From assembly GCA_944392225.1 (NCBI GenBank), contig CALXWB010000011.1:1-42050 (forward strand): 42,050 nt of DNA. Reading direction: 5' to 3'. Below the pieces are notes generated by a model, which saw only the letters and a program-made list of their open reading frames with translations, did no database searches and had not been told where the DNA came from. Positions 1 through 42,050 of this stretch are shown piece after piece. Within the stretch, counting starts at the first letter, position 1. Every line of letters begins with the position of its first letter. The translations under genes and the position numbers were made by a program. This stretch comes from an uncultured Alphaproteobacteria bacterium (lineage in GTDB: Bacteria; Pseudomonadota; Alphaproteobacteria; RF32; CAG-239).

Positions 1-59
1 TATCAATTATTGTCTAGAGCTATAACATAAAAGTTTTTAAAAATCCAGCATTTTTTTCT

Positions 60-515
60 TCATTCGGTATAAAATTCGCAGCAACCGTCAGCATAAAATG
101 TTGCGTTAACAACCTGCATAGCATATTTTTTCTCATAACCGTCCACGGCACAAGGGAAAGCAAGTTCCGCACCTTTTTTATCAAGCAATGTCACATCCAC
201 GGCCGAGGCATGACAATGTTGAGAAAGTTCGGCACTATCTGCAAAAAAACCATGCATCGGGATTATCTTTTTCATCAACTCAAAAGCAAGTATCGGACGA
301 TAAGCATCGCAAATTTTCAGCTTGAGCCCTTTTTCTTGCAAAAAAGGACGCAGTTTTTGTAAACATTGTTCCAAATCCGGCTGCACAAAACATCTGTTTC
401 CCATGCCGACCGCGGAATAAACATCCGTCAGCATCATATTTTCCGGTTTGGCATACATCATATCCACCACAAAATCTTCATCAGATTTAATTTCAAGCAG
501 ATTGACTTTTTTCAT
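60..515 (-). CDS. D-alanyl-D-alanine dipeptidase-like protein (M15D/VanX family), C-terminally short
   Basis: M15D enzymes are zinc dipeptidases that cleave D-Ala-D-Ala, usually in peptidoglycan turnover. The 151-residue product starts like the family (VDMMYAKPENM, then a DVY segment), has the arginine motif DAYRP at residues 70-74, and has the zinc-site motif SQHCHASAVD, with H100 and D107 at the family spacing of seven. VanX-type proteins run to about 200 residues and end in EWWH(F/Y), which supplies the catalytic Glu and the last zinc His. Here the chain ends in GCCEFYTE and a TGA stop, so the Glu may be present but the WWH is missing. The gene has its own start after the rplI terminator. 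It may be an inactive remnant, a truncated gene or a divergent subfamily. Nothing nearby suggests vancomycin resistance. Confidence 0.7.
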   Translation of the reverse strand: MKKVNLLEIKSDEDFVVDMMYAKPENMMLTDVYSAVGMGNRCFVQPDLEQCLQKLRPFLQEKGLKLKICDAYRPILAFELMKKIIPMHGFFADSAELSQHCHASAVDVTLLDKKGAELAFPCAVDGYEKKYAMQVVNATFYADGCCEFYTE

Positions 516-536
516 ATTTTTTCCTTAAAAACAAAA

Positions 537-561
537 AGCACCCTGATTTCTCAAGGGTGCT
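537..561. terminator. Bidirectional rho-independent terminator after rplI
   Basis: An 8-bp perfect stem (AGCACCCT at 537-544, AGGGTGCT at 554-561) has a 9-nt loop. It is preceded by an A run and followed by a T run, so it works on either strand. It ends the leftward rpsF-rpsR-rplI transcript and separates it from the dipeptidase gene. Confidence 0.85.
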
Positions 562-587
562 TTTTTTCAAACGAACTTCTTCAAACC

Positions 588-1079
588 TTATTCGGCAGAA
601 GCGCTAAAAGCTTTAGCTTGTTTAGCAGCATCGTCATCGGTTCTTGCCACGTTAACCAAAATGGTTTGGCTAACTTCGGGGTGCAAGTTGAGTCTAACTT
701 CATAAACACCCAAATCTTTAATGGCATTTTCCAAATAAACTTGCTTACGTTCAACAGCAAAACCTTTTTCTTTAATTGCAGCGGCAATGTCACGAATGGT
801 AACAGAACCATACAATTGTCCGGTTTCTGCGGCTTGACGAATCAAAACAGCGCTGAAACCTTTCAAAGATTCAGCCAATTTTGTAGCTTCATCAAACAAA
901 GCTTTGTTGTGAGCTTCCAACTCGGCTTTTTGTTTTTCATAGTAAGCAACATTGGCTTCGGTTGCGCGCAAAGCTTTGTTTTGTGGCAAGAGGTAGTTAC
1001 GGGCATAACCGTTTTTAACGGTCACTTTATCACCCATTTTGCCCAATTTTTCAACATGTTCCAAAAGAATTACTTCCAT
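588..1079 (-). CDS. rplI: 50S ribosomal protein L9
   Basis: L9 binds 23S rRNA near the L1 stalk and helps keep reading-frame fidelity. The 163-residue product carries the N-terminal L9 signature (GKMGDKVTVKNGYARNYLLP, residues 13-32), a charged linker helix (about 40-75) and a C-terminal domain with the VLIRQAAETGQLYGSVT segment. The ATG follows an AAGGAG site by seven bases. It is the last gene of rpsF-rpsR-rplI, 14 bases after the rpsR stop codon, and runs into the terminator at 537-561. Length and motifs are ordinary for the family, with about a dozen residues of Ala/Ser/Glu-rich tail beyond the core. Confidence 0.97.
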   Translation of the reverse strand: MEVILLEHVEKLGKMGDKVTVKNGYARNYLLPQNKALRATEANVAYYEKQKAELEAHNKALFDEATKLAESLKGFSAVLIRQAAETGQLYGSVTIRDIAAAIKEKGFAVERKQVYLENAIKDLGVYEVRLNLHPEVSQTILVNVARTDDDAAKQAKAFSASAE

Positions 1080-1093
1080 TTCATTTCTCCTTA

Positions 1094-1321
1094 TTAATCA
1101 GCAACAAACGGAAGCAAAGCAATGTAACGAGCACGTTTAATGGCCTTAGCCAACTCTCTTTGCTTTTTGGCAGAAACAGATGTGATACGGCTAGGGATGA
1201 TTTTGCCTTTCTCAGAAATATAACGAGAAAGCATTTTCACATCTTTGTAGTCGATTTGCAAGGCGTCTTCACCAGAAAACGGGCATGCTTTTTTTCTTCT
1301 AAAGAATACTTGTTTAGCCAT
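1094..1321 (-). CDS. rpsR: 30S ribosomal protein S18
   Basis: S18 forms a heterodimer with S6 on the platform of the 30S subunit. The 75-residue product starts [15 protein letters not shown] and contains the diagnostic [19 protein letters not shown] segment and the [23 protein letters not shown]-binding segment. The start at 1321 is chosen because an AGGAG site precedes it at proper spacing; an upstream in-frame ATG would overlap the end of rpsF. It lies 10 bases after rpsF, consistent with co-translation of the S6:S18 partners. Confidence 0.97.
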
Positions 1322-1331
1322 GATAGAACTC

Positions 1332-1661
1332 CTATTCTTCGCTTGCATCAGAGTTGTTGGCGTCAGCTTTGCTCAACTCATCAACTTTAATGGTCATATA
1401 ACGAATGATATCTTCGTTGAATCTCATTTGTCTTTCATATTCGGCAACGGCGGCGGCCGGAGCAGAAATATTCAAAACAACATAATAACCTTTGCGGTTT
1501 TTCTTAACACGGTAAGCAAGATTTTTCAAACCCCAGTTATCAACTCTGACAACTTCACCACCGTTGTTGGCAATCACGTTGCTCAAATCAGAAACAATGG
1601 TGTTCACTTGAGATTGACCGAGGTCTTGACGTGCGATGAGCACGCTCTCATAAAATGACAT
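1332..1661 (-). CDS. rpsF: 30S ribosomal protein S6
   Basis: S6 pairs with S18 on the 30S platform. The 109-residue product has the S6 fold markers: [13 protein letters not shown] at the start, [32 protein letters not shown] in the centre and [15 protein letters not shown] near the end, followed by an acidic tail. The ATG at 1661 has an AAGGAG site seven bases upstream; a longer reading frame (to 1691) lacks one. It is the first gene of the operon, with a promoter at 1767-1794 and about 95 bases of leader. Confidence 0.97.
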
Positions 1662-1693
1662 TATATTAATCTCCTTATGGATTCTCAACAAAT

Positions 1694-1719
1694 GGCCGCA
1701 AACTTTTGCATTTTCGGCC
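1694..1719 (-). promoter_or_regulatory. Leader hairpin upstream of rpsF, candidate S6:S18-type autoregulatory element
   Basis: In the rpsF leader the minus strand reads ACCGGCCGAAA, a short loop, then TTTGCGGCC. This gives a GGCCG/CGGCC stem extended by AAA/TTT with one bulged G, and an ACCG directly at its 5' foot. Many bacteria autoregulate rpsF-rpsR through a leader RNA in which S6:S18 recognises a CCG next to a helix. The location and CCG fit that, but no covariation can be shown from one sequence. Confidence 0.35.
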
Positions 1720-1766
1720 GGTTAAATGTATAGCCGACAACTTCCTGCCGGCAAGGGACGGAGGTC

Positions 1767-1794
1767 AATATATTACAAAACTTTAATTTTGCAA
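1767..1794 (-). promoter_or_regulatory. Candidate sigma-70-type promoter of rpsF-rpsR-rplI
   Basis: On the minus strand a -35 box TTGCAA (1789-1794) is followed after 16 bases by a -10 box TATATT (1767-1772). Transcription would start near 1760, leaving a leader of about 95 bases before rpsF. Confidence 0.5.
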
Positions 1795-1899
1795 GCATTT
1801 TTTTGCACAAAAGCCTTTGTTTTGATATAAAATTTATACATTCTTAATAAATTTTGGATTAAACTGAGCGCAACTAGAAAAATTTGATGGTAGAAAGTC

Positions 1900-2235
1900 A
1901 TGAAAAACATTACCAAAACATTCAGCCTTTTATTGTTTTTTTGCCTAGGGGCCTGTTCCTGGCAAGAAACCACGGAGTTGCTCACCTTTCAAAAAAAGCC
2001 GGCATATGGCAACGAGCAAACATACATTACCCTACAACAACCGATGAACCGTGTTGTGGTCACCTGCTACAATTCGCCCGATTTTTCGGCCGAGCGCTGT
2101 GCCAGAACATTTGAGGCCAAAGGCTATGTGCGTTTAAGAGACATTCCTTACCGCACCGCAAATTATGACTTTTTGCAAACCGACACTTATCCCACGCGTC
2201 GCTGGCGTGAAGGTGAATTAACGCCGCGGTGGTAA
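1900..2235 (+). CDS. Small lipoprotein of unknown function
   Basis: This is a 111-residue protein with a lysine-containing N-terminus, a hydrophobic stretch (FSLLLFFCLGAC) and a clear lipobox LGAC with C19 as the lipidated residue. The mature part is polar and includes two further cysteines (in VTCYNSPDF and SAERCARTF) that could form a disulfide in the periplasm. It ends in a Tyr/Arg/Trp-rich tail. I do not recognise the family. It starts the comM-hslVU-hemW operon, with its stop codon only 2 bases before comM, so it is probably co-transcribed. The ribosome site is weak. The signal peptide and tight spacing make it a credible gene; its function is unknown. Confidence 0.75.
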   Translation: MKNITKTFSLLLFFCLGACSWQETTELLTFQKKPAYGNEQTYITLQQPMNRVVVTCYNSPDFSAERCARTFEAKGYVRLRDIPYRTANYDFLQTDTYPTRRWREGELTPRW

Positions 2236-2237
2236 CC

Positions 2238-3761
2238 ATGCTCTCTCGAATAAACACCATAGCTTTCAACGGATTAGAGATTTTAGATGTTGACCTGCAG
2301 ATCCAAATTTCTGCGGGTCTTCCTGCATTTACCATTGTTGGTTTGCCGGACAAAGCCGTGGCCGAAAGCCGGGAGCGAGTTCGCGCCGCGCTCAATTCTT
2401 TGGGTTTGAGTTTACCGGCCAAAAGGATAACCGTTAACCTGGCCCCGGCTGACTTGTTGAAAGAAGGTTCGCATTTTGATTTGCCCATTGCATTGGGCTT
2501 GCTTGTCAATATGGGCGTTGTTCCGGCAGAAGAAGTCAACCGTTACGTGGTTTTGGGCGAGCTGGGCTTAGATGGAAGCATCATTTCCGTCAACGGTGTT
2601 TTGCCTGTTGCCATAAAGGCCAACCAAAAGAATATGGGGCTGATTTGTCCCTCTGCCCAAGGTGGAGAAGCCGCCTGGTCGGGTTTGAAAGATATTGTTG
2701 CGCCGCAAAATTTGCTGCAGCTGATTAATCATTTCAAAGGCACGCAGCTCATTCCAATGCCCATGCCGGAAAAAGCCGAGCAAAAAATTTCTCTTCTTGA
2801 TTTGAAAGATGTCAAAGGTCAGGAAAGCGCCAAAAAAGCCTTGGAAGTTGCCGCCGCCGGCAAACATAATATGCTGATGATTGGTCCTCCGGGATCAGGA
2901 AAATCCATGTTAGCACAAAGGTTAATCACCATTTTGCCGCCTTTAACGGCAAAAGAAGCCTTGGAAACCAGCATGATTCACTCTGTTGCCGGAGCCTTAA
3001 AAGACGGCAAAATCTCTTTTGAGCGCCCCTTCCGCGATCCGCATCATTCGGCTTCCACGCCGGCCTTGGTCGGCGGCGGCAGAAAGGCCACGCCGGGAGA
3101 AATTTCTTTGGCGCATAACGGGGTTTTATTTCTAGATGAGTTGCCTGAGTTCAACCGCGCCACGTTAGAGGCTTTAAGACAACCTCTTGAAAACGGTTCG
3201 ATCACCATCTCACGGGTCAATGCACATACGGTATATCCGGCAAAATTTCAACTGGTGGCAGCCATGAACCCCTGCCGTTGCGGACATTTAGGCAACCACG
3301 AGCTTGAATGTGCGCGTGCGCCTCTTTGTGCGGAAGAATATCAAAACAAAATCTCAGGTCCTTTGCTGGACAGAATAGATATCACGATTGACGTTCCGGC
3401 GGTCAACCCGTGGGATTTGGCCAATGCCAAAGAAGGAGAAAGCTCGGCGGAAGTGTTAAAACGCGTCATGGCCGCCAGGAAGATTCAAAAACAACGTTTT
3501 GAAAGTTTCGGCATTCACGATATGCAAACCAACTCCGAGCTCAAAGGCGAGCTTTTGGAGCAAATTTGCACCCTGGAAGACGATGCCAAACAACTTTTAA
3601 TCACCTTTGCCGAAAAAAATCATCTCTCGGCAAGGGCTTATCACCGCACTTTGCGGTTAGCAAGAACAATTGCGGACTTGCAAAATAGCGAAAAAATATT
3701 TAAGATGCATATAGCCGAGGCATTATCTTATAGAAGAATAAGGCCTTTGAAACGAAATTGA
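2238..3761 (+). CDS. comM: YifB/ComM family Mg-chelatase-like AAA+ ATPase
   Basis: ComM is a hexameric helicase that promotes branch migration during natural transformation; the family is widespread and also found in bacteria not known to be competent. The 507-residue product has an N-terminal Lon-protease-like domain (LSRINTIAFNGLE to about residue 170), a Walker A GPPGSGKS at 216-223, a Walker B LFLDE with D300-E301, the conserved AAMNPCRCGHLG segment and a C-terminal domain with SARAYHRTLRLARTIADL. The start is set at ATG 2238, since the GTG nine bases upstream falls inside the preceding gene. It ends in TGA and is followed 15 bases later by the next gene. The sequence alone does not show whether the cell is transformable. 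Confidence 0.93.
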   Translation: MLSRINTIAFNGLEILDVDLQIQISAGLPAFTIVGLPDKAVAESRERVRAALNSLGLSLPAKRITVNLAPADLLKEGSHFDLPIALGLLVNMGVVPAEEVNRYVVLGELGLDGSIISVNGVLPVAIKANQKNMGLICPSAQGGEAAWSGLKDIVAPQNLLQLINHFKGTQLIPMPMPEKAEQKISLLDLKDVKGQESAKKALEVAAAGKHNMLMIGPPGSGKSMLAQRLITILPPLTAKEALETSMIHSVAGALKDGKISFERPFRDPHHSASTPALVGGGRKATPGEISLAHNGVLFLDELPEFNRATLEALRQPLENGSITISRVNAHTVYPAKFQLVAAMNPCRCGHLGNHELECARAPLCAEEYQNKISGPLLDRIDITIDVPAVNPWDLANAKEGESSAEVLKRVMAARKIQKQRFESFGIHDMQTNSELKGELLEQICTLEDDAKQLLITFAEKNHLSARAYHRTLRLARTIADLQNSEKIFKMHIAEALSYRRIRPLKRN

Positions 3762-3776
3762 TTGGAGTATTTAACA

Positions 3777-6020
3777 ATGAAACTATCTCGGTTGGTAAAA
3801 TTAGCTTTAATCCCGACAGCGCTCATTTCCTGCTCGGATTTGAAAAGCCCTGAGCTCATTCCCTGCATGTGTGACGGCCAGGAAAAAACACTTGGCTTGT
3901 TTGAGTGTATGTGTGAGCCTGGGAAAAGCAAACCGGTCAAAAAGGTAAGAAAACAGGCCTACATTCAAAACGAGCCGCAAATAGACCCCACCCAAGACCA
4001 GCTCAATGCTTATGCTTATTTGCACCAATCTCGCGACCAATATGCTCCCGTCAAGCTGGAATATGTTGATTTTCGCATTCCCAAAGGCCAGCAATATGAA
4101 CAATACACCAACAAGCTCGGCAATTATCGTTTCAGAATTTTTGGCTGCCGTCGTTTTGACAAAGAGGTTTTCTTAAACCAAGGCCGCGCCATGCAAAAAG
4201 ATATGAAGTTCTTTGATATCTTTTATGAAACCATGAATGACTATTACCCGGTTGTGGTTGAAAAGAACAATCCTTATTATATGTATTCGGACAAAGCGCA
4301 AGCCGAATATATCCTCACGGCAGAGATTAATGACTATTTCATGAACGTTTGCGATGAGTTTGACTGGAACAATGTCAAGAAAAAAGATTTGCGCACCGGC
4401 ACTTCGGAGATGACCGTCACCTGGCGTTTGATGGACTTGACCAAGAGCAAGGTTTATTGCAAAGGCACCACCACCGGCTATGGTGAAATGAAAGACGGCG
4501 AATATAAAGGCGAGGTTTTGCTTGTGGAGCGTGCTTTTGCCGATGCTTTGAGCAAGTTGCCGCAAGTTGAATGCTACAACACCGAGCTTTCCAAACGTGT
4601 CAAACCAGAGGTTTTGCAAGCTCAATTGGCTCAAATTGCCGAACAGGAAAAGAGCAAACAAAACTTCAAAAACCAATATGCTGAAGAGCTGCACGGTATC
4701 AATGCTTTGCAGAGCTGCGGTTCCAAAGACCTCAAACCGCAAGATTTACTCCCGTTGGAAGCTTCTGAAAACCAAACCAAAGTTCGTTATGCGGAAGAAG
4801 ACGGCGATGTTTTTGCCGCCGGACAAAGTGTGGAAGGCTATGTTAACGATGATGGCAACTTTGTTGTTTTGAGCGGTGAAGTTAAAGACAAAGAAAAAGC
4901 TTTGCAAAACAACCCGTTGATGAGCGGTTATATTGATGAAAACGAGCAAGTCACCATTTCTTCCGGCTATTATGAAGGCAGCAGAAAACCTCTTGAGATT
5001 GCAGGTATTATAGAAACAGACGGCAGTTTTGTTTCCAAAGCCGTGATTGAAGAAAGAAGCGGTGGCTCATCTAAGTTTTCAGACGGCAGTGTTTCAGGCC
5101 TTCAGGAGCTGCGTTTGAATGACAATTGCAGTGAAGTCACCTTAGGTCAAGACGGTTGCACCAGCATTTCTGTGACCAAGAACAACATCACCTACACCGA
5201 TGATTATTGGATTGATGTCCCGGTTGATGAAAGTGCCGGTATAATTGAGAGACAAAACCGTGCCGCAGCTGAAAATATGTATGCCGAAGGCAAGAGCAAC
5301 TTCTGTATCCAGAGTGTTAAACCTTATGAGAATTTATCTCCGCAAAACATGTATCGTTTGCGTGCCTCGGTTGTCAGTGTTGAAAACCCGAGCGGCAGAA
5401 AAGGAGCCGGTTTGATAATCTCTGATCAGCTCATTTTAACCTCGGCAGATTTGCTGGATAAGAGCAAGAACAAATTTGACATTAGAACCATCAACGGCAT
5501 GACCTACACGGGTTCAGCTTTCAGAGTAAATCCAAACAAAAACGTGGCTTTGATTTTGCTTGACGAAAAAACCAAATTCAACCCGCTGCCATTGCGTTTG
5601 GCCTTGCCGGAAGTTGGCAAAGAGATGTTCATGACCTTAGGCCTACTTGACTTTAATGAAGGCGAAAACTATTTAGAAACAGAGGGAGAGGTAATAGGTT
5701 ATCGCTACTCTGAAGACAAAGGTGCCGAAATCATTGTCAACACCTATGTTCAGACCCAAACCTTGGGAAGCTCCTTGATTGATAAGAACGGCAATGTCAC
5801 GGGCTTGTCACATTCAGGAATTCGCACACAAGAAGGCGGCGACCTGTTCATCCCGATTGAAACAGCTTTGAAGAGCGTCGGTCTTGAGATTTGCGGCGTC
5901 AAGTTCACCAACAAACGCCCCTTGGCTTTGAAAGCGGTTGAAAAGCCCATTTCCACAGCCATTGACAATTCCAAAGGCAGCAAGGCGCCCAAAGCCATGG
6001 ATGCAAAGGAAAGAAAATAG
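3777..6020 (+). CDS. Large lipoprotein with N-terminal CsgG/LpoB-like region and C-terminal degenerate trypsin-like domain
   Basis: The start at ATG 3777 has a GGAG site nine bases upstream, giving 747 residues. The N-terminus is a lipoprotein signal with lipobox LISC (C19), followed by a Cys-rich stretch. Residues about 90-280 (for example ADAEYILT-type strand [13 protein letters not shown] and a later [10 protein letters not shown]) resemble outer-membrane lipoproteins of the CsgG/LpoB type; that is a tentative reading. Residues about 345-440 hold three similar GY(V/I)..(D/E)GxF strands. From about 530 there is a trypsin/HtrA-like fold: [26 protein letters not shown] and [15 protein letters not shown]. 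All three catalytic positions are changed: His to D558, Asp to N589 and Ser to L663, so it should be proteolytically inactive. It sits between comM and hslV, 4 bases before hslV. Function is unknown; a binding or sensing role at the envelope is inference. Confidence 0.8.
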
Positions 6021-6024
6021 GTTT

Positions 6025-6546
6025 ATGACAACAATATTATGTATCAGAAAAGGCTCAGAAGTGGTCATGGCCGGCGATGGTCAAGCCACTTTGGGCGAAG
6101 CTGTGGTGTTCAAATCAAAATCGGTTAAAGTCAGACGCATCGGCAATGGCAATATTATTGCCGGGTTTGCCGGCGCCGCCGCTGACGGTATTACCCTGAT
6201 TGAAAGACTTGAAGCCAAGCTCGAAAAACACGCCAATCAGTTGAAGCGTGCCGCAGTTGAGCTGGCCAAAGATTGGCGTATGGATAAATATTTGCGCCAG
6301 TTACAAGCTTATATGATTGTGGCTGACAAAGATGTTTCTTTGGTGTTAAACGGCACCGGCGAGGTGATGGAACCTGATGACGGCATAATAGGCATCGGCT
6401 CCGGCGGAAACTATGCCATGGCCGCGGCCAAAGCCCTGTATGATATTGAGGGCTTGAGCCTGGAAGATATTGCAAAAAAAGCCATGAAAATTGCCGGCGA
6501 TATTGATATTTACACCAACCACAATGTAACCATAGAGAAAGTTTAA
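6025..6546 (+). CDS. hslV: ATP-dependent protease peptidase subunit HslV
   Basis: HslV is the N-terminal-threonine peptidase that forms a double hexamer capped by the HslU unfoldase. The 173-residue product begins [10 protein letters not shown], so removing Met exposes the catalytic Thr directly, with no longer propeptide. The [23 protein letters not shown] segment includes the conserved lysine region, and later come [17 protein letters not shown] and [16 protein letters not shown]. The start at 6025 is preferred over an ATG 29 codons upstream that lies inside the previous gene and would bury the threonine. It is followed six bases later by hslU, the usual pair. Confidence 0.96.
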
Positions 6547-6552
6547 GATAAA

Positions 6553-7860
6553 ATGGCAATGTATAGTCCGCGTGAAATTGTTTCCGAATTGGATAGATAT
6601 ATTATTGGCCAAGAAGAGGCAAAAAAAGCGGTTGCCGTCGCTTTGCGCAACCGCTGGAGAAGAATGCAGGTTGACCCGCATTTAAGAGATGAGATTGTTC
6701 CCAAAAACATTTTGATGGTCGGCCCGACAGGTGTTGGTAAAACCGAAATTTCCAGACGTTTGGCCAAGCTGGCCAAAGCACCGTTTGTCAAGGTTGAGGC
6801 CACCAAGTTCACCGAAATCGGCTATGTCGGCAGAGATGTGGAGAGCATCATCCGCGATTTGGTGGAAATTGCCATCAACAACACCAGAAAAGAGATGCGC
6901 AAGTCCGTCACCGCCAAAGCCGAGTTAGCAGCTGAAGACCGAGTGTTGGAAGCCTTGGTCGGATTAAATGCCAGCGATGATACCAAACAAAAGTTCAGAA
7001 AGCTTTTGCGAGAAAATCAGTTGAACGATAGGGAGATTGAAATCAGCGTTCAAGACAATTCCAATGCCTCCATGCCCACGATTGACATTCCCGGCATGCC
7101 CGGCGCGCAAATGGGTATGATTAGCTTGGGCGATTTGTTAGGCGGCACCGGCGTCAAATATAAAACCAAAAAGATGAAAGTCGGCGAGGCTTATGATGTT
7201 TTGATAGCTGAAGAAAGTGATAAGCTCTTGGATAACGACCAAATCACCAAAGCCGCAATTGACGCTGTGGAAAATGACGGTATTGTCTTTATTGATGAGA
7301 TTGATAAGATTACCGGCAAATCAGAAAATACGAGAGGCGATGTTTCAAGAGAAGGTGTGCAAAGAGATTTGCTGCCATTAATTGAAGGCACCACTGTTTC
7401 CACCAAATACGGCATGGTTAAAACCGACCACATTTTGTTCATCTGCTCGGGCGCTTTTCATCTGGCAAAACCGTCTGATTTGTTGCCGGAATTGCAAGGA
7501 AGATTGCCGATTCGCGTTGAGTTAAAGGCTTTAACCAAAGAAGACTTTGTCCGCATTTTGACCGAGCCGGAAGCAAACCTTATCGAGCAATATACCGCCC
7601 TGCTCAAGACCGAAAATTTTGACCTTGAGTTTGAAAAAGAGGCAATTGAAAAAATTGCCGATATCGCGGTTGAGATTAATGAGAATGTGGAAAACATCGG
7701 TGCCCGCCGCTTGCACACGGTGATGGAGATTTTGCTGGAAGACATCAGCTTCACCGCCTCCGACCACAGCGGCCAAAAAGAGGTGATTACGGCAGATTTT
7801 GTTGAACAAAAGCTGCAAAAATTCACCCAAGCCACCGACTTGTCCAAATTCATTTTGTAA
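6553..7860 (+). CDS. hslU: ATP-dependent protease ATPase subunit HslU
   Basis: HslU is the AAA+ unfoldase that feeds substrates to HslV. The 435-residue product starts with [23 protein letters not shown], has Walker A GPTGVGKT at 57-64, the [14 protein letters not shown] pore segment, a variable I domain (about 105-240), Walker B with D248-E249, and ends in DLSKFIL, the tail that docks into HslV to activate it. The stop codon TAA shares its last base with the ATG of hemW. Length is normal for the family. Confidence 0.97.
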
Positions 7861-9002
7861 TGAAATCAAAAGATATGAATGCCGAAACTTTACCCGATTC
7901 AAGCCGCAAGGACAATTCCGTAAAGTTCGGCATTTATATTCATTGGCCTTTTTGCTTAAGCAAATGCCCTTATTGCGACTTTTTCAGCCAGATAAAGAAA
8001 GATGTTGAGCAAGAAACAATCATCAAAGAATATTTGGAAGATTTAGATTTTTATGCCGAAAAAACCGGTGATAGGGTTGTGGAAAGCATCTTTTTTGGCG
8101 GCGGCACTCCGTCTTTGATTAAACCAAATTTAATTGAAAAACTCATCAATCACATTCATCAAAAATGGAAGTGCAAGAAAGATATTGAAATTTCTTTGGA
8201 AGCAAATCCCAATTCGGATAGAAAAAATCTGTTTTCTGATTTAAGACAAGCCGGAATTAACCGCTTATCTTTGGGTGTGCAGGCCTTAAATGATAAAGAT
8301 TTAAAATTTTTAGGTCGGACACATAATTTAGCGCAAGCCTATACGGCCATCGATGAGGTTTTGCAAAACTTTGACAATCACTCTATGGATTTGATTTATG
8401 CCCGCCCCAAACAAACTTTAAGCGCTTGGCAAGATGAGATTAAACAAGCTGTTCATTTTGGCTTCAAACACTTATCCATGTATCAACTGACCATTGAAGA
8501 AGGCACGGTTTTTTATAAAAAACAAGTGGAAGCCGCAGAGGAAGATGTTGCCCGTGAAATGTATTTGTTCACCAATCAATATTTGCAAGAAAACGGCTAC
8601 CCGCAATATGAGGTTTCCAACTACGCTAAAAAGGGTTTTCATAGCCGCCACAACTTGTTATATTGGCAAGGCGATGATTATCTTGGCATTGGCAAATCGG
8701 CGCACGGCCGCCTAAAAATCGGCAATAAATTCTATGCTTTAACTCACCGCCGTCAAGAAGAGGAAATATCGGCAAGTGAGCGCGCTGAAGAATTGATAAT
8801 TATGGGCTTGCGCTTAAACGAGGGGATAGATAAAGAAAAGTTTTATAATGTTTGCGGGATAAACTTGGCAGAGTTTATCAATCCAAAAAATTTAGCTGAG
8901 CTTAAATCTGAAAAACTGATAGAAGAAACGCAAACCCACCTCTTTGCCACCGATGAAGGCAGGTTAGTCTTAAACAAACTCATAGAAGATTTGTGCTCTT
9001 AG
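7860..9002 (+). CDS. hemW: Heme chaperone HemW (radical SAM; formerly called coproporphyrinogen III oxidase-like)
   Basis: HemW binds heme and delivers it to membrane proteins; it is a radical SAM protein. The 380-residue product shows IHWPFCLSKCPYCDF with cluster cysteines C32, C36 and C39 (CX3CX2C), GGGTPS at 80-85 and the RLSLGVQALNDKDLKFLGR segment. The CPYCDF form is typical of HemW; true HemN dehydrogenases have a CxxCxC form, so HemN is less likely. The start at 7860 overlaps the hslU stop as TAATG, suggesting translational coupling; a second ATG at 7875 is possible. In many alphaproteobacteria hemW lies next to rph and rdgB; here those are 7 kb away on the other strand. Confidence 0.93.
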   Translation: MKSKDMNAETLPDSSRKDNSVKFGIYIHWPFCLSKCPYCDFFSQIKKDVEQETIIKEYLEDLDFYAEKTGDRVVESIFFGGGTPSLIKPNLIEKLINHIHQKWKCKKDIEISLEANPNSDRKNLFSDLRQAGINRLSLGVQALNDKDLKFLGRTHNLAQAYTAIDEVLQNFDNHSMDLIYARPKQTLSAWQDEIKQAVHFGFKHLSMYQLTIEEGTVFYKKQVEAAEEDVAREMYLFTNQYLQENGYPQYEVSNYAKKGFHSRHNLLYWQGDDYLGIGKSAHGRLKIGNKFYALTHRRQEEEISASERAEELIIMGLRLNEGIDKEKFYNVCGINLAEFINPKNLAELKSEKLIEETQTHLFATDEGRLVLNKLIEDLCS

Positions 9003-9026
9003 ATAAATTTTAAGCAAAAATATCAT

Positions 9027-9054
9027 TTGCATTTTTCCTTAAATTTTCTACAAT
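9027..9054 (+). promoter_or_regulatory. Strong candidate promoter for the structured RNA downstream of hemW
   Basis: A -35 box TTGCAT (9027-9032) lies 16 bases before a -10 box TACAAT (9049-9054). This places the start near 9060-9062, just where the folded region begins. Confidence 0.6.
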
Positions 9055-9060
9055 AGCACT

Positions 9061-9229
9061 CGCAGGCTAGAGGTAGCTTGTGGTGCCTGAAAAACACCTC
9101 ATATACAAATCCACTTATGGTGGAGTGCCCGATATAAGCCTATTTATAGGACGAATAAAGGTGTCTGTGTATATGCAGTTTTTCAGCTCCACCGCCTTGA
9201 GTTTTTCAACTCTTGGCGGTTTATTTTTC
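9061..9229 (+). ncRNA. Candidate structured noncoding RNA (about 170 nt) or long leader RNA, family not recognised
   Basis: A promoter upstream and a terminator at 9191-9229 define a transcript with no convincing ORF. It can fold into a long rod: 9082-9085 with 9190-9193, CTGAAAAAC 9087-9095 with GTTTTTCAG 9178-9186, and ATATAC 9101-9106 with GTATAT 9169-9174. Inside are small hairpins TCCAC/GTGGA (9110-9124) and CCTA/TAGG (9139-9150). A 7-bp alternative, GGTGGAG 9119-9125 with CTCCACC 9187-9193, excludes the rod base and overlaps the terminator stem. A rod between a promoter and terminator, at this length, recalls 6S RNA, but I do not see enough 6S landmarks to name it. It could also be an attenuator for the regulator at 9266. 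Confidence 0.5.
9191..9229 (+). terminator. Rho-independent terminator of the structured RNA
   Basis: The stem ACCGCC (9191-9196) / GGCGGT (9215-9220) is topped by GAGTT/AACTC around a TTTC loop, followed by TTATTTTTC. It lies 37 bases before the start codon of the regulator at 9266, so it either ends a separate RNA or attenuates that gene. Confidence 0.8.
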
Positions 9230-9265
9230 AAACTGTAATGTAACAGAGAAAAGGAGTTGAATAAA

Positions 9266-9508
9266 ATGCTGGATAAAAAACAAGCAAAAGCAAACTTGCG
9301 GCAAACACGCCTCAATCTGGCCGAACAAATCATATCTTTACGGCGCGCCAATCATATGCGCGTGGTCGATTTGTCGGCTCAATCCGATGTGCCCTCAATT
9401 TATATTGAAAAACTGGAGCTTGGGTTAGCCGAACTCAACATCGGTTATCTAAACCAAATTGCCCGCACTTTTCATCAAAAAATCTCGATAGAATTAGAAA
9501 ATGTTTAA
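9266..9508 (+). CDS. Small helix-turn-helix (Cro/C1-type) regulator
   Basis: This 80-residue protein reads as a single HTH domain: LAEQIISLRRANHMRVVDLSAQ is helix 1 and the turn, DVPSIYIEKLELG matches the recognition helix and the ExG of XRE proteins, and NIGYLNQIARTF matches the fourth helix. The N-terminal 17 residues are Lys/Arg-rich. ATG 9266 has AAGGAG nine bases upstream; a TTG at 9257 is too close to that site. No partner toxin or second domain is nearby. It stands alone between the structured RNA and a bidirectional terminator. It may regulate its own locus or bind widely; the target is unknown. Confidence 0.8.
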   Translation: MLDKKQAKANLRQTRLNLAEQIISLRRANHMRVVDLSAQSDVPSIYIEKLELGLAELNIGYLNQIARTFHQKISIELENV

Positions 9509-9520
9509 GGCACAAAAAAA

Positions 9521-9536
9521 CCTCTCATCTGAGAGG
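9521..9536. terminator. Bidirectional terminator between the HTH regulator and trxA
   Basis: A 6-bp stem CCTCTC/GAGAGG with a 4-nt loop has seven A upstream and five T downstream. It terminates the rightward regulator gene and the leftward rph-rdgB-addB-addA-trxA transcript. Confidence 0.8.
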
Positions 9537-9556
9537 TTTTTCTGTTTAACTCAAAA

Positions 9557-9871
9557 TTACATATGAGCGTTCAACCAGCTTGTGAGGGCATCTTTAGAGT
9601 TGAAACCAACTTTCATATCCACTTGTTTGCCGTCTTTGAACAAGAACATGGTCGGAATGCTGCGGATTCCAAATTCGGCAGCGGTATTTGGAGATTCGTC
9701 CACATTCATTTTGCAAATTTCCACCTTGCCGGCCATATCTTTAGAAACTTCTTCCAACACAGGAATCAGCTGACGGCACGGACCGCACCATTCTGCCCAA
9801 AAGTCAACCAAAACCAAACCCTTTGAGTTCAACACCTCATCTTTGAATTGACTATCATTAATAGCTTTCAT
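9557..9871 (-). CDS. trxA: Thioredoxin
   Basis: This is a cytoplasmic dithiol reductant. The 104-residue product has the VLVDFWAEWCGPC active site (C29 and C32), NVDESPNTAAEFGIRSIPT with cis-Pro73, and the usual FKDGKQVDMKVGF end. The start at 9871 is chosen because an AAAGGA site precedes it; an in-frame ATG at 9886 overlaps that site. It lies 59 bases after addA on the same strand. An addB-addA-trxA order is common in alphaproteobacteria, so it is probably the last gene of that operon. Confidence 0.96.
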   Translation of the reverse strand: MKAINDSQFKDEVLNSKGLVLVDFWAEWCGPCRQLIPVLEEVSKDMAGKVEICKMNVDESPNTAAEFGIRSIPTMFLFKDGKQVDMKVGFNSKDALTSWLNAHM

Positions 9872-9930
9872 TTTGTTTCCTTTCAAAAGTAATATTTAAT
9901 GTTCTCAATATAACCCAATTTTTTTTATAT

Positions 9931-12900
9931 TCAACTAACTTTCATCAAATTGGCCGTATCTGTCCATAAGATATATGTTTCAATTTTCTGCTTTGGATAA
10001 ATCTTGGCCACCAGCTCTTGATAAGCCGCAAGTTGCTTCACATAAGCAGGCGGAATATCGGCAATTGTTTTGGCGGCCGGTCGATTCGTCTTAAAATCAA
10101 TAATCATCACGCGGTCTTTTTCCACCACCAAACGGTCAATCTGCCCCGAGATAATTCTGTCTTTAACCTGCCCCATCACCGGAACTTCAGCCTTGGAATT
10201 TTCTCCAAACACGGCAGCAAAATCCGGATTTTTAAGAAGCGCGGAAACCTCTTCAATCACGCGGTTATGTTCACGCAAAGACAAATCAGGCGCATTCTTT
10301 TGCAAAAACTCATCAATCACCAAAGCCGTGTCGGCATTTTTAATTTCCGGCAAAAACTGCAAAAGTTTATGAATAATCGTCCCGCGGCGATATTTGCTTT
10401 GTCCGTTTTCTCCGAGCGGAGAAGCAAAAGCCTCATCATCCTCTTCTTCATCGAGTTTAGATGGTGTCAAAGGTTTGGCAAGCAAGCTTTCCGCCTCAGG
10501 AATAGTGTGAATCCACGCAAAATCAGGCGTGCGAACAACCGCTTTTTCTTTTTTCTCTTCATTTTCTTTATGAAACTCTTGCGCCACATTATATGCAACC
10601 ACACCGTCATTTTGTTCAGTGCCGATTTTGGCAAAGCTCTGCTGACAAAGTGCATACCACGATTCTTCATTCGGCTCTTTGCTTTTGGTATAGCCGCAAA
10701 TATATAATCTATCTTCGGCACGGGTTAAAGCCACATACAAAAGCCGGCGATATTCTTCGAGCGAAAGCTCTTTTTCTTCTTGCTTCAGGCGTTTGCAATT
10801 TTCTTCATAATTTTGCGCGGAAAACGGATAATACATCACATCATCATCAAGCAAAAGCCCTGCCTCGTTTTTAATACTTTTAACGCGCACCGTATCCGGC
10901 AAAATCACAATCGGAGCCTGCAAACCTTTGGAGCCATGCACGGTCATAATCCGCACCGCATCGGCATCGCTTTGCTCTTGCTCACGCTTGATTTCCACCT
11001 CGTCTTGCGCAATCCAGTTCACAAAATTTTGCAGGCTCGGAATATGCTCTTGCTCAAAATTCAAGGTCAGGTTAACAAACTCATCAATACCATCAATTGC
11101 TTCTTCACCAAGACGGGAAACAAACTTTTTGCGCCCTTGCATTTTATTTAAGATATAAGCATAAAGCTCAAACGGGCGCACATAATCTGCCATATTCAAC
11201 AGAGTTTGCAGTTCGGAATAAGTTTCTCTATATGCCGGATTATCACCAAGCTTGCTCCAAAGAGAAGCCTGCCCGCGCTTATAACAAAGCTTAAACAAAT
11301 CATCATCATCCAGCCCGAAAAGCGGCGATTTCAAAATCGTGGCCAAGGTTAAATCATCAGCCGGAAGCAATAAAAATTTAGCCACGGCCACCAAGTCTTG
11401 AATGGCAATTTGTTCCAGAAGTTTGATTTTATCCACGCCGGCAATATTCACATCGGCATTTTTGCACTCACGCACCAATTCTTCCACAAAGCTGTTGCGC
11501 CGTTGCACCAAAATCATAAAATCGGCAAAGCGCACCGGTCGGTCTTGTGAAACCAAAATCTCTTTGTTTGCAACCATTTCTTTGATTTTGAGCGCAATCA
11601 TCTTAGCCAAACGAGAGCTGGTGGAAGAAGCTACCTTACGCTCAATCGGCGGCAGATAAACATCGGGGTTTTCATCTTCTTCCGCCTCCACCAAAGGCCA
11701 AATCTCCACCTTACCGCCATCCCCGATACGTGACGGCACATGGGTCATGTCTTGCTCAATCGGCACCACACCTTGTTTGGCTTGCGGCAGGGAGAATACC
11801 TGATTAACCGTATCCAAAATGGCGGCCGTGGAGCGGAAAGAAACATCCAAATTCACTTCTTCAAAGCTATTTGTCGGTGCCAATTTCTCGGCAAAATAAC
11901 GGCGCATATTGTCAAATTCTTTAGGATCTGCCCCTTGGAAAGAATAAATAGATTGTTTGCGGTCACCCACGGCAAAAATCGTGCGCGTTTGGTTGGAGGA
12001 GCTGGCCCCGTCAAAAAAGTCTTCCGTTACAGCGCGGATAATTGCCCATTGGTCGGGAGATGTATCTTGTGCCTCATCAATCAGCACATTGTCAATACCG
12101 CCATCTAGCTTAAACAATACCCAATCGGCCACGCTTTTATCTTCCAACAACTCACGTGTGAGGACAATCAAATCCTCATAATCCATTTTGGAATGCAAGC
12201 GTTTGTAGGCATTATAACCGCCAATCAAATCTTCCGCCAAATACAAAACCGCTTTGGTGGTTTCAAACAAACCCACCGCCGCCAGTTTGTTGTTAAGCTC
12301 AATCACACTTTCAGCCAAGAAAAGCATTTTTTCTTCCGCTTCCGGATAGATTTTGAGCACATCTTTCGTGGCCAATTTGGCTCTGATTTTGCCGCTGGTT
12401 AAAAACACATTCTGAAAAGCATCATAATTTTCGGCAGTCAAACCTTTTTCCAAAATATCGGCAAAAACTGTGGCGTTTTTATTATCGGTCGCCTTACCGG
12501 CAAACAAAGCATTCATCAGCGCTTTGAGCTCGGCTTTATCCAGTTTTTCGGCATAGTCTGCAATCACGCTGTCTTTGCTGTCGGTTGGATTTATACCAAG
12601 CTTTTCTGCCGTGTGAGCAAGAAGCTCATCCACATTTTTATATTTATGGAGCAAGCGAGAGATTTTGTTTCGATTCGCCGCCAGATTATTCATAATTTTG
12701 GGGAATGTAAATTCACTCACATTTTGGGTGATAAAGGCCAAAGATTGTGAAGATTTGCTATTCGGGTTCAGCTCAATCTGGCGCAACAAATGCGCTTTCA
12801 CTTCTTCCAAAGCTTCAGCCGCGGCACGGTCGTCCATCACCTCAAAATAAGGCGAAATTTTGGCTTCCAGCGGAAAGCGTTTCAAAATCTCTTGGCAAAA

Positions 12901-13314
12901 ACTGTGAATGGTCTGAATCTTCATGCCACCGGGGGTATCAAGCAACACCGCAAACAACTTGCGTGCCGTGGCCAAGAGCTTATCTCCGTCTTTGAGGCTC
13001 AACACATCTTGCCCCAAAAGGGCCGAAATTTCTTCTTGCAATTTTTCTTCTTTAGCCACAGCCCAACGGCTCAAACGTCCGGCAATACGCGTGCTCATCT
13101 CCACTGCCGCCGCTTTGGTATAGGTCAAACACAAAATTTTGGCAGGCGGCACGCCTTTGAGCAACAAGCGCAACACCCTGTCGGAAAGCACTTTGGTTTT
13201 GCCGGTTCCGGCGGAGGCTTCCACCCAAACCGATTTATCGGGGTTGGAGGCTTTGCGTTGCTTTTGTGTGGCCAACAAAGAGCGATTTTCCCTTTCTTTC
13301 TTAATATCCGTCAT
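9931..13314 (-). CDS. addA: Double-strand break repair helicase-nuclease AddA
   Basis: AddA is the UvrD-like 3'-5' helicase and nuclease subunit of AddAB, which processes broken DNA ends for RecA. The 1127-residue product has Walker A ASAGTGKT (33-40), LCLTYTKAAAVEMSTRI, Walker B with D413-E414 in DEAQDTSPDQW, VGDRKQSIYSFQGA, MTVHGSKGLQAPIVILPD and RRLLYVALTRAEDRLYI. It ends in a RecB-type nuclease domain with DFKTN (1073-1077). The ATG at 13314 has an AGAGGAG site eight bases upstream; a GTG nine bases before it is too close to that site. The addB stop lies 5 bases before, so the two subunits are coupled. Confidence 0.95.
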   Translation of the reverse strand: MTDIKKERENRSLLATQKQRKASNPDKSVWVEASAGTGKTKVLSDRVLRLLLKGVPPAKILCLTYTKAAAVEMSTRIAGRLSRWAVAKEEKLQEEISALLGQDVLSLKDGDKLLATARKLFAVLLDTPGGMKIQTIHSFCQEILKRFPLEAKISPYFEVMDDRAAAEALEEVKAHLLRQIELNPNSKSSQSLAFITQNVSEFTFPKIMNNLAANRNKISRLLHKYKNVDELLAHTAEKLGINPTDSKDSVIADYAEKLDKAELKALMNALFAGKATDNKNATVFADILEKGLTAENYDAFQNVFLTSGKIRAKLATKDVLKIYPEAEEKMLFLAESVIELNNKLAAVGLFETTKAVLYLAEDLIGGYNAYKRLHSKMDYEDLIVLTRELLEDKSVADWVLFKLDGGIDNVLIDEAQDTSPDQWAIIRAVTEDFFDGASSSNQTRTIFAVGDRKQSIYSFQGADPKEFDNMRRYFAEKLAPTNSFEEVNLDVSFRSTAAILDTVNQVFSLPQAKQGVVPIEQDMTHVPSRIGDGGKVEIWPLVEAEEDENPDVYLPPIERKVASSTSSRLAKMIALKIKEMVANKEILVSQDRPVRFADFMILVQRRNSFVEELVRECKNADVNIAGVDKIKLLEQIAIQDLVAVAKFLLLPADDLTLATILKSPLFGLDDDDLFKLCYKRGQASLWSKLGDNPAYRETYSELQTLLNMADYVRPFELYAYILNKMQGRKKFVSRLGEEAIDGIDEFVNLTLNFEQEHIPSLQNFVNWIAQDEVEIKREQEQSDADAVRIMTVHGSKGLQAPIVILPDTVRVKSIKNEAGLLLDDDVMYYPFSAQNYEENCKRLKQEEKELSLEEYRRLLYVALTRAEDRLYICGYTKSKEPNEESWYALCQQSFAKIGTEQNDGVVAYNVAQEFHKENEEKKEKAVVRTPDFAWIHTIPEAESLLAKPLTPSKLDEEEDDEAFASPLGENGQSKYRRGTIIHKLLQFLPEIKNADTALVIDEFLQKNAPDLSLREHNRVIEEVSALLKNPDFAAVFGENSKAEVPVMGQVKDRIISGQIDRLVVEKDRVMIIDFKTNRPAAKTIADIPPAYVKQLAAYQELVAKIYPKQKIETYILWTDTANLMKVS

Positions 13315-13319
13315 CAAAA

Positions 13320-16211
13320 TCACTCCTCTGCATCACTCTCAACCACTGACCATTCTTTCACGCGTGCCAAATGCTCATAATCGGAATATTCCGGCACATT
13401 TTTTGGATTCGGTCGGCTCAAATAAGGTGTATCTTCAAAATCAAACAAATTAATCAGCTTGGCAATATTTTCCAAATTGCGGTTGAGGGTTGCTTCCATA
13501 TCACCGCCAATCACCGTTTCTTTGCGCCCAAGCTGCCAATAGATGAGTTCAGCTATTGCCTTTTTATCAATACTCGCAAAACCACCGGCTTGCGCAATCA
13601 AACCTTCAATCGGCAACTGCGGTGCTTTACCTGTTTCCACTTCTTTTTTGGAGCGCGCTCTACCGGTTTTATAATCAATGATATTAATTTTGCCGTCTTT
13701 GGTTTCATCAACACGGTCAGCTTTCGCGGTTAAGACAAAATCTCCGGCCGGCGCATTCAAAACCAACTGCCCCTTAACTTCATTATGAACTCGTTTGATG
13801 TTGGCACGATATTCTTTTTCTTTTGCCACCACCCAAGCAACGGTTTTCACAAAATTCGGCCACCAAAAAGCGCGTGTTTCTTGCGCAATGCCATTTTCGG
13901 CAAAATATTTTTCACCCAGCGCCAAAAATTCCGCCTCCGCATTATCGGGAAAATCGCTCGGATGCAGATTGTTAAATTCTTCCAAAATGGCATGAATAAT
14001 ATTACCATAATCCGCCATGGATAAATCTTGCTCAATTTCTTCCAGCGGCTTAAGCTTTAAGATATATTTGGCAAAAATAGAATATGGATCACGCATCCAC
14101 ATTTCCACATTGCTGGCCGACATCTCACGCGGGCGGGCATAAACCGGCGGCTTGGGTGCCGGTGGCAAGATTTTGACATATTCTTGAGGCTTGTCCAAAT
14201 CTTTGGCAATCAGGCGATAAATCACATCTTCCAAAGCTCCGGCTTCATAACCCAAAGCTTTTAACACCGTTTCCAAACGCAGCCACCAGCGTGAACGCAC
14301 TTGCGGTGTGCCTTGCACTTTTTCGGCGCGGGTTAAATAAAGCTCCTCGCCGCCCATAAACTCGGCAAAGTCTTTAGCCATAATACCAATGGCTTTCTCT
14401 GGAAGAGGAAAACCAAATTCTTTTTTCATCGGGCGTGACATCCAAGGGTCGGAAGTGGCGGTTTTGGGCCAAATACCTTCGTTCACTTCACCCAAAATCG
14501 TCACATCATATTTCACCAAACGTGCCTCAATCGGACCTAAAATCTTCAATCTCGGGTGTGTACCAAACTTTGGTCGCACGGTCACACTGCTCATCAAGGC
14601 TTCAATCAGGCTCAAATATTCTTGTGCCTCAATCTCGCCCAAAACTTCGGCTTTCTCGAGCAAGTCGGCAAAGAAATGCGCCGCGGCCTCTCCGGCATCA
14701 CCTTTCCACAAATTAAGCGCACCGGCTTTTGCATCTGTGGCCGCCAAAGCTTCCGCCACTTGCAAATGAGCTTGAATAAGCGCTTTCAAATCAGCAGATT
14801 GTGCCAGATAGAGCTTATAAAGCGGGGCCAAAACAGCCTTCATATTTTGCTCAAAGGCTTGCAAGGTTTCATCTTCTTGTTGCGCGCGCCAAACTTTTTC
14901 TTCGAGCATACGGCTCATGCGACGCACTTCGCCGTTCTTTTGTCCGTTGTTGGTCAGCGGATGCTTGAGCAAACTCAAAAAATCTATTCGGTTAAAATCG
15001 TTTTCACAAACTTTTGCTACCAAGCGCAAAAAGTTCCCAACCGGGGTTAAAGACAAAGGCTTGCCGGCAGAATCATCAACCTTAATCTCCCAGCGCTCGA
15101 GCTCACTGGCCACACGGCGCGCCAAGTTTCTGTCCGAGGTAATAAGCGCCGCGGTTTTCTCCGGCTCTTCCAAAGTTTCACGCATAATCAGCGCAATCGC
15201 CAAAGCCTCTTCTCTGATATCGGCACAATCAATCAAGCTGATACCGGCCGTGGCTTCAATGCCGAGTTTTTTCTGTTGAATATCACGCCATTTATCGGTG
15301 GTTTTTGCCGGACGCATAATCTCGGAAATCAGCGCTTCACGCGGTTTGTTTTGCGGCTCTGCCAAATCAACAATTTGCGCGCGTTCAATCTGCAAATAAT
15401 CCAGCAAGAGCTTAAATTCAAATTGCGGGTGGGTTTCATCAATCTCTTGCCAATCATCGTCGTCCAAATCTCTGTCCAGCCCGGAGAGAATAACCTCGCC
15501 CTTGGGCAAGTTCAAAACCGTTTGCACCAACTCTTTCATGGCCGGATAAGTTGCCGTGGTTCCGGCAATGATAATCCGTTTATCGGGCTTGGTTTTCGCC
15601 CATTGGCAACTTTGCGCCCGAATAAGCAGATTGCGCCGCTCGCTTGGGTCAATCAAATTTCTTTCTTTGAGAATATCCGGCCAAAAACGGGTGATGATTT
15701 CCAAAAACTTCAAAGTTTCTTGCCAATGCGCGGCATATTCTTCCGGCACCAAATTTTGCAAATTGGCAAAGCTCAAATCTTCATTATTAACCGTGTCGAT
15801 GAGGTTAGCGAGCTCTTGTGCCAAAAAACAAGCTTGGTTGAGAGGAATTTTCTCCAAACCAAAATCTGAGGGCTTAGCCATAATGATTTTGGTAAAAAGG
15901 AGTAAACGCTCGTTGCGCTCAATGGCAGGCGGCAGGTTCAAAATCTCGGCATCACTGTCGAGACCTGATAGAAAAAGCTCATCTTCTTCCACATCGCCAA
16001 TCGGTATCATTTTGGGCAATAAGGTCGGCGCCATACCTTGCGCACGCACAAAAGCATCGGCCATTGATTTGACCGCACGACGGTTCGGTAAAAGGAGCAA
16101 AACCTCAGCCAGTTCTAACGGATTATTTTGATATTCAGATAAAAGTTTGCCTGCCAAAGTGTCAACAAAAGAGCAGGTTGCAGGAATGTTATACAATCGG
16201 CAGGCAGACAT
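13320..16211 (-). CDS. addB: Double-strand break repair protein AddB (alphaproteobacterial type)
   Basis: AddB is the second subunit of AddAB. In the family its helicase domain is inactive or degenerate, and its C-terminal nuclease cuts the 5' strand. The 963-residue product begins with NIPATCSFVDTLAGKLL and LLLPNRRAVKSMADAF, where a normal Walker A is absent, and carries IIDYKTGRARSKKEVETGK with D846 and K848 of the nuclease motif. The start ATG at 16211 is only 3 bases after the rdgB stop. The addA start follows 5 bases after its TGA. Length fits the alphaproteobacterial family of around 1000 residues. Confidence 0.94.
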   Translation of the reverse strand: MSACRLYNIPATCSFVDTLAGKLLSEYQNNPLELAEVLLLLPNRRAVKSMADAFVRAQGMAPTLLPKMIPIGDVEEDELFLSGLDSDAEILNLPPAIERNERLLLFTKIIMAKPSDFGLEKIPLNQACFLAQELANLIDTVNNEDLSFANLQNLVPEEYAAHWQETLKFLEIITRFWPDILKERNLIDPSERRNLLIRAQSCQWAKTKPDKRIIIAGTTATYPAMKELVQTVLNLPKGEVILSGLDRDLDDDDWQEIDETHPQFEFKLLLDYLQIERAQIVDLAEPQNKPREALISEIMRPAKTTDKWRDIQQKKLGIEATAGISLIDCADIREEALAIALIMRETLEEPEKTAALITSDRNLARRVASELERWEIKVDDSAGKPLSLTPVGNFLRLVAKVCENDFNRIDFLSLLKHPLTNNGQKNGEVRRMSRMLEEKVWRAQQEDETLQAFEQNMKAVLAPLYKLYLAQSADLKALIQAHLQVAEALAATDAKAGALNLWKGDAGEAAAHFFADLLEKAEVLGEIEAQEYLSLIEALMSSVTVRPKFGTHPRLKILGPIEARLVKYDVTILGEVNEGIWPKTATSDPWMSRPMKKEFGFPLPEKAIGIMAKDFAEFMGGEELYLTRAEKVQGTPQVRSRWWLRLETVLKALGYEAGALEDVIYRLIAKDLDKPQEYVKILPPAPKPPVYARPREMSASNVEMWMRDPYSIFAKYILKLKPLEEIEQDLSMADYGNIIHAILEEFNNLHPSDFPDNAEAEFLALGEKYFAENGIAQETRAFWWPNFVKTVAWVVAKEKEYRANIKRVHNEVKGQLVLNAPAGDFVLTAKADRVDETKDGKINIIDYKTGRARSKKEVETGKAPQLPIEGLIAQAGGFASIDKKAIAELIYWQLGRKETVIGGDMEATLNRNLENIAKLINLFDFEDTPYLSRPNPKNVPEYSDYEHLARVKEWSVVESDAEE

Positions 16212-16214
16212 TTT

Positions 16215-16805
16215 TTACAAACTTTCCAAATAAGCCACAAATTTTTTGCAGGCATGACCACGGTGAGAAATTTTGTTTTTCTCCTCTTTAGGCAAATCAC
16301 CGAATGTTTGGTCATAACCGTTGGGTTTGAAAATCGGGTCATAACCAAAACCGCCCTTGCCTTCTTTTTCTTTGGTAATCACACCGTTCACGCGGCCTTC
16401 AAAAACTTTTGTTTTTTCACCAGGCACGGCAAAAGCCATCACACAGGCAAAATAAGCCGAACGGTCGTTTGAACCGCTGTCTTTAATTTCTTTAAGGAGC
16501 ATATCCATCCCCTTGTCAAAATCGCGGTTCGGCGCATAGCGTGCGGAATAAACCCCCGGTCGACCGTTTAAGGCATTCACGCACAAACCGGAGTCATCGG
16601 CCAAGCATGGCAGACCGCTGATTTTGCAAAGTTCATCGGCTTTAAGACGGGCATTTTCTTCAAAAGTGGTGCCGGTTTCTTCAACATCGGGTAAATTCAA
16701 ATCGGCAGCCGAAACAACCTGAATGTTGAAAGGTTTCAGCATTTGACCGATTTCTTGCACTTTGCCTTGATTATGGCTGGCCAAAACAATTTTATCAAAT
16801 TTCAT
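16215..16805 (-). CDS. rdgB: XTP/dITP diphosphatase (RdgB/HAM1 family)
   Basis: It hydrolyses non-canonical purine triphosphates (XTP, ITP, dITP) to keep them out of DNA and RNA. The 196-residue product has the substrate motif SHNQGK (10-15), TTFEENARLKA, the catalytic LADDSGL with D70 and D71, PGVYSARYA, GKGGFGYDPIF and KNKISHRGHA near the end. It sits 3 bases after rph and 3 bases before addB, so the operon joins RNA maturation, pool sanitation and break repair. Confidence 0.96.
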   Translation of the reverse strand: MKFDKIVLASHNQGKVQEIGQMLKPFNIQVVSAADLNLPDVEETGTTFEENARLKADELCKISGLPCLADDSGLCVNALNGRPGVYSARYAPNRDFDKGMDMLLKEIKDSGSNDRSAYFACVMAFAVPGEKTKVFEGRVNGVITKEKEGKGGFGYDPIFKPNGYDQTFGDLPKEEKNKISHRGHACKKFVAYLESL

Positions 16806-16808
16806 ATC

Positions 16809-17519
16809 TTATTTTCCCAAAGCTTGTTTTTGTTTTTCAATGAGCTCGGCCACGCCCTTACGTGCCAAAGCAAAAAGCTGATTGAACTGATTTTCGTCAA
16901 AAGGTTTACCTTCCGCCGTACCCTGAATTTCCACAATTTTGTTATCATCGGTCAAAACAAAATTCATATCCACTTCGGCGGTTGAATCTTCTTCATAGTC
17001 CACATCCAAAACGCATTCACCGTTGCAAATGCCGCAAGAAATGGCCGCAACCATACCTTTGAGCGGATTAACCAGAAGTTTTTTCTCATCCATAAGCTTT
17101 CGCAAAGCCAATGCTAAGGCCACATAACCACCGGTGATGGAGGCTGTGCGCGTGCCGCCGTCGGCTTGCAAAACATCGCAGTCTATGCAAATGGAAATAT
17201 CTTTCATCGCCTCCAAATCAACCACGGCTCGCAAAGCGCGGCCGATGAGGCGTTGAATTTCTTGTGAACGACCCGAAGGCTTTTTGGTTTCTCTCGGGAT
17301 TCGGGTTTGTGCCGAACGCGGCAACATGGCATATTCTGCGGTAACCCAGCCTTTATTTTGCCCTTTGAGCCAAGCCGGAAGCTTGTCTTCCACACTGGCG
17401 GTGCAAACCACGTGGGTATTGCCGCATTTAATCAGGCAGGAACCTTCGGCATAAGGGTTAAAATGGGGGATGATTTCCACTTCACGAATTTGATTATTTT
17501 CACGCTGAGAATGACGCAT
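16809..17519 (-). CDS. rph: Ribonuclease PH
   Basis: RNase PH is a phosphorolytic 3'-5' exonuclease that trims tRNA 3' ends and forms a hexameric ring. The 236-residue product has EGSCLIKCGNTHVVCTASVE, the RETKKPSGRSQEIQRLIGRALRAVVD phosphate-binding region, CDVLQADGGTRTASITGG and LDVDYEEDSTAEVDMNFV. It is the first gene of rph-rdgB-addB-addA-trxA. A candidate promoter lies at 17557-17585. The length is normal. Confidence 0.97.
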   Translation of the reverse strand: MRHSQRENNQIREVEIIPHFNPYAEGSCLIKCGNTHVVCTASVEDKLPAWLKGQNKGWVTAEYAMLPRSAQTRIPRETKKPSGRSQEIQRLIGRALRAVVDLEAMKDISICIDCDVLQADGGTRTASITGGYVALALALRKLMDEKKLLVNPLKGMVAAISCGICNGECVLDVDYEEDSTAEVDMNFVLTDDNKIVEIQGTAEGKPFDENQFNQLFALARKGVAELIEKQKQALGK

Positions 17520-17556
17520 TTTTTTCTTCTTTCATTCAAGTTCAAAAACTTCTTTG

Positions 17557-17585
17557 AAGATAGACCAGATTCGCTTTTTCATCAA
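17557..17585 (-). promoter_or_regulatory. Candidate promoter of rph-rdgB-addB-addA-trxA
   Basis: On the minus strand TTGATG (17580-17585) and TATCTT (17557-17562) are 17 bases apart, about 40 bases upstream of the rph start codon. Confidence 0.4.
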
Positions 17586-17661
17586 GCACAAAAGACATTT
17601 AAAACAGCAAAATCTGGATTAGATTCTCGGACGAAACAAAAAAAATTTGGAGACGGCCGCA

Positions 17662-17690
17662 AAAGAAAGCACCTTAAATGTGCTTTCTTT
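17662..17690. repeat. Perfect inverted repeat inside repeat copy 1
   Basis: AAAGAAAGCAC (17662-17672) pairs with GTGCTTTCTTT (17680-17690) around a 7-nt loop. It resembles a terminator stem, but the T runs on either side are short (on the minus strand TTTCTTTTG). It could end leftward transcription coming from glgA before rph, or be part of the repeat. Confidence 0.6.
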
Positions 17691-17701
17691 AAGGAGACGC
17701 A

Positions 17702-17974
17702 ATGAGACTTGGCTTTGACAGAATGCGACAGCTTTCACAGCAAAGCCTTAGTCGGAATTGGAGAAATAGAGTAGTTTTAGGAGCGAGAAAAATCCTAATG
17801 TACAAAGAGGTACATGGATTTTTCGAGACGACGCTAAACTGCTCTAGTTCTCCATTATACAAATTTTTTATAAAATTGTATTATACGAGGAAGATAATAA
17901 GATTTAAGGAAAATTGCGAGGGAATGTACAAAGAAGTACATGACCGAACAATTTATCCGCAAAATCTGTATTAG
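17702..17974 (+). CDS. Doubtful 90-residue ORF within the dispersed repeat
   Basis: An ATG with AAGGAG six bases upstream opens a 90-codon frame that runs through the repeat and stops at TAG. The product is basic, starts MRLGFDRMRQLSQQSLSR, and carries MYKEVH twice, because each hairpin translates to that sequence. The second repeat copy keeps the same frame without indels from GARKILMYK to the same TAG, but an in-frame TGA lies just upstream there, and many differences between copies change amino acids. I do not recognise the sequence. It may be a real repeat-encoded peptide or an accidental open frame in a structured repeat; the second seems more likely. Confidence 0.25.
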   Translation: MRLGFDRMRQLSQQSLSRNWRNRVVLGARKILMYKEVHGFFETTLNCSSSPLYKFFIKLYYTRKIIRFKENCEGMYKEVHDRTIYPQNLY

Positions 17975-17993
17975 ATTCCCGTAGAATACGATT

Positions 17994-20033
17994 TTACAGT
18001 TGACCGGTTTTAAGCAAGTTAAAGTACTTGTAGACGGAGCCGCCTTCGATATCCCAGCTAAAATCTTTACGCATGGCGGCAGCTTGCATACGTTTGATTT
18101 TTTCTGGTTTGGCAAAAAAGGTATTGATGGCATGGTTTAGGGTTTCGGTGTAGGCATTTTTGTTATTTTTCAGACGGCGCGCCGTGATGTTGTTGCCATA
18201 AACATGTTGTTTTTGCGCAAAAAAGACTTCGGTTCTGAAACCATCTACGTCGTCTTCAATAGTATCGACAAGGCCGCCGGTTGAAGTGGCAACAGGAAGT
18301 GCACCTTTGGCCATGGCTTCCATTTGGGTCAAGCCGCAAGGCTCAAAGCGCGAAGGCATCATATAAAAATCGGCCGCAAGCTGAATGGCATAAGCAAACT
18401 CATCTTTATAACCGCGGAAAACAAAAATGCGTTTGGCGGCAATCGGGTTAATTTCTGCCACATCATCTTTTAGTTTTGCAAGATTTTGTGTAAAATATTC
18501 TTTATCTCCGGCGCCACCCAAAACAAAGATGGGATATTCGCGATATGTATGATTTTCTAAAACATTCAAAATGGCTTTAGCGGCAATATCATATCCTTTT
18601 TGTTCCACCAAACGGCTGGTCATGCAAAACAGCGGTGTTTTTGCCACATCTTCAACCGATTTTTCAATATCGTTAAATTTATAAATATCAATCAAAGGAA
18701 TAACTTGGTCTTTATAAGCTTTATCTTTGGCAATTTTAGAGATAAGTTTGATAAATTCTACCTTGTTATGAAGTTTGACATCTAAGTTATTTTCATCAAA
18801 AAACTTAAAATCGGTTGTTTTGAAATAAGCATTAATGGATTCGATTTTATTTTTAAGCGGTGCAATCAGCTTTTTATCATAGCCGTTGACAATGCCATAA
18901 AAATTGCGGTGATCTTTTCTGATTTTCAAAACATCTCTAAAGTCGAGCCCGAGGCTGAGTTCTTTAGAGACTTCTTCCATATAGTTTTTGGAAACGGTCA
19001 CAACTCTGTCTGCCAAGAAAACATTACAAGCCGCTTGGTTATAACAATCAGAAATCACCAAACTGTTGATGGCTCTGGGGTTGCTGTTTTTAACGGTTTT
19101 AGCATTTTTGAAAACAACCGTTGCCAAATCTTCATACAAAGAGTTGAGGATTTTTGAGGTATTATCATAATCCCAACCTTGGTAGCCCAAATGGTGAGCA
19201 ATATGCACAATCGGAATGGATTTAAGCTGGCGTGCAACTTTTTCATCCATTCTGCCGGCATCAACCTGTGCAAGGGTAAAATACTTGGTCAGGCCGGAAA
19301 GAGCACCGCTGTGCCAATCATTGGCGAGCAAAACATTAGGCAGCTCAATCTCGCGGCAATTTTTGCATACAATAGCTTCAAGCAGCTCATAAACAGCCTT
19401 GGAGAAGAAAGCAAAACGCTCCACTTCGTTAACATTAAACTCATTTAAGACATAGCACCCGTCTTGGGCTGAAACATTTTTCGGGCTGGGATTAATGGAA
19501 AAGAAACGATCGCTGGACAAGAAAATATAATTGGTATTTTCATATTTTGCCAAATAAACATCAACGGCAAAACGGTTGAGCACGGCACGATTGCCAAAGA
19601 AAGGCACATGAATGGTCTTAATTTTTTTGACCTTAACGCTTTTGCCCTCTGCTCCGAGGTAGACATCGCCGTTGAGCTCGGCTTTTTTCTTGCCGGTGTT
19701 TCCGAGATACATCGGGGTAACAATGGTAAAAACATGGCCGTCATGACCAAAGGTATTGTTAAAAGCCTCGGGCAACTCGGAAGCCACCATGCCCAAACCG
19801 CCCCATTTCATAAAAGTTCCGGTTTCGGCCGAGACCATCCAAGCATTAAGCTTTTCAATATCGGGCCAAGAAAAACGCCCCAAGCATTGGCTGCGGGAAA
19901 CATTCTGAATCTCTTTGATTCGAGGATTGTTGGTAACAGAATAGTTAATTGAAAACTTTCTTTTTTTGTTAAAATCTTTATCCAAAAACTTATACTGCGC
20001 ATCAAAACCCGAGATGGCAAGATTTTTATTCAT
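17994..20033 (-). CDS. glgA: Glycogen/starch synthase (GT5 family), extended form
   Basis: GT5 synthases add glucose from ADP- or UDP-glucose to alpha-1,4-glucan. The 679-residue product has the N-terminal nucleotide-binding motif KWGGLGMVASELPEAF with K76, LANDWHSGAL, the MTSRLVEQKGYDI segment opening the second Rossmann domain, and SRFEPCGLTQMEAMAKGALPVATSTGGLVDT with E564. Bacterial GlgA is usually about 480 residues with KxGGL near residue 15. Here about 60 extra residues precede it and there are insertions between the domains (for example 385-460). No glgB, glgC or glgP is in the window, so substrate and pathway cannot be fixed. It is transcribed alone, divergently from grpE. Its stop codon touches repeat copy 1. 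Confidence 0.88.
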   Translation of the reverse strand: MNKNLAISGFDAQYKFLDKDFNKKRKFSINYSVTNNPRIKEIQNVSRSQCLGRFSWPDIEKLNAWMVSAETGTFMKWGGLGMVASELPEAFNNTFGHDGHVFTIVTPMYLGNTGKKKAELNGDVYLGAEGKSVKVKKIKTIHVPFFGNRAVLNRFAVDVYLAKYENTNYIFLSSDRFFSINPSPKNVSAQDGCYVLNEFNVNEVERFAFFSKAVYELLEAIVCKNCREIELPNVLLANDWHSGALSGLTKYFTLAQVDAGRMDEKVARQLKSIPIVHIAHHLGYQGWDYDNTSKILNSLYEDLATVVFKNAKTVKNSNPRAINSLVISDCYNQAACNVFLADRVVTVSKNYMEEVSKELSLGLDFRDVLKIRKDHRNFYGIVNGYDKKLIAPLKNKIESINAYFKTTDFKFFDENNLDVKLHNKVEFIKLISKIAKDKAYKDQVIPLIDIYKFNDIEKSVEDVAKTPLFCMTSRLVEQKGYDIAAKAILNVLENHTYREYPIFVLGGAGDKEYFTQNLAKLKDDVAEINPIAAKRIFVFRGYKDEFAYAIQLAADFYMMPSRFEPCGLTQMEAMAKGALPVATSTGGLVDTIEDDVDGFRTEVFFAQKQHVYGNNITARRLKNNKNAYTETLNHAINTFFAKPEKIKRMQAAAMRKDFSWDIEGGSVYKYFNLLKTGQL

Positions 20034-20102
20034 AACCCAACCTTTCTATATATTTTTTTTAATAATTAATTCCCGACAAACCGATAATTTGATTTTACAC
20101 TA

Positions 20103-20131
20103 TTGACTTGTGTAACAATTATCACTAGATA
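20103..20131 (+). promoter_or_regulatory. Candidate promoter of grpE
   Basis: TTGACT (20103-20108) and TAGATA (20126-20131) are 17 bases apart, about 45 bases before the start codon. No CIRCE element (the HrcA operator) is visible, and no clear sigma-32 consensus. Confidence 0.5.
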
Positions 20132-20175
20132 TTTTATATATAAATTCACAAAGATTATTTGTAAAGAGGAAACGC

Positions 20176-20796
20176 ATGAGCAAGGATAAAAATAACGAGA
20201 AAAAATCGGCAGAAAACAAAGAAAAAGACACAACATTTGATGTCAGCCAACATTCTGCCGAAAACAAGACAGATTTGGACGAAGAAGAGCTGGCTGCGGC
20301 AAATGCCGAAGCCGGAGATTATTCACAAATCGAAAAAGACAATATTGAGAGCCTGCGCCTGGAAAATGCACACCTCAAAGATGAATATTTACGCGCTTTG
20401 GCAGAGAGTGAAAACACCAAAAAACGTTGCGCGCAAGAGATTGAAAAAAACAACAAATATGCCATTTCATCTTTTGCCAAAAATTTGCTGACCGTGGCCG
20501 ACAATCTGCATCGCGCCATTGAAGCCGCCGCACAAAATACCGAAAGCTGCAAAGATCTGCTCAAAGGTGTTGAGATGACCGAAGCTGAGCTGATGAAAGT
20601 GTTTAACAAGCACGGCATCACCAAAATGGAAGTTATCGGCAAACATTTTGATCCCAATTTTCACCAAGTGATTCAAGAAGTTGAAGACAAAGAAAAGCCA
20701 AACGGCACCGTCATTGCCGAACTGCAAACCGGCTATATGATTAATGACCGCATCTTACGTGAAGCCATGGTTGTGGTTTCCAAAGGTGGGGAATAA
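20176..20796 (+). CDS. grpE: Nucleotide exchange factor GrpE
   Basis: GrpE releases ADP from DnaK in the Hsp70 cycle. The 206-residue product has an acidic disordered N-terminus (1-55), a long coiled coil (about 55-120, including SLRLENAHLKDEYLRALAESENTKKR), and the C-terminal beta domain with HFDPNFHQVIQEVED and the signature GYMINDRILREAMVVVSKGG. The start has a good AGAGGAAAC ribosome site. dnaK and dnaJ are not adjacent. It stands alone, ending at a strong terminator shared with ftsK. Confidence 0.96.
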   Translation: MSKDKNNEKKSAENKEKDTTFDVSQHSAENKTDLDEEELAAANAEAGDYSQIEKDNIESLRLENAHLKDEYLRALAESENTKKRCAQEIEKNNKYAISSFAKNLLTVADNLHRAIEAAAQNTESCKDLLKGVEMTEAELMKVFNKHGITKMEVIGKHFDPNFHQVIQEVEDKEKPNGTVIAELQTGYMINDRILREAMVVVSKGGE

Positions 20797-20817
20797 ATAC
20801 ATAAAATATACATACCC

Positions 20818-20849
20818 AAACCGCTGATTTTTTTATCAATCAGCGGTTT
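20818..20849. terminator. Bidirectional terminator between grpE and ftsK
   Basis: A 12-bp perfect stem (AAACCGCTGATT / AATCAGCGGTTT) with an 8-nt loop is followed by eight T on the plus strand and by an AT-rich tail on the minus strand. It serves converging grpE and ftsK. Confidence 0.9.
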
Positions 20850-20878
20850 TTTTTGTTGATAATTTGGTAGGTATTTTT

Positions 20879-23158
20879 CTACAAGACCTCGCGACGCCCC
20901 ACATGGTCAGCTGCCGAAATCACACCTTCTTCTTCCATACGTTCAATCAAAGATGCCGCGCGGTTGTAGCCGATACGCAATTTGCGTTGAACGTAAGAGG
21001 TTGAGGCTTTTTTATCATTGCGCACAATCTCCACGGCTTGAGCATACAAGTCTTCATCACTGCCGTCACCGCCCATTGAGGTTTTATCAAACACGGCAGA
21101 AGAAGATGAACTTTTTTCGTTAAGCTCTCCTTCGGTCACACCTTGCACATATTCCGGCTCTTTTTGCGATTTCAAAAATTCAACCACTTTTTCCACTTCG
21201 CTGTCTTTAACAAAACTACCATGCACACGCAAAGGTCTTTGTCCGGCCGGCATATAAAGCATATCGCCCATACCGAGGAGCTGCTCGGCACCCTGCTCTC
21301 CCAAAATGGTGCGGCTATCAATTTTTGAGGTAACCTGGAAGCTGATACGGGTTGGGAAGTTGGCCTTAATCGTGCCGGTGATAACATCCACGGACGGACG
21401 TTGGGTAGACATAATGAGGTGCAATCCGGCGGCACGTGCCATTTGCGCCAAACGCTGAATGGCAGCTTCCACCTCTTTACCGGCCACAAGCATCAAATCG
21501 GCCATTTCATCCACCACAATCACAATATAAGGCAGCGGGGTTAAATCCAAGTCTTGTTCTTCATAAATCGGTTGGCCGGTTTCTTTGTCAAAACCTGTTT
21601 GCACGGTGCGGGTCACTTTTTCGCCGCTGGCACGCAACTCTTGCAATTTTTGGTTATAGCCTACAATGTTGCGCACATTGAGCTTAGCCATGGCCCGATA
21701 ACGGTCTTCCATCTCGCGCACCGCCCATTTCAAACCGATAACCGCCTTGGCCGGGTCGGTAATCACCGGCGTGAGCAAATGCGGAATTCCGTTATACATG
21801 GAGAACTCAAGCATTTTCGGGTCAATCAAAATAAATTTGCACTCATCGGGACGCATTCTGTAAAGGAGCGACAAAATCATTGAGTTCACACCGACCGATT
21901 TACCGGAACCTGTTGTTCCGGCAACCAACAAGTGCGGCATTTTAGACAAGTCGGCATAAACATTGCGACCACCGATATCTTTACCCAACACCACATTGAG
22001 AATATTTTTGGATTCTTGAAACTCTTTATCTTCCAAAAGCTCTCTGAGCCATACGGTTTCGCGTTTGGCATTCGGCATCTCAATACCGATGGTGTTTGAC
22101 CCCGGCACCACGGCAATACGCACGGAAACAACAGACATAGAGCGGGCAATATCATCGGCCAAACCGATAACACGGGCGGTTTTTGTGCCGGGAGCCGGCT
22201 CTAACTCATACAAAGTGACCACCGGACCGGGCCGAACTTTGACGATTTTGCCGTTAACGCCAAATTCTTGCAATACGTTCTCCAAATCACGTGCAATGGA
22301 TTCAAGCTCTTTTTCATTAACCTGTCCGGCATTTTTGTCTTTAACCATGGAGAGCAAATTAACACTTGGTTTCTGATAACCGTCATCTGTTGTTTTGCTT
22401 TTGGCGGCCGACATTTTGGCAGCCATTTTTTCTTCAGCGGCAGAAGCTTCGGAAACTTTTGGTTCTTTTCTTTCTTTGCTTTTCTTAGATTTGACCACGC
22501 GTTGTTCAGCATTATCTCTTTTGAAATGATGTCCGAAATTAAATATGGCGCGGCAACAACCCCAAAGCAAAATGCCGAATTTTTTAACCGCCTGCCCAAA
22601 AGCAACAATCCAATTCAGCCAGTTTTTATAAGTAATACCAACGGCAAAATCAAAAGCCAAAATGCTCAAAAGCAACAAGAGCAAAGCAAAAATGAGCGTG
22701 CCATAAGCATAAACATAAATAGAATTAAAAATGGTCAACAAATAGCGAGAAAAAAACTTACCGACATTTCCGCCGATTTCACCCAAACCCCAAGTTTGCG
22801 GCACCAGGCTCAAAACCGTGGCAAAGCATACACTGCCGAAAAAGAAAGCAAAAACCCGGCTATATGGATTAATCACTTCGCGCAGACGCAAGAGATGATA
22901 TCCCCAGACCAACGGTGCAATCAAAAACAGCGGCAAAGCAAAGCCAAACCAAGACAAGCAAAAATCGGCACAAATTGCGCCAAAGCTACCTAAATAATTG
23001 CTGATTTCGCCGGAAGCCGTGTTAAAAGAAGAGTCTTGCGGATTAAAAAAGAAAACGCTGGCCAGCATAAAAGCAGAGAGCAAAAGCATAGCCAGGCCGA
23101 AAATTCTGATTCCCAATTTTGCGGCAAAATTTTTTTCTTTTTTCTTTTTTTTAGCCAT
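20879..23158 (-). CDS. ftsK: DNA translocase FtsK
   Basis: FtsK sits at the septum and pumps DNA so that dimeric chromosomes can be resolved by XerCD at dif. The 759-residue product has an N-terminal basic stretch, four predicted membrane segments in residues 20-185, a short charged linker (about 215-275), the RecA-like motor with Walker A GTTGSGKS (414-421) and IVIVVDEMADLMLVAGKEVE, and a C-terminal winged-helix gamma domain (DEDLYAQAVEIVRND to the end) that reads KOPS sites. The linker is short, as in other alphaproteobacteria. The start at 23158 is used; a GTG twelve bases upstream is an alternative. XerD is encoded 8 kb away. Confidence 0.96.
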   Translation of the reverse strand: MAKKKKKEKNFAAKLGIRIFGLAMLLLSAFMLASVFFFNPQDSSFNTASGEISNYLGSFGAICADFCLSWFGFALPLFLIAPLVWGYHLLRLREVINPYSRVFAFFFGSVCFATVLSLVPQTWGLGEIGGNVGKFFSRYLLTIFNSIYVYAYGTLIFALLLLLLSILAFDFAVGITYKNWLNWIVAFGQAVKKFGILLWGCCRAIFNFGHHFKRDNAEQRVVKSKKSKERKEPKVSEASAAEEKMAAKMSAAKSKTTDDGYQKPSVNLLSMVKDKNAGQVNEKELESIARDLENVLQEFGVNGKIVKVRPGPVVTLYELEPAPGTKTARVIGLADDIARSMSVVSVRIAVVPGSNTIGIEMPNAKRETVWLRELLEDKEFQESKNILNVVLGKDIGGRNVYADLSKMPHLLVAGTTGSGKSVGVNSMILSLLYRMRPDECKFILIDPKMLEFSMYNGIPHLLTPVITDPAKAVIGLKWAVREMEDRYRAMAKLNVRNIVGYNQKLQELRASGEKVTRTVQTGFDKETGQPIYEEQDLDLTPLPYIVIVVDEMADLMLVAGKEVEAAIQRLAQMARAAGLHLIMSTQRPSVDVITGTIKANFPTRISFQVTSKIDSRTILGEQGAEQLLGMGDMLYMPAGQRPLRVHGSFVKDSEVEKVVEFLKSQKEPEYVQGVTEGELNEKSSSSSAVFDKTSMGGDGSDEDLYAQAVEIVRNDKKASTSYVQRKLRIGYNRAASLIERMEEEGVISAADHVGRREVL

Positions 23159-23221
23159 AAGCAATATCACCCATAATTAAAAACTTTATAGGAACTATAA
23201 TACCAAATTCTCAAAATATTA

Positions 23222-23683
23222 TTAATATTCTAAAGAGCTATAATCAGGATTATGAGGCGCCTGCAAATATTTTGGGTCCGTCATTTTAATCATGATGACT
23301 CGTTTGATTTTGGCAATACGTGCTTTTTTATCCTCGGCCTTATAGGGTTCGGAATGATTATTCCAAACGGTTGTCGGCCAATCAGGATCACCTTTTTTGC
23401 GGCAAACAATATGCACATGGAGCTGCGGACACAAATTGCCGATAGCCGCAACATTGGTCTGATCATGCGGAAAGTTTTCAGCCATCACCTCTTCACAAAG
23501 GTCAATTTCGCGCATGAGCTGCAATCTGTCTTCCATACAAAGCCCGAGCATATTTTTGACATTATTGATTTTTGGCACCAAGATAATCCATGGATAAAAA
23601 GCATTATCTTCAAACAAAACTTTGCATAGTTTCAAGTCCATAACATAGTCTTTTTTGGCCAAAGCCGGAACAAGTTCAAACAT
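23222..23683 (-). CDS. HIT family protein (QxHxH variant)
   Basis: HIT proteins are nucleotide hydrolases or transferases acting on dinucleoside polyphosphates and AMP conjugates. The 153-residue product has a beta-rich N-terminal half (FYPWIILVPKINNV) and the motif PQLHVHIVCR, where the usual first His of HxHxH is Q87 while H89 and H91 remain. This Q form is common in the bacterial subfamily with the QLHVH sequence, so activity is still likely. The start at 23683 has a GAGGT site just upstream; an ATG five codons earlier lacks one. The extended C-terminus (YLQAPHNPDYSSLEY) is not part of the HIT core. It is probably a single-gene unit. Confidence 0.85.
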   Translation of the reverse strand: MFELVPALAKKDYVMDLKLCKVLFEDNAFYPWIILVPKINNVKNMLGLCMEDRLQLMREIDLCEEVMAENFPHDQTNVAAIGNLCPQLHVHIVCRKKGDPDWPTTVWNNHSEPYKAEDKKARIAKIKRVIMIKMTDPKYLQAPHNPDYSSLEY

Positions 23684-23799
23684 TTTAACCTCGCACATTC
23701 AACTTGTTTTTGTTATTAATATTAAGTGTTATAACGCCAATTAATTAATATGTAATTAACAGCCGGCGCCGATTCAAGTTTATAAAAGGCTTTAAAAGC

Positions 23800-23827
23800 T
23801 TGACTTTTTTCTTGTATCAGATAAAGC
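23800..23827 (+). promoter_or_regulatory. Possible promoter of fabD-fabG
   Basis: TTGACT at 23800-23805 is a good -35 box. The best -10 candidate at 16-base spacing, TAAAGC (23822-23827), is weak, so this is tentative. Confidence 0.3.
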
Positions 23828-23861
23828 TTTTTATTGATGTTAATAATAAGGAAGACAATGA

Positions 23862-24812
23862 ATGACTAGAGCTTTCGTGTTCCCCGGACAAGGATCTCAA
23901 TTTGTCGGTATGGGGAAAGAACTGGCTGAGAACTTTAAGTCAGCCAAAGAAGTTTTCGAAGAAGTCAATGAAGCCTTAAATCAAGACTTATTCAAAATAA
24001 TGATAGAAGGTCCGGAAGCGGATTTAACCATGACAGCCAATGCTCAACCGGCATTAATGGCTCATTCCATGGCCATTGTTCGTGTTCTGGAAAAAGATTT
24101 CGGTATCAGCCTCAAAGACAAGGCCGCTTTTGTTGCCGGACATTCTTTGGGCGAATATTCTGCCGCCTGCGCTGCCGGTGTTTTCTCTTTAACAGACACG
24201 GCAAAACTGTTGCGCACCCGTGGTGATGCCATGCAAAAAGCCGTTCCACTCGGTGTTGGCGGTATGGCTGCCGTCATCGGTTTGAGTGCAGAAAAAGTCC
24301 ACGAATTGGCTAAAGCTTGTGCCGATGAGAACAATGTTTGTGTTTGCGCCAATGACAACTCGGATGGGCAAATTGTCATCTCCGGGCATATGGGAGCCAT
24401 TGACAAAGCGGTTGAAATTGCCGGCCCTGAGTTTGGCGCCAAACGTTGCTTAAAACTTCCCGTCAGTGCCCCGTTCCACAGCCCGTTGATGAAACCGGCT
24501 GCCGAGGTTATGGCCAAGGCCTTGCATGAAGTCAACGCACATGATGCCGAAATTCCGCTGATTGCCAATGTTTTGGCTACAGCCATCAGCAAAAAAGAAG
24601 AAATCATTCAGCACTTGATAGAACAAGTCACCGGCTCGGTTCGCTGGAGAGAGAGTGTTGGTTATATGAAAGCAAAAGGCGTAACCGATGTTGTTGAACT
24701 CGGTGCCGGAAAAGTTTTGTCAGGTCTGGTAAGAAGATGCGACAAAGAAATCAATGCAATTTCGGTTGGTTCAGCTGCCGAAATTGAAGAATTGGCTAAA
24801 AGTTTAATTTAA
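23862..24812 (+). CDS. fabD: Malonyl-CoA:ACP transacylase
   Basis: FabD loads malonyl groups from CoA onto acyl carrier protein for fatty acid synthesis. The 316-residue product has FPGQGSQFVGMG at the start, the nucleophile motif GHSLGE with S95, RGDAMQKAVPLGVGGMAAV, and APFHSPLM with the catalytic His near 205. The ATG at 23862 follows AAGGAAG by eight bases. A second ATG at 23858 is in another frame and reads only three codons before TAG. It is followed 15 bases later by fabG. acpP and fabF, often next, are not here. Confidence 0.96.
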   Translation: MTRAFVFPGQGSQFVGMGKELAENFKSAKEVFEEVNEALNQDLFKIMIEGPEADLTMTANAQPALMAHSMAIVRVLEKDFGISLKDKAAFVAGHSLGEYSAACAAGVFSLTDTAKLLRTRGDAMQKAVPLGVGGMAAVIGLSAEKVHELAKACADENNVCVCANDNSDGQIVISGHMGAIDKAVEIAGPEFGAKRCLKLPVSAPFHSPLMKPAAEVMAKALHEVNAHDAEIPLIANVLATAISKKEEIIQHLIEQVTGSVRWRESVGYMKAKGVTDVVELGAGKVLSGLVRRCDKEINAISVGSAAEIEELAKSLI

Positions 24813-24827
24813 TTAAGGAAAATAAAC

Positions 24828-25565
24828 ATGTTTGAATTACACGATAAAGTAGCTTTGATCACGGGTGCTGCCGGTGGTTTAGGCGACAAAATTGCCCGCA
24901 CATTGCACAAACAAGGAGCCACTTTGGCCTTGACTGATATGCGTGAAGAACCCATGCTCAAACTCAAAGCAGAATTGGGCGACCGCGTAGAAGTTTTCAC
25001 AGCCAACCTGACCAATGCCGAAGATGTTAAAAACTTGGTTTCCAATGTTGAAGCCAAATTGGGCCGCATTGATATTTTGGTCAACAACGCCGGTTTGACC
25101 AGAGATAATTTGTTTATCCGCATGAGTGATGAAGATTGGCAATTGGTTTTGGATGTTAACCTTTCTGCCGGTTTCAAATTGGCAAAAGCTGCTGTTCGCG
25201 GCATGATGAAGCGCCGTTTCGGCCGCATCATCGGTATTGCCTCTGTTGTCGGTGTCACAGGCAACGCCGGCCAAGCCAACTATTCTGCTTCCAAAGCCGG
25301 TATGATTGCCATGAACAAATGCTTGGCACAAGAAGTCGGTTCACGCGGCATCACCGTCAACTCCATTGCTCCTGGTTTCATCCGCACCCCGATGACAGAT
25401 GTTTTGCCGGATGATGTTAAAGCCGCTTTGCTCGCCAAAATTCCTGAAGCAAAACTCGGAGAAGCACAAGACATTGCCAATGTTGTTGCTTTCTTGGCAT
25501 CTGATGAAGCACAATACATCACAGGTCAAACTATCAACATCAATGGTGGTATGGCCATGATTTAA
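24828..25565 (+). CDS. fabG: 3-oxoacyl-ACP reductase
   Basis: FabG reduces 3-oxoacyl-ACP with NADPH in each round of fatty acid elongation. The 245-residue short-chain dehydrogenase has the cofactor motif TGAAGGLG (12-19), NNAG at 86-89, the catalytic S139, Y152 and K156 (YSASK), PGFIRTPMTD and the ITGQTININGGMAM end. The neighbour fabD and the sequence identify it as FabG and not a specialised dehydrogenase. It ends at the terminator at 25591-25620. Confidence 0.95.
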   Translation: MFELHDKVALITGAAGGLGDKIARTLHKQGATLALTDMREEPMLKLKAELGDRVEVFTANLTNAEDVKNLVSNVEAKLGRIDILVNNAGLTRDNLFIRMSDEDWQLVLDVNLSAGFKLAKAAVRGMMKRRFGRIIGIASVVGVTGNAGQANYSASKAGMIAMNKCLAQEVGSRGITVNSIAPGFIRTPMTDVLPDDVKAALLAKIPEAKLGEAQDIANVVAFLASDEAQYITGQTININGGMAMI

Positions 25566-25590
25566 GGTTTTCAAGCCTTATACAACAAAA

Positions 25591-25620
25591 AAGCACTTGC
25601 TCATAAAAGAACAAGTGCTT
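25591..25620. terminator. Bidirectional terminator between fabG and the GNAT gene
   Basis: A 9-bp stem AAGCACTTG/CAAGTGCTT has a 12-nt loop, an A run before it and seven T after it. A smaller hairpin, TAAGG/CCTTA, lies just upstream (25564-25581). Confidence 0.85.
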
Positions 25621-25623
25621 TTT

Positions 25624-26124
25624 TTAAGCTTTAGAAAAAAAGAAACATTCTTCTTGCAGCAAAAAACCGGTATCAACTTGCTGTTTTTCAAATTCGGGTT
25701 TAAGCCTTCCGCCATGCTTAAGATAAAACTTTTTAGCTTTTTTGTTACCTTTAAGGGCAAAGAGATAAAAATCATCGGCGACAGCCTCGGCAAAAGCATT
25801 CAAGAGAGCCGAACCATAACCTTTTCCCTGGGCTAAAGGAGCAACATACAGAGCATAAAGTTCTTTTTTCTGTTTGATTCTCTCATCTCTGCCGACACCA
25901 CCCCAAACATATCCCGTCACGATTCTCTTATCATCTTCTGCCACCAAAATAATGTTTTTTCTTTCTTTAATGCGATTCTCCATACGCAAAACTCTGTCTT
26001 GAGAAAAATGTCTTTTTTGCAAAATTTCATCAGGAATCAGATTCGCATAAGCAATTTGCCAAGCCTCGCAATTAATTTTTACCAAAGAAGCCGCATCAAA
26101 AACCTCTGCATAACGTATTTTCAT
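25624..26124 (-). CDS. GNAT family N-acetyltransferase
   Basis: GNAT enzymes transfer acetyl from acetyl-CoA to amines. The 166-residue product has the N-terminal strand IRYAEVFDAASLVKINCEAWQ, ELYALYVAPLAQGKGYGSALL containing the acetyl-CoA pyrophosphate-binding QGKGYG, and KGNKKAKKFYLKHGG near the end. The start at 26124 has GAGGA seven bases upstream; a start ten codons earlier lacks a site. The substrate cannot be told. It is a single-gene unit ending at the shared terminator. Confidence 0.88.
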   Translation of the reverse strand: MKIRYAEVFDAASLVKINCEAWQIAYANLIPDEILQKRHFSQDRVLRMENRIKERKNIILVAEDDKRIVTGYVWGGVGRDERIKQKKELYALYVAPLAQGKGYGSALLNAFAEAVADDFYLFALKGNKKAKKFYLKHGGRLKPEFEKQQVDTGFLLQEECFFFSKA

Positions 26125-26222
26125 TCTTGATTCCTCAAAAAAAGATTGATTCATTTATAAATAAAGGTATGTTACTAAACATAAAAACATAAAATGGTAT
26201 AAAAAACATAAATATCGGCGGC

Positions 26223-27356
26223 ATGAAAAAACTAAACCGTTACATAATCAAGCAGATATTGGTGGGCTTTTTATTGGTTACTTTTTCTTTAATGTCCATC
26301 ATCTGGTTGACCCAATCTTTGCGCTTTGTTGATTTGATAACCAACAATGGTATCCCCGTGAGCATATTTGCCGAGCTCACATCCTTATTAATGCCCCGAA
26401 TTTTCACCATTTTATCGCCGATTGCCGTTTTTGCCGCCATTTTGTTTGTATATAACCGCATGTTATCAGACCGCGAACTGGTTGTGATGAAATCTGCCGG
26501 CATCAGCCCGATGCAATGTGCCGTTCCGGCCATCATTTTCGGTTTGTTGCTGTCATTTTTCAACATTTTTGTATACAACCAAGGGATTCCCTGGTCAGAA
26601 AGAAAATTCAGCGAGCTGCAGTGGAAAGTCAAAAACGATGTTTCGCACCTCATGCTGAGAGAAGGAGAGTTTACCACCTTACAAAACGGCTTGACCGTGT
26701 TCATAACCACCCATGAGAAAGACGGCTCAGTCACGGGGATTATGGTCAATGATGAAAGAAACCCCGAGAGCAAAGTCACCATCTCGGCTGAAAAAGGCCG
26801 TGTGGTTTATACCAAAAAAGGACCAAAAATCATCATGGTCAACGGAGCCAGACAAGAAATAAACAATAAAAGCGGACAATTCACCTCTGTTTCTTTTGCG
26901 CGTTATTCGGTTGACTTTGGCTTAAAAGAAAGCTCTCGCCGCAAAGAAGCCGGTGTCAGAGAAAAAAGCTTAAAAGAACTGTTAACGGCAGGAGATAACC
27001 CAAATTTGGAAGAAAAAGAAGCCAATCGCTATATTGTGGAAGGCAACCGCCGTTTGCTTAACCCATTTTTCAATTTGTTGTTTGCACTTATGGGCTGTGT
27101 AGGCTTACTGTGCGGCAACTTCAACCGCCGCGGCCAAACCAAAATCATATCCTTATCGGTCACGGCCATGATTGTCATTTTGGCTTTGGATTTATCTTTA
27201 ACCAACATTGCCGTCAATAATTTAGCTTTATTATCTTTGATTTATGCCAATTTGTTATTACCGCTCGGAATATGTTTTTATATTTTACTGTTTTATAATC
27301 CGGCAGCTTTTCATCACAAAAAGAAAATATCGGACGAGGTTTTGAATCATGGATAG
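26223..27356 (+). CDS. lptF: LPS export ABC transporter permease LptF
   Basis: LptF and LptG form the transmembrane part of LptB2FG, which pulls LPS from the inner membrane onto the Lpt bridge. The 377-residue YjgP/YjgQ family protein has the usual layout: three N-terminal membrane helices (about 12-35, 52-75, 98-118), a periplasmic beta-jellyroll region (about 120-265) and three C-terminal helices (from RRLLNPFFNLLFAL). The segment YNRMLSDRELVVMKSAGISP is the LptB coupling helix. Its TAG stop overlaps the lptD start by 8 bases. lptG usually follows directly; here it is at 39096-40205. Confidence 0.93.
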   Translation: MKKLNRYIIKQILVGFLLVTFSLMSIIWLTQSLRFVDLITNNGIPVSIFAELTSLLMPRIFTILSPIAVFAAILFVYNRMLSDRELVVMKSAGISPMQCAVPAIIFGLLLSFFNIFVYNQGIPWSERKFSELQWKVKNDVSHLMLREGEFTTLQNGLTVFITTHEKDGSVTGIMVNDERNPESKVTISAEKGRVVYTKKGPKIIMVNGARQEINNKSGQFTSVSFARYSVDFGLKESSRRKEAGVREKSLKELLTAGDNPNLEEKEANRYIVEGNRRLLNPFFNLLFALMGCVGLLCGNFNRRGQTKIISLSVTAMIVILALDLSLTNIAVNNLALLSLIYANLLLPLGICFYILLFYNPAAFHHKKKISDEVLNHG

Positions 27357-29619
27357 GAACCTCTGTCTTAAGATATTGCTTTCTTTTGCACTGCTGCCAA
27401 ACATTGCCCCTGCAGCAGAAGTTGTTTACAACACCACCGATGCCGGTGTGGTTTTATCCAAAAGCGACATGGACACGCTGCCAACAGGCTATGTCGAGCC
27501 GCTGAATTTGACAGATGCCGCCAACGTCATTCCGGCAGAAGAAGAGACAGAAGAAAACCCGGAAATATATTTCAGTGCCGATGAAATGCAAAATGACCAA
27601 CAGCTCGGCACCATCACGGCCATTGGCAATGTGGATATCATCAGAGACAATGTTGCGGTTAAAGCCGACAAAATTATCTATAACCAAAAAGAAGATATCA
27701 TCACCGCGGTGGGCAATGTGGTTATATTAAATGAAGATGGCACGGTTGCTTTTTCAGATTATGTTGTTTTGTCAGACAAAATGAAAAAAGGAGAGATGGA
27801 CAATATCAAAGTCATCATGAAAGACAAGAGTCAAATTGCCGCCAACAAGGTTAGAAAATTTGAAAATGATGACAAAGAGATGGAAAACGCTGTGTATTCT
27901 CCTTGCAACATATGCACCGGGCAAGATCCATTGTGGCAGCTCAAAGCAAAGAAAATCACCCATGATGCCAAAAGCAAGAATATGTATTATCAAGATGCCT
28001 TTTTGGAAGTCAAAGGTGTTCCTGTATTTTACACGCCGTTTTTTGCTCATCCGGATCCAACGGTCAAACGCCGCTCCGGCTTTTTGATTCCGAACATTGC
28101 CAGCAGCTCATATTTAGGTGCCGCCATTCAACCCAAATATTTCTGGAGCATTTCAGACAACGAAGACCTATTTTTAGATCCCATATTTTCAACCGATAAA
28201 GGCCTGATTTTAAGCGGCAAATATAACAAATATGTTTATCGCGGAGAGTTGAGTGCCGAAGGCACCTTTATGAATGACGATGACAGAGATGAAACCAGAG
28301 GCAACATTTTTGCCACAGGTCGTTATGAAGTGAACGATTATTGGGTTGCCGACATGGACATCAACTATGCCTCTGATAGAAACTACCTCAAAGACATGAA
28401 TCTTGAAAAGCAAGACGATGCCTGGCTCACCTCCAGTTTGAAGATGCAAGGCTTTGACAACCGCAATTATGCCGCCATTGAGAGCTATTATTATCAGCTT
28501 TTAAGTTATGATATGAAAGAATATGATGAGCCGGTTGTTCTGCCGTTGATGGACTATGAAAATATCAGCGATGTTGGACCCTATGGAGCATATACCAAAA
28601 CCAATTTGAACTTTGCTTCCATTTATCGTGAAGAAGAAACCAACACCCAGCGTTTTTCAATGATAAATTCATGGGTTTTGCCATACACCAGTCCCTATGG
28701 GGAAAAATATCGTATGGTAGCATCGGTCAAATCAGATTTATATTATGTTGACAATTATCTCAACCCGGCAGGAGAAGAATTCACCGGCGGCGTGGCGCGC
28801 ATTTTCCCACAATTAGGTTTGGAGTGGAAATTGCCGTTCATCAGAGCCACGGAAGATTCGAGACAAATTTTGGAACCGACGATTGTTGCCGTTGCCGCCC
28901 CGAATGACAGTAATATGACGGACAAAATCCCCAATGAAGACAGCCAAGATTTTGAGCTGGACGATTCTAATGTTTTGGATATTGACCGCTATGCCGGATA
29001 TGATCGCAATGATACCGGCAGCCGCATCAGCTATGGTGTAAACTGGAGCTCCTATGGTGAAGATTTTGGCCGCACATCGGCCTTTTTGGCACAAAGCTAC
29101 TATTTTGATAAAAATGAATCCATAAACAACACCTCTTCATATGACCTGAGTGAAAAAGAAAGCCACTTAAGTGATTATGTCGGCCGCATTTATGCCAGCC
29201 CGAGTGAATATTTTGACTTAAACTATCGTTTCCGTTTAGATAAAGACAGTTTGGACTTAACATACAGCGAACTTGCAACCACGGTTGGTCCACAAATCTT
29301 GAACGCCTACATTTCATACATATATTTACAAGACAACAAATCTTCATCTTTGATTGAAGACAGCGAAAGAAAAGAGCTTTATACGGCATTGAGAAGCAAA
29401 ATAACCAAAGATTGGAGCATCAGTGTTTATAACCGCCAAGATTTAACACATGACGGCGGCTCTTTGGAATATGGCGGCGATTTAATCTATGAAGATGAAT
29501 GTTCAATGTTGATTTTATATATGAGAAAAGACAACTCGAGCGACCCTGAATATGAAGGAGACTTTGAATTTGGCGCCAACTTCTTGTTAAAAACTCTGGG
29601 TGGCACCGGCAAAAAATAA
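27349..29619 (+). CDS. lptD: LPS-assembly outer-membrane protein LptD
   Basis: LptD forms, with LptE, the beta-barrel that inserts LPS into the outer leaflet. The 756-residue product has a signal peptide (LLSFALLPNIAPA, cleavage near 25), an OstA/LptA-like N-terminal domain (about 60-180; FSADEMQNDQQLGTITAIGN), the alphaproteobacterial cysteine segment SPCNICTG with C186 and C189, VPVFYTPFFAHPDPTVKRRSGFL and a long barrel domain to the end. C718 sits in the barrel and is the likely disulfide partner of C186 or C189, though E. coli has a two-Cys pair there. SurA, encoded next, is the chaperone that helps LptD fold. LptE is not in the window. Confidence 0.94.
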   Translation: MDRNLCLKILLSFALLPNIAPAAEVVYNTTDAGVVLSKSDMDTLPTGYVEPLNLTDAANVIPAEEETEENPEIYFSADEMQNDQQLGTITAIGNVDIIRDNVAVKADKIIYNQKEDIITAVGNVVILNEDGTVAFSDYVVLSDKMKKGEMDNIKVIMKDKSQIAANKVRKFENDDKEMENAVYSPCNICTGQDPLWQLKAKKITHDAKSKNMYYQDAFLEVKGVPVFYTPFFAHPDPTVKRRSGFLIPNIASSSYLGAAIQPKYFWSISDNEDLFLDPIFSTDKGLILSGKYNKYVYRGELSAEGTFMNDDDRDETRGNIFATGRYEVNDYWVADMDINYASDRNYLKDMNLEKQDDAWLTSSLKMQGFDNRNYAAIESYYYQLLSYDMKEYDEPVVLPLMDYENISDVGPYGAYTKTNLNFASIYREEETNTQRFSMINSWVLPYTSPYGEKYRMVASVKSDLYYVDNYLNPAGEEFTGGVARIFPQLGLEWKLPFIRATEDSRQILEPTIVAVAAPNDSNMTDKIPNEDSQDFELDDSNVLDIDRYAGYDRNDTGSRISYGVNWSSYGEDFGRTSAFLAQSYYFDKNESINNTSSYDLSEKESHLSDYVGRIYASPSEYFDLNYRFRLDKDSLDLTYSELATTVGPQILNAYISYIYLQDNKSSSLIEDSERKELYTALRSKITKDWSISVYNRQDLTHDGGSLEYGGDLIYEDECSMLILYMRKDNSSDPEYEGDFEFGANFLLKTLGGTGKK

Positions 29620-29631
29620 AAGGAGAAAACA

Positions 29632-30558
29632 ATGAAAAAAAGTTTTTATATTTTTGTTTTGAGTTTATGTTGCATTGCCGCAAACAGTTGGGCACAGAAC
29701 CAAAATTCTTACAAAATAGCAGCTTTGGTCAACGGAGAAATTATCTCCAACCAAGATATTCAAAACCGCATCAACTCCTTTTTAATGACCTCGCAAATCC
29801 CCTTAAATGAGCAAACCAAAGCCATGATCATGCAAAGAGTTTTGCATGCCGCCGTTGATGAAAAAATCAAACTGCAAGCTGCAGAAAAAAACAACATTGA
29901 CGTCAGTGAAAAAGATATTGATGCCGCCATTGCCAATTTTGAAAAAAACAACAAAATCAGCAAAGGAGAATTGAAAAATATATTAAAAGAAGCCAAAGTC
30001 AGTGAAAAAAGCTTTAGGGAGCAAATGAAAGCCGATTTGGCATGGATTCGCTTGCTGCGCAACAAGCTGCGTATGGAAGGCAACATCACGCAAAAAGAAA
30101 TTGAAACAGCCTTGGCAGACGCCAAAAAAGATTTGAACACGCCAAAATATCAAATTTCAGAAATTTTTGTAAAGAAAGCCAAAGCCAAAGATATTCAAGA
30201 CTTGGTGGACAATTTGAGAAAAGACCCGCGTTTTGAGCTGTATGCCATGCGTTTTTCAGATAGTCCGAGCGCAGCCAAAGGCGGAAACTTAGGCTGGGTC
30301 AACCAAGGCAAATTGCCGGAAAAATTGGAAGAAGTTGTCTTAAGTTTAAAACCCGGAGAAATCAGCGATCCCGTTTTGCTAAACGATGGTTATTATATCA
30401 TCCGTTTAAATCAAACTTTCAACCCCAAAAAGGACAAACCGCAAATTCCTGATGAAGCAGAAATCAAGAACTATCTGACCAACCAAAAGATGGAAACTTT
30501 GGCACAAAAATATCTGCAAGATTTGAGACAACAAGCGGTTGTGGAAATCAGAAACTGA
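29632..30558 (+). CDS. surA: Periplasmic peptidyl-prolyl isomerase/chaperone SurA-like
   Basis: SurA escorts outer-membrane barrel proteins, LptD in particular, across the periplasm. The 308-residue product has a signal peptide (cleaved near SWA-Q), a SurA N-terminal domain (KIAALVNGEIISNQDIQNRI and the following helices) and one parvulin domain at about 172-258 (PKYQISEIFVK to DGYYIIRLNQ). E. coli SurA has two parvulin domains and 428 residues; one-domain forms occur in alphaproteobacteria. It begins 12 bases after lptD and its TGA is one base before the rsmA ATG. Confidence 0.9.
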   Translation: MKKSFYIFVLSLCCIAANSWAQNQNSYKIAALVNGEIISNQDIQNRINSFLMTSQIPLNEQTKAMIMQRVLHAAVDEKIKLQAAEKNNIDVSEKDIDAAIANFEKNNKISKGELKNILKEAKVSEKSFREQMKADLAWIRLLRNKLRMEGNITQKEIETALADAKKDLNTPKYQISEIFVKKAKAKDIQDLVDNLRKDPRFELYAMRFSDSPSAAKGGNLGWVNQGKLPEKLEEVVLSLKPGEISDPVLLNDGYYIIRLNQTFNPKKDKPQIPDEAEIKNYLTNQKMETLAQKYLQDLRQQAVVEIRN

Positions 30559-30559
30559 G

Positions 30560-31414
30560 ATGACGGATTTAAGCTCAAAAATAAATGAACTCCCCAGCTT
30601 GAGAGAAACCGTGGAAGCACATGGCCTCATGGCAAAAAAAGCCTTGGGTCAAAACTTTTTGCTGGATAGAAACATCACGGACAAAATCATCAATACGTCG
30701 CTGATGAAGCAAAACAAAACAGATTTCAGCGGCGAATATGTTTTTGAGGTTGGCCCCGGCCCGGGAGGCTTAACGCGTTCGGTTTTAAGCCGCAACCCAA
30801 AAAAACTCACCGTTGTTGAGATGGATGAACGCTGCATAGAGATTATGCAAGAGATAAGAGAAAAAGTCGGTAAAGATAAGCTGGAAATTATTGAAGGCGA
30901 TGCCTTAAAACAAGACTTTTCCAAGTTTAAAGGCAAGCCAAAGAATATTGTCAGCAATCTGCCTTATAATATTTCCGTGCCTTTATTGGTTGGCTGGTTA
31001 AAACAAATTGAAAATTTTGACAGCTTAACCCTGATGTTTCAAAAGGAAGTTGCAGATAGGATTTGCGCCCCGACAAAATGCAAAGACTATGGCCGAATTT
31101 CAATCCTTTCACAGCTATTATGCAAGATTGAGCGTCTGTTTGATATCAATCCTAATTGTTTTGTCCCGGCGCCAAAAATTTGGTCTACGGTAGTTTTGTT
31201 CCGCCCCAAACACGCAAATATAGATAACAAACTTTTGGAAAAGGTGGAAAAGCTAACCACGCAAGCTTTCAGCCAGCGCCGTAAGATGATTCGCCAAAGT
31301 TTGAAATCTGTCCAAGGGCTGGAAGAAAAATGCTTGGCAATTGGGTTAAATTTAACCATGCGAGCAGAAGAAATCACCCCTGAGCAATATCTGGAGCTGG
31401 CCAAGCTACTTTAA
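30560..31414 (+). CDS. rsmA: 16S rRNA dimethyladenosine transferase RsmA (KsgA)
   Basis: It dimethylates two adjacent adenosines near the 3' end of 16S rRNA (A1518 and A1519 in E. coli numbering), a late check of 30S assembly. The 284-residue product has KKALGQNFLLDRNITDKI, the SAM-binding EVGPGPGGLT (G65-G70), VVEMDERC and the catalytic NLPYN (133-137), plus the C-terminal QRRKMIRQSLK helix. The start at 30560 is set by the surA stop. pdxA, which often lies between surA and rsmA in other Proteobacteria, is absent. Its last 9 bases overlap the end of xerD on the opposite strand. Confidence 0.96.
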   Translation: MTDLSSKINELPSLRETVEAHGLMAKKALGQNFLLDRNITDKIINTSLMKQNKTDFSGEYVFEVGPGPGGLTRSVLSRNPKKLTVVEMDERCIEIMQEIREKVGKDKLEIIEGDALKQDFSKFKGKPKNIVSNLPYNISVPLLVGWLKQIENFDSLTLMFQKEVADRICAPTKCKDYGRISILSQLLCKIERLFDINPNCFVPAPKIWSTVVLFRPKHANIDNKLLEKVEKLTTQAFSQRRKMIRQSLKSVQGLEEKCLAIGLNLTMRAEEITPEQYLELAKLL

Positions 31415-32311
31415 GCGACTGAGCGGATGCAAGCGTTTAACCGTCTCAATCAATTTTTCTGATGTAATATGGGTATAAATCTCGGTGGTGGAAATATCCT
31501 CGTGTCCGAGCATTTTTTGCACGCTACGCAAATCGGCATTATGGTTGAGGAGGCGCGTAGCAAAAGTGTGACGCAAAACGTGCGGAGAAACTTTTTTGGG
31601 ATCAAGGCCTGCTTCAACAGCCAAATCTTTGAGTGCGGCAAAAAAAGCCTCTCGGGTCACATGCCCGGAAGAAGAATTGAGCGAAGGAAAAAGCCAAATA
31701 GATTTTCTGCCGCCGCGAATAAAATTATCACGAATGAGCGTATAATCCAAAACCGCCTCAATCGCCTCATCAGAAATGGGAATAAGCCGCTCTTTGCTCC
31801 CTTTTCCGCGCACAAGAATTTCTTTTTTATCAAAATTGATGCAATTTTCAGGTAGTCCGACCAGTTCGGAAACACGCAAGCCGCAAGCCGACATCAAAAT
31901 CAGCATCACGGCCAAACGCCGCCCGGAGAGTCCTTCTTTTTTCAAAGCCGCACCGGTAAGACGCTTAAGCTCAGCCTCGGTCAAAAATTTAGGCAATGGT
32001 TTTTCTTGTTTGGGCGCCATAAGATAAGCCGTTGGGTTTTCTTTGATTTCTTTTTCGGAAAACAAAAATTTGAAAAACTCTTTCAGAGCCGAAATTTTAC
32101 GAGCAATGCTTTTAGGCGCATAATTCATTCGGCTGAGCTTTTGCACAAACTGGTAAATATCTTCATCGGTGATATCTGCCATATTGTTTTTAGGCACAAA
32201 GGTCAAAAACTGTTCTAAATCGCGTTGATAATTTTCAATCGTATTTTGAGCGGCACCGCGTTCGGCCACCATCATAGATAAAAAACTTTCAAGCAGATTC
32301 CCGGCAGACAT
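31406..32311 (-). CDS. xerD: Site-specific tyrosine recombinase XerD
   Basis: XerD, with XerC, resolves chromosome dimers at dif. The 301-residue product has the SAM-like core-binding domain (1-100) and the catalytic domain with R146, K170, H244, R247, H270 and the nucleophile Y279. These residues keep the spacing of E. coli XerD, which supports XerD over XerC. It overlaps rsmA tail to tail by 9 bases with no room for a terminator. The 47-residue membrane protein gene ends 3 bases before its start. Confidence 0.92.
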   Translation of the reverse strand: MSAGNLLESFLSMMVAERGAAQNTIENYQRDLEQFLTFVPKNNMADITDEDIYQFVQKLSRMNYAPKSIARKISALKEFFKFLFSEKEIKENPTAYLMAPKQEKPLPKFLTEAELKRLTGAALKKEGLSGRRLAVMLILMSACGLRVSELVGLPENCINFDKKEILVRGKGSKERLIPISDEAIEAVLDYTLIRDNFIRGGRKSIWLFPSLNSSSGHVTREAFFAALKDLAVEAGLDPKKVSPHVLRHTFATRLLNHNADLRSVQKMLGHEDISTTEIYTHITSEKLIETVKRLHPLSRLK

Positions 32312-32314
32312 GTT

Positions 32315-32458
32315 TTATTTATTTAAGAACGTGTTTTCCAAAGGTTGTTCGACATGTTCCACCTTAACGGGAATTTCGGTAGAAATAACAAAAAGAACAG
32401 CCAAAACAACAATTAATCCCAAAATATAAAAGATAGCCTTTGATTTTTTCTGACGCAT
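32315..32458 (-). CDS. Small single-pass membrane protein, 47 residues
   Basis: An ATG opens a 47-codon frame ending in TAA, 3 bases before the xerD start. The product is basic at the N-terminus (MRQKKSKA), has one strong hydrophobic helix of about 20 residues (IFYILGLIVVLAVLFVI) and a 20-residue polar tail (STEIPVKVEHVEQ and on). This is a classic small inner-membrane protein, probably N-in. A weak AAGG lies 10 bases upstream. It is short, but codon use and topology support a real gene. The family is not recognised. Co-transcription with xerD is likely. Confidence 0.7.
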   Translation of the reverse strand: MRQKKSKAIFYILGLIVVLAVLFVISTEIPVKVEHVEQPLENTFLNK

Positions 32459-32543
32459 GATATATAAAACCTTATAAAATTAAAAACTGTTTATACAACA
32501 GTTAGCACAAAATCTATGAAAGAAAAATGAAAAAAAGCAAAAA

Positions 32544-33089
32544 ATGATAAAAAAAATAGATAAAATAATATTGCTTGTCGGGTTAATGGGCAGCGGCAAA
32601 ACCAGTGTAGGGAAAAGGCTAGCCAAAAAGTTAAATTTGCCGTTTATAGATGGCGATTGCGAGGTTGAAAAAGCGGCAGGCTTGTCTTTGATGGACTTGC
32701 TCAAATGCTATGGAGAAGAAGAGTTTAGAGCCGGAGAAATGCGCGTAATGAAGCGTTTGCTGCAAGGCTCGCCATGCGTTTTGGCCTCTGGCGGTGGTTC
32801 CTTTGTGGCAGAGCAAACCAGAGCTTTGGCCAAGGAACATGCTTTAACCATTTGGCTCAAAGCAGACATAGATGTTTTATATCATCGCACCACGGGACGC
32901 AAACGCCGTCCGTTTTTGATTGGTGATGACAACCAGTTAAAGAGCAAACTGGAAAAATATATCAACGAAGAATATCCCTATTATTCCGAAGCCAATATTG
33001 TGGTTGAAACCAAAGACGAGCAAGTAGACATTACCGTCAACCGCGTCATTGCCGCCATCAATCAATATCTGGAAGAAGACAAGGAATAA
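32544..33089 (+). CDS. aroK: Shikimate kinase
   Basis: It phosphorylates shikimate in the aromatic amino acid pathway. The 181-residue product has Walker A GLMGSGKT (13-20), the shikimate-binding DGD (36-38), LASGGGSF and the lid region with RKRRPFL. aroB, usually next to it, is not in the window. Its start lies 85 bases from the divergent small membrane gene. It ends 12 bases before repeat copy 2. Confidence 0.94.
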   Translation: MIKKIDKIILLVGLMGSGKTSVGKRLAKKLNLPFIDGDCEVEKAAGLSLMDLLKCYGEEEFRAGEMRVMKRLLQGSPCVLASGGGSFVAEQTRALAKEHALTIWLKADIDVLYHRTTGRKRRPFLIGDDNQLKSKLEKYINEEYPYYSEANIVVETKDEQVDITVNRVIAAINQYLEEDKE

Positions 33090-33101
33090 ACGGATATTTG
33101 C

Positions 33102-33396
33102 CGCTGAATTGCTCTAGTTCCCCGTTATACGGATTTTTGCAAAAAAATTCGGAGAACGTGGAAAATAGAGTGATTTGAGGAGCGAGAAAAATCCTAATGT
33201 ACAAAAGGGTACATGAATTTTTCGAGACGACGCTAAATTGCTCTAGTTTCCCGTTATACGGATTTTTTAGAAAAGTTTGGAGAACGAGGAATATAATAAG
33301 AAACCAGAAAAAATTTGAGGGAGTGTACAAAGAGGTACATGACCGAAAATTTTATTCGCAGTTTCTGTATTAGATTCCCGTTATACGAACTTTTCC
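33102..33396 (+). repeat. Dispersed repeat, copy 2 (between aroK and the ADP-dependent kinase)
   Basis: The stretch is built of two tandem diverged units plus the start of a third. CCCGTTATACG begins at 33121, 33250 and 33377, 129 and 127 bases apart. The ATGTAC-N6-GTACAT hairpins lie at 33197-33214 and 33323-33340, 126 bases apart. TGCTCTAGTTYCCCGTTATAC occurs at 33110 and 33239. From about 33160 to the end it matches copy 1 at 17.77-17.99 kb. It ends at the stop codon of the kinase gene. CCGTTATACGG is itself nearly palindromic. No transposase or terminal duplication is visible. Confidence 0.9.
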
Positions 33397-34797
33397 CTAT
33401 CTTGCGGAGACAAGCGACATCGACGATATCGTATCCCCCATACCCACAAGCGTCACCGGCTTTTCAATCAAAATCGTCGGAAGCGCAATCACATCATAAC
33501 CGTCAAAGGTTGAAATTCCTTTTTCAAGCAAAGATTCATCTCCGATATAAGCGGCCAAATCTTTCAATTCGTTTAAGCCCACATCGGAAACCTCGCGCCC
33601 TTGCGCCCAAAGCAAGTTTTCTTTTTGATTCACACTGCCGGTACCGGCTTTTCCGGCGGCAACGGTTGCAGCCGTCATCATACCGCGCAGGTTGGCTTCC
33701 GGCGAAACAAAAGTATTTTTATCTTGCAAAGTAATGTAAAGACCAAACATATGGAGCTGGATTCGCGGGGCTCTGAGAGCCTTTTTAATGGCCACCAGCG
33801 CCTTGAACATATTCTGGCTGTGTGTATCTTTCTCGCAAGCTTCAGCCAACTTTTCTTGACCGATGATTTCCAAAATATCAATCGCCTCGCGCTCATTAAT
33901 GCCTATGGAATCAACCTCCGGCGCAATTTTTTCAATAATGGCTTTGCGCACCGCCAAATCTTGGGTGGAAGCAATTTCCAAATGCACAATGGTGCCGTTT
34001 TTCTTCCAAATTTTAAGCATCGGCAACACGCTATGGGTCAGCGCCACACCGTCATTATTTTCGGTCAAAGCATGAAAGCCGGATAAAATCATATAGTTGA
34101 GTTTATTTTTCTCAGCAGCTTTGACAAAGTTTTCATCCATCACCAAATGAAGGTTAAGTGGGTCATAAGTTGCAATAAAGCGGTTGGCTTTGGGGCAAAC
34201 AAAAGTTTCGCCGTCAAGCTCAACTTTATCCCCTTTGTCAAACTCAATAATCCAGTGAATGAGCGGAATATCGGTTTGTCGGTCAATTTGATAAGCCGGC
34301 TTTTCATTTCCTTTTTCATCAAAAGAAAGCAGATTATCAAGTTTCAAAAATTGTTGAGCCTGCAATTCCGGCAAAGAGTTAGCATGCGCATAAACTTTTT
34401 TTACGCCGGCCACGGCCAAGATATTAGCGACAATGCCGCCCTGTCCACCCATTTGCAAACGGTCATAGCCCAAGTTTTTGACCATCCAATCATAAACAAG
34501 CTTATCCTCGGTGAGCCATTCTTCGGCAATGCCTTTGGTAAAGCATTTGAAAATACCTTTCACCACATCTTGCGGAGAAGAAAGTTTGGTTTCTTTAATA
34601 TCTTGAAGCTGCTTCAATGACAGATTTTGTGCTTTTACCAGTTCAACAATTTTTTTGCCGCTGATTTTCAACACGGCATCCACATTGGTATTAAAAGCGG
34701 TTGCTACGGAGTCAACATCTTGTACTTTAGCCAAGGTTTGGGGCACAATCTCATATTTTTTACGCCATTCAGACTTCAATAAAGCAAAATCTGTCAT
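33397..34797 (-). CDS. ADP-dependent glucokinase/phosphofructokinase family sugar kinase
   Basis: ADPGK-family kinases phosphorylate glucose or fructose 6-phosphate using ADP; they are typical of Euryarchaeota and animals and rare in bacteria. The 466-residue product has the ribokinase-like core: MGGQGGIVANILAVAG, LNYMILSGFHAL, HLEIASTQDLAVRK, the IGINEREA segment matching the family NxxE, and the C-terminal VGMGDTIS with catalytic D455. The start at 34797 has GGAG eight bases before; an alternative ATG at 34812 overlaps the previous stop as TAATG. The sequence does not decide between glucose and fructose 6-phosphate. It is the last gene after the mitofilin-like and HemY-like genes, and its stop touches repeat copy 2. 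Confidence 0.85.
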   Translation of the reverse strand: MTDFALLKSEWRKKYEIVPQTLAKVQDVDSVATAFNTNVDAVLKISGKKIVELVKAQNLSLKQLQDIKETKLSSPQDVVKGIFKCFTKGIAEEWLTEDKLVYDWMVKNLGYDRLQMGGQGGIVANILAVAGVKKVYAHANSLPELQAQQFLKLDNLLSFDEKGNEKPAYQIDRQTDIPLIHWIIEFDKGDKVELDGETFVCPKANRFIATYDPLNLHLVMDENFVKAAEKNKLNYMILSGFHALTENNDGVALTHSVLPMLKIWKKNGTIVHLEIASTQDLAVRKAIIEKIAPEVDSIGINEREAIDILEIIGQEKLAEACEKDTHSQNMFKALVAIKKALRAPRIQLHMFGLYITLQDKNTFVSPEANLRGMMTAATVAAGKAGTGSVNQKENLLWAQGREVSDVGLNELKDLAAYIGDESLLEKGISTFDGYDVIALPTILIEKPVTLVGMGDTISSMSLVSAR

Positions 34798-34811
34798 ATC
34801 ATCAATCTCCA

Positions 34812-36266
34812 TTAGTCTTCATCATTATCAAGAGTGGGAATTTGGTCAGCAATTTCTGCCGGCACTTCAGCAAATTTAGGGCCCTCGTTTTTTTCCACAT
34901 AAAGGTGCCATTTTTTTGTTCCAAAAGAGCCGCATTCATCGCACACGGCTTCCCACTTGTCAGAAACAGCACCGCAATCTTCACAAATCCAAGCAGAATC
35001 ATCATCACAATTTTTCATGCGTTTTTTCCACTCTGCAGCGGCCTTTTTATCTTTATTGGCCTTTTCTTCATAAGTTGCCATCAAAGAAGCAATTTTTTTG
35101 GTGCAAGGATTGTTGATGATAAACATGTCTATTTCGGTTTTGGCCTTGTTCCACAAACCGGCTTTAACGGCAAGTTCAGCAATCAGACGATTGTTCAAAG
35201 ACGGACGCATACTGTTCATATTGGCCCAACCCTCAATTCTTTTAATCTGATCCAAAATATCATCTTTGGGCCAAAGATTCATATATTCATAAGCCAGCTC
35301 ATCAACCGGGTTTCTCTTCCAAGCCTCAGTCAACACACTGGCTGCTTTTCTGACCTGATTATCATTTTTCTTATAATAGCGAGCCAAGGTAATGGCGGCA
35401 GCCACAAGGGTTTCATCGGCTTCAAAAGCCTGTGATGCAAATTTGTAAAAATTCACCTCATCATCTTTGGCATCAAATTCCAATGCTCTTTCCAAAAGCA
35501 CAATGGACTTATAACGATCATAGTCCACCTTATTGATAATTTTCTTTTTCAAGCCGGCTTCAAGAACTTGCAAAGCGCCTTCCCAATCTTTGGCTTTGGC
35601 GCGGAGCTCAAAGGCACTTTCAATCACCCAATACAAATCCTGACGCAGTTCATAGGCTTTATTAACGGTGGTCAAAGCTTCCTTAAACTCTTTTTTCTGC
35701 ATTTGCGCTTCCACGGCGGCTTTGAGACCGATGAGTTGAACATTTTCATTTTTCATCATTTTGGCCGAAAGTTTTTCCATCCGGTCAAAATCTTTTTCGC
35801 CTTTATAAATTTTCATGCGCAAAACATCAATAATCGGGTCATCACCGATAATTTTTTTAAGCTTGGCCAAAGTGGAGCGAGCTTCTCTCATATCTCCGGC
35901 AGTAATCGCGGTCATGGCTTGCAAAACAAGGAGCATGGAGTTATCAAAATCATGACGATTGATAATCATTTTCTCGCTGATTTTTCCGGCCAAAACGTCG
36001 ATAGCTGCATTTTCATCGGTATCATCTCTGAAGACGGAAGTTCTGTAAACCTCTTTGAGCTGAGCTTTTTGCACGGAGCGAATAATGCGTGTCAACAAAT
36101 CAATAATGGCAAAGACCACCAACAAAAAGAGCATAGCCTCGGGGATAGAAAACTCAAAATGCACCTGACGCCAGTTAACGGCCACCAAGCTGGATCTGTC
36201 CATCATCCAAATCACAAAGGTGAAAATGAGCCCAAGAAAAATAAAGATAGAGGTTTTTCTAGTCAT
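34812..36266 (-). CDS. HemY-like TPR membrane protein with C-terminal zinc ribbon
   Basis: The 484-residue product has two N-terminal membrane segments (about 5-22 and 42-62), a HemY-type N-terminal region, a long run of helical TPR-like repeats (about 100-410) and a rubredoxin-like zinc ribbon, WICEDCG...VCDECG, with C428, C431, C442 and C445. The HemY name here refers to the proteobacterial TPR family and not to protoporphyrinogen oxidase. Membrane anchor plus TPR plus rubredoxin-like tail is the plan of E. coli LapB, which controls LPS synthesis by targeting LpxC; the topology is similar, but common function is inference. It overlaps the mitofilin gene by 8 bases and the next gene follows directly. 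Confidence 0.8.
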   Translation of the reverse strand: MTRKTSIFIFLGLIFTFVIWMMDRSSLVAVNWRQVHFEFSIPEAMLFLLVVFAIIDLLTRIIRSVQKAQLKEVYRTSVFRDDTDENAAIDVLAGKISEKMIINRHDFDNSMLLVLQAMTAITAGDMREARSTLAKLKKIIGDDPIIDVLRMKIYKGEKDFDRMEKLSAKMMKNENVQLIGLKAAVEAQMQKKEFKEALTTVNKAYELRQDLYWVIESAFELRAKAKDWEGALQVLEAGLKKKIINKVDYDRYKSIVLLERALEFDAKDDEVNFYKFASQAFEADETLVAAAITLARYYKKNDNQVRKAASVLTEAWKRNPVDELAYEYMNLWPKDDILDQIKRIEGWANMNSMRPSLNNRLIAELAVKAGLWNKAKTEIDMFIINNPCTKKIASLMATYEEKANKDKKAAAEWKKRMKNCDDDSAWICEDCGAVSDKWEAVCDECGSFGTKKWHLYVEKNEGPKFAEVPAEIADQIPTLDNDED

Positions 36267-37269
36267 GTTGAATTTCCTTTTTAACAGAATTAACCTTCAG
36301 CGCTGCCAAATAATAAGTGGCAATTTGTGAAAGGGCATTATCAAACGTTGTTTTAGCCTGAGCTTTTTCAATCCAAGCTTTCAAAGAAGCATCATTTTGC
36401 AAAGCCGGATCAGAAAGTTTGCTCAAATTTAACAAAGCTTGTTTAATATTTCCTGAATTTACCAAATCAAAAACTTGATTCAAAATCTGTTCATTTTCAT
36501 CTTGCACGGATTTTTCACCTGCTTTTTGCACTTTGATATATTCGCTGAGTTTTTTATTGAGCTTATCTTTCCATGTTTTTTGGTTTTGTTGCTGATATTG
36601 CTGATAAAGTTGTCCATAAATTTTATCAAAAGAGGTAACCAAATAAGTTTTATTGGCAACACCTTCCACAGCTGTTTTGAGCACGATATCGAGCGGCGCT
36701 TTAACATCTTGATTATCCGCAGCCAACTGTCTCAAAATTTCCGCCTCATAAACAAAAGAGCCGCCGTTTTCTGCCGCATCTTTAATCAACATGGTTGCGG
36801 TGAGGGCAATGGCGCTCTGGTCGGTAATTTTGCTGAAAAGGTCAAGTTTCTGTTCCGCCTTGTCCAAGCGAGCCAGCAACCCCAAAACAATGGCCACATC
36901 GGCTTTAGAATTAATCACATTTTTGTTAAAATCCTCCAAGGTTTCAAAACGTTTTTCCAAAGCGGAGGTATCAGTTTGTTGGTTTTGTAATTTTTGCAGC
37001 AAAGCCACTTGTTGGCGCAAATCAGCCACTTCTTGTTGCAAAATTTGCGTTTGGTCGGGCTGTTGCGGCACAATTTCCGATTCGTTTACGGCAAATATTT
37101 TTTTGCTTTGTTCGGAAAGCTTTGTCATAAAATTAGGGTTTATCCAAAAAGAATATGCCGCACCGAGAATAACGACAATCAAGAACAACCGAAAAGCAAA
37201 TTTCAGCAAAAGATATTTCTTTTTCGGCAAATTCGATTCCACATTTTTTTTATCTTTAATATCAGCCAT
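36259..37269 (-). CDS. Mitofilin-like (Mic60) inner-membrane protein
   Basis: Alphaproteobacterial Mic60 homologues are bacterial relatives of mitochondrial mitofilin that shape and bridge membranes. The 336-residue product has one membrane helix (about residues 22-46: FAFRLFLIVVILGAAYSFWI), a coiled coil rich in Gln and Leu (about 65-110), and a helical C-terminal domain with QALLNLSKLSDPA and LKAWIEKAQAK. It starts at 37269, divergent from tsaD with only 87 bases between. Alphaproteobacteria often have hemC and hemD between tsaD and this gene; here they are missing. It overlaps the HemY-like gene. Confidence 0.78.
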   Translation of the reverse strand: MADIKDKKNVESNLPKKKYLLLKFAFRLFLIVVILGAAYSFWINPNFMTKLSEQSKKIFAVNESEIVPQQPDQTQILQQEVADLRQQVALLQKLQNQQTDTSALEKRFETLEDFNKNVINSKADVAIVLGLLARLDKAEQKLDLFSKITDQSAIALTATMLIKDAAENGGSFVYEAEILRQLAADNQDVKAPLDIVLKTAVEGVANKTYLVTSFDKIYGQLYQQYQQQNQKTWKDKLNKKLSEYIKVQKAGEKSVQDENEQILNQVFDLVNSGNIKQALLNLSKLSDPALQNDASLKAWIEKAQAKTTFDNALSQIATYYLAALKVNSVKKEIQHD

Positions 37270-37356
37270 ATTTTCAAATTCCCCATTTGCTATTTTTATT
37301 TTCTTAGTGTATATAAATAAAAAAAAACTTTCAATAAAATAACGGAAAAAAACGCA

Positions 37357-38436
37357 ATGTTGGTATTTGGAATAGAGAGCAGCTGCGATGAAACGGCAGC
37401 CGCCATTGTTAACGAAAAAAAAGAAATTGTGAGTGAATGTTTGTGGACACAAATTGAAGACCACAAGATTTATGGCGGGGTTGTGCCGGAAGTTGCTGCC
37501 CGCGCTCATCTGGAACATATTGATGAGATTATTGACCATACGTTCAAAAGAGCCGGCTTAAAACCTCAAGATGTAGATGCTTTTGCCGCCTCTGCCGGAC
37601 CGGGACTGATTGGCGGTGTGGTCATAGGGGTTATGGCCGCCAAAGCTTTAGCCTTGGCGTTGAACAAGCCTTTCGTTGCCGTCAATCATTTGGAAGGCCA
37701 TGCTTTGGCTCCGCGCTTGACCGGCGATGTTGAATATCCTTATTTATTGTTGCTTGTTTCCGGCGGACACTGCCAAATTTTGATTGTTAAAGGCGTAGAC
37801 GACTTTGAAAGATTGGGCACCACAATTGACGATGCGGCAGGAGAAGCTTTTGACAAGGTTTCCAAAATGCTCAATTTAGGCTATCCCGGCGGCCCGATTA
37901 TTGAAAAAATGGCCGAACTCGGAGATGAAAACCGCTTTATTTTGCCGCGCCCGTTGAACAATTCCGGCGATTGTAACTTGTCTTTTTCCGGGCTTAAAAC
38001 CGCTGTAAGAAAGATTATTGAATCATATGCCGCGGATTGTGTTCTGGAACATGCCAACATAAACAAACAAGACACGGCCGACATTTGCGCCAGTTTTCAA
38101 AAAGCCGTGGCTGATTGTCTGATTCACAAGCTTGAACGAGCCATCAAAGTTTTCAAACAAAAATATCCGCAAGGCAAAGACATTGTAGTTTCCGGCGGCG
38201 TTGCGGCCAACACATATTTGCGCAAAAAAATGGCAGATTTGGCCGCAAAAGAAGGGCTCATATTCTCCGCCCCGCCCATTCGTTTTTGCACCGACAACGG
38301 CGTGATGATTGCCTGGGCTGGCTTAGAGCGTTTTCAAAAAGGCTATACCGACGAGCTCGACTTCAAACCGCGCCCGCGTTGGCCTTTAGATGAAAATGCC
38401 CCCAAAGCGGCCGGTGCCGGAGGTGTTAAGGCATGA
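37357..38436 (+). CDS. tsaD: tRNA threonylcarbamoyladenosine (t6A37) transferase subunit TsaD
   Basis: TsaD transfers threonylcarbamoyl to A37 of ANN-decoding tRNAs. The 359-residue ASKHA-fold protein has FGIESSCDETAAAIV, EVAARAHLEHI, the metal-binding NHLEGH with H111 and H115, LLVSGGHCQILIV, TIDDAAGEAFDK, LSFSGLKTAV and VVSGGVAANTYLR. Its TGA overlaps the nth ATG as ATGA. Confidence 0.97.
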   Translation: MLVFGIESSCDETAAAIVNEKKEIVSECLWTQIEDHKIYGGVVPEVAARAHLEHIDEIIDHTFKRAGLKPQDVDAFAASAGPGLIGGVVIGVMAAKALALALNKPFVAVNHLEGHALAPRLTGDVEYPYLLLLVSGGHCQILIVKGVDDFERLGTTIDDAAGEAFDKVSKMLNLGYPGGPIIEKMAELGDENRFILPRPLNNSGDCNLSFSGLKTAVRKIIESYAADCVLEHANINKQDTADICASFQKAVADCLIHKLERAIKVFKQKYPQGKDIVVSGGVAANTYLRKKMADLAAKEGLIFSAPPIRFCTDNGVMIAWAGLERFQKGYTDELDFKPRPRWPLDENAPKAAGAGGVKA

Positions 38437-39068
38437 GAAATAAAAAAGAAATCTTGGAGATTATGCAAATCTTCCAAAAAGAAGATCCCAATCCCCGTTG
38501 CGAGCTGGATTATAAAAACGCTTTCACACTGTTGGTTGCTGTTGTCTTGTCGGCACAAAGCACGGACAAAGGCGTCAACAAAGCCACCAAAGCCTTGTTT
38601 GAGGTGGCAGACACGCCGCAAAAAATGGCAAATTTGGGTTTGGAAAAAATCAAAGACTATATCAAAACCATCGGCTTATATAACAACAAAGCCAAAAATA
38701 TTTTAGCTTTGAGCCAAGAGTTGGTAGAAAAATATCAAGGCATTGTTCCGGAAAACAGAGAAGCCTTGGAAAAACTTCCCGGCGTGGGCAGAAAAACCGC
38801 CAATGTGGTGTTAAATGTTTGGTTCAACCAACCCACCTTGGCTGTGGACACACATGTGATGCGTATATCTCATCGCTTAGGCTTCAGTGCCGGCAAAACG
38901 CCTTTGGCCATTGAACAAGATTTGATGAAAGTTTTGCCGACCGAATATGTGAAAAATGCCAATCATTGGCTGGTTTTGTTCGGACGTTATATTTGCAAAG
39001 CGCAAAAACCCGAATGTGACAAATGCCCCATTGCCGCATATTGCCACAGCAAAGACAAAAGAATATAA
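38433..39068 (+). CDS. nth: Endonuclease III
   Basis: It is a DNA glycosylase and AP lyase that removes oxidised pyrimidines. The 211-residue product has the helix-hairpin-helix LPGVGRKTAN with catalytic K121, VDTHV with D139 and the iron-sulfur cluster motif CX6CX2CX5C (C188, C195, C198, C204). It is translationally coupled to tsaD and ends at the terminator at 39071-39090. Confidence 0.97.
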   Translation: MRNKKEILEIMQIFQKEDPNPRCELDYKNAFTLLVAVVLSAQSTDKGVNKATKALFEVADTPQKMANLGLEKIKDYIKTIGLYNNKAKNILALSQELVEKYQGIVPENREALEKLPGVGRKTANVVLNVWFNQPTLAVDTHVMRISHRLGFSAGKTPLAIEQDLMKVLPTEYVKNANHWLVLFGRYICKAQKPECDKCPIAAYCHSKDKRI

Positions 39069-39070
39069 AA

Positions 39071-39090
39071 AAGGCTGAGAAATCAGCCTT
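39071..39090. terminator. Bidirectional terminator between nth and lptG
   Basis: An 8-bp stem AAGGCTGA/TCAGCCTT is closed by a GAAA tetraloop, with an A run before and a T run after. It serves converging nth and lptG. Confidence 0.9.
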
Positions 39091-39095
39091 TTTTA

Positions 39096-40205
39096 TTAAC
39101 CATCTTCCAAATGCAGCAAAACCGAAACACTAATCATTGTGGCGATCAGGGTTGGAGCACAAACCGCCAAAAAGGCCGGAATAGTTCCGTTTAACCCAAA
39201 GGCATAAATGAGTTGTGACATAAAATAGACCACAAAGCCGGTGGTAATACCGCCCACAATCAAAAACATCACGCCGCCGCGGCGGTTATTGGAGCGCAGT
39301 GCAAATAATGATGCAACCAAAACCATGGCACAAAGCAAGAAAGGAGAAACGAGCAAAGAATAATAGCGCATCAAGTGCTTTTGTGCTGAGAAACCAGAGT
39401 TTTCATAAAAGCGAATGGTATCGGGCAAATCCCAAAAAGAAATGGCATCAGGTTCCACAAAATTTTCCTTGATTCGGTCCACCGTAAGCGCCGATTTATA
39501 TTTCAAACTGCTCAAATTTTGGGTAGGTTTTCCGGCCTCATAAACCTTAACATCTTTAAGATCAAAATAGCCGTCATGCAGCTTGGCGGCAAAAGCCTCC
39601 AATCTTCTTTTGGGTTGCGATTGGCGGTTCATCTCCAAAATGCTGACATCACGCAAGAGCAAAGAATCTTTACCCTCCTGGCGGGCAGATTTTGCCTGCA
39701 TCACCTGAAAGGTGTCTTCATCAACGGCTTCTCTTGTCCACAAACCCTTATCAGAAAACAACACCGCATTCGGATTTCTTGTATCAAAGCGATAATCAAG
39801 CGTTTCATAAATCTCATAAAGACGCGCGGCAATGGGGTTAACCAAAGCCACATTCAAAACACCCAAAACAAACACGGCAAACAAAACTGGCGTCAAAAAG
39901 CCCCAAATAGAAACGCCGGCCGCGCGAATAATCACAAACTCATTACTTTTGCTCACGCGCCAAAAAGTTGCCATAGCGGCAATCATCATCACAAAAGGAA
40001 AGACCATATCCAAAGTTTTGGGCATTTTGGTCAGAGCAATTTCCAATAAGAACCAAAAAGTCACGTCATCGCGGCCGGAAGCTTTACGCAAGAGCTCCAC
40101 CATCTCAAACATCAAGACCACGCCGACCACCATCATGAGGACGGCAAGGAAATTATAAACAATTTGTTTGGCCAAATAACGACCCAAAATAGACTTAGGA
40201 TTCAT
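39096..40205 (-). CDS. lptG: LPS export ABC transporter permease LptG
   Basis: It is the partner of LptF in LptB2FG. The 369-residue YjgP/YjgQ protein has three N-terminal helices (about 14-36, 60-82, 100-122), SKSNEFVIIRAAGVSIWG (the LptB coupling helix), a periplasmic domain (about 130-270) and three C-terminal helices. The MNPKSILGRYLAKQIVYNF start is typical of LptG. It is encoded 12 kb from lptF and on the other strand, unlike the usual lptF-lptG pair. It converges on nth. Confidence 0.9.
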   Translation of the reverse strand: MNPKSILGRYLAKQIVYNFLAVLMMVVGVVLMFEMVELLRKASGRDDVTFWFLLEIALTKMPKTLDMVFPFVMMIAAMATFWRVSKSNEFVIIRAAGVSIWGFLTPVLFAVFVLGVLNVALVNPIAARLYEIYETLDYRFDTRNPNAVLFSDKGLWTREAVDEDTFQVMQAKSARQEGKDSLLLRDVSILEMNRQSQPKRRLEAFAAKLHDGYFDLKDVKVYEAGKPTQNLSSLKYKSALTVDRIKENFVEPDAISFWDLPDTIRFYENSGFSAQKHLMRYYSLLVSPFLLCAMVLVASLFALRSNNRRGGVMFLIVGGITTGFVVYFMSQLIYAFGLNGTIPAFLAVCAPTLIATMISVSVLLHLEDG

Positions 40206-40261
40206 GTTTCATCTCTTTAATATTTTATAGCAAGATAAAGCATCAAAAACAAAATAGCAAA

Positions 40262-41188
40262 CTAAAAATCAAACATTGACAAATAGCGCTCAATACTATC
40301 AGGCAAAATCACAACAATATTTTTGCCTTTCATTTCCGGGCGCTGACCGAGTTTAACAGCGGCAAACAAAGCAGCCCCTGCAGAAAGACCGGCAGAAACA
40401 CCTTCCAAAGCACCCACTTGTCTGGACATATTTTCAGCCTCTTCATCTGCCACATCAAAAACTTCATTAACCAAAGACTTATCATAAAACTCCGGCACAA
40501 ATCCGGCGCCGATTCCCGGGATTTTATGGCTGCCTGCGGCGCCGCCGTTGAGCACGGGGCTGGACTTTGGTTCAACCGCCATCACATACAAATCGGGATT
40601 GCAGCTTTTTAAGGTTGAAGCCACACCGTTAAGCGTTCCGGCTGTTCCCACGGCACAAACCAAAGCGTCAACCTCACCGCCGGTATCTTCAATAATCTCA
40701 ATACTTGTGCCAAATCGGTGTGCATCGGGGTTAGCCTGATTGGAGAATTGGCGCAAGAGAATAACATTTTCATTTTTTTCAGCCAACATATCTGCCTTGG
40801 CAATGGCACCCTGCATACCGTCTTCTTGCGGAGTCAAAATCACCTCGGCCCCAAAATGGCGCATAAGCATGATTCTTTCTTTGGTCATATTTTCCGGCAT
40901 GGTAATCACGAGTTTATAACCTTTGGCGGCGCAAATCCCGGCCAAGCCAATGCCTGTATTGCCGCTTGTTGCCTCCACAAAAACCGTATCCGGCGTGATT
41001 TTATGTGTTTTTTCAGCCTGTTCAATCATTTTAAGCGCCACGCGGTCTTTAATGGAAAAGAGCGGATTTAAGAACTCACATTTTGCCAAAATATGCGCCT
41101 TCACATGAAAATGTTTTGCCAGGCGAGAAAGTCTGAGTATAGGGGTTTTACCCACCAACTCGGTAACGGAATTATAAATTTTTTTCAT
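40262..41188 (-). CDS. cysK: Cysteine synthase A (O-acetylserine sulfhydrylase)
   Basis: It makes cysteine from O-acetylserine and sulfide with PLP. The 308-residue product has FSIKDR with the PLP lysine K47, EATSGNTG (72-79) for substrate binding, and the phosphate-binding loop VGTAGTLNG (180-188), where the usual GTGGT has Ala183 for Gly. The start has GAGGAT upstream. It is a single-gene unit. Closely related cystathionine beta-synthase-like and CysM forms cannot be fully excluded, but lengths and motifs fit CysK. Confidence 0.9.
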   Translation of the reverse strand: MKKIYNSVTELVGKTPILRLSRLAKHFHVKAHILAKCEFLNPLFSIKDRVALKMIEQAEKTHKITPDTVFVEATSGNTGIGLAGICAAKGYKLVITMPENMTKERIMLMRHFGAEVILTPQEDGMQGAIAKADMLAEKNENVILLRQFSNQANPDAHRFGTSIEIIEDTGGEVDALVCAVGTAGTLNGVASTLKSCNPDLYVMAVEPKSSPVLNGGAAGSHKIPGIGAGFVPEFYDKSLVNEVFDVADEEAENMSRQVGALEGVSAGLSAGAALFAAVKLGQRPEMKGKNIVVILPDSIERYLSMFDF

Positions 41189-41298
41189 TTTATCCTCAAA
41201 AGCAATCTTAAAATGTTCATAACAGGCAATTTATGCTTTTAATAGGAGTAACATTTAGCTACTATTAACGCAAGTTTTAAAAACACAAATTTTGCAAA

Positions 41299-41868
41299 AT
41301 GAATAAAAAATTATACATAATTTTGAGTTTATTAATCATGTTTGGCAACATTCAAACGGCATCGGCCACCAGTTTGGATGATATTTATCGTGACATTGTG
41401 AGAGATAACAACAGCGGTTATCTTCCCATATTTGTGCGCAACCGCAACCGGCCGGAGCTTTTGTTTGATGAGCCGCAAGTCAAAACGGAAGAAACATCTG
41501 CAACAAAAGAAAAAATTCCCGTTGTTAATTTGACGGATGAAAGAAAAATCAGACAAGAAGAATTGCTGGCAGCACAAGCACGTTGGCAAGCCGCAAAAAA
41601 AGCCATTCAAGAAAACAACATCACACCCAAAGACTTAAAAATCTTAGACGAGCATGTTGCACAAAATGATGCACAAGCCGTTGAAATAAAAGCCTGGATG
41701 TATGCCAAAGGCCGCGGTGTTAAAGCAGATCTGATAAAGTCTTTCCGTTTATACAGAAAAGCAGAAAAGCTTGGTGTGCCGGATGCCAAAAAGAACGCCG
41801 CTCAGGTATACAGAGCCATGAACCGCGAACAAAGAGAAAGCTTGGCTTCAGCCAATAAAGAAAATTAA
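41299..41868 (+). CDS. Secreted Sel1-like repeat protein
   Basis: The 189-residue product has a signal peptide (LYIILSLLIMFGNIQTASA, cleavage near 24) and a Gln/Lys/Glu-rich helical middle. From about residue 118 it has a Sel1-like pair of helices: DAQAVEIKAWMYAKGRGVKADLIKSFRLYRKAEKLGV and what follows, with the AxxWMYxxGxGVxxDxxKSFxxYxKAxxxG pattern. Single-unit Sel1 proteins usually mediate contacts; the partner is unknown. No strong ribosome site is visible. Flagellin starts 124 bases later on the same strand, but nothing links the two functionally. Confidence 0.75.
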   Translation: MNKKLYIILSLLIMFGNIQTASATSLDDIYRDIVRDNNSGYLPIFVRNRNRPELLFDEPQVKTEETSATKEKIPVVNLTDERKIRQEELLAAQARWQAAKKAIQENNITPKDLKILDEHVAQNDAQAVEIKAWMYAKGRGVKADLIKSFRLYRKAEKLGVPDAKKNAAQVYRAMNREQRESLASANKEN

Positions 41869-41992
41869 AATAAAAAAACTTTTGTTAACCAATCATTAAC
41901 CTCAAATGTGCTAGTTTTGAATATGGATGAAAAGGTTTGAGTAAGAAAGCCGCATCCAAAGTATTGCAATATACAAAAAGTAGTTGGTGGAT

Positions 41993-42050
41993 ATGTCAGA
42001 AATAAGTTTAACAGCGTCCATGCGCAGCAATTTGTTAAGCTTGCAACAAA
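41993..42050 (+). CDS. Flagellin, N-terminal fragment cut by the window edge
   Basis: An ATG at 41993 opens the frame MSEISLTASMRSNLLSLQQ, which matches the start of alphaproteobacterial flagellins (the coiled-coil D0 helix with SxxRSNLLxLQ). Flagellin is the filament subunit and is exported by the type III flagellar apparatus. Only 19 residues are visible, so the rest of the protein and the paralogue are unknown. A GGTGG precedes the ATG. The upstream 124 bases are AT-rich with no certain promoter. Confidence 0.8.
   Translation, partial: MSEISLTASMRSNLLSLQQ

Follow-up and report, generated by a model that had tools for sequence, protein, structure and literature searches.

A new family of ERIC-like hairpin repeats adjoining stop codons in Alphaproteobacteria

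The window, a stretch of 42,050 nucleotides from an uncultured alphaproteobacterium (assembly GCA_944392225.1, contig CALXWB010000011.1), carries two arrays of a dispersed hairpin repeat. These repeats are probably small mobile elements without coding capacity, of the ERIC/MITE type, for which a scheme of movement is proposed below. We read them as a new ERIC-like (MITE-type) family because they resemble ERIC in length, in having a single hairpin, in TA duplication and in a tip flanked by GA/GA; they are not taken for ERIC itself, as neither of two models detects E. coli ERIC. The genome holding the window is termed G000 and other G numbers denote genomes of the same bacterial family.

Both arrays are gene-free and consist of tandem units of about 127 bases, as read directly. 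Hairpin tips are located at 17798, 17924, 33197 and 33323, two per stretch and about 126 bases apart, as the initial annotation had described; CCCGTTATACG was again found to start at 33121, 33250 and 33377 and at no other plus-strand position of the window. The core ATGTAC-N6-GTACAT given there applies to three of the four tips, whereas the tip at 33323 begins GTGTAC; the consensus of the unit tips is RYGTAC-N5-7-GTACRTGA. The hairpin extends well beyond the tip, the entire unit forming a single imperfect hairpin. Compared with dinucleotide shuffles, folding of the four units gave z values of -6.0 to -8.7, and folding of the whole stretches gave -7.2 and -12.9.

On the plus strand, the first array opens with a decayed remnant of a type-B 3' arm at 17607-17629 (GCAAAATCTGGATTAGATTCTCG, cf. 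CGCAAAATCTGTATTAGATTCCCG at 17958-17981), which was read in the sequence and carries no model score. A type-A unit follows at 17642-17870 (tip 17798-17815, model match 17747-17864), its 5' arm interrupted by cassette C, a separate structured insert of about 107 bases (CGGCCGC...AGTCGGAATTG) with approximate borders at 17654-17760. The type-B unit at 17871-17996 (tip 17924-17941) is located at the TA of the stop codon of glgA and is missing there in G004. This stop, a TAA at 17994-17996 on the minus strand (site 1), belongs to a glycogen synthase-like gene (17994-20033, minus strand), and its TA forms the target duplication. The second array, also on the plus strand, starts with a 5'-truncated type-A remnant retaining only the 3' arm (33102-33138), of which similar examples occur in G004, G006 and G001. 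It continues with a type-A unit at 33139-33267 (tip 33197-33214, model match 33144-33263) and a type-B unit at 33268-33396 (tip 33323-33340, model match 33272-33390), and adjoins the TAG stop at 33397-33399 (site 2) of a sugar kinase-like gene (33397-34812, minus strand). Cassette C was also seen inside other hairpin units; a tRNA or tmRNA origin was rejected for its relative at locus L030. A simple tandem repeat was likewise rejected, a tandem-repeat search having returned no array at either stretch because the units differ too much.

A covariance model gave 23 matches in G000 at E ≤ 5.2e-6, 12 of which had themselves been used in building the model, and BLAST gave 17 places at E ≤ 1.9e-9, among which were the query and two places with similarity confined to the part that holds cassette C. 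Matches were present in 31 of 33 genomes searched from the bacterial family and in all 16 genera; their number ranged from 1 to 74 where any occurred, and G017 and G029 had none. Paired cells made up 94.7% of 969 as compared to 71.0% in shuffles, and the covariation score was 0.687 against 0.238 for shuffled and at most 0.149 for slid alignments. Compensatory change in the hairpins is strong. Hence, the dispersed family proposed in the initial annotation was borne out, and the outcome it had named as fatal, two copies only and no covariation, is clearly not what was found. Unit spacing was 120-131 bases at 40 of 49 junctions, which fits a period of about 127, and arrays reached up to six units; when scored with a loose pattern, TA stood between units at 30 of the 49 junctions. 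A known RNA family was rejected: no Rfam family reached its gathering score in the window, and nine other loci gave three weak sub-gathering matches, none of which was taken as relevant. A literature search with the letters of the tip showed no relevant paper among those listed, which appear coincidental by title and beginning of abstract, and this leaves absence from print unproved. At the sequence level the family matches none known from these searches, in line with the initial annotation; in kind it is ERIC-like. Set A2 comprised 32 of 41 diverse elements (L249, L254, L255, L263, L302 and several others were excluded); in another element set, elements at edges were dropped and L059, L065 and L069 left out.

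Comparison of relatives revealed a clean insertion at the glgA stop codon. G004 reads CAAATTTTTTACAG, whereas G000 reads CAAATTTTTTA-[TAAAATTG..type B..CGATTT]-TACAG, so that a type-B unit with two intact ends is flanked by a duplicated TA. The initial annotation had noted no target-site duplication; the duplication becomes visible only against relatives. This is the one clean filled/empty pair seen, and it is for this site that TA duplication is shown. The extra type-A unit of G000 at site 2 lacks an intact TA on its left side. At both sites, C-terminal length and stop of the gene are the same with or without the element.

The position of the repeats relative to stop codons was determined for 92 well-scoring arrays from the window and its relatives, picked from the best-scoring matches and analysed with simple ORF calls, after removal of 4 of 149 matches (two truncated by the end of a contig and two that echoed matches on the opposite strand). 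Arrays without a neighbouring gene on one side were left out (3 and 8 of the 92). An antisense stop lay within 15 bases of the array 3' end in 71 of 89 arrays, whereas for the 5' side the count was 1 of 84 (Fisher 4e-30). Among 72 anchored stops, 71 were TAA (57) or TAG (14) and one was TGA; other genes of the same stretches showed 121 TAA, 40 TAG and 29 TGA among 190 (p 0.0008). It is the strand antisense to the adjoining gene that folds better. In 24 of 32 arrays, the unit nearest the gene had the higher score (p 0.007). None of the 92 arrays lay inside an ORF; one divergent hairpin of G000 (C23:9165-9281) lies within an ORF of 679 codons.

Such anchoring in a fixed orientation would also be expected of a host-encoded 3'-end structure, a terminator or mRNA stabiliser that is selected and spread by recombination without being mobile. 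Some element is present at the glgA 3' end in 7 of 9 genomes examined and at site 2 in 5 of 10, and G005 and G002, which have no element at site 2, show what by eye appear to be ordinary terminator hairpins there. This explanation is nevertheless improbable, as the number of matches varies from 0 to 74 across the 33 genomes, the gain at glgA is clean and TA-flanked, distal units are truncated and the better-folding strand is the antisense one. Furthermore, a terminator scan found no site in 17400-18100 and a single weak one in 32950-33550, outside the units, both near shuffle level; ordinary intrinsic terminators inside the units were rejected for both regions.

The exact placement of the 3' end against the stop, together with distal remnants truncated at the 5' end, recalls a SINE-like element copied from RNA, the cDNA of which would be ligated at gene ends to DNA carrying a nick; the pair closing the tip on the best-folding strand is also mostly G-U (30 of 36). 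Against this very unlikely origin, the one resolved insertion shows a TA duplication and two intact ends, and truncation of the distal units in the window arrays is explicable by decay. Additionally, the 5' neighbour has its start facing the array in 50 of 84 cases, so that normal transcription often produces the opposite strand, not the one that folds well.

A transposase, the search for which had been advised at the outset, was sought by two protein domains, PF13358 and PF01797, in 30 genomes of the family, and no candidate was found. The IS630-type domain PF13358 (DDE_3) was present in 0 of 30; a transposase of this type resident in the genomes searched was rejected, and with it a partner that would make the repeats a MITE of the IS630/Tc1-mariner group. 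PF01797 (Y1_Tnp, RAYT-type) occurred in 10 of 30 genomes, as might suit REPIN-type elements mobilised by RAYT, which are likewise imperfect palindromes with many intergenic copies. However, it was missing from 20 of 30, among them G000 and the high-copy genomes G024, G010, G012 and G003 (74, 63, 54 and 46 element matches). The units are also several times longer than REPs, for which PMC3733652 gives 20-40 bp, and TA is duplicated at the one resolved insertion. REPIN mobilisation is already disfavoured and barely credible. The suggestion of a REP/MITE-like element survives in its MITE half, with many copies, inverted ends and TA duplication at one site; REP/RAYT was rejected on the distribution of the Y1 domain.

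For mobile elements of the ERIC/MITE kind, the following scheme is proposed. A typical copy of about 127 bases has the ends TA-AAAA... and ...TTTT-TA and forms its hairpin on one strand; stem sequences vary freely between copies on a conserved geometry, with the GA/GA internal loops and the tip likewise preserved. The ends, the folded tip or both would most likely be read by a trans-acting transposase. Copies would be inserted at TA dinucleotides, chiefly those within TAA and TAG stop codons, nearly always with the element 3' end at the stop and antisense to the gene. Repeated insertion at one stop together with local duplication would give rise to tandem arrays, the gene-distal members of which would decay. 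By analogy, the elements may trim transcripts as 3'-UTR hairpins, as ERIC reportedly does in Yersinia.

ERIC (also IRU or RU-1) of enterobacteria, with MITEEc1, MITEYpe1 and MITEPlu5, shares the length (about 123-127 bases) and the folding into one long hairpin. Both also have terminal TA and a TA duplication, described for ERIC in PMC2229807 and PMC6267812 and seen cleanly here at one site. By inspection, E. coli ERIC copies have the tip GA-[GCTTAC-N4-GTAAGT]-GA, flanked by GA/GA as in the window family, and at the two distinct loci observed, ybhI and cusC, an antisense stop adjoins their 3' end; among the best 60 matches listed, those with a gene shown represent one locus (ybhI). Yersinia ERICs at stop codons were reportedly found by De Gregorio in 2005 to have one common orientation. 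Only the tip agrees, however: the stems are unrelated, and models R1 and R2 matched no E. coli ERIC locus (L363-L365) at E ≤ 1, so that no agreement with the ERIC consensus was seen. The hosts of ERIC are enterobacteria and vibrios, whereas the present host is alphaproteobacterial, and arrays of up to six units distinguish the window family. Photorhabdus has IS630 elements with similar ends, according to PMC6267812, in contrast to the absence of the IS630-type domain here.

Rhizobial palindromic repeats of Mesorhizobium, Agrobacterium and Ochrobactrum have the same tip, a similar length and a long hairpin, but GC-rich stems unlike those of the window family; they may be the repeats that have been named RIME or Bru-RS. 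Rickettsia palindromic elements (RPE) are similar in length (about 105-150 bases), palindromic and bounded by TA at some ends, as given in PMC2229807 and PMC10969869. They insert in frame into protein genes, whereas the window-family arrays lie outside ORFs. A hairpin with the common tip in Rickettsia tamurae matched R1 at E 2.2e-5; like all R1 matches outside the class, it comes from loci preselected by tip. It lies inside an open frame of 1245 codons that we read as DnaE-like from its sequence, and is set beside RPE as a candidate relative.

A pattern of the tip alone retrieved similar long hairpins from Rhizobiales, Rickettsia, enterobacteria, Firmicutes, Nitrospirae and others. Of 84 tip matches, 77 were enclosed by at least 20 pairs, as compared to 331 of 1680 with shuffled flanks (five elements at edges were skipped); the seven matches with fewer were in L263, L292, L298, L302 and L312, with L323 contributing two. 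Some results run against the proposed reading: R2 matched six of nine loci of the class at E ≤ 3.7e-9, L105 by the tip only (0.0073), and L104 and L110 not at all. Among the family loci given to it, L063 scored 0.0025 and L094 0.84, and L061 and the window units were unmatched; of five enterobacterial loci, four aligned to no more than part of the model, three of these to little beyond the tip. The tip suggests a cross-phylum superfamily, which may join ERIC and the rickettsial palindromic elements. That ERIC, RPE, rhizobial palindromes and the window family form one ancient superfamily across several phyla, with a common GA-[RYKTAC-N4-7-GTAMRT]-GA apex on an imperfect hairpin of about 120 bases as recognition structure, a fixed orientation of insertion at stop-codon TA and one widely shared putative enzyme reading that structure, is a possibility that we put forward tentatively, somewhat short of probable. 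No statement of a cross-phylum link was found in the literature consulted. To our knowledge, movement of ERIC-type repeats has been an open question since their discovery in 1990-91. A resolvable gain, fixed orientation, fixed target and cross-phylum tip make it testable, and enterobacterial, rickettsial and rhizobial repeats described separately may be one system; the questions raised concern the factor that reads the tip and the reason for the choice of stop codons. Stems across phyla were too divergent to align. In viral contigs, the tip scan gave 105 stretches, and 80 of 107 matches had at least 20 enclosing pairs; these may be host repeats in prophage-like contigs.

Tandem units of ~127 bases fill 17600-17993 and 33102-33396 of the window, as read from the sequence, and on folding each unit forms one long imperfect hairpin. 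Its apex is a short tip, RYGTAC-N5-7-GTACRTGA, which lies within GAGAAAAATCCTAATGTAC...GTACATGAATTTTTCGAG in units of type A and within GGGAGTGTAC...GTACATGACC in type B. The array 17600-17993, at the stop of a glycogen synthase-like gene (glgA), consists in order of a B 3'-arm remnant, an A unit, the 5' arm of which is split by a cassette of ~107 bases (cassette C), and a B unit. The array 33102-33396, at the stop of a sugar kinase-like gene (site 2), consists of an A 3'-arm remnant, A and B.

The dispersed repeat family postulated in the initial annotation proved real and large when the genome and its relatives were searched with a profile and copies were counted. BLAST with the first stretch as query found 17 places in the window's own genome (G000; 78 contigs, 1.46 Mb, the window being contig C11) at E<=1.9e-9, the query itself counted; two of them match the cassette C part only. 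A covariance model, R1, was built on 36 elements from the window's bacterial family and gave 23 matches in G000 at E<=5.2e-6, 12 of which had served to build it, plus 6 weaker ones. R1 matches were present in 31 of 33 family genomes and in 16 of 16 genera searched, with at least 1 to 74 per positive genome; these counts are lower bounds because at most 110 candidates were scored in each. Across the class, with 9 candidates scored per genome, at least 33 of 385 genomes had matches at E<=0.01, at least 29 of these in families other than the window's. The right end of G000 contig C7 (52538-52765) and the left end of C12 carry shorter hairpins in which the tip is similar but the stems differ; apparently the same element ends both contigs, and a break of the assembly at such repeats is therefore probable. 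Six consecutive units spaced 120-126 bases, with junctions lacking TA, occur at L477 (G013:C17:27143-31261); this row is probably a local tandem duplication.

The hairpin structure of the family is under constraint. The 36 elements were aligned with MAFFT, and RNAalifold gave a structure with 27 pairs, in which 94.7% of 969 cells are paired. Two-sided change occurred at 20 pairs, a number equalled by 32 of 500 shuffles, and in 261 cells as compared to 80.8 in shuffles; four of the six tip pairs are invariant. The hairpin covariation proposed for examination at the outset was confirmed, with a score of 0.687 against 0.238 for shuffled and at most 0.149 for slid alignments. Furthermore, stem segments vary blockwise among family elements: some, such as L044:1631-1749, L045:544-662 and L072:1478-1596, unite an outer segment of one type with an inner segment of another in both arms.

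The family is unusual in its anchoring to stop codons. Gene context was analyzed in the window and 80 stretches from relatives, nearly all of them best-scoring R1 matches; 145 of 149 matches were used and gave 92 arrays, none of which lies within an ORF. On the 3' side, 82 of 89 neighbouring genes point their stop at the array, 71 of 89 at a distance of <=15 bases, overlaps counted. On the 5' side, the stop is the end nearer the array for 34 of 84 neighbours and lies at <=15 bases for only one of the 84 (3' versus 5', Fisher 4e-30). The stops of the 72 arrays with a stop <=25 bases away are TAA in 57, TAG in 14 and TGA in one, as compared to 121/40/29 among 190 other genes of the same stretches (p 0.0008). 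For 11 of these 72, the frame of the gene enters the model match by 10-21 bases and the stop codon lies within the match. Of 32 arrays in which at least two units lie close together, 24 show a higher score for the unit nearest the gene than for the one farthest from it (p 0.007); this fits entry of new units beside the stop, model score being only a proxy for unit age.

The glgA 3' end reads CATTATACAAATTTTTTACAGTTGACC in G004, a genome of the same family, without a unit there; in G000 a complete B unit lies between CAAATTTTTTA and TACAGTTGACC, with TA at both flanks. This 3' end is occupied in 7 of 9 genomes compared, and site 2 in 5 of 10; the site 2 element of G003 is a divergent hairpin whose tip is similar. 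At both sites, C-terminal length and stop of the abutting gene are unchanged with or without the element; hence, insertion at the stop added the element without shortening the gene.

Cassette C comprises a terminator-like hairpin and a GCAATGAGACT...AGTCGGAATTG hairpin. It was found at window 17654-17760 and in L002, L007, L044, L045, L367-L370 and L394, where it sits within a unit's 5' arm in a single orientation, mostly behind GGAG(A) or GAGGG, and replaces from a few bases up to most of that arm. In L030 (G000:C28), a related GCAATGAGACT...AGTCGGAATTG hairpin adjoins another terminator-like hairpin.

When both strands of 140 units were folded, the strand bearing GA/GA loops and G-U pairs gave the better structure in 122 units under RNA parameters and in 138 under DNA parameters that exclude G-T pairs. 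Relative to the abutting gene, this strand is the antisense one, and the 5'-side neighbour turns its start toward the array in 50 of 84 arrays. As the better-folding strand is in many cases not the one that is transcribed, we favour a DNA-level role of the hairpin units.

Overall, the family is real, large and mobile-looking, and ordinary in kind (ERIC/MITE). ERIC is described as 127 bp long with TA termini and a target duplication (PMC2229807) and has been drawn as a single long stem-loop (PMC2267715). Inspected E. coli ERIC copies read CCCCAG-GA-GCTTAC-ATAA-GTAAGT-GA-CTGGGG; the tip has six pairs and GA/GA flanks as in the window's family and differs in one pair (G-C to T-A), an exchange also seen within the family (G000:C9:3256-3374). 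At both distinct E. coli loci compared (ybhI, cusC), the ERIC 3' end lies at an antisense gene stop. Given this shared tip and stop adjacency beside the published ERIC features, we call the window's family ERIC-like, not ERIC. ERIC and the Rickettsia palindromic elements (RPE) are treated as distinct families in PMC10969869. A transposase, suggested for searching in the initial annotation, did not emerge: the RAYT-type domain PF01797 was absent from 20 of 30 family genomes, G000 among them. The ERIC-related MITEPlu5 has 552 complete copies, and IS630-type elements carry ends similar to it (PMC6267812); the IS630-type domain PF13358 was absent from 30 of 30 family genomes. The mobilising enzyme may lie outside both models. 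For ERIC itself, PMC2229807 states that transposase-driven movement has no experimental support yet.

A second unusual trait of the family is that its tip is common to several phyla. The tip-only pattern GGAGCGTAC-N4-7-GTACGTGAG occurs in at least 118 stretches of named genomes, 80 of them among the matches listed; hosts among the latter are Mesorhizobium, Agrobacterium, Rickettsia, Klebsiella, Enterobacter, Rouxiella, Listeria, Paenibacillus, Nitrospirae, Clostridia, Bacteroidales, Myxococcales and others. At least 20 pairs enclose the tip in 77 of 84 matches examined versus 331 of 1680 flank-shuffled controls. With longer flanks 79 such tip hairpins were found, 4 of them within ORFs. An antisense stop lies -30 to 25 bases from the 3' end in 31 of 69, and a stop in the same range at the 5' end in 10 of 66 (p 0.00018); the stop rule thus holds for tip hairpins in weaker form, ORF and hairpin-edge calls being crude. 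A second model, R2, was built from 32 tip-selected elements, enterobacteria and probable members of the window's family being excluded. R2 gave no match on the window's units or the E. coli ERIC loci; it matched the family element L063 at E 0.0025, 6 of 9 class loci at E 3.7e-9 or better, Rouxiella at E 2e-11 to 8e-11 and other enterobacterial loci with partial model coverage at E 2e-8 to 2e-7.

Tip hairpins with 28-34 enclosing pairs were observed in the Firmicutes Listeria (L286, L297, L315), Paenibacillus (L282, L295) and Bacillus (L246); Paenibacillus L302 and L312 carry the tip without a long hairpin. In Rouxiella aceris (L323:4511-5111) the tip occurs five times head-to-tail at a spacing of exactly 122 bases, and two of these copies fold poorly taken singly. 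A tip-bearing hairpin of Rickettsia tamurae (L313:3500-3611) lies in a putatively DnaE-like frame of 1245 codons, open throughout. In G000, one divergent tip-bearing hairpin (C23:9165-9281, L094) is located within an ORF of 679 codons, a position like that of rickettsial palindromic elements, which occur within genes.
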